A DNA stretch of 64,000 bases from Ferrovibrio sp. (GTDB lineage: Bacteria > Pseudomonadota > Alphaproteobacteria > Ferrovibrionales > Ferrovibrionaceae). The stretch is from NCBI RefSeq assembly GCF_025869515.1, contig NZ_JAOZVR010000093.1, positions 62,001 to 126,000 of the forward strand, read 5' to 3'. The translations under genes were made by a program, and so were the position numbers. Below are positions 1 to 64,000 of this stretch, piece by piece. Numbering within the stretch: the stretch's first letter is position 1; each line of letters opens with the position of its first letter. A model generated the notes under the pieces. The model was not told where the DNA came from, did no database searches, and saw nothing but the letters and a program-made list of their open reading frames with translations.

Positions 1-284
1 CTGGCATCTTCGCCATCGAGCACGAAGGGGTGGTGGTCGAAGTCGATAATGCGCCAGGCCATGACATTTTGTGGCGTCGTGTCGATGACATGGGCCGGGT
101 CCGGGCTGAAAAGGCGGCGCATATCGGCAGTGAAAGACAGGGCGGCGCCTGCCGCACTGTCGCGACACCACAGTGTTTCGGCGAAGCTGAATTTACCATC
201 ATTCAAACGGGCTGTGGGCAGGGGAATGCGATCGACGCGGACAAGGGCGTGATCGCTGGGGATGAATATGGGCTCGGCAGTCAT
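1..284 (-). CDS. hypothetical protein, 3' part beyond window edge
   Basis: An open minus-strand frame starts with ATG at 284 and runs off the left edge, so only about 94 N-terminal residues are visible. The protein begins MTAEPIFIPSDHALVRVDRI and contains DTTPQNVMAWRIIDFDHHPF. I see no signal peptide, membrane segment or recognisable motif and cannot assign a family. It lies 59 bases downstream of the 165-residue hypothetical gene at 344-841 on the same strand, so the two may be cotranscribed. The reading frame is uninterrupted and the codon choice resembles its neighbours, which is the only support for it being real. Confidence 0.5.
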   Translation of the reverse strand, partial: MTAEPIFIPSDHALVRVDRIPLPTARLNDGKFSFAETLWCRDSAAGAALSFTADMRRLFSPDPAHVIDTTPQNVMAWRIIDFDHHPFVLDGEDA

Positions 285-343
285 GCCGGCAGTCTGTCGA
301 ACGCGCCTGCAGAACACAATACTGAAGCTGGTCCCATCCGAGC

Positions 344-841
344 CTATTGCTTCTTCCTGATCCGCTCGGCCAGGGCCGCGGCCCGCCCCAGGGCGGCTTC
401 AAGGCTGGAACCGCCACCGGATTGCTGCACCGGATTGTCCGGTTGCCGGGCGACATAATATTGTATGAGCGTGTTGCGCTGCCGTGCCGTCAAAGGCAGG
501 CCGAGTCTCTCAGCTTCTGTCAGAGCGAAGAGATCGGCATGTGCAAAACAGATCGCCTCGTTGTCGCGCTGCCTAAGCGTCTTGAGGATCAAAGTGATAT
601 ATCGGTTTTCATCAGCAGGCAGGTCAGAGACTTCGATCACTGTTGCCGATTTTTCAGCCGCAATGCTTTGATCGGGCGAATCTGAGAGGGCCTGCAGGCA
701 AGCTGCGCGTACTGCAGGTGAGGCAGCCTGGAAGAGGTCGAGCAACTGTACGGCGTCTTCGGCCGGCATGAAGTCTTCAGGAAGCTGAAGGGTCAGCTGC
801 CCATTCTGATGCTGCACCGTAATGGCGGACATATGATCCAT
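344..841 (-). CDS. hypothetical protein (165 aa)
   Basis: This is a soluble-looking 165-residue protein of unknown function. The N-terminus reads MDHMSAITVQHQNGQLTLQL; a second ATG at 832 (MSAITV) is an equally possible start. The middle part is helical and acidic, and the C-terminus is rich in alanine and basic residues (GRAAALAERIRKKQ). There is no signal peptide or membrane segment. It is followed on the same strand by the gene cut by the window edge. The gene diverges from the GntR regulator at 1073, and about 230 bases between them carry the promoter of the catabolic operon. I recognise no family. Confidence 0.6.
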   Translation of the reverse strand: MDHMSAITVQHQNGQLTLQLPEDFMPAEDAVQLLDLFQAASPAVRAACLQALSDSPDQSIAAEKSATVIEVSDLPADENRYITLILKTLRQRDNEAICFAHADLFALTEAERLGLPLTARQRNTLIQYYVARQPDNPVQQSGGGSSLEAALGRAAALAERIRKKQ

Positions 842-981
842 CCTATGGAGGGGTATCTAATATTCAGATTAGCCTGACCCGTAATCGGCGTCGATTGTGG
901 GGAAATCTCGGCCGCCCGTCCCTGTGGCACTACGTGGCCGTGTTTTTTGTTGAGCGAAACAGCAGCCGTGGCAAAAAATGG

Positions 982-1013
982 TTGACCATTGCCCAATCCA
1001 CCTATTGTATTAT
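982..1013 (+). promoter_or_regulatory. putative promoter of the GntR-led catabolic operon
   Basis: The 231-base gap between 841 and 1073 is locally AT-rich near its right end. TTGACC at 982-987 resembles a -35 box. TTGTAT at 1005-1010 (spacing 17) or the overlapping TATTAT at 1008-1013 could be the -10. ATTG-N6-CAAT, a short inverted repeat, covers the same bases and could be an operator for the GntR protein encoded just downstream. This is a by-eye match only. Confidence 0.35.
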
Positions 1014-1072
1014 CAATGTAACAAATCAGAGTCGCCGGCGGTTGCCCCGCCGGCAGGACGCGGGATGCAGGC

Positions 1073-1918
1073 ATGAGCCGGAGGAGCGAGGCGGTGGTGG
1101 ACGAGCGGCTGCCGACGCCGCTGTATCATCAGATATTTCTGATCCTGCATGGCCAGATCGTCGAAGGCCGGCTGGTGGCCGGGGCGCAGGTGCCGGGCGA
1201 GGAGGAGCTGGCACGCCAGTTCAATGTCTCGCGCATCACTGCCCGTCGCGCTTTGGCCGAACTGGCCGCCGAAGGTATGGTTACCCGCAGCCGTGGGCGC
1301 GGCACGCATGTGACAGCGCGCGATCATGAGCCGCCGCCGGTGCATGGCGGGGTTGAAGGCCTGATCGAAAACCTCATGGCCATGGGACTGAAAACCCAGG
1401 TCACACTGCTGGATTTCGGTTACGAACCGGCGGCGCCGGATGTGGCTGCCGCATTGCAGGTGGCGCCCGGCGCCGAAGTGCAGCGCGCCGTACGTATCCG
1501 CTCGCTGGCCGACGGGCCATTCTCGCACCTCACCACCTATGTCCCGGCCGATATCGGCCGCAAATTCGGTCGCAAGGAAATGGCGCGCGAGCCGTTGCTC
1601 GGGCTGCTGGAGCGATCGGGTGTGGTGATCGGCAGTGCCGAACAGACGCTGTCAGCCACGCTGGCCGATACACGCGTGGCGCCGTTGCTGAAAACCTCGA
1701 TCGGCGCGCCGCTCTTGCGCATCAGCCGCATTGTGCAGGACAGCCATGGCCGGCCGGTCGAATACATCATCGGGCTCTATCGTCCGGACCGCTATCAGTT
1801 TCGCATGAGCCTCGACCGCGTGCGCGGCGAGGATCGCAATACTTGGTCGGCCAGCGTGGCGCCGGCGACCGGGGAACCCAGCGCTGCGCCACGATCCAGA
1901 AACAGGGAGAAAAAGTGA
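1073..1918 (+). CDS. GntR family regulator with UTRA domain (HutC/FarR type)
   Basis: This is a 281-residue transcriptional regulator. Residues about 12-82 form the winged helix, with PLYHQIFLIL and the recognition-helix stretch SRITARRALAELAAEG. Residues about 100-245 match the small-molecule-binding UTRA fold of HutC-like regulators. Such proteins normally repress a catabolic operon until its substrate or an intermediate binds. The stop codon shares a base with the ATG of the solute-binding protein gene (TGATG at 1916-1920), so the regulator is the first gene of the operon and probably autoregulated. It is the best candidate for sensing the unknown substrate of the 1-15 kb pathway. The 27 C-terminal residues look disordered. 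Confidence 0.9.
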   Translation: MSRRSEAVVDERLPTPLYHQIFLILHGQIVEGRLVAGAQVPGEEELARQFNVSRITARRALAELAAEGMVTRSRGRGTHVTARDHEPPPVHGGVEGLIENLMAMGLKTQVTLLDFGYEPAAPDVAAALQVAPGAEVQRAVRIRSLADGPFSHLTTYVPADIGRKFGRKEMAREPLLGLLERSGVVIGSAEQTLSATLADTRVAPLLKTSIGAPLLRISRIVQDSHGRPVEYIIGLYRPDRYQFRMSLDRVRGEDRNTWSASVAPATGEPSAAPRSRNREKK

Positions 1919-3138
1919 TGATCAAGACCCCACGTGTATCCCGCAGGCTTTTCCTGGCCGGTACGGCCGCTACCGCCGGCCTGGCCGGCTTCCCCGCCAT
2001 CCTCAAGGCTCAGCCGCGCACCATCAAGGTCGGCATTCTGCACCCGGTGACCGGTCCGCTGGCGCCGTCGGGCCAGCAGTGCCGCCTCGGCGCCAAGCTG
2101 GCGATCGATACGATCAATGCCAATGGCGGCATCGCCTCGATGGGCGGCGCCAAGCTGGAACCGATCTATGCCGACGCGCAGTCCAAGCCCGATGTCGGTG
2201 CCGCCGAAGTCGAGAAGCTGAACGAGGCCGGCGCCACCGCCATCGTCGGGCCGTTTGCATCGGGCATCGCGCTGGCCACCACGCAGGCCGCCGCCAAGCA
2301 TGGCATCCCGCATATCGTCGATGTCGGCGTGGTCGACCAGGTGGTCACCCGTGGACTGACCAATACCTTCCGCTTCGGTCCTGGCCTGAACAAGATCGTC
2401 GACAGCGCCATCGAAAACTTGGTCGCACTGAACACCCAGGCCGGCAAGCCGGCCAAGACCGTGATGATCGTGCACGAGGAATCTGCCTTCGGCGCAGGTA
2501 TGGCCAAGACACTGAATGAGAAGCTGCCGAGCATGGGCTTCGAGGTGCTGGAGACCATCGCTCATGCCAACCCGACGCGCGATTTCAACAATATCGCGCT
2601 GAAGATCAAGGGTCGTAACCCGGATCTGCTGATTCCGTCGAATTACTACAACGAATTCGTGCTGCTGGCGCGTACCCTGCGGCAGCAGAAGATCCGCCCG
2701 AAGGCGATCTATGCCATCCTCGGCGGCGCGGCCTCGCAGTATCGTTTCGTGCAGGAATTCCCCGATGCGGCGGAATTCATCATGGACTGCAATCACTGGT
2801 TCGACCCGCGCAATCCGGTGGCGCTGGAACTGAAGAAGAAGGTGGAAGCCGAGAAGGCTTTCTTCTCCTATGAGGTGTTTCTGAACCACGAATGCGTGCG
2901 CCTGCTCGCCGATGCGCTGGAGCGTGCCAAATCGGCTGATCGCGCTGCCGTCACTCATGCGCTGGCGTCGTCGGGCTGGTCGAACCACTTCATGCCCTAT
3001 GGCCCGACCCGCTTCGTTAACGGCCAGAATGAAGGCGCGGCTCCGGTTAACACCCAGATTCTGAACAAGGATATCAAGGTGATTTTTCCGAAGGATTTTG
3101 CCAACGCCAAGCCGGTCTTCCCGGCACCGAAGGCCTGA
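1918..3138 (+). CDS. branched-chain-amino-acid-type ABC transporter solute-binding protein
   Basis: This 406-residue periplasmic receptor belongs to the Leu/Ile/Val-binding family (Peripla_BP_6). The N-terminus has a twin-arginine signal, SRRLFLAG at residues 8-15, followed by an alanine-rich segment and a probable cleavage near KAQP. The mature protein opens with TIKVGILHPVTGPLAPSG, the usual start of the type I binding fold. An in-frame ATG at 1843 lies inside the regulator gene and is less likely than 1918, which fits the one-base coupling. The genes for both permeases and both ATPases follow. Family members bind amino acids but also urea, amides and aromatic acids, so the ligand cannot be read from sequence. 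Confidence 0.92.
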   Translation: MIKTPRVSRRLFLAGTAATAGLAGFPAILKAQPRTIKVGILHPVTGPLAPSGQQCRLGAKLAIDTINANGGIASMGGAKLEPIYADAQSKPDVGAAEVEKLNEAGATAIVGPFASGIALATTQAAAKHGIPHIVDVGVVDQVVTRGLTNTFRFGPGLNKIVDSAIENLVALNTQAGKPAKTVMIVHEESAFGAGMAKTLNEKLPSMGFEVLETIAHANPTRDFNNIALKIKGRNPDLLIPSNYYNEFVLLARTLRQQKIRPKAIYAILGGAASQYRFVQEFPDAAEFIMDCNHWFDPRNPVALELKKKVEAEKAFFSYEVFLNHECVRLLADALERAKSADRAAVTHALASSGWSNHFMPYGPTRFVNGQNEGAAPVNTQILNKDIKVIFPKDFANAKPVFPAPKA

Positions 3139-3198
3139 TCCATCTGTCGTGGCGGGGCCGGTACGCCGGCTCCGCCGCAATTCTTCCAGCGTGACGCT

Positions 3199-4071
3199 AT
3201 GCTTGAGTTATCGATCCTGTTGCCGGCGATCCTGAACGGGCTGACCACCGGCGCGATCTATGCCCTGATCGCGCTCGGTCTCACGCTGATCTACGGCGTC
3301 CTGCACATCATCAATTTCGCCCATGGCAGTCTGCTGATGTTGGCGCTGTATGGTGTGTTTTTCCTGCACAACCTGTTCGGCATCGACCCCTATCTGGCGC
3401 TGCCGGTTGCGGCCATTGCCCTGTTCGGCATCGGCTACGGCCTGCAGCGTTTCGTCATCGGCCACGCCAGCCATGGCAAGGACGAGAATATCCTGCTCGT
3501 CACACTGGGACTGTCGGTGGTCATCGAGAATCTGGCGCTTTATCTGTGGCGTTCGGATACACGCACGATCGAGACGCCGTATTCCTTCGAGGTTCTGGAT
3601 TTCGGTGTCGCCTTCATTCCGGTGCCTAAAGTGGTTGCGTTTGTCGGGGCTCTGCTGGTCGCCGGTCTGCTCTGGCTGCTGATGACGCGCACGGATCTCG
3701 GCCGTGCCATCCGTGCACTGGCCAGGGAACGTCAGGGCGCCAAGCTGGTCGGCATCAATGTCGAGCATATCTTTGCCATGTCGTTCGGCATCGGCTGCGC
3801 TTGCCTGGGGATCGCTGCCTGCCTGCTGCTGCCCAGCTTCTATGTCAGCCCGCAGGTCGGCCATGCCTTCGTGCTGGTGGCATTCACCGTGGTGGTGCTC
3901 GGTGGCATGGGCAGTTTCGTCGGCGCCCTGCTCGGCGGCCTGATCATCGGCGTCACCGAAAGCCTCGGCGGACTGTTCCTTGGTGAAAGCCTGGGGCAAC
4001 TCGGCATCTTCCTGATCTTTATTATCGTGCTGCTGTTCCGGCCCACCGGACTGCTGGGGCAGAGGACCTGA
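3199..4071 (+). CDS. livH: branched-chain-type ABC transporter permease, LivH-like
   Basis: This 290-residue inner-membrane permease has about eight hydrophobic segments. The opening ILNGLTTGAIYALIALGLTL and the INFAHGSLLML motif are typical of LivH. The late VVLGGMGSFVGALLGGLIIG loop is the part that contacts the ATPase. It sits 60 bases after the binding-protein gene and 5 bases before livM, in the order SBP-livH-livM-livG-livF. The length is normal for the family. It imports the same ligand as the upstream binding protein, probably a small amide or carboxylate used by the enzymes encoded downstream. Confidence 0.93.
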   Translation: MLELSILLPAILNGLTTGAIYALIALGLTLIYGVLHIINFAHGSLLMLALYGVFFLHNLFGIDPYLALPVAAIALFGIGYGLQRFVIGHASHGKDENILLVTLGLSVVIENLALYLWRSDTRTIETPYSFEVLDFGVAFIPVPKVVAFVGALLVAGLLWLLMTRTDLGRAIRALARERQGAKLVGINVEHIFAMSFGIGCACLGIAACLLLPSFYVSPQVGHAFVLVAFTVVVLGGMGSFVGALLGGLIIGVTESLGGLFLGESLGQLGIFLIFIIVLLFRPTGLLGQRT

Positions 4072-4076
4072 GTCGC

Positions 4077-5057
4077 ATGCGTATCCTGATCGCGATCCTG
4101 GTCTTCTTCCTGGCTCTGCTGCCGCTGCCGCTGCTGATCCATTCCGACTTCTGGATCACCTGGCTGACGCTGGCGCTGTTTTATGCCTATCTCGGTCAGG
4201 CTTGGAACCTGCTGGGCGGTTATGGTGGGCAGTTCTCCTTCGGCCATGCGTTGTTCTTCGGCACTGGCGCCTATTGCACGGCGGTATTGCAGATCCAGTT
4301 CGGGGTCAACGCCTGGGGCGGTTTCGTGCTGGCAGCAGTGGCGGCCGGCATTGTCGGCGCCGGCACCGGTTGGCTGGTCTTCCGCTACGGCCTGCGCGGC
4401 TCGTATTTTGCCCTGGTGACGCTGGCCTTTGCCGAGGTCTTCCGTATCCTCGCCAATACCTTCTCCTTCACCGGCGCCGGTGTTGGTCTGCTGGTGCCGC
4501 TGCAGCCTGGCATTGCGCAGATGCAGTTCGAAACCAAGGCTGGATTCTTCTGGCTGCTGCTGCTGCTGGTCGTCGGCTGCCTGCTATTCACATGGTGGAT
4601 GCAGAATGCCCGCTTCGGCGCCCGTCTGATGGCGGTGCGCGAGAACGAGGATGCCGCCCGCGCGCTGGGCGTCGATCCGTTTTCCACCAAGCTGCTGGCG
4701 ATCACTGCATCCGGCGCTATCGCCGGTTCGGCCGGCGCAGTCTATGTGCAGCTGTTCCTTTATATCGACCCGAATATCGCCTATGGCCCTGCCATGTCGG
4801 TGGAGGCACTGCTGGTGCCGATCATCGGCGGACTGGGCACCATCTTCGGCCCGGTACTGGGCGCCTTTGCCCTGCATGCGATTGCCGAGATCGGCCAGCT
4901 GGTCTTCGGCGAGGCGCCCGGCCTCAATCTGGTTCTCTACGGTTTGCTGCTGGTTGTGATGGTGCTGTTCCTGCCCAATGGCCTTTTCGGGCTCGGTCGT
5001 GTGGGTTTCGGCAGCGGCGCACTACGCCGCCTGTTCAAGCGGAGCGCCCATGCTTGA
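4077..5057 (+). CDS. livM: branched-chain-type ABC transporter permease, LivM-like
   Basis: This 326-residue membrane protein is the second permease of the importer. WNLLGGYGGQFSFGHALFFG near residue 45 is the LivM signature. The cytoplasmic stretch MAVRENEDAARALGVDP, around residue 183, corresponds to the coupling region. The 3' end overlaps livG by 8 bases (5050-5057), which points to translational coupling. Nothing is truncated. Confidence 0.93.
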   Translation: MRILIAILVFFLALLPLPLLIHSDFWITWLTLALFYAYLGQAWNLLGGYGGQFSFGHALFFGTGAYCTAVLQIQFGVNAWGGFVLAAVAAGIVGAGTGWLVFRYGLRGSYFALVTLAFAEVFRILANTFSFTGAGVGLLVPLQPGIAQMQFETKAGFFWLLLLLVVGCLLFTWWMQNARFGARLMAVRENEDAARALGVDPFSTKLLAITASGAIAGSAGAVYVQLFLYIDPNIAYGPAMSVEALLVPIIGGLGTIFGPVLGAFALHAIAEIGQLVFGEAPGLNLVLYGLLLVVMVLFLPNGLFGLGRVGFGSGALRRLFKRSAHA

Positions 5058-5802
5058 GATCGTACAGCTCTCCAAACGCTTCGGCGGCCTGGTCGTAACC
5101 AACGATGTCAGTTTCACAGTGCAGTCCGGCAGTATTTCGGCCCTGATTGGGCCGAACGGCGCGGGCAAGACCACGATCTTCGCGCAGATTTCCGGCTTCC
5201 ATCAGCCAGATGGCGGCGATATTCGCTTCGAGGGGCAGTCGATCATCGGGTTGACACCGGAGCGGATCTGCCTGCGCGGTATCGCTCGCACCTTCCAGAT
5301 CGTGCAGCCTTTTGCCGGCCTGAATGTGCGCGAAAATATTGCTGTCGGCGCGCATCTGCACCGTGCCGGCCGCCGTGCCGCGCTGGAGCATGCCGAGAGC
5401 ATCGCGCACCGCGTCGGCCTCGGAGCGCAACTCGACAAGCCGGCTGCGGCGCTGACCGTGGCTGGCCGCAAGCGGCTGGAACTGGCCAAGGCGCTTTCCA
5501 CCGACCCCAAACTGCTGCTGCTCGACGAGGTGATGGCCGGGCTCAATCCGGCCGAAATCGACGAGATCATTCCGATCATCCGTGGCATCCGGCAATCCGG
5601 CGTTACCATCCTGCTGATCGAGCATGTCATGCGGGCAGTGATGAACCTGTCCGACCATACCTGGGTACTGAACAACGGCCGGCTGATTGCCAGTGGTACG
5701 CCGGCACAGATCGCCACCGACCCGCAGGTAATCGAGGCCTATCTCGGCCATGGCGCCGCCGCACGTATGCAGGCGCAGCGGACTGGAGTGCACCATGCTT
5801 GA
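5050..5802 (+). CDS. livG: branched-chain-type ABC transporter ATPase, LivG-like
   Basis: This 250-residue ATPase has Walker A GPNGAGKTT at residues 34-42 and Walker B LLLLDE at 155-160. The signature region reads LTVAGRKRLELAKAL, a LivG-like variant without the canonical LSGGQ. The start at 5050 overlaps the livM stop by 8 bases; the upstream in-frame start at 4978 would lie deep inside livM and lacks family similarity. The LivG-specific extra segment GIARTFQIVQPFAGLNVREN is present. It pairs with LivF to drive uptake. Confidence 0.92.
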   Translation: MLEIVQLSKRFGGLVVTNDVSFTVQSGSISALIGPNGAGKTTIFAQISGFHQPDGGDIRFEGQSIIGLTPERICLRGIARTFQIVQPFAGLNVRENIAVGAHLHRAGRRAALEHAESIAHRVGLGAQLDKPAAALTVAGRKRLELAKALSTDPKLLLLDEVMAGLNPAEIDEIIPIIRGIRQSGVTILLIEHVMRAVMNLSDHTWVLNNGRLIASGTPAQIATDPQVIEAYLGHGAAARMQAQRTGVHHA

Positions 5803-6496
5803 AGTTCGGGATCTACAGGCCGGTTATGGCGAAGTGGCTGTGCTGCGCGGCGTCGATCTCGATGTGGCGAAGGGTGAGATTGTGGCATTGCTGGGCGCCA
5901 ACGGTGCCGGCAAATCGACGCTGAACAACACACTCTCCGGCCTGTGCCGGCCAATGGCCGGGCAGATACGCTTCCTGGGCGAAGATATCGCCGGCGCCGG
6001 CTCCGACCGCATCGTCAGCGCCGGCCTGATTCAGGTGCCCGAGGGGCGCCGTGTGTTTCCGAATCTGAGCGTGAAGGAGAATCTGGAGCTCGGCAGTTAC
6101 CGCCGTGGCCGGGCATCGCGCAACGCCAACCTGGAGCGGATCTATGGCGTGTTTCCGCGTCTGAAGGAACGCATCGACCAGTTTGCCGGCACATTGTCGG
6201 GTGGCGAGCAGCAGATGCTGGCCATCGGTCGCGGCCTGATGGCGGAACCGGAATTGCTGATCCTGGATGAGCCATCACTGGGTCTCTCCCCCTTGCTGGT
6301 CGAGGAGATGTTCAGTCTGATCCAGAAACTCAACCGCGACGGCCTGTCGATTCTACTGGTCGAGCAGAATGTGGTGCAGTCGCTGGCCATCGCCCATCGC
6401 GCATTTGTGCTGGAGCATGGCGTAATCGCCTTGTCGGGTGCCGCCGCCGACCTGTTGAACGATCCGGGGCTGAAAGCTTCGTATCTGGGGATATGA
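5795..6496 (+). CDS. livF: branched-chain-type ABC transporter ATPase, LivF-like
   Basis: This is a 233-residue ATPase. Walker A GANGAGKST lies at residues 34-42, the signature is LSGGEQQMLAIGRGL, and the Walker B is LLILDEPSLGL. The ATG at 5795 lies in the same 8-base ATGCTTGA overlap seen at the livM/livG junction, so I chose it over the upstream in-frame ATG at 5750. It completes the five-gene importer. The stop overlaps the next gene by four bases (ATGA), which ties transport to the first enzyme of the pathway. Confidence 0.92.
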   Translation: MLEVRDLQAGYGEVAVLRGVDLDVAKGEIVALLGANGAGKSTLNNTLSGLCRPMAGQIRFLGEDIAGAGSDRIVSAGLIQVPEGRRVFPNLSVKENLELGSYRRGRASRNANLERIYGVFPRLKERIDQFAGTLSGGEQQMLAIGRGLMAEPELLILDEPSLGLSPLLVEEMFSLIQKLNRDGLSILLVEQNVVQSLAIAHRAFVLEHGVIALSGAAADLLNDPGLKASYLGI

Positions 6497-7779
6497 CGAT
6501 GACCCAGGCAATACCGATGACCCTTGCCGAGAAACTGGTGGCCCGCGCCGCCGGACGCGAGAGCGTGCGGCCGGGCGAGGTGGTCACGGCGAAAGTCGAT
6601 CTGGCGATGATGCACGATTCCGGCGGGCCGCGCCGCGTAGCGCCGATGCTGGAACGCCTGCAGGCCAGACTGTGGGACCCTGACCGCGTGGTGGTGATTT
6701 CCGATCATTACGTGCCGGCGGTGGACGCGGAAAGCGCCGGCATCCTCGATCTCACCCGCAAATGGGTGAAGGCGGCGGGCGTGACGAATTTCCATGACAT
6801 GCAGGGTATCTGCCATGTCGTGCTGCCCGAGCGCGGCCATCTGCGGCCCGGCCTGTTCGTAGTGGGCGGTGACAGCCATTCGCCGACCGGCGGCGCCTTC
6901 GGTACCTACATGTTCGGTGTCGGCGCCACCGAAATGTGCGGCGTGCTGGTCACCGGTGAGATCTGGCTTCGGGTGCCCGAAACCATCCTGCTGCACTGGA
7001 CTGGCCGGCTGGCGCCCGGCGTCGTGGCCAAGGATATGATCCTGGCGATGTGCGCGAAGCTCGGCATGGATGGCGGCCGCTACCAGGCGATCCAGTATGC
7101 CGGCGATACCGTCGCCGGCCTAGCGATGCAGGAGCGCATGACGCTGAGCAACATGGCGGCCGAGCTTGGCGCCCAGACCGGCCTGATCGCGCCGGATACC
7201 GTGACGCGGGATTATCTGCTGGCCGCTGGCGTACCGGCCGGCGAGATCGAACTGGCCGCCTGGCAGGGCGATGCAGCAGCCGCTGCCGAACGGCATGATT
7301 TCGATGCGGCCACGCTGTCGCCCATGGTGGCGGCACCGCACAGTCCGGCCAACAGTGCTGCCGTCGGCGAACATGGAAATGTCAGCGTCGATCAGGCCTA
7401 TATCGGCGCCTGCACCGGTGCCAAGATCAACGACCTGCGCATGGCCGCCGGCGTGCTGAAGGGCCGCAGGGTAGCGAGCGGCACGCGGCTGTTGATCGCG
7501 CCGGCCTCGGCCCGCACCACGGCAGAAGCCGCGGCGGATGGCACGCTGGCGGTACTGACCGAGGCCGGTGCCATCCTGCTGTCTTCGGGCTGCGGCGCCT
7601 GTGCCGGTTATGGTGCCGGCGTGCTGGCCGAGAACGAGACCTGCATTGCTTCCACTGCGCGCAACTTCAAGGGCCGCATGGGGGCGGGGTCGTCGAAGGT
7701 GTATCTCGGCTCACCCTATACTGTGGCGGCCTCTGCCGTTGCCGGCCGCATCGCCGATCCGCGTGAGTTCCTGGCATGA
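6493..7779 (+). CDS. aconitase-family hydro-lyase, large subunit (LeuC / dimethylmalate dehydratase type)
   Basis: This 428-residue enzyme belongs to the aconitase / isopropylmalate isomerase superfamily. GDSHSPTGGAFG at residues 126-137 is the family active-site motif. Cys307 in GACTGAKINDLR and Cys367/Cys370 in SSGCGAC should ligate a [4Fe-4S] cluster. The small-subunit gene follows with a 4-base overlap. Leucine and citrate enzymes are unlikely in this catabolic operon. The coupling to an isocitrate-lyase-family gene resembles dmdA-dmdB-dml (2,3-dimethylmalate dehydratase and lyase) of nicotinate fermentation, so hydration of a substituted maleate or fumarate is my inference. Homoaconitase or methylisocitrate-type chemistry is the main alternative. 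Confidence 0.85.
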   Translation: MTMTQAIPMTLAEKLVARAAGRESVRPGEVVTAKVDLAMMHDSGGPRRVAPMLERLQARLWDPDRVVVISDHYVPAVDAESAGILDLTRKWVKAAGVTNFHDMQGICHVVLPERGHLRPGLFVVGGDSHSPTGGAFGTYMFGVGATEMCGVLVTGEIWLRVPETILLHWTGRLAPGVVAKDMILAMCAKLGMDGGRYQAIQYAGDTVAGLAMQERMTLSNMAAELGAQTGLIAPDTVTRDYLLAAGVPAGEIELAAWQGDAAAAAERHDFDAATLSPMVAAPHSPANSAAVGEHGNVSVDQAYIGACTGAKINDLRMAAGVLKGRRVASGTRLLIAPASARTTAEAAADGTLAVLTEAGAILLSSGCGACAGYGAGVLAENETCIASTARNFKGRMGAGSSKVYLGSPYTVAASAVAGRIADPREFLA

Positions 7780-8300
7780 GCAGTGCCGCGAACAACGCCG
7801 GCCGGGTCTGGAAATTCGGCGACAATATCGACACCGATGTCCTGGCGCCCGGCCTCTATATGAAAAGCCCGCTCGCCGAACTGGCGCGGCATTGCCTCGA
7901 ATCTGTCGAGCCGCGGTTTGCCAAAGAGGTGAAGCCGGGCGATATCGTGGTGGGCGGGCGGAATTTCGGCATGGGCTCGTCTCGCGAGCAGGCTGTGATG
8001 GCTTTGCGCGAACTTGGCGTCGCCGCCGTTGTGGCACCATCCTTTGCCGGCATCTTCTACCGCAACGCCCTCAATCTCGGCCTGCTGGCGCTGGTCTGTC
8101 CGGAGGCGGCACAGATCCGCACCGATGCGGTTCTGGCTGTCGATGCCACGGCTGCCACGCTGCGCGACCTCGAAACCGGCAAGATTTATGTCTGCGAGAC
8201 CCTGCCGGCACACTTGCTGCAAATGATTGCCGACGGCGGCCTGCTGCCGCACCTGGAAAAGAAACTGAACGCTCAACGGTCAAAGGAGGCGCAGGCATGA
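7776..8300 (+). CDS. aconitase-family hydro-lyase, small subunit (LeuD-like)
   Basis: This 174-residue swivel-domain subunit pairs with the preceding large subunit. It has the family start WKFGDNIDTD at residues 12-21 and the catalytic NFGMGSSREQA loop at 63-73, in which GSSRE positions the catalytic serine and arginine. The substrate-recognition loop just after residue 21 reads DVLAPGLYMK, unlike the YLRL/YLRT loops I associate with isopropylmalate and homocitrate enzymes; this argues for a different substrate. The gene overlaps both neighbours by four bases. Confidence 0.85.
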   Translation: MSSAANNAGRVWKFGDNIDTDVLAPGLYMKSPLAELARHCLESVEPRFAKEVKPGDIVVGGRNFGMGSSREQAVMALRELGVAAVVAPSFAGIFYRNALNLGLLALVCPEAAQIRTDAVLAVDATAATLRDLETGKIYVCETLPAHLLQMIADGGLLPHLEKKLNAQRSKEAQA

Positions 8301-9178
8301 GTCAGCTGCGCGAACGTCTGCATAGTGGCGATATCATTGTCGCGCCCGGAGTCTATGACGGCCTGAGCGCACTGGTGGCCAGCCAGGCTGGGTTCGAGGC
8401 GCTGTATCTGTCTGGTGCCAGTATTGCCTATACGCGCTTCGGCCGTTCCGACATCGGGCTGGTATCGATGACCGAAGTGGCAGATACGCTGGGGGCGATC
8501 CGTGAACGAGTCGATACGGCCATCATCGTCGATGCCGATACCGGATTCGGCAATGCGCTCAACGTGCAGCGCACCGTGCGCCTGTTCGAGCGCAATGGCG
8601 CCGCCGGCATCCAGATCGAGGATCAGGCCAGCCCGAAACGCTGCGGTCATCTGGATGGCAAGACGCTGGTTTCGCCGGCCGAGATGGTGGGCAAGATAAA
8701 GGCGGCGCTCGATGCGCGTCAGTCAACCGATACCCTGATTGTTGCCCGCACCGATGCCATCGCCGTGGAGGGCATCGGCCCGGCCATGGAGCGGGCGGAC
8801 CGCTATATCGAAGCCGGCTGCGATGTGCTGTTTGTCGAAGCGCCGCAGAGCGTGGACGAGATGCGCAGCATCATCAACCGCTTCGGCAATCGCGTGCCGC
8901 TGCTGGCCAATATGGTGGAGGGCGGCAAGACGCCGCTGCTCTCGTCGGCCGAACTGGCCGAGATCGGCTATCGCCTGGTGATCTTCCCGGGTGGTCTGAC
9001 CCGCGCATTGGCACATTGCATGACCGCCTATTTTGCCTCGCTGAAACAGGCCGGCAGCACGACGCCGTTCCGCGACCGCATGCTGGATTTTTCGGCGCTC
9101 AATGCCCTGATCGGCACGCCGGAACTGCTGGCCGAGGGCCGCAAATATGATCCCGCCCGGTACGAGGACCTGCCATGA
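8297..9178 (+). CDS. isocitrate lyase / PEP mutase superfamily C-C lyase
   Basis: This is a 293-residue TIM-barrel enzyme. VDADTGFG at residues 78-85 supplies Mg-binding aspartate, and KRCGH at 114-118 (catalytic Cys116) is the hallmark of true lyases such as 2-methylisocitrate lyase and dimethylmalate lyase. Oxaloacetate decarboxylases and phosphonomutases lack that cysteine motif. The start at 8297 overlaps the small-subunit stop by four bases; longer in-frame starts run inside upstream genes. Following a hydratase, it would split a 2-hydroxy diacid into a 2-oxo acid such as pyruvate or glyoxylate and a short acid. The precise substrate is unproven. Confidence 0.85.
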   Translation: MSQLRERLHSGDIIVAPGVYDGLSALVASQAGFEALYLSGASIAYTRFGRSDIGLVSMTEVADTLGAIRERVDTAIIVDADTGFGNALNVQRTVRLFERNGAAGIQIEDQASPKRCGHLDGKTLVSPAEMVGKIKAALDARQSTDTLIVARTDAIAVEGIGPAMERADRYIEAGCDVLFVEAPQSVDEMRSIINRFGNRVPLLANMVEGGKTPLLSSAELAEIGYRLVIFPGGLTRALAHCMTAYFASLKQAGSTTPFRDRMLDFSALNALIGTPELLAEGRKYDPARYEDLP

Positions 9179-10860
9179 TCGATCCCATCACCCTGGCCGT
9201 GCTGAAAGGCCGGCTCGAACAGGTTGCCGACGAGATGGACGCGACCCTGTTTCGTTCGGCCTTCAATCCGATCATTGCCGAGGCGCATGATGCCAGCCAT
9301 GGCCTCTATCATGCCGTCACCGGCGAAACCCTGATACAGGGCAAGTCCGGTCTGCCGATCTTCGTCGGCGCCATGGCCTTTGCCGTGAAGGCCGTGATCG
9401 ACAAGGCGGTGCGCGACGGCGACCTGAAGGATGGCGACGTCTATATCTTCAACGACCCTTACGATGGCGGTACGCATTTAAGCGATTTCAAGCTGGTGCG
9501 ACCGTTTTTTCGCAACGGCAAGGTCTTCTGTTATCTGGCTTCGGTCGGTCACTGGCACGATGTCGGCGGCAATGTGCCGGGCAATTACAACCCGGTCGCC
9601 ACCGAATGCTTCCAGGAAGGCATGGTGATCCCACCGGTGAAGCTCTATGTCGCCGGCCAGCTGCGGCAGGATGTGGTAGATATCCTGCGCGCGAACACCC
9701 GTTTGCCCGACAGCCTCTATGGCGATATGAACGGCCAGGTGAACGCGCTGGACCTGGGCAGCAAACGCCTGCATGCGCTGCTGGACGAATATGGCGATGC
9801 CACCGTCGATGAAGCGCTGGCCGAGCTGAAAAAGCGTGCGGCGATCCAGTTCCGCAGTTTGCTGCGCGACCTGCCCGACGGGCGCTACGCCGCCGAGGAC
9901 TTCTTAGATAATGACGGCATTCGCGACGAGGCCTTGCGCATCGGCCTGGAGGTGGTGATCGAGGGCGAGGCGCTGACGCTGGATTTCTCGCGCACCTCCG
10001 ATGCCTGCGCCGGACCGGTGAATATCGCGCGCTCCACCGCGATTGCCGCCTGCTATGTCGCGATCAAGCATATCTTCCCAGATGTGCCGGCCAATTCCGG
10101 CGTACTGGAGCCGGTGACATTCATTATCCCGGAAACCAGCCTGATCAGCGTGAAAGCACCCAAGCCGGTCGGCGGTTACACCGAGACAATCCTGCGTGTC
10201 ATCGATGTGATCTTCGAGGCCTTTGCCCAGATCGCGCCCGACCGTGTCAACGGGTGCGCCTATGGCACCATCAACGCACTGTCGCTGGCCGGTCACCGCA
10301 GGGACGGGCGGCGCTGGGTGATGTTCAGCTTCTTCGGCGGCGGGCATGGCGGTCATCCGCAAGGCGACGGCCTGAATCATGGCAATGCGCCGATCTCGAT
10401 GGCGACGATCCCGCCGCTGGAAATCCTCGAAGCCGCTTACCCGGTGATGTTCACCGAATGGAGCCTGCGACCGGATAGCGGTGGTGCCGGTCGCAATCGC
10501 GGCGGGCTTGGTGCTGTTTATGAAATCGAGCTGCTGGAAGAAGAGGCTGACCTTTTCCTGTTCGGCGAGCGCGGCAAATACGCCCCGGCCGGCGTGCTGG
10601 GCGGCCATGCCGCGCTGCGTAACCGCTTCGTCTATCCGAAAGATGGCAAGCTGGTGGAACCCGGGATGGTGTCCAAACTGCACGATGCCAAACTGAAGAA
10701 GGGCGATCGCATCCGTCTGGAAACGCCGGGCGGCGGCGGCTACGGCCCGCCGGCCGAGCGCAAGGCGGAGAAAATCGCCGAAGACCTGCGCCTGGGTTAT
10801 GTCACCAAAGAGGGTGCCACCCGCGATTACGGCCGTAAAGCCAAGGAGGCCGCAGAATGA
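9175..10860 (+). CDS. hyuB: hydantoinase B / oxoprolinase family protein
   Basis: This 561-residue protein is full length for HyuB. The opening MIDPITLAVLKGRLEQVADE, the FNDPYDGGTHLSD stretch and the glycine-rich FFGGGHGGHPQGDG segment are typical of the family. HyuB partners HyuA (next gene) in ATP-dependent ring opening of hydantoins, 5-oxoproline, N-methylhydantoin or related lactams and imides. The gene overlaps both neighbours by four bases. Acetone-carboxylase-like activity is a remote alternative because the gamma subunit is absent. Confidence 0.88.
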   Translation: MIDPITLAVLKGRLEQVADEMDATLFRSAFNPIIAEAHDASHGLYHAVTGETLIQGKSGLPIFVGAMAFAVKAVIDKAVRDGDLKDGDVYIFNDPYDGGTHLSDFKLVRPFFRNGKVFCYLASVGHWHDVGGNVPGNYNPVATECFQEGMVIPPVKLYVAGQLRQDVVDILRANTRLPDSLYGDMNGQVNALDLGSKRLHALLDEYGDATVDEALAELKKRAAIQFRSLLRDLPDGRYAAEDFLDNDGIRDEALRIGLEVVIEGEALTLDFSRTSDACAGPVNIARSTAIAACYVAIKHIFPDVPANSGVLEPVTFIIPETSLISVKAPKPVGGYTETILRVIDVIFEAFAQIAPDRVNGCAYGTINALSLAGHRRDGRRWVMFSFFGGGHGGHPQGDGLNHGNAPISMATIPPLEILEAAYPVMFTEWSLRPDSGGAGRNRGGLGAVYEIELLEEEADLFLFGERGKYAPAGVLGGHAALRNRFVYPKDGKLVEPGMVSKLHDAKLKKGDRIRLETPGGGGYGPPAERKAEKIAEDLRLGYVTKEGATRDYGRKAKEAAE

Positions 10861-12929
10861 CCAACCAGAGCAGCATCCCGCGCTACGCCGTTGGCGTCGA
10901 TGTCGGCGGCACATTCACCGATGTATTTTTCCTCGATGAGGCACAGGGGCGCATCGATATCGCCAAGGTGCCATCCACGCGCGGCGACCAGGCGACAGGC
11001 TTTATCGAAGGTCTGCGCAGCAAAGCCGAGCCGAAGCAGATCGCCACCGTTGTGCATGGTACCACGGTGGGCACTAATGCATTGCTGGAGCGCAAAGGGG
11101 CCCGCACTGGAATTATAACCACGCGTGGTTTCCGCGACGTGCTGGAGATGCGGCGCCGCGACCGGCCCAGCACCTGGGGATTATGGGGCCAGTTCGTGCC
11201 GGTGGTGCCGCGCGACCTGCGGCTGGAAGTGGGCGAACGCGTGCTGGCCGACGGTACGATCCGTCAGGCGGTCGACCCGGCCGAAGTGAAACAGGCGGCG
11301 CAGGAGCTGCTGGCACACGGCGCCGAGGCCGTTGCCATCATTTTTATCAACGCCTATGCCAATGCGGAAAACGAGCGGGTGGCGCTGACGGCACTCCGCG
11401 AAGTCTGGCCGAATGACTATGTCACCGCCTCATCCGACATCCTGCCTGAAATCCGCGAGTTCGAGCGCACCTCCACGGCGGCACTGAATGCCTATCTGCA
11501 GCCGCCGGTGGGGAGCTATCTGCGCAAGCTGGAAAGCCGGCTGCAGGGCGACGGTTTCACCGGCCAGTTCCTGATCGTGCAGTCGAATGGCGGCGTGATG
11601 AGCGTGGACAGCGCCGCGAGTCGCCCGGTGCGCACCGCGCTGTCGGGTCCGGCGGCCGGCGTGATCGCCTGCCAGCATATCGCGGTGGCGGCCGGTTTCC
11701 CCAATGTCGTGACCTGCGATATGGGCGGCACCAGTTTCGACGTCTCGCTCATCGCCGGAGGCGAGCCGGCGATGAGCGCACAGACCGCCATCGATTTCGG
11801 CATGGTGGTGCGCGCACCGATGATCGAGATCACCACCATCGGTGCCGGTGGCGGTTCGATTGCCTGGATCGACCGTGGTGGCATCCTGCAGATCGGTCCG
11901 GAAAGCGCCGGCTCCGATCCAGGCCCGGTGGCCTATGGCCTGGGCAGCGACCGGCCGACCGTGACGGATGCCAATGTGGTGATGGGCCGCATTGATGCCG
12001 AGCGACCGATCGGTGGCAAGCTGAAGCGGCTGGATGTCGAAGCGGCCAGGGAGGCTATCCGCAAGCATATCGCGGAGCCGTTAGACCTCGATGTGATGGC
12101 GGCAGCCGAAGCCATCATCAAGGTGGCGAATTCACGTATGGCCGGCGCGATCCGTCTGGTTTCCATCGAACGCGGCCACAACCCGCGCGACTTTGCTGCG
12201 ATGCCGTTCGGCGGCGGTGGTGCGCTGCATGTCGGCGCATTGATCAAGGAAGTCGGTCTGGCTTCGGCGCTGGTGCCGCGCTTCCCCGGTGTCACCTCGG
12301 CGCTGGGCTGCGTGATCGCCGATATGCGGCATGATTTCGTCCGCACGGTGAACCGCACGCTGGACGATACCGATCCAGTCATTCTGGATGCCGCCATCGC
12401 CGAGGCGGCGGGTGAGGGCGGGCGCCTGCTCGATCAGGCCGGCATCGCCTTCGAGGGGCGCGCCATCTCGGTCGAGCTCGATATGTCCTATCTGGGCCAG
12501 ACCCATACCGTCGCTGTGCCGCTGTCGGGTGATTTTTCTGTGCCGGTGAATCTGACCCGCGAGGGTATCAAGGCCGCCTTCGAGACTGCTTATGCCGCCG
12601 CTTTCGGCCGCGTGCTGGACAGGATCGGCATCCGCGTGCTGAACCTGCGCGTCGCCGCCATCGGCAAGCGCAAGAAATTCGACCTCGCCCTGCTGGCACC
12701 ACCGACGGAGGGCACGGTGGAGGCGGCGAAGCGCACCACGCGCCAGGTCTGGCTTGAGGGTGCCTGGCACGAGGCTGGCATCTATCGTCGGCTGGACCTG
12801 CCGCTCGGCGCGGTGATCCCGGGTCCGGCGATCCTGGAACAGTCCGACACCACCATCCTGATCGAACCCGACCTGGTGGGCGAGGTGGACCGGTTCGGCA
12901 ACCTGGTGGTGAAGCGGAAAGCGATATGA
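10857..12929 (+). CDS. hyuA: hydantoinase A / oxoprolinase family protein, ATP-binding subunit
   Basis: This 690-residue protein has the actin-like ATPase fold. GVDVGGTFTD at residues 13-22 is the phosphate-binding loop and VVHGTTVGTNALLERKG the second family block. The middle contains VTCDMGGTSFDVSLI and TIGAGGGSIAW, also family signatures. HyuA uses ATP to activate the amide of a cyclic substrate that HyuB then opens. The gene is complete and coupled to hyuB upstream and to the isochorismatase-fold gene downstream by four-base overlaps. The order hyuB before hyuA is common in proteobacterial catabolic operons. Confidence 0.9.
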   Translation: MTNQSSIPRYAVGVDVGGTFTDVFFLDEAQGRIDIAKVPSTRGDQATGFIEGLRSKAEPKQIATVVHGTTVGTNALLERKGARTGIITTRGFRDVLEMRRRDRPSTWGLWGQFVPVVPRDLRLEVGERVLADGTIRQAVDPAEVKQAAQELLAHGAEAVAIIFINAYANAENERVALTALREVWPNDYVTASSDILPEIREFERTSTAALNAYLQPPVGSYLRKLESRLQGDGFTGQFLIVQSNGGVMSVDSAASRPVRTALSGPAAGVIACQHIAVAAGFPNVVTCDMGGTSFDVSLIAGGEPAMSAQTAIDFGMVVRAPMIEITTIGAGGGSIAWIDRGGILQIGPESAGSDPGPVAYGLGSDRPTVTDANVVMGRIDAERPIGGKLKRLDVEAAREAIRKHIAEPLDLDVMAAAEAIIKVANSRMAGAIRLVSIERGHNPRDFAAMPFGGGGALHVGALIKEVGLASALVPRFPGVTSALGCVIADMRHDFVRTVNRTLDDTDPVILDAAIAEAAGEGGRLLDQAGIAFEGRAISVELDMSYLGQTHTVAVPLSGDFSVPVNLTREGIKAAFETAYAAAFGRVLDRIGIRVLNLRVAAIGKRKKFDLALLAPPTEGTVEAAKRTTRQVWLEGAWHEAGIYRRLDLPLGAVIPGPAILEQSDTTILIEPDLVGEVDRFGNLVVKRKAI

Positions 12930-13540
12930 GCAGCACGAGACTTGATCTGAAGCACACGGCCCTGTTGATCGTCGACCTGCAGAACGATTTCCTGCATGCC
13001 GATGGCGCCTATGCGCGTGGCGGCGCCAACCTGCCCGGCGCCGCCGCCTTGATCGCCAACATGAAGGCGGTGACCGACGCGATGCGCGCGGCCGGCGGCT
13101 GGATCGTGTCGACGCAGTTTACGCTTGTGCCCGGCCGCGGTGGCGAACCGCTGATCAGTCCGCATCTGCAACAGCTGCGCCCTTTCCTGCGCAAGGGCGA
13201 CTTCCAGCCCGGCGCCTGGGGCCATGGCCTGATCGACGAACTGGCACCGGCTGACTTCACGGTGGAGAAGGTGGCTTATTCCGCCTTCTACATGACGCGA
13301 CTTGAATTCGTGCTGCGCAAGGTCGGCATCGATACCCTGCTGATTGGCGGTATTGTCACCAATGGCGGCGTCGCCAGCACGCTGCGCGACGCCCATGTGC
13401 GCGACTTTCACGCCTTGCTGCTGACCGACGGCTGCGCCGCCTTCAGCAAGGAGGCCCATGAGGCGAGCCTTTCCTCGTTAGGCACCATCGCGCCGAAGCT
13501 GACCTGCGCCGAGGTCGTGGCGGCGATCCGCGCCACATGA
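12926..13540 (+). CDS. isochorismatase-fold protein, catalytic cysteine replaced by glycine
   Basis: This is a 204-residue protein of the cysteine-hydrolase/isochorismatase fold. Asp17 in LLIVDLQNDF and Lys115 in VEKVAYSAF match two members of the usual Asp-Lys-Cys triad. The nucleophile position, normally C in a T-N-x-C-V pattern, is Gly148 in GGIVTNGGVAST. Amidases of the family (N-carbamoylsarcosine amidase, maleamate amidase, biuret hydrolase) need that cysteine. Isochorismatases such as EntB and PhzD lack it and hydrolyse a vinyl ether. By position it should act on the ring-opened product of HyuAB, but simple amidase chemistry is doubtful. Confidence 0.85.
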   Translation: MSSTRLDLKHTALLIVDLQNDFLHADGAYARGGANLPGAAALIANMKAVTDAMRAAGGWIVSTQFTLVPGRGGEPLISPHLQQLRPFLRKGDFQPGAWGHGLIDELAPADFTVEKVAYSAFYMTRLEFVLRKVGIDTLLIGGIVTNGGVASTLRDAHVRDFHALLLTDGCAAFSKEAHEASLSSLGTIAPKLTCAEVVAAIRAT

Positions 13541-14949
13541 GCAAGGTCCTGCCTGCGGCGGGCCTGGATTTCCCGCTCTCGGTTCCGGTTCTGGTGATCG
13601 GCGGCGGCGCCTGTGGACTTACGGCAGCACTGACCGCTCATGATGCCGGCGCCGAGGTGCTGGTGCTGGAGCGCGATCCGTCCCCCAGCGGCTCGACCGC
13701 CATGTCGTCGGGCATGATTCCCGCGGCTGGCACGGCGCTGCAGGCGGTGCGCGGTGTGCAGGACACACCGGCGATCATGACGGCGGATATCCAGGCCAAG
13801 GCACATGGAGAGAATGACCCGGCCATGGTGGCGGCAGTCTGCGCGGCATCCGGTCCCACGGTGGATTGGCTGGTGCAGCAGCATGGTGTGCCGCTCACAC
13901 TGGTGGAAGGCTTTCTCTATCCCGGCCATAGCCGGCCGCGCATGCATGCACCGGCTTCGCGCAGCGGGGCCGATCTGATCGGCGGCCTGCTGGCGGCAAC
14001 CAATACCGCCGGCATCGACATTGTCTGCAATGCAACGGTGACGACATTGTTTGCCGATCCGGACAGCCGTGTGCGTGGCGTTGAGCTGGCGCGACCCGAT
14101 GGCGCGACCGAGCGTATCGGTTGCGACACGCTGGTGCTGGCTTGTTCGGGCTTCGGCGGTAATAGCGATCTGGTAACGCGTCACATCCCGGAACTCGCCG
14201 GTGCGCAGTATTACGGCCACACCGGTAATCGCGGCGATGCTCTGCTGTGGGGTGAACAGCTCGGCGCCAGCGTACAGCATCTCGGCGCTTATCAGGGTCA
14301 TGGCTCGCTGGCCATGCCGCATGCCATCCTGATCACTTGGGCCCTGATGATGGAAGGCGGCTTCCAGGTTAATGCGCACGGTGAGCGGTTTTCCTGCGAG
14401 CATGACGGCTATTCCGAACAGGCGATGCGCGTGATTGCGCAGCCCGGCGGCGTAGTATGGAACATCTATGATGCCCGCCTGCACAGGCTCGGCCTCGATT
14501 TTGAGGATTATCGCGAGGCTGTCAGCGGTGGCGCGATCAAAAGCGCTGACAGCATAGAGGCGCTCGCCGCTGAATGCGGCCTGCCGCCACAGGCGCTGGC
14601 AGCGACACTGGCGAAAACCCGTGCGCTGGCCGCAGCTCAGGGCCAGGACCGTTTCGGCCGCGATTTCACCGCCAGACCGACACTGGAAGCGCCATTGTAT
14701 GCGGTGAAGGTGACCGGCGCGCTGTTTCACACCCAGGGTGGCCTCGCCATCGATACAGAGGCCGCTGTGCTGCGCAGAGACGGAACGCGGCTGCCGAACC
14801 TGTTTGCCGGCGGTGGCGCAGCCTGCGGCCTCTCGGGGCGCGGACGTGACGGGTATCTCTCTGGCAATGGCCTGCTCACCGCCGTGGTGCTCGGCGCAAA
14901 GGCGGGCAGATCCGCCGCGGCACTTGCATTGTCATTGTCATCGCGTTGA
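13537..14949 (+). CDS. FAD-dependent oxidoreductase, fumarate reductase / ketosteroid dehydrogenase family
   Basis: This 470-residue flavoprotein has the FAD-binding GGGACGLTAA loop at residues 22-31 and LVLER at 42-46. The substrate-domain block HGERFSCEHD (281-290) and the HTQGG motif (398-402) resemble active-site regions of soluble fumarate reductases and urocanate or 3-ketosteroid enzymes. There is no haem motif or signal peptide, so it should be cytoplasmic. It probably reduces or desaturates a C=C bond next to a carboxylate, which suits a maleate- or acrylate-like intermediate. The start overlaps the previous gene by four bases. The operon probably ends here; a 203-base gap follows. 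Confidence 0.85.
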   Translation: MSKVLPAAGLDFPLSVPVLVIGGGACGLTAALTAHDAGAEVLVLERDPSPSGSTAMSSGMIPAAGTALQAVRGVQDTPAIMTADIQAKAHGENDPAMVAAVCAASGPTVDWLVQQHGVPLTLVEGFLYPGHSRPRMHAPASRSGADLIGGLLAATNTAGIDIVCNATVTTLFADPDSRVRGVELARPDGATERIGCDTLVLACSGFGGNSDLVTRHIPELAGAQYYGHTGNRGDALLWGEQLGASVQHLGAYQGHGSLAMPHAILITWALMMEGGFQVNAHGERFSCEHDGYSEQAMRVIAQPGGVVWNIYDARLHRLGLDFEDYREAVSGGAIKSADSIEALAAECGLPPQALAATLAKTRALAAAQGQDRFGRDFTARPTLEAPLYAVKVTGALFHTQGGLAIDTEAAVLRRDGTRLPNLFAGGGAACGLSGRGRDGYLSGNGLLTAVVLGAKAGRSAAALALSLSSR

Positions 14950-15152
14950 GCCTTGTCGGTACCCTGCTTGACTGCTGTGAAAGCGTCAGCTGAAAATTCA
15001 TTATACGATAAATTGTTCGATACCAAGTCGGCCTCCTATCGATCCTGACCGATGCAGCCGGGGGCCGCGCCGTTCTGCACGGTGGAGCATGACATCGGCC
15101 TGAAGCCGGCATAATATCGGCCATTCCGGCGAACCCGGGGTGGGAGACGGCC

Positions 15153-15455
15153 ATGCTGTTCTGTTTTCACAATATCGACAAACCGGATTCCGCGGCCCTG
15201 CGGCAGGCCTGGCGCCCGCAGCACAAGGCATATCTGGGCAAGGTGGCCGACCGGATTGCCTTTGCCGGCCCGCTGCTGGCCGATGACGGCACCACCATGC
15301 AGGGCAGCCTGCTGGTGATCGATTTCCCGGATCGCGCCGCGGCCGAGGCCTGGCTGCAGCAGGAACCGTTCACCCAGAACGGCGTTTATGCTTCGGTTTC
15401 GATCCGCGCCTTTGTTAATCTATGGCCACAGAAGACAGGCTTCCCGCCGCAATGA
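15153..15455 (+). CDS. YciI-like protein
   Basis: This 100-residue protein has the dimeric alpha/beta-barrel fold of YciI. MLFCFHNIDKPDSAALRQAW starts the first strand, and RPQHKAYLGKV carries the conserved histidine. IAFAGPLLADDG and the late FVNLWPQ also fit the family. YciI-like proteins are small enzymes or stability factors often encoded beside catabolic operons; related muconolactone-isomerase-like folds handle small lactones. It lies 203 bases after the flavoprotein gene, so its membership in the catabolic operon is likely but not certain. It converges with the large minus-strand gene at 15478. Confidence 0.8.
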   Translation: MLFCFHNIDKPDSAALRQAWRPQHKAYLGKVADRIAFAGPLLADDGTTMQGSLLVIDFPDRAAAEAWLQQEPFTQNGVYASVSIRAFVNLWPQKTGFPPQ

Positions 15456-15477
15456 TCAGCGGGCCTGTCGGCAGTCA

Positions 15478-17832
15478 CTAATCCGCGGCGACAGCTTTCA
15501 TGAGATCGATCGCGGAGTCGCCCTGCGAACCGTAATAGGCGAAGAAGACGAAGCTTCGCGCATAATTGACCACGTCAGCATTCATGCTGGTGCGGTTCGC
15601 CATCATGTTGTTAATTTCATATTCATGGAAGAAATCGAATTTCTGTAACCCGTGCATCAGGCAGTACTGATAGGCCAGAGAGAAGCCGGTCTGATCGATA
15701 AACTGCTCGATATGCTGCCGCTGCAGTGATTTGCGCAGGAAGAGTCGCAACAGACGGGCAAACTGGCGTCCGGTTGGTGACGGTTTCGCCAGCAGTAGAT
15801 TCGCCGTGTAGCGGGAACCAAAAGATACCGATATTTCATTGCGGTTCAGCACGACATCGGAGCCGGCATGCCGTTGCAGCAGTGCGGCGACGCTGCCATT
15901 GAGCTGTAGGTCTATGTCGCTGACGATGAGCGGAATTTGGAGTGTTTCAAGCAGGAATTCGAGAGTCAGGAAACGTACCGACTGATAATAAGCTCTGGCG
16001 CAATTGGGTTCGCATCCGGTCAGGGTATAATACGAGACGGCATAAGCCGGGTTGAGCTCATTCACCAGGAAAACGAGGCGTCGATCCTGGATGCCAAGTT
16101 CCTCGATAATGCCTGACAGGCTCTTGGCGGAGCCAATCATGCAGACGATGATGACGCAATCCGTGTCGCAACGTTCGAGAATGGATGTCAGATAGCTGCG
16201 GCCATAGAGCTTCAGGTATTTTTCGTCGGCAGCGACCAGAAAAGCCAGTTGCGGGGACAGTTTTTCGACATGCGACCGCAGCGTGGAGAGATTCAGCCAG
16301 TTGCCACTGAAATCAGCGAGGGCCATGTCAGGCTGCTCGGGTAGTTCCTCGGACAGTGGCTCATTCAGAATAGTCAAATCCAGGCATTCCAGGCTGACCC
16401 GCGTCGCCCTGTCGAGCCGCTTCTGGCTCTCTGATTCAATCTCTTCCGGTCGTGCGGCAACATCAGCCTGCATGCGCTGAATGAGCTGCATTCTGCCAGG
16501 GCTGAGCGGGTGGCAAAGGATTTCGCCCACCCCGTGATAGATTTCGAGGGACAGCATTCTGTCTGGATCATTCGCCGTTCTGGGACGATGCAGGATGGCC
16601 CGCGCCTGGTGGCGCAACCGGCTGTCGATATCGCCCCGGATTTCGGCAACATCGGCCAGCGCCGCATGAGCCAGCCAGGAATTCGGATCCCGGAGCAGAA
16701 GCGCGGTCGCATACTCGATCATTCTGTCGGCATTGCGCAGTGCGCGCGCCACATTGAGAGCGGGTTCCAGGAACTTGTGCGGATAGAGTGCCGCCAAGCC
16801 GTCGATGATCGGTCCGGCACGACGGAAATCGCCGGCGGCCAGCTTTCCATTGAATGCCGTGACAGACGCGAGAACGACTTCCTGCAGATATGCGGTCTGG
16901 TCTATCCCGGGAATGACCTGGCGGCCGATCTTGCTCATGCGGCTGAGCGCTTCGGTGCAGTTTCCGGTTTGCGCCAGCGCCCTGGCAGAGGACAGCAGGA
17001 TCGGCAGATTGTGCGGTTCGATGCCAAGCGTATACTCATACAAGGTCAAGGCCTGTTCAGCACGACCCTCCGCGAGCAGAGCGTCTGCCATGGTAACCAG
17101 GGCAGAGAAATCCGGCTTGTCAGCGGCCAGGAATACGCCCCGCACTGCGAGAGTGTCGTATCCGTTGCTGTGCATCATATAGCCCAGAGAACGCAACATC
17201 GCTTCGGCGGCGCGCTTATCCTGCGGCGAAAGATGCTGGCATTCATAATGAACGATCGAGGGCCGATGGTGACCGAAATCGAACATCTTCAGCAGTTCGA
17301 AGTCATAGCCTTCGGTATCGATTTGCAGCAGGTCGATCTGCTGCAGGCCATTTCTGGCAATGATGCTGTCAAAGCTGCTGCAGCGGACCGTGAGCGCTTC
17401 AGTGAGAGACAGAAGAATCTCTCGATTGGTTTCCGAATATAGACCACCCAGCGTGCCGGTTTTCTCCAGCAGGTCCGGCAGGATGAACGAGGTGATGCCG
17501 CCAAAGACGGCACCGATCGTGCCGTTTGCCAGGGCTTCGCGCGAAAATTGCCACATGGTGCGCTCGCCCTCGGCAATATCCACCGCGCAGTTCTCGATCC
17601 TGATTGCAGTGGAATCGCCATAGAGCGCCTTGAGCTTTTCAAAATGAGCCGGCACCGGTTCGACGATCACCCCGGTCAACTTCCCAGTCAGGATATGCTC
17701 GCGCAGGGGATCGTAACTGACGCCGTCATAGCCGCCGACCTGCAGGAAGGTGATCTGTCCATGGGCCTGGAGGAAGCCCTGTACGACTTGGCGGAAGCTG
17801 AAGGAATGATGCGTAGCGGCTGGCATGGACAC
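15478..17832 (-). CDS. FkbM methyltransferase / TPR / glycosyltransferase-like multidomain protein
   Basis: This 784-residue protein appears to contain three parts. Residues about 25-225 are an FkbM-type SAM methyltransferase (ITFLQVGGYDGVSYDPL, VEPVPAHFEKL, LLQIDTEGYDFELLKMF). Residues about 235-480 are helical and repeat-like, consistent with TPR units (ALTLYEYTLGIEPHN, FLEPALNVARALRNADRM). Residues about 500-784 look like a nucleotide-sugar transferase, with SDIDLQL (DID at 639-641) as a possible metal-binding DxD. I see no signal peptide, so it is probably cytoplasmic. Methylation and extension of a surface or flagellar glycan is my inference. The C-terminal assignment is the weakest. Confidence 0.75.
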   Translation of the reverse strand: MSMPAATHHSFSFRQVVQGFLQAHGQITFLQVGGYDGVSYDPLREHILTGKLTGVIVEPVPAHFEKLKALYGDSTAIRIENCAVDIAEGERTMWQFSREALANGTIGAVFGGITSFILPDLLEKTGTLGGLYSETNREILLSLTEALTVRCSSFDSIIARNGLQQIDLLQIDTEGYDFELLKMFDFGHHRPSIVHYECQHLSPQDKRAAEAMLRSLGYMMHSNGYDTLAVRGVFLAADKPDFSALVTMADALLAEGRAEQALTLYEYTLGIEPHNLPILLSSARALAQTGNCTEALSRMSKIGRQVIPGIDQTAYLQEVVLASVTAFNGKLAAGDFRRAGPIIDGLAALYPHKFLEPALNVARALRNADRMIEYATALLLRDPNSWLAHAALADVAEIRGDIDSRLRHQARAILHRPRTANDPDRMLSLEIYHGVGEILCHPLSPGRMQLIQRMQADVAARPEEIESESQKRLDRATRVSLECLDLTILNEPLSEELPEQPDMALADFSGNWLNLSTLRSHVEKLSPQLAFLVAADEKYLKLYGRSYLTSILERCDTDCVIIVCMIGSAKSLSGIIEELGIQDRRLVFLVNELNPAYAVSYYTLTGCEPNCARAYYQSVRFLTLEFLLETLQIPLIVSDIDLQLNGSVAALLQRHAGSDVVLNRNEISVSFGSRYTANLLLAKPSPTGRQFARLLRLFLRKSLQRQHIEQFIDQTGFSLAYQYCLMHGLQKFDFFHEYEINNMMANRTSMNADVVNYARSFVFFAYYGSQGDSAIDLMKAVAAD

Positions 17833-18055
17833 GGTCTGTTTTGGTTATGGCTAAAGTAAGCGGACGATTGGCAGAGGGGTCTTTTGCTTATTATGCGCCA
17901 GGCCGGTCCGGTCGGTATGCTCTGCGGACTTTGAGGGAGACTGCGGCGACAGTCAGCCCATGAAGCGCCGGGCCCGCCGCACCATTGGCCATCCTTTTCC
18001 AAAGCTCTTAAGAACTGCTTAAATGCCGAATAAGATGGATTGGGTAGTCTGCTGA

Positions 18056-18829
18056 TCAGGCCGGACGGAAACCGGCATTCTCAATCGCGGTCGCCATCCC
18101 GGCAGTGGCCGAGCGCAGACGCTGGCGGATCAGGGCGGCACTGGCCTTGGTAAAACGCACAGTCGGCACGGCGAGGTTGATGCTGCCGGCTAGCTCGCCT
18201 TGCACCAGCACGCCGGCCGCAATGCCGGTGATGCCGACGGTGAATTCCTCCCGCGCATAGGCAAAGCCTTCCTCGCGTGCCAGCCGGATCTGCTCCCAGA
18301 CCTGCTTTGCCGTGGTGAGCGTCTGCGACGTGAAGCTCTCGAATTCGGTGCGCGCCAGATAGGCCTTGATCTCCTGGTCGCTCATATGGCTGAGCGCGAT
18401 CTTGCCTGAGGAGATCGCATAGAGCGGCGCCTTTTCGCCCACCCTCATGGTATAGGCCAGCGCCTGCCCGCCGGTCTGGGTGGCGATTGCCGTCACATGG
18501 TCGCCGTCGCGCACATAAAAGCCGGTGGTTTCGCTGGTTTCCTGGCTAAGGCGCTGCAGCCACGGCAGCACGATCGCCTGCAACGGCAGGGCAGGGCGCC
18601 GCTTGGCCAGATCGGCGATCTTTTCTCCCAGGGCATAGCGCGATGTTGCCGCGTTCTGCAGCAGATAGCCGCGCGCGGTGAGATTGCCGAGCAGCTGAAA
18701 CAGGCTGCTGCGCGGAATACCCAGCACGGTCATCAGCTGTGAGAACGAGTCACGGCCCTGTGCCACGGCCTCGAGGATATCGAGCACGCGGTCGGCCGAC
18801 TTGACAGTCGCAGACGAAGCCTGTTTCAT
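18056..18829 (-). CDS. IclR family transcriptional regulator
   Basis: This is a 257-residue regulator. The N-terminal winged helix (about 12-75) contains RVLDILEAVAQG and the helix IPRSSLFQLLGNLTARGYL. The C-terminal effector domain includes VGEKAPLYAISSGKIAL and a late GITGIAAGVLVQGELAGSI block. It diverges from the SnoaL-like/TctCBA operon, and two copies of an AAC-N2-GTT motif lie between the two starts. It therefore most likely controls that transport operon and itself in response to a carboxylate. IclR proteins can repress or activate; the sequence does not say which. Confidence 0.9.
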   Translation of the reverse strand: MKQASSATVKSADRVLDILEAVAQGRDSFSQLMTVLGIPRSSLFQLLGNLTARGYLLQNAATSRYALGEKIADLAKRRPALPLQAIVLPWLQRLSQETSETTGFYVRDGDHVTAIATQTGGQALAYTMRVGEKAPLYAISSGKIALSHMSDQEIKAYLARTEFESFTSQTLTTAKQVWEQIRLAREEGFAYAREEFTVGITGIAAGVLVQGELAGSINLAVPTVRFTKASAALIRQRLRSATAGMATAIENAGFRPA

Positions 18830-18832
18830 ATT

Positions 18833-18862
18833 ATGAACCAGTTTATATATATGAACTTGTTA
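18833..18862. promoter_or_regulatory. tandem operator-like repeats between iclR-type gene and transport operon
   Basis: Two copies of ATGAAC-N2-GTT lie head to tail at 18833-18843 and 18851-18861. Each contains a small palindrome, AACCAGTT at 18836-18843 and AACTTGTT at 18854-18861. They are 18 bases apart centre to centre, about two helical turns, and sit directly between the IclR start (18829) and the SnoaL-like gene start (18886). The spacer is TATATAT. Their position fits binding sites for the divergently encoded IclR protein. Confidence 0.5.
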
Positions 18863-18885
18863 AATCAAGTCCGAGAGGAGGAAAA

Positions 18886-19518
18886 ATGACGCCGGAACAG
18901 GAAGATCGCCTCATCATTGCCGATCTGCTGCAGAACTGGGCGATGTGGCGTGATGCCGGCGACTGGGAACGCTTCCGCACCGTCTGGCATGATGACGGCT
19001 GGATGATGGCGACCTGGTTCCAGGGGCCGGCAGCGGATTTCATCCGCGTCAGCCAGGAGGGCTGGGCCAAGGGCGTCAGCATCCTGCATTTCCTCGGCGG
19101 CATTTCGATCGATCTCGCCGATAACCGTGCGGTCAGCCAGACCAAGATGACGATCTCGCAGCGTGCGCCCGTGCATGGCGTGATCTGCGACGTGGTCTGC
19201 ACCGGCCGTTTCTACGACTTTCTGGAAAAGCGCAATGGTCGCTGGGGCGTCGTGCTGCGCCAGCCGATCTACGAGAAGGACCGTATCGATCCCGTCGAAC
19301 CGGCCGCAATGCCGAAGATCGATGTGGCCAAACTGGCGACCCTGCCGGAGGGCTATCGCCATCTGGCCTATATCCAGGAAGAGATCGGGTACAAGGTGAA
19401 ACGCGACATGCCGGGCCTGAAGGGTGCCGAGGTCGAGGCACTGTATCGCCGCGGCGCTGCCTGGCTGCGCGGCGAGGCCATCACGCCGCAGATGTTCATG
19501 CAGCCGATCGCGGCATAA
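18886..19518 (+). CDS. SnoaL-like / NTF2-fold protein
   Basis: This 210-residue protein has the opening of a SnoaL_4-type NTF2-like domain: helix TPEQEDRLIIADLLQNWAMW, then GDWERFRTVWHDDGWM and a beta-rich part with FLGGISIDLADNRAVSQTKM. Such folds act as small hydroxylases, dehydratases or isomerases of aromatic and polyketide-like substrates. A strong ribosome site, GAGAGGAGGAAAA, precedes the ATG. It is the first gene of the operon with TctCBA and an FMN reductase, so it probably acts on the imported carboxylate or a product. The C-terminal 60 residues are extra to the core fold. Confidence 0.75.
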   Translation: MTPEQEDRLIIADLLQNWAMWRDAGDWERFRTVWHDDGWMMATWFQGPAADFIRVSQEGWAKGVSILHFLGGISIDLADNRAVSQTKMTISQRAPVHGVICDVVCTGRFYDFLEKRNGRWGVVLRQPIYEKDRIDPVEPAAMPKIDVAKLATLPEGYRHLAYIQEEIGYKVKRDMPGLKGAEVEALYRRGAAWLRGEAITPQMFMQPIAA

Positions 19519-19570
19519 CGGGACCTATAAATATCCACGGATAAAAATCCGGGATTCGGAGGAGGAAACC

Positions 19571-20542
19571 ATGAAAAAGATTGCAACCGTATCACTCACG
19601 CTTGCGATGGCAACCACACTGGCTGCCGGCGCGGCGATGGCGCAGGCCTGGCCGGAGCGTCCGATCCGCATGGTGGTGGGTTTCGGCGCTGGTGGCGGCA
19701 CCGACATCATCGCCCGAATAGTGGCACAGCCGTTGTCGGACATTCTCGGCCAGCCGGTCGTGGTGGAAAACAAGCCCGGCGCAGGCGGCACCATCGGCGC
19801 CGATTTCGTCGCCAAGGCGCCGAAGGATGGTCACACCATCTTCATGATGAATAACGGCCATGCCGTATCTGCCACGCTCTACAAGAGCCTCCCGTATGAC
19901 TCTGAAAAATCATTTGCGCCGGTTTCGCTGGTGGCGACCATGCCTCTGGTGATCACCGCCAACAAGGACTTGGCTGCCACCGATGGCAAGAGTCTGATCG
20001 CCCTGATCAAGTCGCAGCCGGGCAAGATCCGCTTCGCCAGCGTCGGTGTCGGCAGCACGCAGCATTTCGCCGGCCTGGTCTTCCGTAACATGAGCGGCGG
20101 CGAAATCCGTCATATTCCCTATCGCGGTACGCCGGCTGCCATTGCAGCGGTGCGTGGCGGTGAAGTCGAGTTGCTGTTCGAGGTGGCGGCCCCGGTGGTT
20201 GGGCAGATCAAGGGCGGTGAGCTCAAGGCGCTGGCGGTGACGTCGGCCAAGCGCTTTCCGGCGCTGCCCGATGTGCCGACCGTGGCCGAAGCCGGCCTGA
20301 AAGCTTACGACGTCACCACCTGGTACGGTCTGGCTTTCCCGGCCGGTACTCCGGAGCCGATTGTCGCCAAAATGAATGCGGCGATCAAGACGGCGCTTGG
20401 TAAGCCGGAAGTGCGCAAGCAGGTGGAAGAGGCGAATTTCCTGCCCGAAATCAGCACCGCGCCGGCTTTCACCGCGCATCTCGGCAGCGAGATCAAGCGC
20501 TGGGGCAAGGTAATGCAGGATGATGGCATCCAGCAGCAGTAA
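19571..20542 (+). CDS. tctC: tripartite tricarboxylate transporter solute-binding protein (TctC/Bug family)
   Basis: This 323-residue periplasmic receptor has a Sec signal peptide (about 1-24) ending near AMAQA. The mature part starts WPERPIRMVVGFGAGGGTDI and contains VENKPGAGGTIGADFVAKA, both standard Bug motifs. GGAGGAGGAAACC immediately upstream fixes the start at 19571. Bug proteins bind citrate, tartrate, dicarboxylates or aromatic acids. The genes for both membrane subunits follow, so this is a complete TTT uptake system. Confidence 0.93.
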   Translation: MKKIATVSLTLAMATTLAAGAAMAQAWPERPIRMVVGFGAGGGTDIIARIVAQPLSDILGQPVVVENKPGAGGTIGADFVAKAPKDGHTIFMMNNGHAVSATLYKSLPYDSEKSFAPVSLVATMPLVITANKDLAATDGKSLIALIKSQPGKIRFASVGVGSTQHFAGLVFRNMSGGEIRHIPYRGTPAAIAAVRGGEVELLFEVAAPVVGQIKGGELKALAVTSAKRFPALPDVPTVAEAGLKAYDVTTWYGLAFPAGTPEPIVAKMNAAIKTALGKPEVRKQVEEANFLPEISTAPAFTAHLGSEIKRWGKVMQDDGIQQQ

Positions 20543-20551
20543 CGTCTGTTC

Positions 20552-21022
20552 TTGATGTCGCGTCCGAAAACCATATCCAGAGACATATTCGCCGGCGGGC
20601 TGTTGCTGCTCGTCGGCGGAGGCATTTTTGTGCTCATCTGGCATTATCCGAGCGGCACCATGTCGGATATGGGGCCCGGCATGGTGCTGCAGATGGCAAG
20701 TGGCGTCATCGCGCTGCTCGGCATAATCCAGATTTTGCGCAGCCTGAAGCAGTCGGTCGATCCGGTGGAAGGTCTGCAACTGCGACTTGTGTTGCGGCCT
20801 TTTGTCATCCCCGCTGCCATGACGGTCTTCGCTCTGCTGCTGCCCTGGCTGGGACTGGCCGTGACGGCCGCATGCGCCACCTTCATCGCCAGCTACGGTT
20901 CATCCAGCCTGTCGCGGCGCGAACGCATCGTCTTGGCACTGGTGCTGGCTGCCTTCGTCACCCTGCTGTTCGGCTATGGCCTGCGCCTGCAGGTGCCGAT
21001 CTGGCCAGAGTTCCACGCATGA
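20552..21022 (+). CDS. tctB: tripartite tricarboxylate transporter small membrane subunit
   Basis: This 156-residue membrane protein has four hydrophobic segments, as expected of TctB. The N-terminal half contains IFAGGLLLLVGGGIFVLIWH and a G-rich MSDMGPGMV stretch typical of the family. It starts 9 bases after tctC, and its stop overlaps the tctA start by four bases (ATGA at 21019-21022). It stabilises the large permease TctA. Confidence 0.88.
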   Translation: MMSRPKTISRDIFAGGLLLLVGGGIFVLIWHYPSGTMSDMGPGMVLQMASGVIALLGIIQILRSLKQSVDPVEGLQLRLVLRPFVIPAAMTVFALLLPWLGLAVTAACATFIASYGSSSLSRRERIVLALVLAAFVTLLFGYGLRLQVPIWPEFHA

Positions 21023-22527
21023 TGCAATCGCTGGAGTTTTTCATCTCCGGGCTGGGCATCGCGCTGCAGCCTGAGAACCTGTTGTTCTGCTTCCTCGGCG
21101 CGCTCTGTGGCACGCTGATCGGCGTGCTGCCCGGCATCGGACCGGTCGCCACCATCGCCATGCTGCTGCCGGTTACGTTCTACCTGTCGCCGGTGGCGGC
21201 CCTGATCATGCTGGCCGGCATCTATTACGGTTCGCAGTATGGCGGATCGACCACCTCGATCCTGATGAAGGTACCAGGCGAATCCGCTTCGGTCGTCACC
21301 TGTCTCGACGGTTACCAGATGGCGGTCCGCGGCCGCGCCGGTTCGGCCCTGGCAATTGCCGCTTTGGGCTCGTTCTTCGCCGGCATTGTCGGCACCATGC
21401 TGAATGTGCTGTTCGGTCCGGAATTTGCCAGGATCGCCCTGGCCTTCGGCTCGACGGAGTATTTCGGCCTTATGCTGCTCGGCCTGTCGATTTCGATCGC
21501 CATGTCGCATGGCTCGATGATCGGCTCGATCGCCATGGTCTGCCTTGGCCTGATCCTCGGCGGCGTCGGGCGCGACATCAACACCGGTTACGGCCGACTG
21601 ACCTTCGATATCCCCGAACTGTCGGACGGCATCGGTTTCGTGCCGCTGGCGGTCGGCCTGTTCGGCATCGCCGAAGTGATGCGCAATCTGGAAGGCGGCG
21701 AAGGCGCCGGCAATATGATCAAGGCGGTCGGCCGGCTATGGCCATCGCGCGCCGAGGCGCGGCGCGCGGCACCGGCAGTGCTGCGCGGCACCATCCTCGG
21801 CACTATTCTCGGTATCCTGCCGGGCGGCGGCTCGATTCTGGCGGCCTTCACCTCCTACGGGCTGGAAAAGCGGCTGTCGCGTCGGCCCGAGGAATTCGGC
21901 CACGGCGCCGTCGAGGGGCTGGCCGGACCGGAATCGGCCAACAATGCCGCCGCCCAGGCTTCCTTCATTCCACTGCTCACGCTGGGAATTCCGCCCAACG
22001 CGGTGCTGGCCCTGCTGGTCGGCGGCATGATGATTCACGGTATCGCGCCGGGGCCGACGGTGATGACCGAACGGCCCGACCTGTTCTGGGGTCTGATTGC
22101 CAGCATGCTGCTCGGCAATATCATGCTGGTGATCATCAACCTGCCGCTGGTCGGCATCTGGGTGCAGTTCCTCAAAGTGCCGTACCGGCATATGTTCCCG
22201 GCGATCTTCCTGTTCTGCTGCATCGGCGTCTTCGGCGTGAACGGCAGCGTCTTCGAGGTCTTTCTGGCGGTCGGTTTCGGCCTGCTCGGTTATGTCATGT
22301 CGAAACTCGATCTCGAACCGGCACCACTGGTCCTTGGCTTCGTGCTCGGGCCGCTGATCGAAGAGCATCTGCGGCGCGCTCTGGCGCTGTCGGATGGCGA
22401 TCTGAGTGTCTTCGCGACACGGCCGCTGGCTGCTATCCTGATCGGACTGGCGCTGCTGATTCCCTGCCTGGTCCTGCTGCCGCATCTCGGCGCACGGCGT
22501 CGCGAGATTTTCCAGGCCGAGCCTTAA
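21019..22527 (+). CDS. tctA: tripartite tricarboxylate transporter large permease
   Basis: This 502-residue polytopic permease has about twelve membrane segments. [20 protein letters not shown] and [20 protein letters not shown] are the TctA signature loops, and a related [13 protein letters not shown] loop lies in the second half. The start at 21019 (ATGATG) overlaps the tctB stop; longer in-frame starts lie within tctB. The permease uses an ion gradient to move the ligand delivered by the TctC protein. Confidence 0.93.
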
Positions 22528-22537
22528 GGAGTTTACT

Positions 22538-23095
22538 ATGTCCGATACCATTCGCGTGGCCGCCCTGTGCGGCAGCCTGCGCAAAGCCTCCTACAACATG
22601 ATGGCGCTGAGCACCGCCATCGAGGTCGCGCCGGCGGGCATGACCATCACACCGGCCGAGATCGGCGACCTGCCGCTCTACAATGACGACATCCGGCAGC
22701 AGGGCTTTCCGGCACCGGCCGAGCGCCTGGGCAAGGCGCTGGGCGAGGCCGACGCGATCCTGATCGTGACACCGGAATATAATTTCTCCATCCCCGGCGT
22801 GCTGAAGAATGCCATCGACTGGGTCTCGCGCCTGCAGCCGCAGCCTTTTGACGGCAAGCCGGTCGCCATCATGGGCGCTGCCATGGGTCCGCTGGGCACG
22901 GGGCGCGCGCAATACGACCTGCGCAAGATGATGGTGTTCCTGAACGCCCACCCGGTGAACAAGCCGGAAGTCTTCATCGGCATGGCGCAGACTAAGTTCG
23001 ATGCCGATGGCAAGCTGACCGACCAGCCGACGCGCGAGTTCATCCAGAAGCTTCTAGTCGCCTTGCAGGCCTGGACCGTCAGGCTGAAGGGGTAG
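22538..23095 (+). CDS. NADPH-dependent FMN reductase family protein
   Basis: This 185-residue protein has a flavodoxin-like fold. The N-terminal phosphate loop GSLRKASYNMMAL and the block TPEYNFSIPGVLKNAIDW are the conserved FMN- and substrate-contacting regions of NADPH:FMN / azoreductase-like (ChrR, MdaB-like) enzymes. It is encoded 10 bases after tctA on the same strand. It may supply reduced flavin or reduce a quinone-like intermediate. The gene converges with the aldo/keto reductase gene at 23105 with 9 bases between them. Confidence 0.85.
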   Translation: MSDTIRVAALCGSLRKASYNMMALSTAIEVAPAGMTITPAEIGDLPLYNDDIRQQGFPAPAERLGKALGEADAILIVTPEYNFSIPGVLKNAIDWVSRLQPQPFDGKPVAIMGAAMGPLGTGRAQYDLRKMMVFLNAHPVNKPEVFIGMAQTKFDADGKLTDQPTREFIQKLLVALQAWTVRLKG

Positions 23096-23104
23096 GGAGT
23101 CTCT

Positions 23105-23947
23105 TCATATCATTTCGAGCGGGCGGGCCTTTTTCGGCGGCGGGAAAGCGGCATCGAGCGCCACCAGATCTTCCGCCGTCAGCATCAGATCGAGCGCGGC
23201 GTGATTATCGCGCACATGCTGTTCGGCGGTGGCCTTCGGAATCGAGATCACATTGTCCTGCCGCAGCAGCCAAGCCAAAGCGATTTGTGCCGGCGTCGCT
23301 GCATGCTTCTGCGAGATTGCCTGCAATGCCTTATGCCTTGCCAGGCGGCCCTGCTCGATCGGGGAATAAGCCATGACCGGCTGCTGTTGCTGGCGCTGCC
23401 AGGGCAGCAGATCGAATTCGATACCGCGGCGCGTCAGATTGTAGAGCACCTGGTTGGTGGCGCAGGCGGTGCCGCGCGGATCGCGCGACAGCTCTGCCAT
23501 GTCACCGGTGTCGAAATTGCTGACGCCCCAGTGGCGGATTTTTCCGGCCTGTTGCAGGGTTTCGAAAGCATCCAGCGTCTCGGCCAGCGGCGGGCTGCCT
23601 CGCCAGTGCAGCAGGTAGAGATCGATCCGCCCGGTGCGCAGCCGCTTCAGGCTGCGTTCGCAGGCGGCCAGCGTGCCTTTGCGGCTTGAGTTGCTGGGCA
23701 GAACCTTGCTGACCAGAAACACCTCGTCGCGCCGACCGGCAATCGCCTCGGCGACCAGCTCCTCCGAACCGCCATCGGCATACATCTCGGCGGTATCGAT
23801 CAGCGTCATGCCGAGATCGAGGCCGAGCCGCAACGCGGCGATCTCGGCCTTGCGCAGGCCCGGTTTCTCGGCCATCTGCCAGGTTCCCTGGCCCAGGCGA
23901 GGTATGGTCTCCCCGCCCGGCAGGCGCACAGTTCTGTTCGTCGTCAT
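23105..23947 (-). CDS. aldo/keto reductase
   Basis: This 280-residue TIM-barrel oxidoreductase has the catalytic set in LIDTAEMYADG (Asp and Tyr), FLVSKVLP (Lys) and YLLHWRG (His). The C-terminal PKATAEQHVRDNHAAL segment binds the NADPH phosphate. It resembles the YeaE/DkgA group of short AKRs that reduce methylglyoxal and small aldehydes. It is probably monocistronic, with 66 bases separating it from the PAP2 gene. The substrate is not deducible. Confidence 0.88.
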   Translation of the reverse strand: MTTNRTVRLPGGETIPRLGQGTWQMAEKPGLRKAEIAALRLGLDLGMTLIDTAEMYADGGSEELVAEAIAGRRDEVFLVSKVLPSNSSRKGTLAACERSLKRLRTGRIDLYLLHWRGSPPLAETLDAFETLQQAGKIRHWGVSNFDTGDMAELSRDPRGTACATNQVLYNLTRRGIEFDLLPWQRQQQQPVMAYSPIEQGRLARHKALQAISQKHAATPAQIALAWLLRQDNVISIPKATAEQHVRDNHAALDLMLTAEDLVALDAAFPPPKKARPLEMI

Positions 23948-24013
23948 GGCGGCTCCGTCATTGGCCCGGATGCCGCCAGACTACCGCCGTTGCACGGGTC
24001 TTTCGAGCCCCGG

Positions 24014-24790
24014 TTATTCTGTTTCCGTCGCCACGGCGGTTGTCACCGTCAGGTGATGTACCAGGCCAAGGCTGTCGCTGGCCAGTTGGCGCACATCCTG
24101 GAAAAGAACGGCAAGTTCCAGTGTGGCGAGGAAGGCGAGGCAGTAGAAAGATGTGGCATGGCGGGCCTCCCAGCGCAGCAGCGGCTGTGCCAGCAGAGCC
24201 GGCCGCAGCAGCATGAAAGCCAGCTGCATGATCACTGCACCGATGGCGGCGCCGACCAGAATGTCGGTGGCGTAATGATAACCGAGATAGACGCGCGGCA
24301 GGCAGATCGCCATGGCGCTCCACAGAAAGGCCAAAACACCGAGCGGCCGATGCAGTCGCCATACCGCCATCGCCAGGGCGAAAAACAGCACGGCATGGTC
24401 GCTGGGGAAAGAGCTCCAGCCATCCAGCGTATCCGGATTGACCCCGACAGGCGTGATCATGGTCAGGCTGTCGGTGTGCAGCGGTCGTTCTCGGAACGGC
24501 AGCATGATCTGCAGCACACGGGCGACGCCGATGGCGAGAATGGCGCCGGCCAGGGCGGTGAGGATGGTTTGGCGGCGCTGCGATGTCGCTGCGTCGCGCT
24601 GAAACCATTGCCACCACAGGAAGGCCATGAACAGGCCTCCTTTCAGCATGGCGGAATCGGCGAGATTGTAGATGAAGCGATCGACGGCGACATGGTCGCC
24701 GGCGAACTGGTTGAGCCAGAGGCTGATTGCGTGATCCCAGGCGATGATGGGGGCGAGAAGCATGGCGAGGTCGGTCTGCATGGCGAGCAC
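24014..24790 (-). CDS. PAP2-family membrane phosphatase
   Basis: This is a protein of up to 258 residues with about six membrane segments. The phosphatase motifs are present in order: LPFRERPLH (first motif), SFPSDHAVLF (PSxH motif) and LPRVYLGYHYATDI (third motif with catalytic His). Such enzymes dephosphorylate undecaprenyl pyrophosphate or other lipid phosphates on the periplasmic side. In-frame ATGs at 24790 and 24781 are both possible. It diverges from flgD across 233 bases. Confidence 0.85.
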   Translation of the reverse strand: MLAMQTDLAMLLAPIIAWDHAISLWLNQFAGDHVAVDRFIYNLADSAMLKGGLFMAFLWWQWFQRDAATSQRRQTILTALAGAILAIGVARVLQIMLPFRERPLHTDSLTMITPVGVNPDTLDGWSSFPSDHAVLFFALAMAVWRLHRPLGVLAFLWSAMAICLPRVYLGYHYATDILVGAAIGAVIMQLAFMLLRPALLAQPLLRWEARHATSFYCLAFLATLELAVLFQDVRQLASDSLGLVHHLTVTTAVATETE

Positions 24791-25023
24791 CGTTTGACTG
24801 CGTTTTCTGTCCCCAATCTGTCACGAATCTGACATCTCGACCGTAGTCAAACGACAGGAATGCGATGACCAAACGGTGACCGGACCAGGAGACAAAATAT
24901 GGCTAACGAAAATTAATACTGGATCTGTAATTTGTTACGCAGCATTGCGGCATTCAGGTTTTGCATTTTTCGCCGATTACGTTGCGCTAGACCGATGGCG
25001 AACTCTTCGGAAGGAGAACAGCC

Positions 25024-25731
25024 ATGGTCACCGCAGTCAGCTCCACCAGCACAACCTCCGCCTCGGCCGCCAGTAGCGCCTCCAGCGTGTTGGCCAGCGA
25101 TTTCGATACCTTCCTGCAGCTTTTGACCACCCAGCTCAAGAACCAGGATCCGACCGATCCGATGGATGCGAACCAGTTCACCGAGCAACTGGTTCAGTTC
25201 AGTCAGGTCGAGCAGCAGATCAATATGAACAAGAACCTGGAAACCATGATTGCGATGCTGCAAAGCCAGCAGTCGAGCGCCAATCTCAGCTATATCGGCA
25301 AGGTGGTCGATTTCGACAGCAACGAGGTCGAGCTGGCCGAGGGTGGTACCGCCTTCTGGTCCTACGATTTGCCCGAAGATGCCCAAACCGTGCAGTACAA
25401 GATTCTCGATGAGGACGGTAATGTGGTGCGCAGCGGCAGCATGAGCGCGGAGGATGCCGGCGCAGGCACCAGTGGCCGCATTGAGGTCGCCTGGGACGGC
25501 ACGGATGCCGATGGCAATGCCTGCGAGCCCGGCACCTATACGCTGGAAGTCACGGCCAAGGATGCCTCCGGACAGGTGGTGGATGGCACGAATGTTTATG
25601 CCCGCGGCTATGTCGAGGCGGTCGAGAGCATCGATGGCGAGCAGTATCTGATCGTCTCCGGCATGAAGGTTCTGCCCGAGGATGTGATTGCCGTCTTCGC
25701 CATGACTGATACCGACGAATCCGACGCCTGA
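25024..25731 (+). CDS. flgD: flagellar hook assembly scaffold protein FlgD
   Basis: This 235-residue protein has the FlgD N-terminal export and scaffold region with the diagnostic TQLKNQDPTDPMDANQFTEQ and LVQFSQVEQQ. Residues about 95-190 match the FlgD tudor/FnIII-like part, including EVAWDGTDADGNACEPGTYT. The C-terminal 40 residues are an acidic extension. FlgD caps the growing hook and is needed to polymerise FlgE. GGAAGGAGAACAGCC precedes the ATG. It heads a short operon with the glycosyltransferase-like and oxygenase-like genes that follow. Confidence 0.93.
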   Translation: MVTAVSSTSTTSASAASSASSVLASDFDTFLQLLTTQLKNQDPTDPMDANQFTEQLVQFSQVEQQINMNKNLETMIAMLQSQQSSANLSYIGKVVDFDSNEVELAEGGTAFWSYDLPEDAQTVQYKILDEDGNVVRSGSMSAEDAGAGTSGRIEVAWDGTDADGNACEPGTYTLEVTAKDASGQVVDGTNVYARGYVEAVESIDGEQYLIVSGMKVLPEDVIAVFAMTDTDESDA

Positions 25732-25739
25732 GTGCAGTG

Positions 25740-26501
25740 ATGTCGCGTCCGTTCGTTTTTGTCGCCACCCCCTGCTATGGCGGGCAGGTTCACCAGGCCT
25801 ATATGCAGTCGATCATCGGGTTGATGCAGCATGCCCGCAGCAGTTTCTTCGACGTTACCCTGGCGATGCTGGGCAATGACTCGCTCATCACCCGCAGCCG
25901 GAATACTCTGGTCGCGGCCTTTCTCGACATGCCACAAGCAACCCATCTTCTGTTTGTCGATGCCGACATTTCCTTCGATCCCAGGCAGGTTGAGCGCATG
26001 CTGCGGTTCAGTGAGGATGTCGTTGCCGGCATCTACCCGCTCAAGGTGCTCGACTGGGATCATGTCCGCGCGACCCGTCAGCGCGACCAGGAAAGTAACT
26101 GGGGGGAGGAGGACGCGCTGCGCTACTGCGGTACGCCATGCGGCGCGAAGGACTTGGAAATTCGGGACGGTTTCATGACCGGGATTCATGCCGGAACCGG
26201 CTTCATGTTGGTTACCCGCACAGCCATCAAGCGCATGATTGGATTCTATCCGGAACTGCGTTACAGCAGCATGTTGGTGCACCCGCCGGTGCGTGGAAAC
26301 CAGACCTATCACGCCCTGTTCGACTGCATGATCGATCCGGATACCGGTACGTATCTGAGTGAGGATTATGCCTTCTGCTGGCGCTGGCGCCGCGCCGGCG
26401 GCAAGGTCTGGCTCGACACAACCGGCCGTCTCACCCATACCGGCGCACATGATTTCCATGGCAATCCGGCGCCGCGTTATGCATCGCGGCTGCAGCCATG
26501 A
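25740..26501 (+). CDS. GT-A glycosyltransferase-like protein
   Basis: This 253-residue protein starts FVFVATPCYGGQVHQAYMQS and has LLFVDADISFD at residues 70-80, where DAD resembles the metal-binding DxD of GT-A sugar transferases. SEDYAFCWRWRRAGGKVWL resembles the ED-Y acceptor-site helix of such enzymes. There is no membrane segment. GTG at 25737 could start three bases earlier; ATG at 25740 is preferred. It begins 8 bases after flgD and overlaps the oxygenase gene by four bases, so it is probably expressed with the hook cap. Modification of a flagellar component is an inference from position only. Confidence 0.7.
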   Translation: MSRPFVFVATPCYGGQVHQAYMQSIIGLMQHARSSFFDVTLAMLGNDSLITRSRNTLVAAFLDMPQATHLLFVDADISFDPRQVERMLRFSEDVVAGIYPLKVLDWDHVRATRQRDQESNWGEEDALRYCGTPCGAKDLEIRDGFMTGIHAGTGFMLVTRTAIKRMIGFYPELRYSSMLVHPPVRGNQTYHALFDCMIDPDTGTYLSEDYAFCWRWRRAGGKVWLDTTGRLTHTGAHDFHGNPAPRYASRLQP

Positions 26502-27133
26502 CGGCACATAGTGAAATCCGCCATCTGTTTGCCACGCCGCTGGTGCAGGTCGATCTGGCCGGACAGCGGGCGCTGTTGGATGCGTTGCATGCGGTAATCC
26601 TCGATCGATCAGCTGTCGAACCTGGTGTGCGGCACAGCAATCGTGGAGGCTGGCAATCGCGCGATGATTTTTTCGACTGGGCCGGTGTCGCAGGTAAGGC
26701 ACTGTATGCCGTGATCGATGAGGCGGTTCACAACATCACCATGGTTTGCGGGTCGAATGGCCTGGAACGGCAGCGCCTGGCCTGGAAGGTGAATGGCTGG
26801 GCCAATATCAACGGGCCCGGGGATGGCAACGATATGCATTGCCATCCCGGAGCCTTCTGGTCGGGCTGCTTCTATGTCGATGACGGCGGTATCGCCGGTG
26901 CCGAGGGGCGCGGTGGCGCAATCGAATTCTACGATCCGCGCGGCCCCTTGCCTATGGCCTATAATCCATTGGTCAAGATGGCGATCAAGGGCTGCGTCAC
27001 TGCCGGGCTTGGTGAGCGGATTTTTCCGCGCAGCGGCCTGCTGCTGATCTTTCCCTCTTGGCTGCTGCATGCGGTACAGGCTTACGAGGGCGATTCCAAA
27101 CGGATTTCGGTTGCCTTCAATCTGTCGCTTTGA
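26498..27133 (+). CDS. putative 2-oxoglutarate/Fe(II)-dependent oxygenase (TIGR02466-like)
   Basis: This 211-residue protein looks like the small 2OG-FeII_Oxy_5 / TIGR02466 group. His114 and His116 in DMHCHPGAFWSG and His191 in FPSWLLHAVQAY are candidate iron ligands. KRISVAFN near the C-terminus supplies the arginine that would hold 2-oxoglutarate. IEFYDPRGP is another family block. The gene is translationally coupled (ATGA) to the glycosyltransferase-like gene in the flgD operon. A hydroxylase of a hook, flagellin or glycan component fits the position, but no member I know links this family to flagella. No signal peptide is present. Confidence 0.72.
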   Translation: MTAHSEIRHLFATPLVQVDLAGQRALLDALHAVILDRSAVEPGVRHSNRGGWQSRDDFFDWAGVAGKALYAVIDEAVHNITMVCGSNGLERQRLAWKVNGWANINGPGDGNDMHCHPGAFWSGCFYVDDGGIAGAEGRGGAIEFYDPRGPLPMAYNPLVKMAIKGCVTAGLGERIFPRSGLLLIFPSWLLHAVQAYEGDSKRISVAFNLSL

Positions 27134-27325
27134 ATCCTGCGCAGGTTGCGACAACGCGTCGCGATCTCTGCACGGAAAAGCCCCTCGGTGTGAGCACTGT
27201 CACCTTGGTAAACAAGCGTTAACTGCAGAAGGCAACACTTCGTTACAAACTCATGCTTTCGCATTGCGGCATCGACTGGCATCATATGCGGACACGAAAC
27301 AGTGATTCCCGCAGTGCATATTCCG

Positions 27326-28051
27326 ATGTCCCGTACACCTCACATTCTGATCGTCGATGACGACCGCGAGATTCGTACTCTCCTGATGCGGTTTCTCACC
27401 GAGCATGGATTTCGCGTCACCCCCGCTGCCGATGGTCGTGGCATGCAGTCGGCTCTCAAGAACGGCCGCTTCGACCTGATCGTGCTTGATCTGATGCTGC
27501 CGGGCGAGGATGGCTTGCAGCTCTGCCGCCGTCTGCGGCAGGAGGTTTCCATCCCGATTCTGATGCTGACCGCGCTGTCCGGGGAGGCTGATCGTATCCT
27601 CGGCCTGGAAATCGGTGCCGACGACTATCTGACCAAGCCGTTCAGCCCGCGCGAGCTGGTGGCCCGCATCAAGGCGATTCTGCGTCGTGCCGCCACGGCA
27701 TCCGCCGACGAGATCGACCGGCCGCAGGCCTATGCCTTCGGGGGCTGGACGCTGGAGATCGGCAAGCGCCACCTGCGTTCGCCTGACGGCGCCCTGTTGC
27801 CGCTCACCTCGGGTGAATTCGATCTGTTGATCGCCTTTGCCGAGCATCCCCAACGGGTGCTGAGTCGTGACCAGTTGCTGGATCTGACGCGCGGCCGCTC
27901 CACTGTGCTGTTCGACCGCAGCATCGATGTACAGGTCAGTCGGCTGCGGAAAAAGATCGAACTCGACCCGAATATGCCTGAACTGATAAAGACAGTCCGC
28001 AGTGGCGGGTATATTTTCACGCCAGAGGTACAGGCACTGCAGGCGGCATAA
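27326..28051 (+). CDS. OmpR-family response regulator
   Basis: This 241-residue regulator has a receiver domain starting HILIVDDDREI, with Asp55 in LIVLDLMLPG as phosphoacceptor and a late KPFSPRELVARI. Its winged-helix effector domain contains LTSGEFDLLIAFAEHP and RSIDVQVSRLRKKIE. A GTG at 27302 would add eight residues; the ATG at 27326 matches the family start. The histidine kinase gene overlaps its stop by one base, so the pair forms one two-component system. It lies in the flagellar island but about 190 bases after the flgD operon, so its target is open. OmpR/PhoB-type regulators control envelope, transport or motility genes. Confidence 0.92.
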   Translation: MSRTPHILIVDDDREIRTLLMRFLTEHGFRVTPAADGRGMQSALKNGRFDLIVLDLMLPGEDGLQLCRRLRQEVSIPILMLTALSGEADRILGLEIGADDYLTKPFSPRELVARIKAILRRAATASADEIDRPQAYAFGGWTLEIGKRHLRSPDGALLPLTSGEFDLLIAFAEHPQRVLSRDQLLDLTRGRSTVLFDRSIDVQVSRLRKKIELDPNMPELIKTVRSGGYIFTPEVQALQAA

Positions 28052-29535
28052 TGAAGTTCATCGGACGGTCGCTGCGCCGGTTTGGCAGCGATCGCATCGT
28101 CTGGCGCATCGCGGGAACGATTATTCTGGCGATCCTGTGTACCCAGGTCGCCACGGTGCTGCTGTTGCAGGCAACGCGCCCGCGCGACATCCCGCATTAC
28201 AGCGTCGATGCGCTCACCGCCGAGATGCGGCGCCATGTTTCCGGCCAGCCGGCTGCCGACTCCGATATCCTGATGCGCCTGGTCGATCCGGGTGAACCGC
28301 CATCGGCGCCGGCCAACCAGTCTTTCCTGCTGCGTGAATTCCAGCGTCGCATCCAGCTTGCGCTGACCGACGGACTGGTGGATCACATGATGGTGGAACT
28401 GGATCTGCCACGGCCGGGCTACATGCTGCTCTGGTCGATGATGGGGCCGCGCATAGGGCCGCCGCCAGGACCTCCGCCCGGAGTGCCGCCCGGAACGCCG
28501 CTCGGACCCCCTCCTGGTCCGCCACCCGATTTTTCGCTCGGTGATCGGCCGCCGCCACCATTGTTCAGCGCTGGGGCGGGAGATGATTTCAGCGTGCCCG
28601 GCATGTTTGCCATCTGGATCCAGCAGAATGGTCGCTGGCAGGCGTATCGCGCCAAGATCAGTTTCGAGCCGTTATCCCCGCTTGTTGTCACCCTGCTGTG
28701 GTTTGTTCTGCTGACCAGTATCATCGCCGGCCTGGCTTTCTGGTCGACCTGGCGCATGTTGCGTCCGTTCAAGCAACTGGTGACAGCGGCGCAGGGCTGG
28801 CGGGCGGAACAGGAGCCGGTCAGCCTGCCCGAGAAGGGCCCGGTGGAATTCCGCGCCATAGCAGCCGCTTTCAACGACATGCAGGACAAGATCAACCGCT
28901 TTGTGCGCGACCGCACCGAACTGGTTATCGCCCTGTCGCATGACCTGCGCACGCCGCTGACCCGGCTGCAGCTGCGGGCGGAGTATGTCGATGATCCGGA
29001 GCAGCGCCAGCGCATGCTGGATGAACTGCATTTCATGGAAATGCTGACCGATCAGCTGCTGTCCTTCGCCTCCTTCAATCCGCGCAACGAACCGATGGAG
29101 AAAGTCGATTTTGCCGTGCTGCTGGTCACGCTCTGCGACGACCGCACCGATGCCGGCGCGGTGATCGAATATTCCGGACCGTCGCATCTGGCGCTGCACT
29201 GCCGGCCGACCGCCATTCTGCGCGCGATCGTGAACCTGATCGACAATGCGATCAAATACAGCGATTACGCGTATGTGTCGCTGATCCCCGAGATCAATGG
29301 CGTACGTATCTTCGTCCGCGACAGTGGTCCAGGCATTCCGGAGGACGAGATGGAAAAGGTGTTCCAGCCCTTTTACCGCGTCGATGCCTCGCGTAGCCGC
29401 GAGACCGGTGGCCTGGGCATGGGGCTGAGCGTCGCCCGCGCCATCATCCTGGAGCATCGCGGCGCTATCCACCTGCGCAACCGCCAACCGCATGGCCTTG
29501 AAGTCGAGGTGTTTCTGCCTTTCGGTCTGGCCTGA
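28051..29535 (+). CDS. sensor histidine kinase with proline/glycine-rich periplasmic segment
   Basis: This 494-residue kinase has membrane segments at about 18-40 and 210-231. The roughly 170-residue periplasmic loop between them ends in a low-complexity stretch, residues 132-170, of PPG/PPPG repeats. HAMP follows (about 232-285). His297 in ALSHDLRTPLTRLQ is the phosphorylated residue. The ATPase domain has NLIDNAIKYS (N box), VRDSGPGIP (G1) and GGLGMGLSVA (G2). It phosphorylates the response regulator encoded just upstream. The repeat region is unusual for EnvZ-like kinases. Confidence 0.92.
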   Translation: MKFIGRSLRRFGSDRIVWRIAGTIILAILCTQVATVLLLQATRPRDIPHYSVDALTAEMRRHVSGQPAADSDILMRLVDPGEPPSAPANQSFLLREFQRRIQLALTDGLVDHMMVELDLPRPGYMLLWSMMGPRIGPPPGPPPGVPPGTPLGPPPGPPPDFSLGDRPPPPLFSAGAGDDFSVPGMFAIWIQQNGRWQAYRAKISFEPLSPLVVTLLWFVLLTSIIAGLAFWSTWRMLRPFKQLVTAAQGWRAEQEPVSLPEKGPVEFRAIAAAFNDMQDKINRFVRDRTELVIALSHDLRTPLTRLQLRAEYVDDPEQRQRMLDELHFMEMLTDQLLSFASFNPRNEPMEKVDFAVLLVTLCDDRTDAGAVIEYSGPSHLALHCRPTAILRAIVNLIDNAIKYSDYAYVSLIPEINGVRIFVRDSGPGIPEDEMEKVFQPFYRVDASRSRETGGLGMGLSVARAIILEHRGAIHLRNRQPHGLEVEVFLPFGLA

Positions 29536-29544
29536 CCGCACCAC

Positions 29545-30414
29545 TCAGCCTTTCATATCCATCACCGTGCTCATCATGGCATTGGCGGTCTGGATCACCT
29601 GCGAATTCATCGAATAGGCCTGCTGCGCCACGATCAGTTTGGTCATCTGGTTGGCGGTATCGACAGTGGATTGTTCCAGTGCACCGCCAACGATGGTGCC
29701 GATTCCGGCCCGATTGGTGCCGGCCATCGGATTGCCGTAGACGGCCGCGCCCGAATCAGTGGTGGCGATGAAGGCATTGCCGTCCACGCGATCCAGCTTG
29801 TCGGGTTCGCGGAAATTTGCCAGCAGCACCTGGCCCTGGGCGGACGTCGTCTTGTCGCTGTAGTGCGCCGTGATTACGCCCCCGTCGCCGATGCTGACCC
29901 CGGTGAAGCCGCTGCCGGCGGCATTGTCGCCGGTATCGATGGTCAATACCGATGGCGTGGTGCCGGTTCCGCTGGCCGATCCCATCAGGTAATAGCCGGC
30001 GGAATTGACCAGGCGGCCGCTGCTGTCGAGGTGGAAGTCGCCCTGGCGGGTATAATAGACGGCATTTTCAAAGCCGGTCGGTTCACCGGTTTCCGGGTCC
30101 ACGCCGGTCGGTTTGGCAACCGCAAAGAAGCCGTTGCCGCTGATTGCCGCCGAAGTGTCGCTGTCGTCGTCGACGATCTGGCCCTGGCCGCGATTGGCAA
30201 AATCAGCATAGGCGATAACACCGCCCTGCTTGGTGCTGCCCAGTACCGGACTGCTGGTGGCCTGCATGCCCTGCAGCACATCGAGGAACTGCGTCTCGAC
30301 CGCCTTGTAGCCAACGGTGGTGGCATTGGCGACGTTGTCCGAGATGTTGCTGATCGCCATCGACTGTGCCGTGATCGCCTGCACCGCCACGCTCATCACA
30401 CCATTGATCGTCAT
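29545..30414 (-). CDS. short FlgE/FlgF-family hook-basal-body protein
   Basis: This 289-residue protein starts MTINGVMSVAVQAITAQSMA and has the rod/hook family N-terminal heptad and ISDNVANATTVGYKAVETQF. The C-terminal family block TKLIVAQQAYSMNSQVIQTA is also present. It resembles FlgE but lacks most of the central domains, so it could be a shortened hook paralog, a FlgF-like rod protein or a hook-junction component. GGAG upstream and the sigma-54-like promoter at 30448-30462 support the start at 30414. In-frame extension to 30582 has no family similarity. It diverges from flgE at 30922. Confidence 0.85.
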   Translation of the reverse strand: MTINGVMSVAVQAITAQSMAISNISDNVANATTVGYKAVETQFLDVLQGMQATSSPVLGSTKQGGVIAYADFANRGQGQIVDDDSDTSAAISGNGFFAVAKPTGVDPETGEPTGFENAVYYTRQGDFHLDSSGRLVNSAGYYLMGSASGTGTTPSVLTIDTGDNAAGSGFTGVSIGDGGVITAHYSDKTTSAQGQVLLANFREPDKLDRVDGNAFIATTDSGAAVYGNPMAGTNRAGIGTIVGGALEQSTVDTANQMTKLIVAQQAYSMNSQVIQTANAMMSTVMDMKG

Positions 30415-30447
30415 CGCTCTGCTCCGGTTTGTCCTGTGCCGGCAGGA

Positions 30448-30462
30448 GCAAGGCGCGTGCCG
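30448..30462 (-). promoter_or_regulatory. sigma-54-like promoter for the short FlgE-family gene
   Basis: Read on the minus strand the bases are CGGCACG-CGCC-TTGC, which matches the -24/-12 consensus TGGCACG-N4-TTGC at all defined positions but the first. GG and GC are separated by exactly ten bases. The predicted start site, about 12 bases further, leaves a leader of roughly 20 bases before the ATG at 30414. TGCCGGCA at 30437-30444 overlaps the predicted start site and could be an operator. Confidence 0.65.
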
Positions 30463-30757
30463 CAGGCCGCCATCACCGCGTGACGGCGGCAGCCGGGTTT
30501 TCGACACGGTCCGCAACATGATGACGGGGCGGCGGAAATGGCCTGTGCAGGCGCCGGTGCGTGGGAGCGGGGCAGGGCGCAAGATGCCGATAAGTCGTTC
30601 TCAGAGCATCGAAAATTGTTCCTGAAATATTCTTTCAGAATGTCCCTAACCGACCTTAAGCTTTCAGTCATGCTGTTAATATTTGTTACTGGAAACAGGA
30701 CCGACATAATGTACGGAATAGTATTAAAATCATTGAAACTACGCATATTTTTCCCAG

Positions 30758-30774
30758 CCGGCAGTTTTTGCCGG
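30758..30774. promoter_or_regulatory. inverted repeat CCGGCA-N5-TGCCGG, candidate FlbD-type enhancer
   Basis: A perfect 6-5-6 inverted repeat lies about 120 bases upstream of the predicted flgE transcription start. In Caulobacter, hook-class sigma-54 promoters are activated by FlbD bound to GC-rich ftr elements roughly 100 bases away; the spacing and symmetry here fit that arrangement. The same half-site recurs as TGCCGGCA next to the divergent promoter. It could also fold as a weak RNA hairpin, but it lacks a terminator tail. Confidence 0.5.
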
Positions 30775-30863
30775 GACGGGCGGAAAGGCCGAATCGTTAA
30801 CGGCACTTCACCCTTTGGCAAGAAATCCCGCTTTCCCGAGAATTTAGGATCAGAGTCATAAAG

Positions 30864-30878
30864 CGGCACGCTCCTTGC
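30864..30878 (+). promoter_or_regulatory. sigma-54-like promoter for flgE
   Basis: CGGCACG-CTCC-TTGC matches the -24/-12 sigma-54 consensus TGGCACG-N4-TTGC with one mismatch at the first base and the required ten bases between GG and GC. Transcription would start near 30890, about 30 bases before the flgE ATG at 30922, with AAGGAG as ribosome site at 30909-30914. The element is almost identical to the one facing the other way at 30448-30462. Confidence 0.7.
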
Positions 30879-30921
30879 TGAGGAGATCGGCGACACCGCC
30901 ATCCAGCCAAGGAGCCAAGCC

Positions 30922-32265
30922 ATGTCGATTACCGGTGCAATGCAGACCGCCATCTCGGGTATGACCGGCCAGTCAACCGCGATCGGCTACATCTCGGACA
31001 ACGTCGCCAATGCCAGCACCACCGGTTACAAGAAGGTGGAATCGCGGTTCCAGACGCTGATCACACAATCGAGCGCGCAGTCGAATACGCATTCTTCGGG
31101 CGGCGTGCTGAACCAGCCCTTCTTCGCCAATAACGCGCAGGGGTCGATCACCCAGGTATCTTCCACCACCTCGATTGCCATTTCCGGCAACGGCTTCATT
31201 CCGGTGTCGAAGGTCACCGGCGTCGACTCCGCCACTGGCCTGCCGACCTTCGAGACCACGAGCTATTACACGCGCGTCGGCGACTTCAATCAAAACTCGG
31301 AAGGCTTCCTGGTCAATTCGTCCGGCTATTATCTCCAGGGCTGGTCGGTCGATCCTGTCACTGGCGTGATCGATACCTCCAGCACCACCGAGGTGCGGGT
31401 GTCCAATCTGCTCGATGCGCCGGTAGCAACCAGCACGGTGGATTACGCGGCCAATCTACCGTCCAATGTCCTAGATGCGAACGACAGTTTGCCGGCCACT
31501 CTGCCGGTCAGCTCGATCGAGATTTTCGATGCGCTCGGCAACGCGCGCACGCTGAACCTGACCTGGACCCGCATCGGCGACAGCGAGTGGACCCTGTCTG
31601 TCGAGGCGCCGGACAGCACGCCGTCCAGCTTCGGGCCGGCGACAGTCAGCTTCGGTGGCTCGATCAGCGGCGCCGGCCCAGTGGCGGCCGGCGGCACCAT
31701 CGGAACGATGAATTCGGCCGGCGGTCTGACGGCGAGCTTAGGCGCCGCGCTGAACGACAATGCCGCTTTCAGCTTCTCGCTTGATTTCGGATCCGGTGCG
31801 CAGGATATCACTCTCGATCTCGGCTCTTACGGCAGCACGGCCGGGACCACGCAGTTTGCCGGCGACACATTGACGCTCAACGACTTCCATCAGAACGGCG
31901 TGCCGCAAGGCACCTTCAAAAGCCTGGCGATCGACGAGCAGGGTTTCGTCTCGGTCACCTTCGACAACGGCAATGTGAAGACCTTCTACCAGATTCCGAT
32001 CGCACGATTTAACGATCCCACCGAACTGGATCGTGTCAACGGCAACGCCTTTGTCGCGACGCCGCAATCGGGCTCGCCCATTCTGGCTCAGCCCGGCTCC
32101 AGCGGTGTGGGCGATTTCGTTTCGGCCGCCATCGAAGGGTCGAATGTCGATATCGCCGATGAATTCTCCAAGCTGATCGTCGCCCAGCGGGCCTATTCCG
32201 CCAATGCGAAGATCATCACGGCGACCGACGAGCTGTTGCAGGAAACCATCAGCATCCTGCGCTGA
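30922..32265 (+). CDS. flgE: flagellar hook protein FlgE
   Basis: This is a 447-residue hook subunit. The N-terminus MSITGAMQTAISGMTGQSTA with ISDNVANASTTGYKKVESRF and the C-terminus EFSKLIVAQRAYSANAKIIT are the paired helices conserved in hook and rod proteins. Central SSIEIFDALGNARTLNLTWT is the FlgE-specific D2 region. It is transcribed with flgK and flgL. AAGGAGCCAAGCC before the ATG is a good ribosome site, and a sigma-54-like promoter lies 45 bases upstream. Its length is within the usual FlgE range. Confidence 0.95.
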   Translation: MSITGAMQTAISGMTGQSTAIGYISDNVANASTTGYKKVESRFQTLITQSSAQSNTHSSGGVLNQPFFANNAQGSITQVSSTTSIAISGNGFIPVSKVTGVDSATGLPTFETTSYYTRVGDFNQNSEGFLVNSSGYYLQGWSVDPVTGVIDTSSTTEVRVSNLLDAPVATSTVDYAANLPSNVLDANDSLPATLPVSSIEIFDALGNARTLNLTWTRIGDSEWTLSVEAPDSTPSSFGPATVSFGGSISGAGPVAAGGTIGTMNSAGGLTASLGAALNDNAAFSFSLDFGSGAQDITLDLGSYGSTAGTTQFAGDTLTLNDFHQNGVPQGTFKSLAIDEQGFVSVTFDNGNVKTFYQIPIARFNDPTELDRVNGNAFVATPQSGSPILAQPGSSGVGDFVSAAIEGSNVDIADEFSKLIVAQRAYSANAKIITATDELLQETISILR

Positions 32266-32292
32266 TCCGGAGCAATCTGAGGAGGCACCATC

Positions 32293-33681
32293 ATGTCCCT
32301 GACAGCGGCGCTCAACACGGCGGTCACGGGCCTGGCCACAATCCAGACCCAGACCAGCGTGGTTTCGGCCAATATCGCCAATGCGCAGAATGCGAATTAC
32401 ACCCGCAAGACGGTCCAGCTGACCACGCCGACCGCCGGCGGCGAACCGCAGGCCGCTCTGGTGGCGGCGGTCACGCGGGCCACCGTGCCGGAATTCCTGC
32501 AGGATTATTATGACGCGATGGCGGATTACGGCCAGCTTTCCGTCTCGGCCGACCGCGCCCGTGCGCTGGCCGAGGCACTGGGCGCCGACGACACCAGCGG
32601 CGGTCAGACCACGCTGGAATCGATGCTGACCAATTTCGAGGAAGCATTGAAGAGCCTGGAGGCAACACCGGAGGATACCTCGCTCAAGGCGCTGGTGGTG
32701 CAGCGCGGGGAGGAGCTTGCAGGCGAGATCAATCGGATGGCCGGCCTGCGCAGCAGCCTGCAGACCCAGGCCTATGACGATATCGGCACCGGCCTGGAGA
32801 CGCTGAACGAGGCGAGCAAAAATATCGCCAAGCTGAATGCCCAGATTGTCAGCCAGAAGGCGGCCGGTTATCCGACCGGCGATCTGGAGGATCTGCGCGA
32901 TGCCGAGGTGACCAAAATCTCCGGCCTTGTCGGCGTGCGCACGGTGACCAGCGAAACCGGTGTGATGACGGTCTATACCGATTCCGGCACTCAGTTGGCC
33001 GGCAGCAGAGCGCAGACCTTCAGCTACGATGCCACCACCAACACGATCAGCAATGGCAATGGTGATAATGTCACCGCCGGTTTCCGCACCGGATCGCTGC
33101 GCGCCAATGTCAATTACCTCGATACCAGTGCGGCGGCGCTGGCTAATTCGGACGGAAATGTCGGCACGCTGGAGAAGTTTTTCAACCAGCTCGATTCTCT
33201 GGCGCAGAATATCGCCGATGTGGTGAATACCGCCTACGGTTCGAATTTCTTCAACTATACCGCCGGCGATGCCGCCGGCACGCTGGAGGTGGACGGTTCA
33301 TTCGTGGCCGACCCAACCACGCTGGATGCCACGGTCATGGGTGACGTGCAGCAGGCGATGCGCAACACCACGCTGACGGCGGCTCAGGTCAATCCGGCCG
33401 GTGATCCGAACGGGCTGAGCGTTTCCAACGTCACCATCTTCGGTCTGGCCAGCGGCATCATGGCCTATAACGCCAGGCAGACCAGCGAAAACGAAACCAA
33501 CCGCGACACCGCCGAAAGCCTGATGTCTACGGTAGAGCAGAAATTCCGCAATCTCACCGGCGTCAATGTCGATGACGAATTGGCGCAGCTGACCATGCTG
33601 CAGAACAATTATGCAGCGCTGGCGCAGATCATGAACGCCATTAACGAAATGTTCGATCAGGTTATCGCTATCGGGAGCTAA
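32293..33681 (+). CDS. flgK: flagellar hook-associated protein 1 FlgK
   Basis: This 462-residue protein joins the hook to the filament. MSLTAALNTAVTGLATIQTQ and NIANAQNANYTRKTVQL give the conserved N-terminal helices. The stretch ASKNIAKLNAQIVSQ and the C-terminal INEMFDQVIAIGS are also FlgK-like. It starts 27 bases after flgE behind TGAGGAGGCACC, and flgL follows after 3 bases. It is shorter than the enteric protein, as is common in alphaproteobacteria. Confidence 0.92.
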   Translation: MSLTAALNTAVTGLATIQTQTSVVSANIANAQNANYTRKTVQLTTPTAGGEPQAALVAAVTRATVPEFLQDYYDAMADYGQLSVSADRARALAEALGADDTSGGQTTLESMLTNFEEALKSLEATPEDTSLKALVVQRGEELAGEINRMAGLRSSLQTQAYDDIGTGLETLNEASKNIAKLNAQIVSQKAAGYPTGDLEDLRDAEVTKISGLVGVRTVTSETGVMTVYTDSGTQLAGSRAQTFSYDATTNTISNGNGDNVTAGFRTGSLRANVNYLDTSAAALANSDGNVGTLEKFFNQLDSLAQNIADVVNTAYGSNFFNYTAGDAAGTLEVDGSFVADPTTLDATVMGDVQQAMRNTTLTAAQVNPAGDPNGLSVSNVTIFGLASGIMAYNARQTSENETNRDTAESLMSTVEQKFRNLTGVNVDDELAQLTMLQNNYAALAQIMNAINEMFDQVIAIGS

Positions 33682-33684
33682 ATC

Positions 33685-34710
33685 ATGGTTGCCATCACCG
33701 CTACCACCCAACTGGCCAGCCAGCTGGCCATGAGCCGCAATATCAGCCTGCTGACCACCATGCTGAACCAGCAGAACCAGCAGCTTGCCTCCGGCCTCAA
33801 GCTCGATGGCCTGATCGGCGTGTCCAGTCAGGCGCAAGAGCTGGGCACGCTCAAATCCAAGCTCGGCACGTTAGAGACCTATAACAGTGGTGTGCAGACC
33901 GCGATCAACCGCACCGATCTCTATGCGCTCTCGATCGAGAAGATCATCGACCTGGCCACCGATGCCCAGAGCATGATGATCCAGAACCGTGATACCGCTT
34001 TTGCCGCCACCTCGGCGCCAGCGGTACAGGCCAGTACGCTGCTTGACCAGATCGGCAGTATCCTGCAGACCAAGGATGGCGACCGCTATCTCTTCTCCGC
34101 CAGCAATTACGGCGACAATCCGCTGAATGGCGCGTTGTCGGCGATCCCGACCGCCTACGCCGCTGGCGCAGTGCCGGGGGTGACGCCGGGCTATGACGAC
34201 CCGTTGCAGGTGGTCACCAGTGCCATACCGCTGAACCAGCCGCCCTATCTGAACACTGCGGCTGCCGACGTGCAGAACTTCTACGACATCGGCGAGGTCG
34301 GCCTCTATGTCGATGACAAAGAGAAGGTGTCCTATGGCGTTTCGGCTGCCGAATCCGGATTCCAGCGCGTGATCGACGCGGTGGTACGCTTCCGTGATGC
34401 GACGGCCGACCTCGGCACCGACGACGTCAATTATCAGACCCGGGTCGACGATGCGATCAAGCAGCTCAACACGGCGATTTCCGAACTCAAGGGCATCGCT
34501 TCGCGCAACGGCTACAAGCAGCAGCAGCTGACCGAGGTGCAGGAGCGCCATCTGCGCAGCAAGGATCTGCTGACCATCCGGATCGGTAATATCCAGAATG
34601 CCGATACGGCCGCGGTCTCCACCAGCATCGCCAACCTGCAGACCGCGCTGGAGGCCTCCTATCTGGTGACGAGCAAGACCCTGGCGCTGTCCCTGGTGAA
34701 TTATCTATAA
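33685..34710 (+). CDS. flgL: flagellar hook-associated protein FlgL / flagellin-family protein
   Basis: This 341-residue protein begins TQLASQLAMSRNISLLTTML and QNQQLASGLKLDGLIGVSSQ, the N-terminal flagellin-type helices of FlgL. The C-terminus ADTAAVSTSIANLQTALEAS and SLVNYL closes the D0/D1 domain. It lies directly after flgK. FlgL forms the second hook-filament junction layer. Its position and size separate it from the filament flagellin gene at 37026. Confidence 0.9.
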   Translation: MVAITATTQLASQLAMSRNISLLTTMLNQQNQQLASGLKLDGLIGVSSQAQELGTLKSKLGTLETYNSGVQTAINRTDLYALSIEKIIDLATDAQSMMIQNRDTAFAATSAPAVQASTLLDQIGSILQTKDGDRYLFSASNYGDNPLNGALSAIPTAYAAGAVPGVTPGYDDPLQVVTSAIPLNQPPYLNTAAADVQNFYDIGEVGLYVDDKEKVSYGVSAAESGFQRVIDAVVRFRDATADLGTDDVNYQTRVDDAIKQLNTAISELKGIASRNGYKQQQLTEVQERHLRSKDLLTIRIGNIQNADTAAVSTSIANLQTALEASYLVTSKTLALSLVNYL

Positions 34711-34760
34711 GATACTCCGGGTTGCTTGTTGGCCGGCTGGGCCGGTCAGTCCGGGGGAGC

Positions 34761-35315
34761 ATGAAAGCTGTCATCATATCGGCCGTCCTGCTGACGCTGC
34801 CCATCCTGGCGTTGCTCGGCGGTTGCAGTTCCGCGCCAGGACGCCCGCCGGAACCGCAGCCGATCGCCAGTCCGAATGGCGAGCCGCTCGGCTATGTCAC
34901 CGATAGCCGGCGTTGCGAGGCCCTGCTTGCCGACTGGTTTCAGCGCACGGATACCGACCGCGACAGCACGATCTCGCTGGCCGAACTGGAAGCCGATGCC
35001 CGGCGCTGGTTTGCCCGCGGCGATACCGATGGCGACGGGGTGATCATCGTGACCGAATTGACGGCCCTGCGCCGCAGCCTTGAACCGCCGGCCGCGCCGC
35101 GTCCCGTACGACGGTCAGGCCTGTTCGACGACGGAGACACGACAGCCCGCCGCGAGGTCGATCTGGTGATGGCTGCCGATGTGAACCTGGATTTCCGCGT
35201 CACCCTGGACGAGATGCTGGCCCTGACGGCGCGGCGCTATGCCATCGCCATCCGGCGCGGACCGTATGATCGCTCTGTGGCGACGGCCGACTGCGAGCGT
35301 CGCCGTTTTCGCTAG
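34761..35315 (+). CDS. EF-hand lipoprotein of the flagellar island
   Basis: This 184-residue protein has a lipoprotein signal (MKAVIISAVLLTLPILALLG, Cys22 in LGGCSS). Three EF-hand-like loops follow: DTDRDSTISLAE (residues 64-75), DTDGDGVIIVTE (88-99) and DVNLDFRVTLDE (140-151). All have acidic residues at positions 1 and 5 and a glutamate at position 12, and a third acid or Asn at position 3. It should sit on the periplasmic side of a membrane and bind calcium. It is encoded 50 bases after flgL on the same strand. The ATG at 34761 is chosen over 34722 because it gives the signal peptide. Confidence 0.85.
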   Translation: MKAVIISAVLLTLPILALLGGCSSAPGRPPEPQPIASPNGEPLGYVTDSRRCEALLADWFQRTDTDRDSTISLAELEADARRWFARGDTDGDGVIIVTELTALRRSLEPPAAPRPVRRSGLFDDGDTTARREVDLVMAADVNLDFRVTLDEMLALTARRYAIAIRRGPYDRSVATADCERRRFR

Positions 35316-35326
35316 ACGCGCCCCGA

Positions 35327-36754
35327 TCAGGCAAACAGGTTGAGCAGGTAGCTGTCGCCGCTGCCGCTGCTGGTGCCGGCACTGTCCTTGATGCTCAGAT
35401 AGCGCAGCACCATCTTCTCGATCTGGTCCGGGTCGTTCTTCAGCTCGTTGACATCGACCTTCTTTTCCACCGTGGCGATCTGCGCCTCGGTTTCCTGATA
35501 GGCCAGTTCGTCCGGAATATAGTTGGCCTTGGTGATCACCTCGCGCAGCACGGAATCACCCAGCAGCTGCACGGTGGTGCTGACATCCTCCAGCCGCCGC
35601 TTGAATTCGATGGCAATGCGCACGCCGGGTGCCTGCTCATCGAGATTCTTTTCATAGGCGGTCTGCTGGTATTTCTCGGTGATGTTCTCGATGGTCGTTG
35701 CGCTGGTCAGGGTGGTGACGCCGGAGGCGAACAGGTCGAGGTCAGCGGCCAGATTCTCGTAGCGCGGATCGGTGAAGCGGTTGGCCAGTGAATTGCTGTC
35801 GGTGAGGTCGCTTTCCAGGATTTTCCGGATCTTGCCCGGATACTGCGCCTCGCTCTCCATATCATAGGCCTTGAGGATGAAATTGAGCAGGCGCTGGTCG
35901 GCGAACAGATCATCGACCGAAGTGACGCTGCCGATATTTTCTTCGAAATAGGTTACGTCCTTCTGGATATCGGTGCGCCGGGTGAAACGGTCGAAATCCT
36001 CGCCGGCATAGACGTAGGGCTCGTCGGCATCGGTCGGCGCGGTTTCCTCGGTCAGCAGCGTCTTGGTGCGGGCCTCGCTGTAGGCCGTGGCATCGTTCGT
36101 CTTCAGGTTCGTGCCGTAGATCAGTGCGCCATCATTGTCGAGCAGGGCCTGGCCACTGCTGTCGACGGCGAGGCCGCGCAGCTTGGCCAGACCGGCGGGC
36201 AGGGCAGTTTCCACTGTATCGTCGTTGACGATATTGCCATCGGCATCCAGGCCGACCGTATTGCCATCGACATCGGTCAGCGTGCCGGTGGCGCCAAAAC
36301 CGTATTTCTGCGCCAGCTCCAGATCCTTCAAGGTGCCCTGACGCGCCACCGAACTGGCATCGCTCGGGTCGCTGGTCAGGATGTCGCGCAGCTTCTGCTT
36401 GTTGCTGAGATACAGGTCTTCATAACCATTGGCATAGGCGATGACCTTGAGAAAACGGTCATCGTTCATCAGCTCGTCCACCGTGGTGGCACTGGTCACC
36501 CGGTTCTGGAAATAGCTGATATCGTTGGAAATCTGTGCGTTGACCTGTTTGTACTGGGCATTGCGCGCCTTGATGACGGCATTGTTCATCTCGCGAATCT
36601 GCGTCTGGACTTTTTCGGCCTCGGCAGCCTCGCTGGTCGCGCTTTCGTTTTCCTCTGCCGTCTTCTGCAGCTTCTTGTACATGGCGAGCGCCGACATCGA
36701 GGCGGTGCTGCTTGTGCTGCTGGTGCCGTACAGAACGCTGAGGTCGATGGTCAT
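35327..36754 (-). CDS. DUF1217-type flagellar-locus protein
   Basis: This 475-residue protein matches what I know of DUF1217 proteins, which occur in alphaproteobacterial flagellar loci. The N-terminus has a serine/threonine-rich leader (VLYGTSSTSSTASMSALAMY) and a long helix with coiled-coil character (about 25-75). Two repeats of similar order follow: DISYFQNRVTSATTVDELMN with DDRFLKVIAYANGYED, and DVTYFEENIGSVTSVDDLFA with DQRLLNFILKAYDMES. The lack of a cleavable signal and the S/T-rich start suggest secretion through the flagellar export apparatus. It may be a filament- or hook-associated structural protein. Confidence 0.75.
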   Translation of the reverse strand: MTIDLSVLYGTSSTSSTASMSALAMYKKLQKTAEENESATSEAAEAEKVQTQIREMNNAVIKARNAQYKQVNAQISNDISYFQNRVTSATTVDELMNDDRFLKVIAYANGYEDLYLSNKQKLRDILTSDPSDASSVARQGTLKDLELAQKYGFGATGTLTDVDGNTVGLDADGNIVNDDTVETALPAGLAKLRGLAVDSSGQALLDNDGALIYGTNLKTNDATAYSEARTKTLLTEETAPTDADEPYVYAGEDFDRFTRRTDIQKDVTYFEENIGSVTSVDDLFADQRLLNFILKAYDMESEAQYPGKIRKILESDLTDSNSLANRFTDPRYENLAADLDLFASGVTTLTSATTIENITEKYQQTAYEKNLDEQAPGVRIAIEFKRRLEDVSTTVQLLGDSVLREVITKANYIPDELAYQETEAQIATVEKKVDVNELKNDPDQIEKMVLRYLSIKDSAGTSSGSGDSYLLNLFA

Positions 36755-36979
36755 GACAGGCCGCTCCTGCGGGAGTCTGAGGATGCGCCGATTTTACCGG
36801 CAGTAAGGATGGCACTGGCGGTTTCCGCATCCCTGACATGAAACGTAACAACGTTTCCGGCGCAGGTTTTGCGTTGGTTAAGCGGACATAAATTTTCCTA
36901 TCACGTTGTAACGGCAGGTTTCTTCCGCCGTTTCGCGATTGTTGGCGTGGCGGCCGGTTTCTAGGGTGGCGCGGCTGAA

Positions 36980-37000
36980 AGGCCGCCATGACGGCGGCTT
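36980..37000 (+). promoter_or_regulatory. hairpin in the flagellin mRNA leader
   Basis: GCCGCC (36982-36987) and GGCGGC (36993-36998) form a perfect stem around an ATGAC loop, extendable by a G-U and an A-U pair. It lies just upstream of the flagellin ribosome site AAGGGA (37011-37016). Flagellin translation in Caulobacter and Brucella is controlled by FlbT/FlaF acting on the leader, so this hairpin is a candidate target. I found no convincing sigma-54 or sigma-28 promoter in front of it. Confidence 0.45.
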
Positions 37001-37025
37001 CGATCCTAGAAAGGGACTGTTCATC

Positions 37026-37850
37026 ATGACGAATTCAGTCAACACCAATATCGGCGCGCTGGTTGCCCTGTCCTCGCTGCGCGGCGTCAATTCCGAACTC
37101 GACACCACGTCGAAGCGGGTGCAGACCGGCTACAAGGTGGCCGACGCCTCCGATGATGCAGCGGTCTTCGCCGTCGCCCAGGGCATTCGCGGCAATATCA
37201 AGGCCTATGCCTCGGTGCAGTCCTCGCTGGCGGCCGGCGAGGGGCTTGGCCAGGTGACGGCCTCCGCGCTGACCGGCATTTCCGACCTGATCGGCGACAT
37301 CAAGGCGAAATTCGCCAACCTGGCCGATGGTTCGCTCACCTCCGACCAGCGCACGGTCTACCAGAATGACGTGAACCAGCTGGTCAGCCAGATTCAGAAC
37401 TACATCGGCCAGGCCACCTATAACGGCAAGAACCTGCTGACCGCCGATACCTCAGTCACCTTCGTCGCCGATGTGTCGGGCACCACGCTCACCCTGCAGA
37501 CCGGGTCGTCGCTGTCGGCGGCGGCAGCCAGTTTCTCCAGTATGTTCACCGGCGGTTATACCGCGGCGTCGAATTACAGCTCGGCCATGGCCGATCTCGG
37601 CACGCTGGAAACCCTGGTCAATTCGATCTCGGCGCAGGTCGCGGCGCAGTCGCGGTCTATCACGCTGCAGAAGGATTTCGTCGACGATCTGGTCGATGCC
37701 ACCAAAACCGGTCTCGGTGCCCTGGTCGATGCCGACGTGGCCGCCGAAAGCGCCACGCTGCAGTCGCTGCAGGTGCGCCAGCAGCTGGCGATCCAGGCGC
37801 TGTCGATTGCCAACCAGCAGCCGAATACGCTGCTCAGCCTGTTCCGCTAA
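37026..37850 (+). CDS. flagellin
   Basis: This 274-residue filament protein starts VNTNIGALVALSSLRGVNSE and has the SKRVQTGYKVADASDDAAVF helix; the C-terminus ADVAAESATLQSLQVRQQLA with NQQPNTLLSLFR completes the D0/D1 core. The variable domain is very short, so this is a small flagellin of the Caulobacter FljK kind. It starts at 37026 behind AAGGGA. In-frame extension to 36939 lacks homology. A strong terminator follows. The gene is separate from the flgEKL operon. Confidence 0.95.
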   Translation: MTNSVNTNIGALVALSSLRGVNSELDTTSKRVQTGYKVADASDDAAVFAVAQGIRGNIKAYASVQSSLAAGEGLGQVTASALTGISDLIGDIKAKFANLADGSLTSDQRTVYQNDVNQLVSQIQNYIGQATYNGKNLLTADTSVTFVADVSGTTLTLQTGSSLSAAAASFSSMFTGGYTAASNYSSAMADLGTLETLVNSISAQVAAQSRSITLQKDFVDDLVDATKTGLGALVDADVAAESATLQSLQVRQQLAIQALSIANQQPNTLLSLFR

Positions 37851-37867
37851 AGACAGAAGCAGACAGA

Positions 37868-37897
37868 GGAAAGGGGCCGTATGGCCCCTTTCCTTTT
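37868..37897 (+). terminator. rho-independent terminator after flagellin
   Basis: An 11-base-pair stem GGAAAGGGGCC / GGCCCCTTTCC with a GTAT loop is followed by TTTT. It lies 17 bases after the flagellin stop and separates it from the convergent MHS transporter gene. The minus strand has no T run after the stem. Confidence 0.85.
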
Positions 37898-37899
37898 GC

Positions 37900-39213
37900 T
37901 CACTCGACCGGATGGTCGCCATGGCCGAGATGGTTCTGGTCGCGGCTGTCGGGCATCCACAGCACGGCGAGCAATGCCAGCACGGCCATGCCGCAGACAT
38001 AATAATAGAACAGTTGCTCGCTCCCGGCCTGCTTGAACCACAGCGCAACATATTCGGCCGTGCCGCCGAACAGTGCATTGCCGATGGCATAGGACAGGCC
38101 GACACCGATGGCGCGCACCTCGGTGGGGAAGAGTTCGGCCTTCACCAGACCGCTGATCGAAGTGTAGAAACTGACGATGACCAGCGCGGCCAGGATCAGG
38201 GCAAAGGCGATCCAGGGATCGGTTACCTGGCCGATCGCACGCAGCAGCGGCACGGTGGTCAGTGCGGTCAGGATGGTGAAGCAGAGCAGGGCCGGCTTGC
38301 GGCCGATGCGGTCGGCCAGCGCACCGAACAGCGGTTGCAGCAGCATGTAGACGAACAGCACGCCGGTCATCACCAGGCTGGCCGTCTTGGCATCCATGCC
38401 GGCGGTGTTGACCAGGTATTTCTGCATATAGGTGGTGTAGGTATAGAAGGCGAGCGAGCCGCCGGCAGTGAGGCCGAGCACCTGCAGGAAGGCCTTGTAA
38501 TGTTTGCGCAGGCCCAGGATGGTGCCGGCTTCCTTGTTCTGGCGATCCTTGGCCGAAAGGGTTTCGGGCAGCGTCCGGCGCAGGAACAGCGCCACGATGG
38601 CCAGTATGGCACCGAGGAAGAACGGTACACGCCAGCCCCAGGCCATCAATTCCTCATGGCTCAGAATCTGCTGCATGATCACCAGCACCAGCACGGCCAT
38701 CAGCTGGCCGCCGATCAGCGTGACATACTGGAAGGACGAGAAGAAGCCGCGGTGTTTGGCCAGGGCAACTTCGCTCATGTATGTGGCGCTGGTGCCGTAT
38801 TCGCCGCCGACCGACAGGCCCTGCAGCAGCCGGGCGATCACCAGCAGTACCGCAGCGGCCGCGCCGATGGTCTCATAGGTCGGCAGCACCGCGATTAGCA
38901 GGGAGCCGCCGCACATCATCAGCACCGACAGGACCATGGCGGCACGCCGGCCCTGGCGGTCGGCGAAGCGGCCGAAGAACCAGCCGCCGATCGGCCGCAT
39001 CAGGAAGCCGGCGGCAAACACGCCGGCGGCGCTCAGTAGCTGCGTCGTGGTATCTCCCTTGGGGAAAAAGGCCGGCGCGAAATACAGCGCGCAGAAGGAA
39101 TAGACGTAGAAGTCATACCACTCGACCAGATTGCCCGACGACCCGGCGACGATGGCCATGACGCGACGCCGTGTTTCGTGCTGGGCGGCAGCTGGCTTTA
39201 TGGTGCTGGACAT
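37900..39213 (-). CDS. MHS-family major facilitator (KgtP/ShiA-like)
   Basis: This 437-residue protein has twelve membrane segments. The opening [20 protein letters not shown] and the loop [20 protein letters not shown] mark the metabolite:H+ symporter group. Its length matches alpha-ketoglutarate permease. The ATG at 39213 begins the family start; in-frame extension to 39390 is unrelated. Likely substrates are dicarboxylates, shikimate-like acids or betaines. It is probably monocistronic. Confidence 0.9.
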
Positions 39214-39425
39214 GACGACTCCTGAATAGCAAACCGGTATGAGGCAGAACGATCTAGGTGCCTTCGGGTTGCCGTATAGGCGGCGGATCGCCGCAGGCCA
39301 AGCAAGGGACATGATGGTGTCCGGCTGCTCTGCCGCGTCGGTGTCGGGCATCACAGTTGCGTTTCGCTTTTTGCATGGCACCTGCAACACCTGCGCATGC
39401 AGGCGCCGCGGTATTTACAGGAATT

Positions 39426-39932
39426 TTATACGCTGAGAATGCGACGTGTCTGCAGGGCGGCGTTTTCGACGCGAATACGATGCCACAGCAATGCGGCGTT
39501 GAGCAGGCTCCAGACCAGCGCCACCGGCCAGGCGCCGAAGGCAAGCGGCAGCACGGCGATCTCTGCCACCACCACGGTGTAATTGGGATGCCGCAGCCAG
39601 CGGAACGGGCCGCGCCTTACCAGTGGCGCATCATCCAGCGTGATGATGCGTGTGGTCCAGTAAGGGCCCAGAGTGGCCACCACCCAGATGCGCAGCAGCT
39701 GCAGCAGGGCAAACACACCGAGCAGGGACCAGTCGGGCTGCGTCTCTGCCGGCACGGTCAATGCCAGTGCTGCCAGCCACGAGGCATGCAGCAGCACGAA
39801 GAGTGGATAATGCCGGGCACCGATTTCGCGGCCGCCGCGCGCCAGCAGGCGCCGTGTGTTGCGTGCCGACCAGGCCAGCTCGGCCAGGCGCTGCAGGATC
39901 ACGAAAGCCAGCACGGCGTGAAAAATCGTCAT
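39426..39932 (-). CDS. isoprenylcysteine methyltransferase-like membrane methyltransferase
   Basis: This 168-residue protein has four to five membrane segments. RGPFRWLRHPNYTVVVAEI is the ICMT/PEMT motif that binds SAM. The gene overlaps the type III polyketide synthase gene by four bases. The same pair occurs in alkylresorcinol and alkylpyrone operons (SrsB, BpsB types), where the methyltransferase O-methylates the phenolic lipid. That role is therefore likely here. Confidence 0.85.
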   Translation of the reverse strand: MTIFHAVLAFVILQRLAELAWSARNTRRLLARGGREIGARHYPLFVLLHASWLAALALTVPAETQPDWSLLGVFALLQLLRIWVVATLGPYWTTRIITLDDAPLVRRGPFRWLRHPNYTVVVAEIAVLPLAFGAWPVALVWSLLNAALLWHRIRVENAALQTRRILSV

Positions 39933-41002
39933 GGCAGGTCGATCACCTGCAATGCCGCGGTGAAGCCCGGGCCGAGCGCCGTCAGCAATTGCCGCCCGTG
40001 CAGGCCATCGGCCATGGCGGCTGCCAGCACGAACAGCACGGTGACGGATGACATATTGCCGTGCTCGCGCAGCACCGCGCGGGCATGCCGCATCGCGCCG
40101 GGCTCCAGGCCGAAACAGTCCTCCAGCGCATCGAGAACCTTGGCGCCGCCGGGATGGCAGAGATAGCCGTCGATTTCTTCTGCCGCAATGCCATGCGTGA
40201 CGAAGAAGCGATCGATCACGGGCCGCAGGTCATGGCGTACCAGGTCCGGGATATTGCCGGAGAACACCACCTTCAGCCCGTCATCGGTGACATCCCATCC
40301 CATCACCCCCAGGCTGTCGGGCCAGGTATGTTCGGCAGCCGCCCCGAGCCGCGGCCGGCCGGCATAGAGGCTGCGGCAGCTGACCACGGCCGCCGCCGCA
40401 CCATCGCCGAACAGGGCTGTCGCGACGATATTGCTTTTCGAACGGTCCTGCGCGCGGAAGGTCAGGCCGCAGAGTTCGACCGCCAGCAGCAGCACATGCG
40501 CTTCCGGCTGGGCTTTGGCCAGGGCTGCCGCGCGCGACAGGCCGAGTACGCCGCCGGCGCAGCCCAGGCCAAAAACCGGCAGGCGCTGCACATCGGGCCG
40601 CAGGCCGAGCCGACCGATCAGGCGCGCGTCCAGGCTCGGCGTGGCGATGCCGGACGAGCAGATGGTGATGACCATGTCGATCTCATCTGCCTGCAGGCCG
40701 GCGGCATCCAGCGCCCTGGTCGCGGCCTCCGCCAGCAGCGTTGTCGCATTGTCGAGGAACAGCGCATTGCGATCGCCGAATGTGTGCTTCTGGCTGTACC
40801 AGTCGATCGGCACGCAGGAATGCCGATGCTCGATCTCGGCATTGCGGTAGATCGGCGTCAGCCGCTGGAAATCCGCCACCATAGGCGCGAACAATTCACC
40901 GGCGCGGCGCGCCACTTCGTCCTGCGGCAGGCCGAAGCCAGGCACGGCGGTTGCCAGCGAAACCAGATATGGTGCCGGCTGCCGGGCGATACTGCTGTTC
41001 AT
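39929..41002 (-). CDS. type III polyketide synthase (chalcone/stilbene synthase family)
   Basis: This 357-residue thiolase-fold enzyme has the catalytic triad Cys148 in FGLGCAGG, His283 in YLCHPGGAK and Asn316 in EHGNMSSV. Bacterial relatives beside ICMT-like genes make alkylpyrones or alkylresorcinols from fatty acyl-CoA and malonyl-CoA. I chose ATG 41002, preceded by GGAGCTCTC, over GTG 41023. The final step (lactone, aldol) cannot be read from sequence. No dedicated acyl-loading enzyme is visible next to it. Confidence 0.92.
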   Translation of the reverse strand: MNSSIARQPAPYLVSLATAVPGFGLPQDEVARRAGELFAPMVADFQRLTPIYRNAEIEHRHSCVPIDWYSQKHTFGDRNALFLDNATTLLAEAATRALDAAGLQADEIDMVITICSSGIATPSLDARLIGRLGLRPDVQRLPVFGLGCAGGVLGLSRAAALAKAQPEAHVLLLAVELCGLTFRAQDRSKSNIVATALFGDGAAAAVVSCRSLYAGRPRLGAAAEHTWPDSLGVMGWDVTDDGLKVVFSGNIPDLVRHDLRPVIDRFFVTHGIAAEEIDGYLCHPGGAKVLDALEDCFGLEPGAMRHARAVLREHGNMSSVTVLFVLAAAMADGLHGRQLLTALGPGFTAALQVIDLP

Positions 41003-41089
41003 GAGAGCTCCGATTGAGGGCACTCAGACTAACTCTGCTGCTGCTGCGCGGTTCCTCAAGCTTTGGTGATCACCCGGGGTTCGGCCGCG

Positions 41090-42178
41090 TCATTCCGCCG
41101 CGGCCTGCAGCGGGGGATAGTCAGTATAACCCTCGGCGCCGCCACCATACAGTGTAGCGCGGTTGAGCTGCGCCAGCGGCGAATCGCGGCGCAGGCGTTC
41201 CACCAGATCGGGGTTGCTGATGAAGGGGCGGCCGAAGGCGACCAGATCGGCGCGGCCGCTGGCAATCGCATTCTCGGCCATGGCGCGGTCATAGCCGTTG
41301 TTGGTGATCCAGGTGCCGCGAAAGCGGCTGCGCAGGGCGCCGTAATCGAAGGGCGCGCCATACTCGCGGTCGGCGCCGGTCGAGCCCTCGATGACATGAA
41401 TATAGACGAGGCCGAGGCGGTCGAGCTGTTCGACCACATGATTGAACAGCGGTTGCGGATTGCTGTCGGCGGCATCGTTGGCCGGCGTCACCGGCGAGAG
41501 CCGGATGCCGGTGCGTGCGGCGCCGATCTCCTCCACGATGGCCTGGCTCGCCTCCAGCATCAGGCGGGCGCGGTTTTCGATGCTGCCGCCATAGGCATCC
41601 GTGCGCTGGTTGATGCCGTCGCGCAGGAACTGGTCGAGCAGGTAGCCGTTGGCGCCATGAATCTCGACGCCATCGAAACCGGCGGCAATCGCATTGGCCG
41701 CACCCTTGCGATAACCGGCGACAATGCCCGGCAGTTCATCGAGCCGCAGGGCGCGCGGTTCGGACACATCGGTGAAAGTGCCATTGACGAAGGTCTTGGT
41801 CTTGGCGCGGATCGCCGAGGGTGCGACCGGCGCCTGGCCGCCGGGCTGCAGCGACACATGGCTGACGCGGCCGACATGCCAGAGCTGCAGGAAGATGCGA
41901 CCGCCTCTGGCATGCACGGCGTCGGTCACGCGCGTCCAGCCCGCAACCTGTTCGGCCGAATGGATGCCGGGCGTGTCCTGATAGCCCTGGCCTTCCGGCA
42001 CTACCTGGGTCGCTTCGGCCACGATCAGGCCGGCGCTGGCGCGCTGCGCATAGTATTCCGCCATCAACGCGGTCGGCACATTGCCGGCACCGGCGCGGTT
42101 GCGGGTCAGCGGCGCCATCACGATGCGGTTGGACAGCGTGAGGTCGCCGAGGCGATAGGTATCGAACAGGCCGGTCAT
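41090..42178 (-). CDS. Old Yellow Enzyme family NADH:flavin oxidoreductase
   Basis: This 362-residue FMN-dependent TIM-barrel has MAPLTRNRAGAGNVPTALM near the start, LQLWHVGR in the middle and EIHGANGYLLDQFL with the His-x-x-Asn pair that holds the substrate carbonyl. SIENRARL and VAFGRPFISNPDLV complete the family pattern, which is NemA/OYE-like. It reduces activated C=C bonds of enones, maleimides and nitro compounds. The ATG at 42178 gives the family start MTGLFDTYRL; in-frame extension to 42268 is unrelated. Confidence 0.92.
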   Translation of the reverse strand: MTGLFDTYRLGDLTLSNRIVMAPLTRNRAGAGNVPTALMAEYYAQRASAGLIVAEATQVVPEGQGYQDTPGIHSAEQVAGWTRVTDAVHARGGRIFLQLWHVGRVSHVSLQPGGQAPVAPSAIRAKTKTFVNGTFTDVSEPRALRLDELPGIVAGYRKGAANAIAAGFDGVEIHGANGYLLDQFLRDGINQRTDAYGGSIENRARLMLEASQAIVEEIGAARTGIRLSPVTPANDAADSNPQPLFNHVVEQLDRLGLVYIHVIEGSTGADREYGAPFDYGALRSRFRGTWITNNGYDRAMAENAIASGRADLVAFGRPFISNPDLVERLRRDSPLAQLNRATLYGGGAEGYTDYPPLQAAAE

Positions 42179-42286
42179 GTGGAATCCGTCGCGCGAGAGA
42201 GGAAGACAGGAGCCATACAGAAAGTGCGCACCGGCGAAAAAGCAAGCCTGACGCCGGCGGCAGGCCAATGGTTACATGGCGGTGAC

Positions 42287-43657
42287 TTATGCGGCGGCAT
42301 GCCGCGGCGGTGTCGCCGCGCTCTGCTGCTGCAGGTAGCTGTCGAAGGCGGCGCAGACCTGCCGCACCAGCGGTCGTCCTGTTTCGGCGATCTGCAGCCG
42401 GTAACCCTGTCGCGTCACCACGCCATGCTCTTCCAGCAGCGCCAGCCGCGGCAGATCGGCATCGAAAATACGCGGTGCCATGCCATGGCGGATCGCCAGA
42501 TCGGCAAGGTTGACCTGCAGATGGCACATCAGCTGTTCGATCGCGGCGCGACGCAGGCGGTCTTCCATAGTCACGGCACGCATGCGGGCAACCGGCAGAT
42601 GGCCGGCTTCCACCGCTGCACGCCACGGCGCAACGGCCGGGATGTTTTGCGCATAGCCCTGCGGCAGGGTGCTGATCGCCGAGGGGCCGAAGCCGAGCAG
42701 CATGTCGCCAGCCTCGGTGGTATAGCCCTGGAAATTGCGGTTCAACTGGCCGGCGGCGGCCTGCTGCGCCAGCGCATCCTGCGGCCGCGCGAAATGATCG
42801 AGGCCGACGCGGCAATAGCCGGCATCGATCAGCACCTCTGCGGCCGCCGCTTCCTGGGCGAAGCGTGCCGCGGTATCGGGCAGGGCGGCCGTATCGATGC
42901 GGGCCTGATGCGGTTTCATCCAGGGCACATGCGCATAGCCGAACAGCGCGATGCGGTCGGGCTGCAGGGCCAGGCTGGCGCGCACGGTCTCGATCACATT
43001 CTCCACCGTCTGGCCCGGCAGGCCGTAGATCAGGTCGAGGTTGATGGAGGGTATCCCGGCATCGCGCAGCGCGTCGGCGGTGCGCGCCACCATGTCGAGC
43101 GGCTGGTGCCGGTTGATCGCGGCCTGCACGGTTTCATCCAGGCTCTGCACACCGAGGCTGGCGCGGTTGATCCCAAGGGCTTTGAGGCCCGGCAGCAGCC
43201 CGGCATCGAAATGGCGCGGATCGAGCTCGATGGCGATCTCGGCATCCGGCGTGGCCCGGAAGCGGCGATACAGTTTATCGGCGACGCGCTGCAGCCCGTC
43301 GCTGCCCAGGATGCTGGGCGTGCCGCCGCCGAAATGCAGGCCGCTCATGCGCGGCTGCGCCGGCAGATACGGCATGGCGAGATCGATCTCGCGCAGCAGC
43401 AGACCGAGGAAACGTTCCAGCGTGCCGTCGCTTTTCAACACCTGCGTATTGCAGCCGCAGTACCAGCACATCTGGCGGCAGAAGGGCACATGCACATACA
43501 GGGCAAAGGCGCTGTCCGCCGGCAGGTCGCCGAGCCAGCCGCGCCAGATCCGGTCATCGGTGGCAGGCTGGAAATGCGGCGCCGTCGGGTAAGAGGTGTA
43601 GCGCGGTACCGGCCCGATACGGGCGGCCAGGGCAGCAAGCTGGGCGGAATCTATCAT
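42287..43657 (-). CDS. hemN: oxygen-independent coproporphyrinogen III oxidase HemN
   Basis: This is a 456-residue radical-SAM enzyme. Cys60, Cys64 and Cys67 in CRQMCWYC bind the [4Fe-4S] cluster, followed by a fourth cysteine as in true HemN (CGC). PRYTSYPTAPHF near residue 20 is the HemN-specific N-terminal motif that separates it from HemW. GGGTPSIL binds SAM. It converts coproporphyrinogen III to protoporphyrinogen IX without oxygen. The gene lies 108 bases upstream of the OYE gene on the same strand. Confidence 0.93.
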   Translation of the reverse strand: MIDSAQLAALAARIGPVPRYTSYPTAPHFQPATDDRIWRGWLGDLPADSAFALYVHVPFCRQMCWYCGCNTQVLKSDGTLERFLGLLLREIDLAMPYLPAQPRMSGLHFGGGTPSILGSDGLQRVADKLYRRFRATPDAEIAIELDPRHFDAGLLPGLKALGINRASLGVQSLDETVQAAINRHQPLDMVARTADALRDAGIPSINLDLIYGLPGQTVENVIETVRASLALQPDRIALFGYAHVPWMKPHQARIDTAALPDTAARFAQEAAAAEVLIDAGYCRVGLDHFARPQDALAQQAAAGQLNRNFQGYTTEAGDMLLGFGPSAISTLPQGYAQNIPAVAPWRAAVEAGHLPVARMRAVTMEDRLRRAAIEQLMCHLQVNLADLAIRHGMAPRIFDADLPRLALLEEHGVVTRQGYRLQIAETGRPLVRQVCAAFDSYLQQQSAATPPRHAAA

Positions 43658-43763
43658 AACAGCAATAGAAGCATGCCAGGCTGACGGACGGCTTTGACCT
43701 GGCGCAATGCTGCCGATGGAAAAAGAACCAGACCAGTATGATATTGTAATGAAACGATTTTAT

Positions 43764-43779
43764 GAATTGAGTGCAATTC
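43764..43779. promoter_or_regulatory. inverted repeat GAATTG-N4-CAATTC in the hemN / coiled-coil gene gap
   Basis: A perfect 6-4-6 inverted repeat lies in the AT-rich 215-base gap between the hemN start (43657) and the membrane coiled-coil gene (43873). It is about 95 bases before the latter. It may be an operator for either divergent transcript. TTGCGA follows immediately at 43780 and could be a -35 box with AATTAA 17 bases later; this is weak. Confidence 0.35.
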
Positions 43780-43872
43780 TTGCGAGAATAACGATTGCCA
43801 AGAATTAACTACTGGGCAATGAACAACTGTTACTAGAGTTTTCTACCCAGAACTGTGTGAGCCTATTTCGGC

Positions 43873-44427
43873 ATGAGCCTGATCGACATCGCCATCGCGA
43901 CCATTCCGGGCATGATCCTGCTGCTGGCCATCGGCATCGGCGGCGATGCCCTGTCGCGCGTGGTGAAGACCATGGCGACCAATCGCTACGATCTGCCGCG
44001 GCTGACGGCGGCCACGGAGAGCGCCCGCCGGGTCTATCAGGAAGCGGCCGGACTGCTGGCGAACCGGAACAAGGACCTGCAGGCCGTGGAATCGCAGTAT
44101 CTGGGTGTGTTCCGCGAGATACAGGCGCTGCGCAATGCCGAAGAGGCACTGCAGGATCCGCAGAACAATACCGTCTTCGAGATCGGCCGTCCGGCCGCGG
44201 ATGCCAGCGGCTGGTATGTCCGTGTGCTGTTGCGCCGCAAGCACGGCATGTTCAATGGTCTGGGTACAATATCCAGCGGCAGCGAAGGCTATCGCATGGG
44301 GCGGCTGGTACTCTGGGGTGTCGATGGCGACACCGCGCGGCAGCTCTGCCGCCAGCGGTTCAACAAGGAAGCCTCGGTCCTGTCGATCATGCCCTTCCGC
44401 GGCAGACTGAAGCGCGCCGATGTTTGA
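43873..44427 (+). CDS. membrane-anchored coiled-coil protein, first of tandem pair
   Basis: This 184-residue protein has one membrane segment (about 5-27, IAIATIPGMILLLAIGIGGD), a heptad-like helix (about 40-97, LTAATESARRVYQEAAGLLA) and a C-terminal globular part of about 80 residues. The latter has SGWYVRVLLRRKHG, GYRMGRLVLWGVDGDTARQL and SIMPFRG. I recognise no family. The gene overlaps the next by eight bases; the second protein has the same architecture and similar spacing of W, G-R and Q-L residues, so they may form a heteromer. The N-in or N-out topology is not obvious. Confidence 0.7.
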   Translation: MSLIDIAIATIPGMILLLAIGIGGDALSRVVKTMATNRYDLPRLTAATESARRVYQEAAGLLANRNKDLQAVESQYLGVFREIQALRNAEEALQDPQNNTVFEIGRPAADASGWYVRVLLRRKHGMFNGLGTISSGSEGYRMGRLVLWGVDGDTARQLCRQRFNKEASVLSIMPFRGRLKRADV

Positions 44428-44989
44428 TTTCAACCTTGATGTGATGGCGCTGACCTACCTGCTGGTGCTGGCGGCGAATCTGGCGCTGATCCTGCTGATC
44501 GGCAATCTGACCTTCGAGCGTGCACGCGATGCCTGGTTCTCGGTCAGCAATCGTGCCGGTTCCCTGCAAGCCAATCTGACCCAGCTGCAGACCGCGACGG
44601 AGACCGCCGGGACGCAGACGGCAGAAACCGTCCAGAATATCGAGGCTGCGAAACAGAAGCTGGCCAATGCCGAGGTCGAGCTTGCGGCCTTGAAGAAACG
44701 CCATGAGGAAGAACCGCTGCCCTTCGTCTATTGTGTGACGCCGACGGAGAATTTCGATCCCGGCGGTGTGATCTGGGAATTCGTCGTCCATCACGACAGC
44801 GAAGGCCAGCAGGAAAGCGATCCACATCATCCGGCCCGGCAGTGGGCTGGTGGCCGGCGCTATCTGATTCAGGCGGCAACCCAGAAGGCGGCGCATCGCC
44901 AGCTCGAACGCCATGTACCGGAAGCGGTGGGCTTCCGCATCGCCCTGGTGAAGAACCATGGCGATGCGGGTTATGCCAAAGCCGGCTGA
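44420..44989 (+). CDS. membrane-anchored coiled-coil protein, second of tandem pair
   Basis: This 189-residue protein has one membrane segment (about 9-28, ALTYLLVLAANLALILLIGN), a coiled-coil helix (about 35-93, NLTQLQTATETAGTQTAETV) and a C-terminal domain with VIWEFVVHHDSEG, WAGGRRYLIQAATQKAAHRQ and VGFRIALVKNHG. This domain resembles that of the preceding gene product. The eight-base overlap implies coupled translation. The function is unknown. A DivIVA-like or envelope scaffold role would be guesswork. Confidence 0.7.
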   Translation: MFDFNLDVMALTYLLVLAANLALILLIGNLTFERARDAWFSVSNRAGSLQANLTQLQTATETAGTQTAETVQNIEAAKQKLANAEVELAALKKRHEEEPLPFVYCVTPTENFDPGGVIWEFVVHHDSEGQQESDPHHPARQWAGGRRYLIQAATQKAAHRQLERHVPEAVGFRIALVKNHGDAGYAKAG

Positions 44990-45035
44990 TCTGCCATTTT
45001 ATCCCCGGCCTGCTGCGCGGTTGCATGACGCCGGG

Positions 45036-45049
45036 ATGACAATTGTCAT
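45036..45049. promoter_or_regulatory. 14-base palindrome ATGACAATTGTCAT
   Basis: This is a perfect palindrome 39 bases (centre to centre) upstream of the CRP-like site at 45074-45089 and in front of the candidate small RNA. Its symmetry and position suggest a second operator for that transcript. I do not know a regulator with this exact site. Confidence 0.4.
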
Positions 45050-45073
45050 GGGTTCCGCACACGCCGCCCGGCC

Positions 45074-45116
45074 TGTGACCGCGGTCACAGTCACAAACGC
45101 GTGGGGCATGGAATAA
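45074..45116 (+). promoter_or_regulatory. CRP-like site and class II promoter for candidate small RNA
   Basis: TGTGACCGCGGTCACA at 45074-45089 is a perfect 16-base palindrome and an exact match to the CRP/FNR-superfamily consensus TGTGA-N6-TCACA. GAATAA at 45111-45116 could be the -10. A start near 45123 would place the site centre at -41.5, the standard position for class II CRP activation. No plus-strand protein gene follows; the next plus-strand structure is the hairpin pair and terminator at 45132-45197. Confidence 0.6.
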
Positions 45117-45121
45117 GTGGT

Positions 45122-45197
45122 GGGTCAGCGTCGAGGGATGACCCTCGTGTTCCCCAACTAGAGACCCCGGAGCCATGTGCCCCGGGGTTTTCTTTTT
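45122..45197 (+). ncRNA. candidate CRP-controlled small RNA
   Basis: A predicted transcript of about 75 bases starts near 45122. It contains hairpin CGAGGG-ATGA-CCCTCG (45132-45147), a C-rich open stretch TTCCCCAACTAGAG, and a terminator hairpin (45164-45188). An alternative stem GGGTCA (45122-45127) with TGACCC (45139-45144) excludes the first hairpin. There is no ORF with a ribosome site. The CCCC stretch could pair with Shine-Dalgarno sequences, as in other alphaproteobacterial small RNAs. I do not recognise a named family. Confidence 0.5.
45164..45197 (+). terminator. rho-independent terminator of candidate small RNA
   Basis: ACCCCGG (45164-45170) pairs with CCGGGGT (45182-45188) around an 11-base loop and is followed by TTTTCTTTTT (45188-45197). 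It has no upstream protein gene within 170 bases on this strand, which is why a separate short transcript is proposed. Confidence 0.75.
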
Positions 45198-45242
45198 GCT
45201 GCGTCGCTGTTGCCGATCAGCCGACAGACTCAGCCACCAGAT

Positions 45243-46523
45243 TCAGCCAAACGTGTCGGCGATGATGCCGGCATACCAGCCTTCAGTATGTTCGGCCTCG
45301 GACTTGCGCTGCGCCGCGTTCGCCTGTGCCGGCGAGACGCCGCCCGAGTTCGGCACTTCGGCCACGCCCTGCGGGCCGGGACGGTATGTTCCGGTGACCG
45401 AGATGCCGTAATCCGGCGTCACCAGGCTGTAGCAGGTATTATGAAACACCGTGGCCGGCGCCGCGGCGCCGCGCAGCGACGACACGACATTGGCCGCCAC
45501 CACCTTGGCCTGGCTGTTGGCCGCGGTGCCGGATTTCGGCATCGCGCCGGCGATCGAGGCATCGCCCAGCACATAGACATCGCGCGCCTTGCGTGAGGCG
45601 AAGCTGGCCGGATCGATGGCGCACCAGCCATTGGCTTCTGCAAGTCCGGCATCGATGGCGATCCTGCCGGCGGTCTGCGGTGGGATCACGTTGATCACCG
45701 CGCCTTTCTCCTTGCCGAAGCCGCCGGTGATCGTCATGCCTTTGGGGTCGACGCTTTCCACCTTGCCGCCGTCCTTGCCGGCGATCCAGGTGATCATGCC
45801 GGGATACTGGCTTTCCCAGCCGGCCATGAACAGGCCCTGCTTGGAGAAGGCATCCTTGGCATCCAGCACCAGGATTTTCGACTTCGGCTTTTTGTTTTTC
45901 AGATACCAGGCGATCATGCTGACGCGTTCATACGGCCCGGGCGGGCAGCGGAACGGATTGGCCGGCGGTGCCACGATCACCGTACCGCCATCGGTCATCG
46001 CTTCCAGCTGCTTGCGCAGCAGCAGGGTCTGCGGCCCGGCCTTCCAGGCATGCGGCATCACGGTATTGGCGGCCTGTTCGCTCCAGCCGGGCACGCCGGC
46101 ATAGTTCAGCTCGATGCCCGGTGCGACCACCAGGCGGTCGTAATTCACCTGGGTGCCATTCTTGAGGCGCACGCGTTTGGCTGTGGTATCCACGGCGCTC
46201 GCCTCACCGCGCAGGATTTTCACGCCATAGCGCTGCTGCAGAGGATCGCGGCGATGGGTGATATCCTCCAGCTGGCGAAAGCCGCCCAGCACGTAGTTCG
46301 AGAACGGACAGGTGATGTAGCTCGGATCGCGCTCGATCAGCGTCACCTCGGTATTGGGCGAGAACAGCCTGATGTAGCGCGCGGCCGTGGCGCCGCCGAA
46401 GCCGCCGCCGATCACGACGACACGGCCGGCTGCTGACTGGGCGCTGGCGAGATGGGGCAGGGCGAAGCTGCTGGCGGCAGCGGCGGCACCGGTGAGAATC
46501 TGGCGACGGGAAAAATGGGTCAT
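45243..46523 (-). CDS. fccB: flavocytochrome c sulfide dehydrogenase flavoprotein subunit (FccB-like)
   Basis: This is a 426-residue FAD protein. The N-terminus has a twin-arginine signal (FSRRQILTG, residues 4-12, then alanine-rich to about 29), so it is exported folded. VVVIGGGFGGATAARYI (35-51) binds FAD. Cys193 in NPFRCPPGPYER and Cys364 in FHNTCYSLV correspond to the redox cysteine pair of FccB, and a C-terminal flavocytochrome domain follows. With the cytochrome encoded just upstream (15 bases away) it oxidises sulfide in the periplasm and passes electrons to a c-type cytochrome. SoxF-like activity is an equivalent label. Confidence 0.92.
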   Translation of the reverse strand: MTHFSRRQILTGAAAAASSFALPHLASAQSAAGRVVVIGGGFGGATAARYIRLFSPNTEVTLIERDPSYITCPFSNYVLGGFRQLEDITHRRDPLQQRYGVKILRGEASAVDTTAKRVRLKNGTQVNYDRLVVAPGIELNYAGVPGWSEQAANTVMPHAWKAGPQTLLLRKQLEAMTDGGTVIVAPPANPFRCPPGPYERVSMIAWYLKNKKPKSKILVLDAKDAFSKQGLFMAGWESQYPGMITWIAGKDGGKVESVDPKGMTITGGFGKEKGAVINVIPPQTAGRIAIDAGLAEANGWCAIDPASFASRKARDVYVLGDASIAGAMPKSGTAANSQAKVVAANVVSSLRGAAAPATVFHNTCYSLVTPDYGISVTGTYRPGPQGVAEVPNSGGVSPAQANAAQRKSEAEHTEGWYAGIIADTFG

Positions 46524-46538
46524 GGCTCTGTCTCCCGC

Positions 46539-46847
46539 TCAGTTTTTCGACAGGTAGTCGGCCAGCGCCTTGAGCTGCGCATCGGAATAGCCGCGCGCAA
46601 TCCGGCCCATGATCGTGTAGGGGCGCTTGTCGGTCTTGAAGTCGATCAGGGCGCCGTAGATCGCATTGGCATCGGCGCCATGGATCGGCGGCATGGTGGG
46701 TGAAATGTAGGAGCCGCTGCCATGGCAGACATTGCAGGTCTGTGCCGCCAGCGCGGTATCGTCCAGCACGGCGATGCGCTGCTGTGCCGAGACGGGTCCT
46801 GCCGCCAGCAGACAAGTGGCGGCCAGAGCATAAAACCGGATTCGCAT
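46539..46847 (-). CDS. c-type cytochrome subunit (FccA / c553-like)
   Basis: This 102-residue periplasmic cytochrome has a signal peptide (about 1-21). CNVCH at residues 38-42 binds one haem, and Met80 in YTIMGRIARGYSD is the probable axial ligand. The RIARGYSDAQLKALADYLS ending is typical of FccA and related cytochromes. It precedes fccB in the same operon. Its short length means one haem domain, unlike the dihaem FccA of purple sulfur bacteria. Confidence 0.9.
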   Translation of the reverse strand: MRIRFYALAATCLLAAGPVSAQQRIAVLDDTALAAQTCNVCHGSGSYISPTMPPIHGADANAIYGALIDFKTDKRPYTIMGRIARGYSDAQLKALADYLSKN

Positions 46848-46945
46848 GATGCGTCCCTCCCTCTCTTCTGGAAGGAGACTAGGCGCGCCGTCTTATTTTA
46901 TCAAATCAATATGTTGTTGAATTCCATATACACATAAAAAGTGTT

Positions 46946-47845
46946 TTAATCCGCATGCGGCCGGTTCGCTTCGCCGCGCGCCGCCAGCAGGATGGCGCCG
47001 ATGATCAGCCCGGCACCGACCAGCATTGTGCCGCTCAGGGCTTCATCATAGACCGCTACGCCGACGATCAGCGCGGTAACCAGCTCGCTGGCGCCGGCCA
47101 CCGCCGTGCGTTCGGCGCCGGCGATCGGCGCGCCATAGAGCAGCAGGCCGAGCGCGAAGACCGTGCTGAGCAGGGCCAGCGCCACGGTCGCACCCCAGCC
47201 GGCCGGGCTGGCCGGTGCGACGATGCGGCCGTCGATGACGAGGCCCAGCACCAGCATGGCGATCAGCCCGCCGAGAAACACGCCGCCGAGCCGCACCGGG
47301 ATCGCCATGCGGCTCAGCCGCCTGGCGGCGATATGCACGAACAGCGCATAGGCCGCCGGCGGCACGAAGGCCATGGCGATGCCGGTCATGTCGATGCTCT
47401 CTCCAAATCCTGCCGGCGCGAGAATCAGGATGGCGGCCAGCAGCACCAGCAGGGCAGCGACGGCATTCGGCCAGGTCAGCCTTTCGCGGAAGCCGAGCCA
47501 GCCGATCAGAATGGTGAACAGCGGATAGGTAAAGAGGATCAGCACCGTCAGCGCCACGGTCAGCCGCTGCAGCGCCAGGAAGTAGAACAGGTTGATGCCC
47601 ATATAGCCGGCGCCGGCCAGGACCGCGACGAGAGTGTCGCGCCGTGCAGCCAGCAGGCGCGGCAGGAACGGCAGCAGGCAGAGGAAGGCGAAACCGAAGC
47701 GCCAGCTCAGCAGCGACAGCGGCGGCAATCCGTCGGCATAGGCGGTGCGGGCGAATAACGGCATCAGGCCGAAGCCGATGGCGCCGAAGGCGACCAGCGC
47801 CATGCCGGCGGCAGGAGTTCTCATCTGGCCCATTTTTACCGTCAT
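46946..47845 (-). CDS. EamA/DMT-family transporter
   Basis: This inner-membrane protein of about 299 residues has ten segments in two EamA repeats (ALVAFGAIGFGLMPLFARTA starting the first, GIAMAFVPPAAYALFVHIA the second). Such proteins export amino acids, nucleosides or other metabolites. The start is uncertain because a palindromic repeat overlaps the region: ATGs at 47845, 47833 and 47824 are all in frame, and none has a good ribosome site. The gene follows the FAH-like gene on the same strand with 49 bases between them if the longest start is used. Confidence 0.85.
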   Translation of the reverse strand: MTVKMGQMRTPAAGMALVAFGAIGFGLMPLFARTAYADGLPPLSLLSWRFGFAFLCLLPFLPRLLAARRDTLVAVLAGAGYMGINLFYFLALQRLTVALTVLILFTYPLFTILIGWLGFRERLTWPNAVAALLVLLAAILILAPAGFGESIDMTGIAMAFVPPAAYALFVHIAARRLSRMAIPVRLGGVFLGGLIAMLVLGLVIDGRIVAPASPAGWGATVALALLSTVFALGLLLYGAPIAGAERTAVAGASELVTALIVGVAVYDEALSGTMLVGAGLIIGAILLAARGEANRPHAD

Positions 47846-47871
47846 GCCACGGCTTGGCCGTGGCATCCACG
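47841..47871. repeat. REP-like palindrome overlapping the EamA start
   Basis: GCCACGG-CTTGG-CCGTGGC (47846-47864) is a perfect 7-base stem, and it is flanked by GTCAT on the left and ATCCACG on the right. The layout CGTCAT / GC-rich stem / GGCTTG / ATCCACG resembles a dispersed palindrome I recall from other alphaproteobacterial genomes. Only one copy is visible in this window. It sits between the FAH-like gene and the EamA gene and could also weaken transcription between them. Confidence 0.5.
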
Positions 47872-47894
47872 AGTTTTTATGCTTGCAGGTTGGC

Positions 47895-48662
47895 TCAGGC
47901 GGCGAAGCTCGCGGTGATCGGCGGCATGCCGGCGATCCATCCGGTCAGTGTCGTGCCCGGCTTGAAAAACCGCAGGCCGGTGAAGGACCCGGTGGTGACG
48001 ATCTGGCCCGGCTGCACTCCGCCGCAGTGATCGCCGCAGGTCCGCACCAGATCGGCCAGAGCCGTGAACGGCGTGCCGCCGGGCAGTGTGGCGGGACCGG
48101 CGCAGAGTTCCGCGCCATCGGCCACCAGCCGCACCAGCGGCCGGTCGAAATCTTCTGCGCGCCAGTCGCTTTCGAATGGCGTGCCGTAAACCAGTCCGGC
48201 ATTGATCTGGAAATCGGCCAGGCGCCAGAGCGGGCTCGCCGCCTGCGGATCGGCCAGTCGGCTGTCGACGATCTCGAAGACCGGCAGTGGCGTTACGGCA
48301 TCGGCCAGCCGTTCCAGGAAATCCGGCGCATCGGCGGCCGGCAGCGTGGCATCGATGCGGAAACCGATCTCCAGTTCCAGGCCGCGCAGCCGTGCTTCGG
48401 CGGGTTGCCATACGGCCGGCGAGGGACGGATCGCGGCGGCGCGGATCGGTGCGCGCACGGCCGGCTGATCGGCAGCGGAACGTCCCACCTTCCAGCCGCC
48501 CACTGGTCCCAGTGCGGCCATCACGCCGGCCTGGATGGCATAGACGTCGTCGAGAGTCTCGGGGCCGGCCGTTGCATGCACCGCATCCACCAGCGGCCCG
48601 CCGCGCCTGGCCGCCAGCAGGCGGGAGATCACATCGGCTTGGCGCGGAGTGGCTGGGGACAT
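47895..48662 (-). CDS. 2-keto-4-pentenoate hydratase / FAH-superfamily protein
   Basis: This 255-residue protein is close to MhpD/DmpE and 4-oxalocrotonate decarboxylase. WKVGRSAADQPAVRAPIRAA near residue 57 and LRGLELEIGFRI with metal-binding glutamates fit the fold. TCGDHCGGVQPGQIVTTGSF is the conserved late block of the family. It starts 8 bases after the SDR stop, at 48662; a longer ORF to 48710 overlaps the SDR gene. Hydration of a 2-hydroxydienoate in a meta-cleavage-like route is the family role, but no other such genes are here. Confidence 0.85.
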   Translation of the reverse strand: MSPATPRQADVISRLLAARRGGPLVDAVHATAGPETLDDVYAIQAGVMAALGPVGGWKVGRSAADQPAVRAPIRAAAIRPSPAVWQPAEARLRGLELEIGFRIDATLPAADAPDFLERLADAVTPLPVFEIVDSRLADPQAASPLWRLADFQINAGLVYGTPFESDWRAEDFDRPLVRLVADGAELCAGPATLPGGTPFTALADLVRTCGDHCGGVQPGQIVTTGSFTGLRFFKPGTTLTGWIAGMPPITASFAA

Positions 48663-48670
48663 CGCGGCGG

Positions 48671-49393
48671 CTACTTGGCGATGCCGCAGAAATCGCGCGC
48701 GGAAATCCACTCGCCGTGATGCGTGCAGCCCGCTTCGCCGAGCGCGACGAAAACCTCGGTGATGTCTTCCGGTTTCGGCAGGGTATTCGGGTCTTCGCCG
48801 GGGAAGGCTTCGGCGCGCATCCTCGATTGCGTGCCGCCCGGGTTGACCAGGTTCACCCTGATGTTGCCCTGCGCCACTTCCTTCGCATAGCCCAGCACCA
48901 TGGCATCGAGCGCGGCCTTGGAGGCGGCATAGGCGCCCCAGTAGGCGCGGATGTCACGCGCCACGCTGGAGGTGACGAAGATCGCGCGGCCCGATGGCGA
49001 GGCATGCAGCAGCGGATGCACGGCGCGGATCAGGCGCTGGTTGGCATGCACGTTGAGCCTGAACACCTGTTCCCACAAGTCCGGCGGATACTGGTGCAGC
49101 GGCGTCATGCGGCCGAAGATGCCGGCATTGCCGACCACGATGTCGATCCGGCCGAAGCGTTCGTAGAGCGGCGCCGCCAGACCGTCGATCATCTCGGTCT
49201 TCAGCAGGTCCATCGGCACCAGCGTGGCCGAACCGCCGGCGGCACGGATTTCGTCGTCGAGTTCTTCCAGCCCGCCAGTGGTGCGGGCGACGCAGATCAC
49301 ATGCGCGCCCTCGGCGGCATAGCGTTTGGCAATCGCGGCACCGATGCCGCGGCTGGCGCCGGTGATCAGCGCGATGCGGTCTTTCAGACGCAT
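48671..49393 (-). CDS. short-chain dehydrogenase/reductase
   Basis: This 240-residue Rossmann enzyme has TGASRGIG (residues 11-18) for NAD(P) binding, NAG in VVGNAGIFGRM and the catalytic Ser with YAASK (Tyr-x3-Lys). It resembles the SDR gene that often follows purF in alphaproteobacteria; here the alcohol dehydrogenase gene lies between. The start at 49393 (MRLKDRIALI) is the family start. The C-terminal EAFPGEDPNTLPKPEDITEV fits this group. The substrate is unknown. Confidence 0.9.
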   Translation of the reverse strand: MRLKDRIALITGASRGIGAAIAKRYAAEGAHVICVARTTGGLEELDDEIRAAGGSATLVPMDLLKTEMIDGLAAPLYERFGRIDIVVGNAGIFGRMTPLHQYPPDLWEQVFRLNVHANQRLIRAVHPLLHASPSGRAIFVTSSVARDIRAYWGAYAASKAALDAMVLGYAKEVAQGNIRVNLVNPGGTQSRMRAEAFPGEDPNTLPKPEDITEVFVALGEAGCTHHGEWISARDFCGIAK

Positions 49394-49481
49394 GATAAGG
49401 CTCGCTTTCTGGAAGGCGGCGGTGCCACCCGACCGGGCTAAATAGCCCAAATGGCCGGCCCGGAGAAGCGCCGGGCCGCAG

Positions 49482-50612
49482 TCAGGGCTGGATGATTTGC
49501 CGCAAGGCCCCATTGCTGGCCATGCGGTCAAGGGCGGTATTGACCTCGGTCAGCGGCAGCCGGTGGGTGATCAGGCGGTCGACCGGCAGCAGGCCGCGCC
49601 GATACAGTGCCATGTAGCGCGGGATATCGCGCTGCGGGTTGCAGCTGCCGATATAGCTGCCGCGCAGGGTCTTGGCGCCGGTCACCAGGGCGGCGACATC
49701 CAGGCTGAACGGCGTTTTCGGGTCGATCAGGCCCACGGTCACCACCTGGCCGCCGCGCCGCACGGCATGATAGGCGGTCTGGAAGGCCCCCAGCGTGCCG
49801 GCGGTCTCGAACGCATGATCGGTACCGCCATGGGTGAGTTCGATCACCTGCGCGGCGCCGTTGCCGCCCTCGTCCAGTACTGTGTCGGTGGCACCGAGCT
49901 GGCGGGCGGTCTCCAGCCTCGCCGGATCGATATCGACCGCGACGATACGCTCTGCACCGGCCAGTTTCGCGCCCAGCAGGGCGCTGCTGCCGACGCCGCC
50001 GGCGCCGACGATGGTGACGCTGTCGCCGGGCCGCACAGCTGCCGTGTTCAGCACGGTGCCGGCGCCGCACATCACGGCGCAGCCGAACAGCGCGGCGATC
50101 TCCGGCGCGATGCCGTCGAGCACCGGCACCACGGATGCCTCGGAAACCACGGCATAGTCGGCGAAAGCGGACAGGCCCATATGATGATGCACCGGACTGT
50201 CGCCGCTGCGCAGCCGTGTGCCGCCGCCGAGCAGCCCGCCGCTGCGGTTGGCCTGCAGGCCGGGACTGCACAGATAGGCATCGCCGGATACGCAGCTGGG
50301 GCAGATGCCGCATTGCGGCTGGAAGACCAGCACGACGGCATCGCCGCGCTTCACCCGCGTTACACCCGGGCCGGTGTCTTCCACCACGCCGCTGGCCTCA
50401 TGGCCCGGCACGATCGGCATCGGCCAGGCGCGGCGGCCATTCACCACCGAAAGATCGGAGCGGCACAGGCTGGCCGCCTGGATACGCACCAGCAATTCGC
50501 CCGCGCGCGGACCTTCGGTGCTGACCTCTTCGATGCGCAGCGGGCGCGACTGCGCATAGGGTTCCGGCAGGCCGGCTTCACGCAGCACCGCAGCCTTGAA
50601 ATGCAATGGCAT
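49482..50612 (-). CDS. zinc-binding alcohol dehydrogenase (MDR family)
   Basis: This 376-residue medium-chain dehydrogenase has catalytic zinc ligands in ASLCRSDLS and GHEASGVVE, and a structural zinc site in CGICPSCVSGDAYLC. VGAGGVGSSALLGAKLAGA is the NAD-binding loop. It is closest in pattern to class III-like and aryl or acetoin-type alcohol dehydrogenases. It lies 72 bases after purF on the same strand and 88 bases before the SDR gene. Confidence 0.88.
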   Translation of the reverse strand: MPLHFKAAVLREAGLPEPYAQSRPLRIEEVSTEGPRAGELLVRIQAASLCRSDLSVVNGRRAWPMPIVPGHEASGVVEDTGPGVTRVKRGDAVVLVFQPQCGICPSCVSGDAYLCSPGLQANRSGGLLGGGTRLRSGDSPVHHHMGLSAFADYAVVSEASVVPVLDGIAPEIAALFGCAVMCGAGTVLNTAAVRPGDSVTIVGAGGVGSSALLGAKLAGAERIVAVDIDPARLETARQLGATDTVLDEGGNGAAQVIELTHGGTDHAFETAGTLGAFQTAYHAVRRGGQVVTVGLIDPKTPFSLDVAALVTGAKTLRGSYIGSCNPQRDIPRYMALYRRGLLPVDRLITHRLPLTEVNTALDRMASNGALRQIIQP

Positions 50613-50684
50613 GGAATCCCCCGGATGATTTTTGCCGGGCGGTCTGCGCCGCCCTGTCTGCCGCCGTCTGGCTGTCGCCGTCGA

Positions 50685-52142
50685 CTAGCCGGTTTCGGCG
50701 AGCAGGGTGAGCTGGCGCGGACCGCGGATACCGCGATTGACCTCGTCGGTCAGGCCGATCGGATAGTCGCCGGAGAAGCAGGCATCGCAGAAGGCCGGCT
50801 TCAGCGGATCGCGGGCCGGCTTGCCCATGGCGCGGTAGAGACCTTCCATGTTGAGGAAGGCCAGGCTGTCAGCCTTGATGAACTTGGCCATCTCGTCGAC
50901 CGTATGGGTGGCGGCCAGCAGCTTGGAGCGTTCCGGCGTATCGACGCCGTAGAAGCAGCTATGCGTGGTCGGCGGCGAGGCGATGCGCATATGCACCTCC
51001 TTGGCGCCGGCATCGCGCACCATCTCGACGATCTTGGTAGAGGTGGTGCCGCGCACGATGGAATCGTCCACCAGGATCACCCGCTTGCCTTCGATATAGG
51101 CGCGGTTGGCATTGTGCTTCAGCTTGACGCCGAGATGGCGAATCTGGTCGGTCGGCTCGATGAAAGTGCGGCCGACATAATGATTGCGGATGATGCCGAG
51201 CTCGAAGGGGATGCCGCTTTCGGCCGCATAACCGATGGCGGCCGGCACGCCGCTGTCGGGCACCGGGATCACCACATCGGCATCGACCGGATTGGCGCGC
51301 GCCAGTTCGGCGCCGATCCGCTTGCGCGATTCGTAAACGCTGAGCCCCTCGACCTGCGAATCCGGCCGGGCGAAATAGATGTATTCGAAGATGCAGAAGC
51401 GGCGCTGTACCGGCGGGAATGGATGCAGCGAATGAATCCCCTCGGCATCGATCACGATCAGTTCGCCGGGCTCCACGTCGCGCACGAAATCGGCGCCCAG
51501 GATATCCAGTGCGCAGGTCTCGGAGGCCAGGATCGGGCAGCCCTTCAGGTTGCCCAGCACCAGCGGGCGCACGCCCCAGGGATCGCGCACGCCGATCAGC
51601 TTCTTTGGCGTCAGACAGACCAGCGCATAGGCGCCTTCGACCTGCTTCAGCGCATCGACGATGCGGTCGACCACGGTGGTCTTGCGGCTCAGCGCCACCA
51701 GATGGGTGATCACTTCGGTGTCCATGGTGGACTGGAAGATGCTGCCCTTGGCCACCAGTTCGTCGCGGATATGGCGGGCATTGGTCAGGTTGCCGTTATG
51801 TGCCAGCGCGATGCCGCCGAGTTCGAGATCGGCATAGATCGGCTGTACGTTGCGCAGCAGGGTGCCGCCCGAGGTGGAGTAGCGCACATGGCCGATAGCG
51901 CTGTCGCCGGGCAGCTCGCGGATCACTTTCTCGGAGGAGAAGTTCGGCGCCACATGGCCGAGCGCGCGATGGCTGTTAAAGCGGCCGTCGTTATAGGCGA
52001 CGATGCCGGCAGCCTCCTGGCCGCGATGCTGCAGGGCATGCAGGCCGAGCACCGTATTGGCGGCTGCATCGGAGGTGCCGTAAATGCCGAAGATGCCGCA
52101 TTCCTCATGCAGCTTGTCGTCATCGAAGGGGTTCGTCTGCAT
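50685..52142 (-). CDS. purF: amidophosphoribosyltransferase PurF
   Basis: This 485-residue enzyme makes the first committed step of purine synthesis, PRPP plus glutamine to phosphoribosylamine. Cys15 in HEECGIFGIYG becomes the N-terminal nucleophile after propeptide removal. VILVDDSIVRGTTSTKIV is the PRPP loop. PAFCDACFSGDYPIG near the C-terminus matches the cysteine motif of the Fe-S-containing, Bacillus-type enzyme. I chose ATG 52142, behind TGGAG, over the ATG/GTG starts at 52157/52163. It follows cvpA, as in many bacteria. Confidence 0.96.
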   Translation of the reverse strand: MQTNPFDDDKLHEECGIFGIYGTSDAAANTVLGLHALQHRGQEAAGIVAYNDGRFNSHRALGHVAPNFSSEKVIRELPGDSAIGHVRYSTSGGTLLRNVQPIYADLELGGIALAHNGNLTNARHIRDELVAKGSIFQSTMDTEVITHLVALSRKTTVVDRIVDALKQVEGAYALVCLTPKKLIGVRDPWGVRPLVLGNLKGCPILASETCALDILGADFVRDVEPGELIVIDAEGIHSLHPFPPVQRRFCIFEYIYFARPDSQVEGLSVYESRKRIGAELARANPVDADVVIPVPDSGVPAAIGYAAESGIPFELGIIRNHYVGRTFIEPTDQIRHLGVKLKHNANRAYIEGKRVILVDDSIVRGTTSTKIVEMVRDAGAKEVHMRIASPPTTHSCFYGVDTPERSKLLAATHTVDEMAKFIKADSLAFLNMEGLYRAMGKPARDPLKPAFCDACFSGDYPIGLTDEVNRGIRGPRQLTLLAETG

Positions 52143-52200
52143 GTTTAACGGCTCCATCGCCACGAGGCCTGCTGGGGTATGTCCGTGGCTTGCGGCGGCT

Positions 52201-52857
52201 TCAAGGTTTGTCCTGCGTGCGGATCAGACTCTCGATGCCCTGGCGTTCCTCGGTCTTATAGCCGGTTTGGCCGCGCGAGTCAGTGCCGCCTCCCGGATTT
52301 GTAAGGGTCTGCACCGGTACCGACTGCGATCCGGTGGTCTTGCGCTCCGGTGCCCGAGTCGGATCGATCTGGCGCAGGATCATTTCGGCGCCCCAGGTAT
52401 AGCCCAGTACCGCCAGCGGCCGGGTCCGCGCCTCGGCCAGCCAGGCCGGCTGGGTTTGTACCGGTATCAGCCGGTCGACGATCCACCAGGCAACCACCAC
52501 GATCAGCGCACCCCGGGCCAGGCCGAACAGGAAGCCCAGAGAACGGTCGACGGCGGATACCGCCGACGCCCGCCGGACCTGCTCGGAAATCCAGTGAGTC
52601 AAGATCGAACACAGAATCAGGGTCGGCAGGAAGAGGGCGATGCCAGCCGCGATATCCGCGAAAATCCGTGACTCGATATAGGTGCGGGCAATGTCCCGGG
52701 CAAGGGGGAAGAAGAAGTAGGTCACCGCCAGCGCCGCTACCCAGCCCAGGATCGACAGCACTTCCTTCACAAAGCCGCGGAACAGCGCCAGCAAAGCCGA
52801 CAGCAGCAGGACGACAATGACGATCAGGTCGACAATGTTGATCGGCAGCGACGACAT
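52201..52857 (-). CDS. cvpA: CvpA family membrane protein
   Basis: This 218-residue protein has four membrane segments at its N-terminal two thirds: NIVDLIVIVVLLLSALLALF and FVKEVLSILGWVAALAVTYF give the family pattern. FLFGLARGALIVVVAWWIV is the fourth segment. The C-terminal 60 residues are hydrophilic and variable. CvpA proteins support envelope integrity under bile, acid or detergent stress, and were first linked to colicin V. The gene lies between radA (11 bases) and purF (58 bases). Confidence 0.9.
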   Translation of the reverse strand: MSSLPINIVDLIVIVVLLLSALLALFRGFVKEVLSILGWVAALAVTYFFFPLARDIARTYIESRIFADIAAGIALFLPTLILCSILTHWISEQVRRASAVSAVDRSLGFLFGLARGALIVVVAWWIVDRLIPVQTQPAWLAEARTRPLAVLGYTWGAEMILRQIDPTRAPERKTTGSQSVPVQTLTNPGGGTDSRGQTGYKTEERQGIESLIRTQDKP

Positions 52858-52868
52858 TGGCTCAGCCC

Positions 52869-54311
52869 CTATTCATCGTCGCCGGTCCAACTGCCGCGAC
52901 TGGCATTGGCCCGCTTGGCAGCCGCCCGGGCGGCAGGGAAGAGTTCGACCAGTTCGTTCAGCCGCATCAGCTCGCTCGTCCCGATATCCTTGACCTTGCT
53001 CTTGGTCCCGGCCGGCATGACGGCATGGGTGAATCCAAGCTTGGCCGCCTCTTTCAGCCGCGACTCCGACTGGCTGACCGGCCGGACTTCGCCAGCCAGG
53101 CTGACTTCGCCGAAGAACACCGTGCGCTCGGGCGCCGGCGTATCGGCGAGCGCCGAGAGCAGGGCGGCGGCGACGGCCAGATCGGCAGCCGGCTCGACGA
53201 CCCGGAGGCCACCGGCGACGTTGAGATAGACGTCGCAGCCCGAGTAACGCAAGCCGCATCTGGCGTCCAGCACGGCCAGCACCATGGCCAGGCGACCGGA
53301 ATCCCAGCCGACCACGGTGCGGCGTGGTGTCGCAAGCGGCGAGGGGGCGACCAAAGCCTGGATTTCGACCAGCAGGGGACGCGTGCCTTCCATACCCGCG
53401 AAGATGGCGGAACCGGCCACCGGTTCGCCCTTACCGGCTTCCGAGCGGCCGAGGAACAGTGCCGAGGGATTGGACACCTCGGCCAGGCCGCCATCGGTCA
53501 TGCTGAAAACGCCGATCTCGTCGGTGGCGCCGAAGCGGTTTTTCACGGCGCGCAGGATGCGGAACTGGTGGCCGCGCTCGCCCTCGAAATACAGCACCGT
53601 ATCGACCATATGCTCGACCACGCGCGGGCCGGCGATCTGGCCGTCCTTGGTGACATGTCCGACCAGGAACACGGCGGCATTCGACTGTTTGGCGACACGG
53701 ATCAGTTCATGGGCGCAGGCGCGCACCTGGTTCACCGTGCCCGGCGCGCTGTCGATATTGTCGGCAAAGATGGTCTGGATCGAGTCGATCACGATCACGG
53801 CCGGCCCGCCCTTGGCCTGCGTCATCGCCACATCGATGCCGGCCAGGATATCGCGCAGGGAATTGGCTGCCGAAAGCATGACCGGCGCATCGGCAAGGCC
53901 CAGTCGCTGGGCCCGCAGGCCGATCTGCGCCACGGCTTCTTCGCCCGAGACATACAGCGCCGTGGTGCCTCGCCGCGCCCATTGCGCCACCGCCTGCAAC
54001 AGGATGGTGGATTTGCCGATACCGGGATCGCCGCCGATCAGGATGGCTGAACCCGGCACCAGGCCGCCGCCCAGCACGCGGTCGAATTCGTTGATGCCGC
54101 TGATGGTGCGCACCACCTGGTCGGGCTGCGCGCTTAAGCTGGCGAAATTGATCGCCTTGCCCTTGCCGGCCGACAGGCCCTTGGGCACGGCGACTTTGGG
54201 GGCTTCCTCGAGAATGGTGTTCCAGCCGCCGCAGGCATCGCAGCGGCCCTGCCATTTGCGGTAGGCGGCACCGCAGGTCTGGCAGACGAAGGACTCTGTA
54301 ACCTTGGCCAT
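52869..54311 (-). CDS. radA: DNA repair protein RadA
   Basis: This 480-residue branch-migration ATPase has a C4 zinc finger (CQTCGAAYRKWQGRCDACGG, residues 10-29), Walker A GGDPGIGKST and the RadA-specific KNRFG motif. The C-terminal Lon-like domain contains GCDVYLNVAGGLRV. It processes recombination intermediates with RecA. The start codon shares one base with the mlaF stop. Its position next to cvpA and purF is common in alphaproteobacteria. Confidence 0.96.
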   Translation of the reverse strand: MAKVTESFVCQTCGAAYRKWQGRCDACGGWNTILEEAPKVAVPKGLSAGKGKAINFASLSAQPDQVVRTISGINEFDRVLGGGLVPGSAILIGGDPGIGKSTILLQAVAQWARRGTTALYVSGEEAVAQIGLRAQRLGLADAPVMLSAANSLRDILAGIDVAMTQAKGGPAVIVIDSIQTIFADNIDSAPGTVNQVRACAHELIRVAKQSNAAVFLVGHVTKDGQIAGPRVVEHMVDTVLYFEGERGHQFRILRAVKNRFGATDEIGVFSMTDGGLAEVSNPSALFLGRSEAGKGEPVAGSAIFAGMEGTRPLLVEIQALVAPSPLATPRRTVVGWDSGRLAMVLAVLDARCGLRYSGCDVYLNVAGGLRVVEPAADLAVAAALLSALADTPAPERTVFFGEVSLAGEVRPVSQSESRLKEAAKLGFTHAVMPAGTKSKVKDIGTSELMRLNELVELFPAARAAAKRANASRGSWTGDDE

Positions 54312-55090
54312 TAGGGCTTCAGCACTTCCATCTTGATCGGACCCTCGGCCCGACCGTGGATGAACTGGTCGACATAGGCATTGCCGGAATTGTCGACCTG
54401 GGCGGCAGTGCCGTGCCAGATGATCTTGCCCTTGTAGATCATTGCGACATAGTCGGCGATCTTGCGAGCGCTCGACATGTCGTGGGTGATGCTCAGCGTG
54501 GTGGCGCCGAGTTTCTGCACGCAGGATTTGATCAGGTCGTTGATCACATCGGCCATGATCGGATCGAGGCCGGTGGTCGGTTCGTCGAAGAAGATGATTT
54601 CCGGTTCGGCGGCGATCGCGCGCGCCAGCGCCACGCGCTTCTGCATGCCGCCCGAGAGTTCCGACGGCGATAGCTCGCCGACCTCGGGGCCGAGGCCGAC
54701 CTGGCCCATCTTGTCCAGCGCGATATCCTTGGCCTCTTTGCGCGGCATGTTGCGGCCCTGGATCAGGCCGAATGCCACATTTTCCCAGACCTTGAGGGAG
54801 TCGAACAGCGCCGAGCCCTGGAACAGCATGCCGAACTTGCGCAGGGCCTGCTCGCGCTGATCGGCATTGAATTTCATCGAATCCTGACCGTCGATCAGGA
54901 TTTCGCCGCTATCGGGGCGGATCAGGCCGAGTACACATTTCAGCATCACCGATTTGCCGGTGCCCGAGCCGCCGATCACCACCAGCGACTTGCCGCGCGG
55001 CACCTCGAGCGTAAGCCCGTCCAGCACCACCTTCTTGCCGAAGCGCTTGTGCACGTCCCGCAGGACTATCTTGTTCGGATCGTCGCTCAT
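54311..55090 (-). CDS. mlaF: phospholipid ABC transporter ATP-binding protein MlaF
   Basis: This is a 259-residue ATPase. Walker A GGSGTGKSV, signature LSGGMQKRVALARAIA and Walker B IIFFDEPTTGLDP are intact. The family features are KRFGKKVVLDGLTLEV at the start and SITHDMSSARKIADYVAMIY near the end. It powers the Mla pathway that keeps outer-membrane lipid asymmetry. It overlaps mlaE by four bases. The substrate-binding subunit MlaD is not encoded next to it, so it must be elsewhere. Confidence 0.93.
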   Translation of the reverse strand: MSDDPNKIVLRDVHKRFGKKVVLDGLTLEVPRGKSLVVIGGSGTGKSVMLKCVLGLIRPDSGEILIDGQDSMKFNADQREQALRKFGMLFQGSALFDSLKVWENVAFGLIQGRNMPRKEAKDIALDKMGQVGLGPEVGELSPSELSGGMQKRVALARAIAAEPEIIFFDEPTTGLDPIMADVINDLIKSCVQKLGATTLSITHDMSSARKIADYVAMIYKGKIIWHGTAAQVDNSGNAYVDQFIHGRAEGPIKMEVLKP

Positions 55091-55863
55091 TTGCCCGAGA
55101 AGAACAGTTCGGTGACGAAATAGTTGGTGACCAGAATCAGGATGGAGGCCGAGACCACCGCATCGGTGGTCGCCTTGCCCACGCCCTGTGCGCCGCCCTT
55201 GGAATGGAAGCCGTGGTAGCAGCCCATCAGGGCGATCACGAAACCGAACACCGCCGCCTTCACCAGGCCGGAGACGACGTCGATCGTCTCCAGGAAGTCG
55301 ATGGTGTTCTTCATATATGAGCCAGCATTGAAGCCGAGCTTGTGGGTGGCGATCAGATAGCCGCCCATCACGCCGATGATATCGGCCACCAGCACCAGCG
55401 CCGGCAGCGTCAGGGTGGCGGCCAGCAGGCGCGGCGCCACCAGGTATTTGAACGGATTGGTCGAGAGCGTGGTCAGCGCGTCGATCTGCTCGGTCACGCG
55501 CATGGTGCCGATTTCGGCCGCCATGGCCGAAGCAACGCGGCCGGCCACCATCAGGCCGCCCAGCACCGGGCCGAGTTCGCGGGTGATGCCGAGCACCACG
55601 ATGCTGGCTACGGCGCTTTCGGCATTGAAGCGGCCGGCGCCGATGAAAATCTGCAGCGCCAGCACCATGCCGGTGAACAGCGCGGTAAGGCCGACCACCG
55701 GCAGCGAGAAGTAGCCGATGCTCATCATCTGCTTGATCAGCAGGCGCAGGTAGAAGGGCGGCGCAAAGATGTGCCGCAGGCCATGGAAGGTGAAGACAGT
55801 CACGCGCCCGATGGCGACCAGGAAGTCGAGGAAGACGCGGCCGATGATGGCGAGCGGATTCAT
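55087..55863 (-). CDS. mlaE: phospholipid ABC transporter permease MlaE
   Basis: This 258-residue membrane protein has five to six segments. IGYFSLPVVGLTALFTGMVL and LGPVLGGLMVAGRVASAMAA are the MlaE signature blocks, and EIGTMRVTEQIDALTTLSTN follows. It is the membrane core that works with MlaF. It starts within the alr stop (four-base overlap), so alr-mlaE-mlaF-radA form one transcription unit. Confidence 0.93.
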   Translation of the reverse strand: MNPLAIIGRVFLDFLVAIGRVTVFTFHGLRHIFAPPFYLRLLIKQMMSIGYFSLPVVGLTALFTGMVLALQIFIGAGRFNAESAVASIVVLGITRELGPVLGGLMVAGRVASAMAAEIGTMRVTEQIDALTTLSTNPFKYLVAPRLLAATLTLPALVLVADIIGVMGGYLIATHKLGFNAGSYMKNTIDFLETIDVVSGLVKAAVFGFVIALMGCYHGFHSKGGAQGVGKATTDAVVSASILILVTNYFVTELFFSGK

Positions 55864-57014
55864 GCCCGGTCTTCCATGTCTCTGGTCTTGTAGATGCGGC
55901 GATAGCGCTTGCCCAGCTGGGTCAGCAGTTCATAGCCGATGGTGCCGGCCTGGGCGGCCTGTTCGTCGAGGTCGATGCCGCCGCCGAGCAGGCTGACGGG
56001 CGTGCCGGGCGGGCAGTCTTCCGGCCTCAGCGCGGAGACATCCAGCGTGATCAGATCCATCGAGACCCGCCCCGCGATCGGTACTCGCACATGCCCCTGG
56101 CGACCTTTGATGATGGCGCTGCCGCGACCGGACAGCGCACGAGACAATCCGTCGGCGTAACCGACCGCCATGGTGGCGATTTGAGTCGGTTTTTCAACGA
56201 TATAGCCGGCACCGTAGCCAACGGTCATGCCCCTGTCAACGGAACGGACCTGCAGGATTTTGCCTTGCAGGTGAACCACTTCCGCCATCTTGCCGGTTTC
56301 GTGCCGGGGTCCGGCCGAAGGGGCCAGCGGGTTGGCGCCGTAAAGCGCGATTCCCGGCCGCAGGATGTCGTGGTGCCAGTCGGTGCCAAGGAAGATGCCG
56401 GCCGAATTGGCCAGGCTGCCTTTCAGATTTGCAAAGCGCTGGCGCCAGGCGGCGAAGCGGTCGGCCTGCTGCTTGTTCAGCGGATGGTCCGGCTCGTCGG
56501 CGCAGGCCAGATGCGTCATCACGAATTCGAGTGCGATGCCATCCAGCCTGCCCGGATCGGCGGCCACGGCATCGGCCTCGGCATCGGTCAGGCCCAGCCG
56601 GTTCATGCCGGTATCGATATGCAGAGCGGCCGGCAGGCGGCGGTCGAGCCGTTTCGCCAGTGCCGACCAGGCCGCGATCTGCCCGGGCGTAGAGAGGACC
56701 GGCGTCAGATTGGCGGCAGCCAGCTCGGCTTCGCCGCCGGCGGTCGGACCATGCAGGATATGAATCACGGTCTGCGGATCGGGCAGGGCCTGGCGCAGGG
56801 CCAGGGCTTCCTCCGAATGGGCGACGAAAAAGCGGCGGCAGCCGGCGGTTTGCAAGGCTTTGCCGACCTTTGCAGCGCCAAGCCCGTAGCCGTCGGCCTT
56901 CACCACGGCGGCACATTCGGCCTGCGGTGCCATGGCGCCCAGCCGGCGCCAGTTGGCAACCAGCGCGTCGAGATCGATGTGGAGAATCGCCTGGTCGCCG
57001 GAGGTGAAGGTCAT
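55860..57014 (-). CDS. alr: alanine racemase
   Basis: This 384-residue PLP enzyme makes D-alanine for peptidoglycan. Lys39 in AAVVKADGYGLGA forms the Schiff base. The catalytic tyrosine is in MTVGYGAGYIVE in the C-terminal domain. The order alr-mlaE-mlaF-radA-cvpA-purF places it at the head of this run of genes. The length is typical. Confidence 0.95.
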   Translation of the reverse strand: MTFTSGDQAILHIDLDALVANWRRLGAMAPQAECAAVVKADGYGLGAAKVGKALQTAGCRRFFVAHSEEALALRQALPDPQTVIHILHGPTAGGEAELAAANLTPVLSTPGQIAAWSALAKRLDRRLPAALHIDTGMNRLGLTDAEADAVAADPGRLDGIALEFVMTHLACADEPDHPLNKQQADRFAAWRQRFANLKGSLANSAGIFLGTDWHHDILRPGIALYGANPLAPSAGPRHETGKMAEVVHLQGKILQVRSVDRGMTVGYGAGYIVEKPTQIATMAVGYADGLSRALSGRGSAIIKGRQGHVRVPIAGRVSMDLITLDVSALRPEDCPPGTPVSLLGGGIDLDEQAAQAGTIGYELLTQLGKRYRRIYKTRDMEDRA

Positions 57015-57052
57015 GGCCGCTGTTTAGCCCAGCCGCCGCCAAAGCGACAGGG

Positions 57053-57202
57053 TTAAATCCCGCCTGCGCTCTTGCCGTTACAGGGGGCGCAGGCGAAACT
57101 GTCCGGATTGGGGGGCGGGCCACGGAAGAGGGCGACGTCGCAGAAGGTGCAGCCGGCGGCACAGACGCCGTCCTGCATGTGTATCGCCCAGGGAAAAGTC
57201 AT
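57053..57202 (-). CDS. small cysteine-rich protein, tentative
   Basis: A 49-residue open frame, MTFPWAIHMQDGVCAAGCTF..., has five cysteines: C-x3-C-x2-C and, after about 17 residues, C-x2-C, as in small zinc ribbons. GGGGCGG precedes the ATG at 57202. A longer frame starts at 57259. The ATG overlaps the start of the divergent EamA gene, which is unusual. No family is recognised; this is a candidate rather than a confident gene. Confidence 0.4.
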   Translation of the reverse strand: MTFPWAIHMQDGVCAAGCTFCDVALFRGPPPNPDSFACAPCNGKSAGGI

Positions 57203-58127
57203 GTCCGCCCCGCCAGAGTCCCAGCCATCTTCCGGTCTTGCCGCCGGTCTTTTCGCCAATCCCTACCTGCTGCTGGTGCTCACCACCGCCATGTGGGGCG
57301 GCCATTCGGTGGTCAGCCGCCTGGCCGTGGGCGAGATTTCGCCAGCCTCGCTGACCTGCCTGCGCTGGCTGATCGTCGCCAGTATCATGTTCTCGGTCAG
57401 CGGCCGCGGCCTGCGCGAGCACTGGCCGGTGCTCAAGCCGCGCCTGGGCTATCTCGTGCTCATGGGGACCATGGGTTACACCGCCTATAACACCTTGCTC
57501 TACTGGTCAGCGCATACCACCACCGCCATCAACATCGGCATCATCAACGCGGCGATGCCGGCGATGATCTTCATCGGCGCATTGATGGTCTTCGGCCAGC
57601 CCGTGCGTCTGCTGCAATGGATCGGCATGCTGGTTTCGATGATCGGCGTGGTGGTGACGGCGGCAAAGGGCGATTTCGCCACCCTGCTGTCGCTCACCAT
57701 CAACCGCGGCGATATCCTGATCCTGATCGCCACCGTGCTGTATGCCGGCTACTCGGTGCTCTTGCGCAACCGGCCGCTGGTGCCCAGCCTGGTCTTCTTC
57801 GCGGCGCTGGCGCCGGCCGCCGCTATCTCATCGATCATCCTGCTCGGCGCCGAGATCGTGGCCGGCGAATTCTTCCTGCCCAGCTGGAAGGGCTGGCTGG
57901 TGCTGCTCTACGTCGCGATCTTCCCGTCGCTGCTGTCGCAGATTTTCTTCATCCGCGCCGTCGAACTGATCGGGGCAGGGCGGGCCGGCCTGTTCACCAA
58001 CCTGATGCCGCTGTTCAGCACCGCTTTCGCCATGCTGATCCTGGGCGAGGAACTGGCGCTGTATCACGTGGTGGCGCTGGTGCTCGTGCTCGGCGGCATC
58101 CTGCTGGCGGAGTGGAAACGCCCGTAG
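57201..58127 (+). CDS. EamA/DMT-family transporter
   Basis: This 308-residue membrane protein has ten segments in two EamA repeats. LVLTTAMWGGHSVVSRLAVG is the first-repeat signature, and LILIATVLYAGYSVLLRNRP starts the second. It is a metabolite exporter of unknown substrate. The start at 57201 follows GGGAAAAGTC; a longer frame to 57072 would enter the small cysteine-rich gene region. It stands alone, with the chemoreceptor gene converging from the right. Confidence 0.92.
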   Translation: MSAPPESQPSSGLAAGLFANPYLLLVLTTAMWGGHSVVSRLAVGEISPASLTCLRWLIVASIMFSVSGRGLREHWPVLKPRLGYLVLMGTMGYTAYNTLLYWSAHTTTAINIGIINAAMPAMIFIGALMVFGQPVRLLQWIGMLVSMIGVVVTAAKGDFATLLSLTINRGDILILIATVLYAGYSVLLRNRPLVPSLVFFAALAPAAAISSIILLGAEIVAGEFFLPSWKGWLVLLYVAIFPSLLSQIFFIRAVELIGAGRAGLFTNLMPLFSTAFAMLILGEELALYHVVALVLVLGGILLAEWKRP

Positions 58128-58138
58128 CAGGCCCTGGC

Positions 58139-60367
58139 CTAGGCGACCCGGAAGAAGCCGACCAGCCGCGTCAGTTCCCGCGCCTGCCCGGCGAGCGCCT
58201 GGGCCGAGGCACTGGTTTCTTCCACCAGCGCGCCGTTGCGCTGGGTCATCTCGTCCATGCTGCCCACAGCCGTATTGATCTGGTCGAGGCCGGTCGCCTG
58301 CTCGCGCGAAGCGGCGGCGATCTCGGCCACGATATCGGCCACTTTCTTCACCGCATTGACGATCTCGTCCAGGCTGCTGCCGGTCTGCTGCACCAGGCTG
58401 GCGCCGGTCCTCACCTGCGCATTGGAAGCCGTGATCAGCGCCTTGATATCCTTGCTGGCATTGGCGGAACGCTGGGCGAGGCCCCGCACTTCCTGCGCCA
58501 CCACGGCGAAGCCCTTGCCGGCCTCGCCGGCGCGGGCGGCTTCGACCGAAGCGTTCAGCGCCAGCAGGTTGGTCTGGAAGGCGATCTCGTCGATCAGGCC
58601 GACAATGTCGGAAATCCTGCGCGCGCTCTCCTCGATCTGGGTCACCGCCGTCACCGCGTCGGCCACCACGCTGCCGCCTTTCTCCGCCGTGTCGCGGGCG
58701 GCCACCGCCAGCTGGTTGGCGGCCTGGGCGTTGTCGGCATTCTGCTTCACGGTCGTGGTGATCTCATGCATCGAGGCGGCGGTTTCTTCGATACTGGCGG
58801 CCTGCGATTCTGTGCGGCTGGCCAGATCCTGACTGCCGGTCGAGATTTCCGACGAGGCCTCGTTCACGGCGCTGGCCGCTTCGGCGATGCCGGTCACCGT
58901 GCCGGCCAGTTTTTCGTTGGTGGTATTGACGTTGTCCTTCAGCGTGGCGAACACGCCTTCGTAATGGCCGTCCACGCGCCGGGTCAGGTCGCCGCCGGCC
59001 ATTGAGGCCAGTACGCGGCCCACCTCGTCGATGGCGGTGCCGACACTGCCGACCAGGCTGTTGATGCCGTCGCCCAGTTTGCGCATCACGCCCTGCAGGC
59101 TGGCGGTGTCGATCCGCTGGGTCAGGTCGCCGGCGACGGCGGCCTGCACCACCATGCCCACCGAGCGGTCGAGCTCGGCTTCCTGCGTGGCGCGGTCACG
59201 GTCACGCTGTTCGCGCTCCTTTTCCACCTGCTGGCGCAGCCGCTCGTTTTCCTGGCCGTTCTCCTTGAACACCTGCACGGCCTTGGCCATGCGGCCGATC
59301 TCGTCGCCGCGCTCCAGCCCGTTGACGGCGGCGCTGTAATCACCGGTCGACAGCACGCCCATCGTCTCGGTCAGGTCGACGATCGGCCGGCGGATCGAGC
59401 GGCCGATCCGGAAGGCGGCGATCAGGGCGGCGATCAGGGTAATCGGCGCCAGCACGCTGATCGTGGTCAGAGTGATGCCCAGATTGCCGTGCATGTCGGC
59501 GGCATTCCTGTCCAGCTCCTGGCTGCGCGTGGCCGCCAGCGTATTGGCGCGTTCGATGCCGCCGATGGCGCTTTTGGACATGCGGTCGGCCATGTCGGTG
59601 CTGATGCGGCCGATGGTGGTCATCACCTTGACCAGCCCTTCCGAATAGGCGGTGGTGGCTTCCTTCAGTTCCTCGCCAGCGGTCATCTGGCCCTTGGTGA
59701 TTAGCCGTTCGGCCAGGGCGTTGCTCTGGGTGGCGATCTCCGTCGTCAGCTGCTGCACGCGGGCCAGCAGTTCAGGCCGCGGCCGATACAGATACTGATA
59801 GGCGGCGGCGCCGATGGCATTCAGCGTTTCCGAAACCCGGGTGGCCTCATAGGCGGTCTGGAAATCGCCGCTTGCCACCGATGTCTGGATCATTTGCGGC
59901 AGAATCTGACGGATCAGCGTGCTGGCCGGCACGACATCCTTCTGGAACACGCCGTTATACTCGGCCCGGGCGGCGACCGTTTCATCGATCACGGCGCCGA
60001 ACTGGCGGATCAGCTCGCGCATTTCCTCCAGCACGCGCTTTTCATTGGCATCGGCGTCCTTTTCGGCGCCCTGCAGGGATTCCGGAATCGCCTGCAGCAG
60101 CTTGCGGGCTGTTTCCAGTCCCGGCTGGCTGTCGCGGTCGGTATAGAGCAGCACGTTGCGGCTCAGGTCGATGATATCGCGCTCGGCCCGCAGCACGGTG
60201 CGGGTGGCATCGGAGGTGGCGTCGAATTTATTGAACAGCTGGCGGGCGTTGTTGACACCGAAGATGCCGGCGCCGGCGACCACCAGCAACAGCACGATGA
60301 CGATGCCGAAACCGAGATTGATGCGGCCGCCAATAGAGAGGGTTGCAGTCGAATTCTGCGACGCCAT
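58139..60367 (-). CDS. methyl-accepting chemotaxis protein
   Basis: This 742-residue chemoreceptor has membrane segments near residues 17-38 and about 300-320. The periplasmic part between them is about 260 residues of long helices, like the helical-bimodular (HBM) type that binds organic acids. HAMP follows (SIRRPIVDLTETMGVLSTGD), then the methylation helices and the DEIAFQTNLLALNASVEAAR hairpin tip. A further HAMP-like segment lies near residues 430-500. TATCAGGAGGAATC before the ATG is a strong ribosome site. The C-terminus has no CheR-binding pentapeptide that I can see. Confidence 0.92.
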   Translation of the reverse strand: MASQNSTATLSIGGRINLGFGIVIVLLLVVAGAGIFGVNNARQLFNKFDATSDATRTVLRAERDIIDLSRNVLLYTDRDSQPGLETARKLLQAIPESLQGAEKDADANEKRVLEEMRELIRQFGAVIDETVAARAEYNGVFQKDVVPASTLIRQILPQMIQTSVASGDFQTAYEATRVSETLNAIGAAAYQYLYRPRPELLARVQQLTTEIATQSNALAERLITKGQMTAGEELKEATTAYSEGLVKVMTTIGRISTDMADRMSKSAIGGIERANTLAATRSQELDRNAADMHGNLGITLTTISVLAPITLIAALIAAFRIGRSIRRPIVDLTETMGVLSTGDYSAAVNGLERGDEIGRMAKAVQVFKENGQENERLRQQVEKEREQRDRDRATQEAELDRSVGMVVQAAVAGDLTQRIDTASLQGVMRKLGDGINSLVGSVGTAIDEVGRVLASMAGGDLTRRVDGHYEGVFATLKDNVNTTNEKLAGTVTGIAEAASAVNEASSEISTGSQDLASRTESQAASIEETAASMHEITTTVKQNADNAQAANQLAVAARDTAEKGGSVVADAVTAVTQIEESARRISDIVGLIDEIAFQTNLLALNASVEAARAGEAGKGFAVVAQEVRGLAQRSANASKDIKALITASNAQVRTGASLVQQTGSSLDEIVNAVKKVADIVAEIAAASREQATGLDQINTAVGSMDEMTQRNGALVEETSASAQALAGQARELTRLVGFFRVA

Positions 60368-60514
60368 GATTCCTCCTGATAACGCATGGCTCTTTGGCCC
60401 GCGCCGTTTATCGTTGGTATTCCAGTGGGTGGCATTCTACAGCTTTGGGCTGCGGCAGGGAACCCGGACGTTCGCCACGGCTGCAGGGCGAAAGATCGCC
60501 CGGCCACGGCAATT

Positions 60515-61321
60515 CTAGCCCAGCGCCACGTCCAGATAGAGCATCACCACGAAGCCGCCGAACAGCGCAGTGGTCGCGCCGCGCTCGACGCCGTGGCGAT
60601 GGGTTTCCGGAATCACCTCCGATGAGATGATGAACAGCATGGCGCCGGCTGCGAAAGCCAGTGCCCAGGGCAGCAGTCCGCCCGACAGCGCCAGCGCGCC
60701 GGCGCCGACCACGCCGCCCAGCGGTTCCAGCGCGCCGGTCAATGCGGCCACCAGGAAGGCCGCCTTGCGGGTATAGCCTTCGCCGCGCAGAGCCACCGCG
60801 ACGGCCAGGCCTTCGGGCAGGTTCTGCAGCCCGATGCCGAAGGTGACGCCCATGCCGCTGGCGAGATCGCCGCTGGCGGCGCCGATGCCGACTGCAAGGC
60901 CTTCGGGGAAATTATGCAGCGCGATGGCGATCACGAACAGCCAGACGCGGGCCAGCCGCGAGGCATCGGCCCCTTCGCGGCCTTTCATGCCGAAATGCTC
61001 GTGCGGCGCCAGGCTGTGCGCCAGATGCATCACCACGGCGCCGGTCAGCAGGGCTGCAATCACGCCGAGGGCAGCACCGCTGGCATTGCCCAGACTCTGC
61101 GCGGCATGGTCCAGCGCCGGCAGCAGCAGCGAAAAGAATGTGGCCGCCAGCATGATACCGGCGGCAAAGGCCAGCAGCAGGTTGCGCGTGTTTTCCTTCA
61201 TGCTGGCCAGGAACAGCACCGGCACGGCACCCAGCGTGGTGGCGCCGAAACCGGCAACCACGCTGGCCAGCACACCGAGCATGAAGGGGGAGACAGGCGG
61301 AACGGCAGTCGCGAGGTCCAT
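60515..61321 (-). CDS. ZIP family metal transporter
   Basis: This 268-residue protein has eight membrane segments. HNFPEGLAVGIGAASG (the metal-binding fourth segment) and GIGLQNLPEGLAVAVAL (fifth segment) are the ZIP signatures. A histidine-containing loop LAPHEHFGMKGREG follows the third segment. It imports zinc or other divalent metal. Its start is 98 bases downstream of the Spy-like gene, with a terminator between. Confidence 0.9.
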   Translation of the reverse strand: MDLATAVPPVSPFMLGVLASVVAGFGATTLGAVPVLFLASMKENTRNLLLAFAAGIMLAATFFSLLLPALDHAAQSLGNASGAALGVIAALLTGAVVMHLAHSLAPHEHFGMKGREGADASRLARVWLFVIAIALHNFPEGLAVGIGAASGDLASGMGVTFGIGLQNLPEGLAVAVALRGEGYTRKAAFLVAALTGALEPLGGVVGAGALALSGGLLPWALAFAAGAMLFIISSEVIPETHRHGVERGATTALFGGFVVMLYLDVALG

Positions 61322-61363
61322 GCCGTTTCTCTAGCACGGACCCCGCCGCCTGCGACAGGTCCG

Positions 61364-61391
61364 AAAAAAACGGGGCCCCGCAGGGCCCCGT
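61364..61391 (-). terminator. rho-independent terminator after the Spy-like gene
   Basis: On the minus strand the stem ACGGGGCCC / GGGCCCCGT (9 base pairs, TGCG loop) is followed by TTTTTT. It lies 27 bases after the stop of the Spy-like gene (61419) and before the ZIP gene, so the two are separate units. Confidence 0.85.
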
Positions 61392-61418
61392 CATGGCGAC
61401 GGTGATCGCCGTTACAGG

Positions 61419-61937
61419 TCAGTGATGGCGCGGGCCGTGATGGCCACCCATCATGCCCTTGCCCATCGGGCCGCCCATGCCGCCACCTTGGGCGAGCAGC
61501 TGGTCGGCCGTCTGCTTCTGCTCCTCGGTCAGCGACTGGTAGAGCGGGCGGAAGGCGGTCAGGTAGCGGTCCTGCGCCGCGACGGCTTCCTTCATCATGG
61601 CGCTGCGCAGTTCCAGCTTCTCGAGCGCCGAGGCCGGAGTCTGCTTTTGCGCGCTGGCCTGCTGGCGCTGGGCATGATGCTCCTGCATCGCCGTGGCGCT
61701 GCGGCGCATCTCGCTGGCCAGCGTATCGAACAGCGGCGTCTGCTGCGGCGTCAGCTTCAGTTCGGTACGCAGGAAGGCGATACGGCCTTCGATGAAGCGG
61801 GCCGGGCCTGGATGGTTGATGTGTTGCTCCTGCGCTGCGGGCGGTGCCGTCAGGGGCGCGGGCTGCGCGAGGGCAAGGCCGCCGGCAAAACCGGTGGCGA
61901 GGACACTGGCAGCGATGAGCAGGTGGCGAGCGGACAT
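61419..61937 (-). CDS. Spy/CpxP-like periplasmic LTxxQ protein
   Basis: This 172-residue protein has a signal peptide (about 1-24, ending GLALAQPAP). Two LTxxQ-type motifs are present, ELKLTPQQTPLF and SLTEEQKQTADQ, in a helical context. The C-terminus is Gly/Met/His-rich (MGKGMMGGHHGPRHH) and could bind metal. Such proteins are periplasmic chaperones or metal sensors induced by envelope stress. The ZIP transporter gene next door is compatible with a metal link. Confidence 0.85.
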   Translation of the reverse strand: MSARHLLIAASVLATGFAGGLALAQPAPLTAPPAAQEQHINHPGPARFIEGRIAFLRTELKLTPQQTPLFDTLASEMRRSATAMQEHHAQRQQASAQKQTPASALEKLELRSAMMKEAVAAQDRYLTAFRPLYQSLTEEQKQTADQLLAQGGGMGGPMGKGMMGGHHGPRHH

Positions 61938-62038
61938 GGGGGACTCCTGAGTTGGAAAGGGGCGATGGCGTTTCCGTCACCGTCCCCAAGCAACACGCGG
62001 CATGTCCGCAAATCCTGCGGCAGCAGAGTTTTTGGCGG

Positions 62039-62518
62039 TTAAGCCGCCTCGATCAGCTCCATCGCCGGAGCCGTGTTCGGTAATTGTGCGGGCATGCGGC
62101 TGCCGGTGAGTTTCTGCAAGGCCAGCAGCGGCACCAGGCGTTCGCCCACGGTGGCGATGCCATCGATCAGGCCCGACGACCAGGCTTCGCCCTGGTCGGC
62201 GCGGCTGATCTTGTCGGCCTCGATCTCGATGATATCCGAGACGCTGTCGACCAGCAGGCCGAGCGGCTTCTCGTCCATCACCGCCACCACGATGACATCC
62301 TGCGGCGTGGGCGGGGCAGTCGGTTTGCCCAGGATCGGCCGGGCATCGAAGACCGGCAGCACATGGCCGCGCAGGTTCAGCACGCCCAGGCAGGCGCTGT
62401 CGGTATTGGGCAACGGCGAGACCGGCGACCAGCCGCGGATTTCCTGGATCTGCAGCAGCGGCAGCGCATAGGTCTGGTCGCCGACATTGATGAGAAGGGC
62501 GTCAGTACGGTCGGTCAT
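62039..62518 (-). CDS. cheW: chemotaxis coupling protein CheW
   Basis: This 159-residue protein couples chemoreceptors to the histidine kinase CheA. YALPLLQIQEI, GVLNLRGHVLPVFDARP and LGLLVDSVSDIIEI are the three CheW blocks. The ATG at 62518, behind GGAGCTTTGATC, is preferred to TTG at 62524. It is encoded alone here, about 1.7 kb upstream (on the same strand) of the chemoreceptor gene. No CheA, CheR or CheB gene is in the window. Confidence 0.92.
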   Translation of the reverse strand: MTDRTDALLINVGDQTYALPLLQIQEIRGWSPVSPLPNTDSACLGVLNLRGHVLPVFDARPILGKPTAPPTPQDVIVVAVMDEKPLGLLVDSVSDIIEIEADKISRADQGEAWSSGLIDGIATVGERLVPLLALQKLTGSRMPAQLPNTAPAMELIEAA

Positions 62519-62636
62519 GATCAAAGCTCCAGCCAGTCAGTATGGCATCGGCTTACTCCGGTCCGGCCATGCCGCCGAGTTAATTTCCAATAACGGGTCG
62601 GAAGATTCGCGGAATATCCGGCTGCGAGGCCGGCGC

Positions 62637-64000
62637 TCAGTACGCGTCCGGCAGATGATCGCTCTGGATATGGTCGCTGAACTTGGTGAAAGCGCTCTCG
62701 AAATGCAGAACGACGCGGCCGATGGGGCCATGACGCTGCTTGCCGATGATCACTTCCGCCAGATTGGCGATACGGTCCATTTTTCCTTGCCATTCGAGAT
62801 GCTCGGGCGTGCCTTCGGTGGGCTGCTTGCGCATCTCGTAATACTCTTCGCGGTACACAAACATCACCACGTCGGCGTCCTGCTCGATGGCGCCTGATTC
62901 ACGCAAGTCAGACAGCTGCGGCCGCTTGTCGTCGCGGCTTTCCACCGCGCGGCTCAGCTGCGACAGCGCAATCACCGGGACATTGAGGTCCTTGGCCAGC
63001 GCCTTCAGCGCCTGCGTCACTTCGGAAATTTCCTGCACGCGATTGTCGTTGCGGCGCGAATTGCTGCCGCGCACCAGCTGCAGGTAGTCGACGATGATCA
63101 TGCCGATATTGTTGGTGCGTTTCAGGCGGCGCGCGCGGCTGCGCAGCAGCGAGATCGAGATCGCGCCGGTATCGTCGATATAGAAGGGCAGCTGCGCCAG
63201 CTCCTTGGAGGCCGGCACGATCTTGCGGGTGAATTCGTCGTCGGTGATGTCGCCGCGCCGCAGCTTCTCCGACGGGATCTCGGTTTCTTCCGCCAGGATA
63301 CGGGTGGCCAGCTGTTCGGACGCCATTTCGAGGCTGAAGAAGGCCACCGGCGTACCGGACCGGGCCGCGTTGAAGGCGATGTTGGTGGCCAGCGAGGTTT
63401 TGCCCATCGACGGCCGCCCGGCCAGGATGACCAGATCGGACGGATGCATGCCGCCCAGCATCTTGTCCATGTCGCGCAGGCCGGTGGTCACGCCGGAAAG
63501 GCCGCCTTTCTTCCAGGCCGCGTCGATCGACCGGACCGATTCCATGACGGAATCGCGAAACGAGACGAAGCCGCCTTCCGAACTGCCTTCATCGGCCAGT
63601 TTGAACAGCCGCTGTTCGGTTTCCTCGATCTGGTGCGTGGCCGCCTCGTCCACCTTGGGATCGTAGGCGCGGTTCACCATCTCTTCGCCGATGCCGATCA
63701 GCTGGCGGCGCAGCGCCAGGTCATGGATCACCTTGGCGTAATCCTCGGCGTTGATCACCGTGGTGGCGGCGGCGGCCAGGCGGGCGAGATAGGTGGTGCC
63801 GCCGGCCTTGGTGATCACCTCGTCGCGCTCGAAATAGGCCTTCAGGGTGACCGGGTTGGCGATCTCGCCGCGCTCGATCAGGGTCAGCGTCGCCTGGTAG
63901 ATGCGGCGATGCGCCTCGTGGAAGAAATGCTCCGGCTGCAGGAAACCGGACACCTTCATGGCGGCTTCATTGTTGACCAGGATGGCGCCCAGCAGTTCCT
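62637..64000 (-). CDS. dnaB: replicative DNA helicase DnaB, 5' end beyond window edge
   Basis: This is the C-terminal part of the hexameric replication helicase, about 454 residues visible. Reading upstream past the Met at 63959 the frame continues ELLGAILVNNEAAMKVSGFL to the window end, so the start lies outside. Walker A GRPSMGKTS and the VDYLQL Walker B are present, and SRAVESRDDKRPQLSDLRES is a conserved loop. The last residues (DHIQSDHLPDAY) are normal. Confidence 0.95.
   Translation of the reverse strand, partial: ELLGAILVNNEAAMKVSGFLQPEHFFHEAHRRIYQATLTLIERGEIANPVTLKAYFERDEVITKAGGTTYLARLAAAATTVINAEDYAKVIHDLALRRQLIGIGEEMVNRAYDPKVDEAATHQIEETEQRLFKLADEGSSEGGFVSFRDSVMESVRSIDAAWKKGGLSGVTTGLRDMDKMLGGMHPSDLVILAGRPSMGKTSLATNIAFNAARSGTPVAFFSLEMASEQLATRILAEETEIPSEKLRRGDITDDEFTRKIVPASKELAQLPFYIDDTGAISISLLRSRARRLKRTNNIGMIIVDYLQLVRGSNSRRNDNRVQEISEVTQALKALAKDLNVPVIALSQLSRAVESRDDKRPQLSDLRESGAIEQDADVVMFVYREEYYEMRKQPTEGTPEHLEWQGKMDRIANLAEVIIGKQRHGPIGRVVLHFESAFTKFSDHIQSDHLPDAY

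Follow-up and report, generated by a model that had tools for sequence, protein, structure and literature searches.

Ferrovibrio sp. harbors an operon that probably serves to cut a substituted five-membered imide or lactam to a 2-oxoacid and a second acid. Glutarate has an even chance of being one of the products. A case falling slightly short of even can be made that the operon imports and degrades a five-membered imide or lactam whose ring bears a methyl and a 2-carboxyethyl substituent. Its simplest candidates are hematinic acid and the dihydro form that would derive from the reduced ring D of chlorophyll. Hematinic acid is 3-(2-carboxyethyl)-4-methylmaleimide, and on the sequence data this compound or its dihydro form is tentatively put forward as the substrate. 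The first-pass annotation had proposed that an N-heterocycle is opened, converted to a maleate-type acid, hydrated and split, and this catabolic scheme is supported.

Results

ORF analysis of the window, the 64,000-nucleotide stretch of DNA that was analysed, places 13 genes on the + strand at 1073-14949, all in frame and in the order noted previously: GntR, five Liv genes, LeuC, LeuD, lyase, HyuB, HyuA, isochorismatase and flavoprotein. A run of overlap-coupled genes of these families had been described in the first-pass annotation and is borne out, although its count of 11 genes is corrected here to 13. Neighbouring genes overlap at 10 of the 12 junctions, by 1-8 bases overall and by 4 bases at each of the last seven, and the other two junctions are gaps of 60 and 5 bases. 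The LivG and LivF starts used here are chosen ones, and both ORFs reach further upstream. The Pfam scan covered nine of the 13 proteins, all nine above gathering scores; LivH, LivM, LivG and LivF were outside the scan and are named by gene order and annotated relatives. A YciI-family ORF (15153-15455) lies beyond a 203-base gap after the operon and is not counted as a member.

Conservation of gene order, which had been suggested earlier as a check, is evident. In the nearest relative, a Ferrovibrio MAG (L003), all 13 genes follow the same order, with identities of 82-94%, and a single additional gene, of the TctC family, is called after HyuB and before HyuA, so the order is not due to chance. 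Alpha- and betaproteobacteria carry the gene set as well, and it also occurs on plasmids. Counts below refer either to 80 loci or to the 50 well-flanked ones, in which the lyase has 7 kb or more of sequence on both sides. HyuBA is present in 28 of the 50, and isochorismatase accompanies it in 28/28. Lyase, HyuA and flavoprotein matches co-occur in 9 of 18 family genomes. The lyase occurs without a nearby LeuC, MmgE, HyuB, DHPase, PolyDeac, Isoch or Flavo gene in 6/50 well-flanked loci and 13/80 loci. The outline of the predicted pathway is constant across relatives while individual enzymes swap.

The operon begins with a GntR-family regulator with a UTRA ligand domain (1073..1918; PF00392, 68.3 bits; PF07702, 114.6 bits) and a LivK-type periplasmic binding protein (1918..3138; PF13458, 169 bits). 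The LivH-type (3199..4071) and LivM-type (4077..5057) permeases are assigned from their ORFs, orthologues at the same place in relatives, and annotated relatives; in L083, L086, L092 and L093 the LivH orthologue bears the annotation branched-chain amino acid ABC transporter permease. The LivG-type (5050..5802, ORF extending to 4978) and LivF-type (5795..6496, ORF extending to 5750) ATPases are assigned from ORFs and orthologues. The best Foldseek match of the predicted LivK structure (pLDDT 79.3) is the pyroglutamate-bound protein 8wch (E 3.3e-26, TM 0.82/0.84, 26% identity). The ligand carried by this solved protein, the nearest to LivK by fold, is a five-membered lactam acid.

The hydratase consists of a LeuC-like large subunit (6493..7779; NF001614, 523 bits, cut-off 385; TIGR01343, 458 bits, cut-off 385.7) and a LeuD/DmdB-family small subunit (7776..8300; TIGR02087, 177 bits, cut-off 109), and it also exceeds the subfamily cut-off of TIGR02086. 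The three Cys ligands of the 4Fe-4S cluster, C307, C367 and C370, are present in 50/50 rows. Equivalog scores for LeuCD of leucine synthesis and for homoaconitase HacAB are below cut-off. In the LeuC tree the operon subunit and the sampled leucine LeuC fall into different clades (support 98/97). Some clusters with the same lyase have a LeuCD of a second type, close to leucine LeuCD. A leucine-type LeuC distinct from that of the operon lies on contig C116 of the genome.

The isocitrate-lyase/PEP-mutase-family lyase (8297..9178; PF13714, 156.5 bits) conserves D79, D81, E108, R151, E181, N205, V207 and G209 in 82/82 rows. Like PrpB of the 2-methylcitrate cycle in fold, it has the KRCGH motif and metal residues of that enzyme, and F179, I229 and P231 align with the PrpB Phe, Leu and Pro that we take to form the pyruvate pocket. 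Unlike PrpB, it scores under the equivalog cut-off (292.6 versus 354.4 bits), forms its own clade (support 100/100) and has a predicted substrate one carbon longer. Both trees hold sampled methylcitrate-cycle or leucine enzymes, characterised DmdAB and Dml being absent from them; branching within these housekeeping clades, raised earlier as a check, was not seen for either lyase or hydratase. The segment ANMVEGG corresponds to ANMTEFG in PrpB and ANMIEGG in petal death protein, V207 and G209 occupying the PrpB Thr and Phe positions. R236 (81/82 rows) is present in PrpB and absent in petal death protein, so that the residues give no uniform picture of the substrate side chain. The match to Dml (3fa3; E 1.5e-51) was compared by score only. 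No protein in the genome, which is 95% complete, exceeds the PrpB cut-off. Asp/Glu-racemase-family proteins occur in 6/80 loci, and the copy in L046 matches maleate isomerase.

HyuB (9175..10860; PF02538, 562 bits) and HyuA (10857..12929; PF01968, 304 bits) are the metal and ATP subunits of an ATP-dependent amidohydrolase. HyuA contains DVGGTFTD (37/37 rows with letters), D-x-GGTSFD (38/38) and PGP (38/38). HyuB conserves H101, D104 and H126 in 39/39 rows and D39 in 37/37 rows with a letter there, matching the Asp-His-Asp-His metal tetrad of CapB named in excerpts of PMC8453981, which also describe caprolactamase, a HyuBA relative of known activity, as opening a lactam with ATP. The ATP motifs and metal site are thus common to operon HyuBA and the CapAB, 5-oxoprolinase and N-methylhydantoinase (HyuAB) group. 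The caprolactamase equivalog itself was rejected (524 and 325 bits, far below the 1000-bit cut-off), and unlike CapAB the operon proteins have different partner genes.

Other families replace HyuBA as ring openers in relatives, the hydratase and lyase remaining constant. Dihydropyrimidinase-family genes occur in 1/28 well-flanked loci with HyuB versus 8/22 without it. PuuE/cyclic-imidase-family genes occur in 5/80 loci, as pairs in four, and one of the five has HyuB too; pairs are also found in L091 and L175. At L022, L028, L041, L091 and L175, HyuBA and the Cys-less protein give way to a PuuE/CIH-family pair plus an amidase with Cys, a likeness to cyclic imide hydrolase (P. putida CIH, fungal HxnM) with a half-amide amidase (PMC9304392). 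HxnM serves nicotinate breakdown and its imide is six-membered. In contrast to the HxnM route, the acid would here pass to an aconitase-type hydratase and a lyase.

The isochorismatase-fold protein (12926..13540; PF00857, 136 bits) has Gly in place of the nucleophile and retains D17 and K115 in 38/38 rows. The catalytic Cys of RutB aligns onto this Gly. The best named families are the ureido-hydrolases RutB and BiuH, but membership in the Asp-Lys-Cys amidases (RutB, NicF, BiuH) was rejected because the triad is incomplete. In a separate sample, Gly was found in 6/6 HyuA-linked copies and Cys in 15/16 distant homologues. An L028-type isochorismatase homologue was found in five imidase loci (L022, L028, L041, L091 and L175) and has Cys in all five. 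True isochorismatases likewise have the Cys-to-Gly exchange. The missing Cys had not been mentioned in the first-pass annotation.

The last gene encodes an FAD_binding_2 flavoprotein (13537..14949; PF00890, 181 bits, versus 47 bits to DAO) with ketosteroid-dehydrogenase-like tyrosines. Y292 and Y440 are present in 44/44 rows and align with Arg402 and Arg545 of FccA (1d4c chain). The predicted structure of the operon flavoprotein has a pLDDT of 88.6. Membership in the fumarate reductase/flavocytochrome c group was rejected, since Tyr292, Trp268 and Met271 stand at Arg402, Glu378 and Arg381, presumably the catalytic Arg and the Glu378-Arg381 proton path of fumarate reductase. PDB titles name mutants of those residues, and the natural Tyr corresponds to a fumarate reductase residue mutated to Tyr in entry 1jrz. 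Tyr is also found at both sites in the 3-ketosteroid-dehydrogenase-like proteins L095-L097, themselves below the NF009478 cut-off, and we take both positions to be substrate-site Tyr residues of 3-ketosteroid dehydrogenase. The operon protein shares with tricarballylate dehydrogenase TcuA, fumarate reductase and 3-ketosteroid dehydrogenase the FAD_binding_2 fold and, as a predicted activity, alkane-alkene interconversion beside a carbonyl; it differs from fumarate reductase by Tyr for Arg at both sites. The comparison with TcuA covers the profile score (154 bits against a cut-off of 369). Given Tyr at both Arg positions, a neutral carbonyl of the ring is the probable site of action. The absence of dicarboxylate-binding Arg residues had also gone unmentioned before.

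Glutarate-catabolism genes were sought in 93 cluster regions (80 loci, 12 plasmid regions and L175). Four clusters (L028, L067, L091, L175) have a glutaryl-CoA-dehydrogenase-like (GcdH-like) gene no more than 5 kb away and three (L031, L038, L091) a glutarate-CoA-transferase-like (CaiB) gene at such a distance, giving either type in 6/93 regions; there are none within the window. The CaiB proteins score 494-542 bits to succinate--glutarate CoA-transferase (cut-off 750), the next family scoring 299-318. What we take to be the glutaryl-CoA dehydrogenase signature is complete in L067, L091 and L175 and has one conservative change in L028. Assignment of the GcdH-like proteins to an NCBIfam equivalog was rejected, no cut-off being reached (Acd model 208-218 bits, cut-off 470); the best model is FadE of Staphylococcus (237-255 bits; 237 versus 208 for Acd in L091). 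GcdH occurs three times in 92 regions versus 0.32 expected (Poisson P 0.004, uncorrected for relatedness). The Ferrovibrio genome has an adjacent gcdH-like/CaiB pair on contig C55. Among five lyase-LeuC clusters of a class sample, GcdH adjoins the cluster only in G031, is on another contig in this genome, G018 and G024, and is absent at threshold from G042.

Discussion

In the proposed pathway, the ligand would be sensed by GntR-UTRA and imported via LivKHMGF. The flavoprotein would dehydrogenate the ring from succinimide to maleimide type, HyuBA would open it with ATP to a maleamate, and the Cys-less protein would release ammonia, a putative activity perhaps relying on substrate-assisted catalysis with the cis-carboxylate in place of the missing Cys. 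We infer the substrate, the order of these three reactions and the mechanism of the third; the families, motifs, gene linkage, separate clades and interchangeable ring openers and hydratases are seen in the sequences themselves. LeuCD would then hydrate 2-(2-carboxyethyl)-3-methylmaleate, a methyl-homoaconitate, and the lyase would cleave the product, 2-methylisocitrate lengthened by one carbon, yielding pyruvate and glutarate. A CoA-transferase and a glutaryl-CoA dehydrogenase, both probably encoded on another contig, would consume the glutarate. Counting against this pathway, glutarate genes adjoin few of the clusters, the lyase lacks all of the partner genes in some loci, LivK is only 26% identical to the pyroglutamate-bound protein, and no ring-forming enzyme is linked to the operon.

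At the end of nicotinate fermentation, DmdAB is the 2,3-dimethylmalate dehydratase and Dml the dimethylmalate lyase. The likeness is an aconitase-family hydratase and an isocitrate-lyase-family lyase that convert a substituted malate to pyruvate and an acid. However, the operon has no nicotinate or B12-mutase genes, it joins ring opening, an importer and a flavoprotein in one unit, and glutarate is indicated as product rather than propionate.

A neutral dialkyl ring could be degraded by the same logic, methylethylmaleimide or dimethylmaleimide yielding pyruvate and butyrate or propionate. Petal death protein tolerates alkyl groups, and its ANMIEGG resembles the lyase segment; the flavoprotein site without Arg would also suit such a ring. 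Liv, TRAP and TTT importers, however, usually bind carboxylates, and the fold of LivK, the near-invariant R236 and the glutarate genes near six clusters likewise make a dialkyl substrate unlikely. Older work cited in the excerpted PMC7318184 places maleimides in senescent leaves and lake sediments, whereas the leaves of that study contained hematinic acid and no detected maleimides. The earlier suggestion of dialkylmaleimides from tetrapyrrole breakdown gains support as to tetrapyrrole origin, but propionate-bearing hematinic acid is favored over the dialkyl form because glutarate-catabolism genes lie near some clusters. It is similarly doubtful that the HyuBA branch opens a lactam rather than an imide. 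HyuBA would open, for example, the bilirubin oxidation product BOX C or a pyrrolinone acid, and the Cys-less protein would hydrolyse the enamine or enol, much as isochorismatase hydrolyses a vinyl ether, leaving the imide to the imidase branch. Caprolactamase activity, the invariable pairing of HyuB with the isochorismatase-fold protein, its Cys-to-Gly exchange and the Cys kept in the imidase loci all fit. However, LeuCD and the lyase require a vicinal diacid, so an extra oxidation is needed. No gene for it turned up, though the flavoprotein might carry it out.

Hydantoin, one substrate named in the first-pass annotation, now appears improbable, since a maleate-type five-membered imide or lactam leads to the lyase substrate and PuuE/cyclic-imidase-family enzymes replace HyuBA. 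The N-methylhydantoin route of creatinine breakdown does combine HyuBA, an isochorismatase-fold protein and a flavoprotein, for ring opening, decarbamoylation and amine oxidation, and RutB and BiuH are ureido-hydrolases; yet the catalytic Cys is missing, the flavoprotein scores far better to FAD_binding_2 than to DAO, and LeuCD and the lyase would remain unexplained. More improbable still is a housekeeping role for the hydratase and lyase, in methylcitrate, leucine or homocitrate metabolism, with incidental neighbours. The superfamilies are the same, and the lyase might replace PrpB in a genome where no protein exceeds the PrpB cut-off, but both clades are separate, the genome has its own leucine-type LeuC, the operon has no synthase gene, and lyase, HyuA and flavoprotein matches recur together in half of the 18 family genomes.

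Hematinic acid or its dihydro form thus remains the preferred substrate. Excerpts of PMC7318184 state that chlorophyll is made and degraded on a scale of 10^12 kg per year, that chlorophylls except c have a hydrogenated d-ring, that small pyrrolic chlorophyll fragments occur in leaves and herbivore faeces, that lake sediments contain maleimides and hematinic acid, and that hematinic acid was purified from bilirubin oxidation. An open-access literature search found no publication assigning this operon a substrate, and none was found naming bacterial genes that consume small pyrrolic chlorophyll fragments. It is conceivable, if somewhat speculative, that bacteria possess a pathway dedicated to that ring of chlorophyll, bilins and heme which bears the propionate. 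In it, an imide dehydrogenase would turn the dihydrohematinic unit of chlorin ring D into hematinic acid, an ATP-dependent enzyme or a metal imidase would open the ring, a nucleophile-free isochorismatase-fold enzyme would remove ammonia with the help of the substrate itself, and a methyl-homoaconitate hydratase and a methyl-homoisocitrate lyase would yield pyruvate and glutarate. The operon also poses three enzyme questions: a nucleophile-free isochorismatase-fold protein so conserved beside HyuA, a naturally occurring Tyr at the 1jrz mutation site of the fumarate reductase fold, and a PrpB relative for a longer substrate. If the proposal is correct, the operon would name enzymes acting on hematinic acid, parallel the second half of the methylcitrate cycle with compounds one carbon longer, supply a missing late step of tetrapyrrole turnover, and provide a gene marker for that step in soil, lakes and sea.

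Results

Thirteen plus-strand genes occupy window positions 1073-14949 and overlap at 10 of their 12 junctions, the last seven by exactly four bases each. Nine of the proteins were scanned against Pfam and NCBIfam, which assign them to GntR-UTRA, LivK, a LeuC/LeuD-type hydratase, an isocitrate-lyase/PEP-mutase-family lyase with the KRCGH motif, HyuB, HyuA, an isochorismatase fold and an FAD_binding_2 flavoprotein. None of the nine reached an NCBIfam equivalog cut-off; subfamily models were passed by LeuC (NF001614, TIGR01343 and TIGR02086) and LeuD (TIGR02087). Downstream, a large FkbM-methyltransferase/TPR protein is encoded on the opposite strand (15478-17832), with flagellar, chemotaxis and RadA-like genes beyond it. 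Approximately 3-8 kb downstream of the operon (18056-22527) are genes for an IclR regulator and for TctA of a tripartite tricarboxylate transporter, and no evidence was found that ties them to it. The locus of the nearest relative, a Ferrovibrio MAG, has a TctC-family gene called between HyuB and HyuA (12586-13545) and a tautomerase-SnoaL gene after the flavoprotein (17599-18180), both absent from those places in the window.

The lyase and hydratase are, as judged from their sequences, not housekeeping enzymes. A lyase scan gave 567 confirmed relatives, the best 80 of which were taken as loci. Trees were built from every third locus lyase (27 of 80) and from every second LeuC (24 of 47) plus one plasmid LeuC. 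The first-pass annotation had assigned both enzymes to a catabolic route for a cyclic imide, lactam or hydantoin, and neither falls within its sampled housekeeping counterparts: the lyase clade stands apart from proteins over the PrpB cut-off (support 100/100), and LeuC of the window type groups away from the leucine LeuC sampled (98/97). The Ferrovibrio genome has a leucine-type LeuC on another contig, and a search of it gave no protein that exceeds the PrpB cut-off. A second LeuC type, found in clusters of Rhodobacterales, Azospirillum, Roseomonas, Bradyrhizobium and others, adjoins leucine LeuC in the tree, indicating that a hydratase was recruited to the gene set at least twice. LeuD has Lys30 in 52 of 58 rows; an argument from this substrate-loop residue is not counted in the case.

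Lyase residues Phe179, Ile229 and Pro231 occupy the alignment positions of a Phe, a Leu and a Pro in PrpB, presumably Phe186, Leu234 and Pro236, in place of which isocitrate lyase has Trp, Thr and Leu. If that comparison holds, the residues fit a pyruvate-forming enzyme. Arg236 is kept as in PrpB. Val207 and Gly209 are invariant (82 of 82 rows), whereas PrpB has Thr and Phe there; at these sites the lyase resembles the petal death protein, which tolerates alkyl groups. We read the two residues as freeing space for a side chain of greater length.

Co-occurrence was counted in the 50 of the best 80 loci (of 567) whose flanks reach 7 kb or more on both sides of the lyase, using cut-offs of 45% identity for HyuA, HyuB, the isochorismatase and the flavoprotein, and 40% of query length. 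Three plasmid records had no usable annotation, and Fisher and Poisson values are descriptive, relatedness being ignored. LeuC of the window type is present in 35 of these 50 loci and the second type in 6, HyuB in 28, and the isochorismatase and flavoprotein in 29 each; in 6 of the 50 none of the tested partner genes was seen near the lyase. The isochorismatase accompanies all 28 HyuB loci versus 1 of the 22 without HyuB, and the flavoprotein 24 of 28 versus 5 of 22. A check independent of the choice of lyase searched for the isochorismatase in 349 genomes of the phylum, yielding 22 matches at E 1e-20 or better. HyuA lies within about 1.5 kb on either side in all six matches of at least 61% identity (the Ferrovibrio genome included) and in none of the 16 of at most 40%. 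Within the family, 10 of 18 genomes carry a lyase of at least 64% identity; nine of these ten, and no other of the 18, carry a HyuA of at least 68%, always on the same contig and a few kilobases from the lyase (9 of 9). Among 58 genomes of the class, five LeuC copies of at least 64% identity were found, each adjoining a lyase of at least 60%. On Tistrella plasmid pTM1 (L083, 12575-19599), two MmgE/PrpD and two Asp/Glu racemase-family proteins accompany the lyase, tautomerase and flavoprotein, with no LeuCD or HyuBA in that stretch.

Ring openers appear to be interchangeable. In the same 50 loci, a dihydropyrimidinase-family protein occurs in 8 of the 22 without HyuB versus 1 of the 28 with it. 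PuuE/cyclic-imidase-family proteins occur in 5 of the best 80 loci (of 567), including L049, which also has HyuB, and in two further relatives, L091 and L175. One source describes the PuuE family as related to CIH and HxnM, both cyclic imide hydrolases (PMC9304392). Five imidase loci (L022, L028, L041, L091 and L175) have an isochorismatase-fold partner that retains the nucleophile Cys; imidase loci L049 and L054 yielded no homologue of this kind. Asp/Glu-racemase-family proteins occur in six of the best 80 loci (of 567), the one in L046 matching maleate isomerase 4fq5 (E 3.4e-7). A tautomerase-SnoaL fusion is present in 9 of the 28 HyuB loci versus 0 of the 22 others. Despite these swaps, the gene content can be read as keeping a constant outline, in which a nitrogen ring would be opened, giving a maleate-type acid that is hydrated and then split.

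Other genes were seen in or beside the relatives' clusters. AtuA-type proteins are encoded in L029 (4485-5966), L036 (4504-5937), L039 (1-726) and L049 (7488-8816); in the first three, the stretches examined showed neither HyuBA nor a dihydropyrimidinase or imidase. FAD monooxygenases lie near five loci. On Variovorax sp. RA8 plasmid 2 (L085, 9945-21292), a related lyase-LeuCD cluster includes a RutA/SfnG-like (LLM) flavin monooxygenase, a flavin reductase and RibBA, perhaps for oxidative ring opening of another heterocycle.

Genes suited to glutarate lie near some relatives' clusters. In L067, the order HyuA-isochorismatase-lyase-flavoprotein is followed by an acyl-CoA dehydrogenase gene, which probably starts at 4525 and so overlaps the flavoprotein stop (4530-4532). 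In L091, LeuCD-flavoprotein-lyase is followed by a porin, EtfBA, a related acyl-CoA dehydrogenase (65% identity with its L067 counterpart) and CaiB. L091 (3523-17725) is an imidase version of the route on Burkholderia plantarii plasmid p1, which is typed as conjugative. A dehydrogenase of this kind, 66% identical to the L091 protein, is also encoded in L028 and L175, where its gene diverges from LeuCD-lyase; in L028 a single methyltransferase-like gene separates them. L175 is a second copy in a class-sample genome; 2 of the 58 class genomes have two copies. All four dehydrogenases share what we take to be the glutaryl-CoA dehydrogenase signature. Counting against the link, none passed an NCBIfam model, the best score being to FadE of Staphylococcus. 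Scored against succinate--glutarate CoA-transferase, the CaiB proteins near L031, L038 and L091 reach 494, 511 and 542 bits, below the cut-off of 750, with the next family at 299-318. A gcdHG pair is known in pseudomonads, and in the Ferrovibrio genome a gcdH-like gene is paired with CaiB on another contig (C55). Three dehydrogenases were seen in 92 regions versus 0.32 expected by chance (L175 not counted; relatedness ignored), and in the class sample the link holds for only one of five clusters. The glutarate link is specific in kind, yet few loci carry it, and the window operon is not among them.

Discussion

The isochorismatase-fold protein bears on how the ring may be processed. The Cys nucleophile, present at the corresponding site of wild-type RutB, is Gly in all 38 rows, with Asp17 and Lys115 retained; a canonical maleamate amidase (NicF-like) was dropped on this ground. 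All six HyuA-linked copies of the phylum sample carry Gly, against Cys in 15 of the 16 others. In the exception (L140, genome G322) the residue is Ala and a lyase-family gene is adjacent, and Ala is also found in the L085 copy (13266-13841), which adjoins lyase and LeuCD. Nucleophile loss thus recurs beside isocitrate-lyase-family genes, as these alignments suggest. True isochorismatases also lack the Cys. One explanation is that the maleamate's own cis-carboxylate acts as nucleophile, an idea that arises because dialkylmaleamates are unstable; another is enamine or enol chemistry. Routes for creatinine breakdown and nicotinate fermentation are known, and a hydantoin or creatinine substrate was rejected as the leading explanation on the absent Cys and a flavoprotein of another family.

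The flavoprotein may act on the intact ring. By Foldseek (structure model with 20 of 44 rows in the input alignment), its closest matches are urocanate reductase and flavocytochrome c, and ketosteroid dehydrogenases rank lower, so that fold alone leaves its substrate type undecided. Tyr292 and Tyr440, invariant in 44 of 44 rows, align with flavocytochrome c Arg402 and Arg545 (1d4c chain numbering), while Glu378 and Arg381 of that protein are Trp268 and Met271 here. Both sites are likewise Tyr in ketosteroid-dehydrogenase-like proteins from this bacterial family, presumably corresponding to Tyr318 and Tyr487 of ketosteroid dehydrogenase. A TcuA-like dicarboxylate dehydrogenase was dropped on the two tyrosines and their alignment. 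With Tyr at both Arg sites, the flavoprotein should act on a neutral carbonyl compound, which should most simply be the ring before opening.

Release of pyruvate and glutarate from a malate would require 2-methyl-3-(2-carboxyethyl)malate, and hence 2-(2-carboxyethyl)-3-methylmaleate as precursor, the imide of which is hematinic acid. Our guess is that the operon substrate is hematinic acid or dihydrohematinic imide, which the flavoprotein would convert to hematinic acid; the order of the flavoprotein, HyuBA and isochorismatase steps, and the isochorismatase function, are likewise guesses. Hematinic acid is a breakdown product of a propionate-bearing pyrrole. Chlorophyll ring D, from its substituents, is presumably a reduced form of the hematinic-acid ring, with the structure we assume for dihydrohematinic imide, which would give the flavoprotein a job. 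One paper describes the chlorophyll d-ring as hydrogenated, reports hematinic acid in leaves where maleimides were not detected, and cites earlier work that recorded the acid as well as maleimides in senescent leaves and in lake sediments (PMC7318184).

Among solved proteins, the one whose fold comes closest to LivK (structure model with 12 of 14 rows in the input alignment) binds pyroglutamate, and importers adjoining the lyase differ by taxon (Liv, TRAP or TTT). Searches of the open-access literature, which leaves most subscription journals outside, listed no paper about the operon itself, about maleimides as HyuAB substrates or about hematinic acid breakdown by bacteria (one query was too broad to inform), and nothing on SAR11_0655. 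The novelty claimed in the first-pass annotation stands to that extent, no relative of the operon having been found there with a known substrate. Should the proposed substrate prove wrong, the gene set would still be best explained by a route that turns a substituted five-membered imide or lactam into a 2-oxoacid plus an acid.
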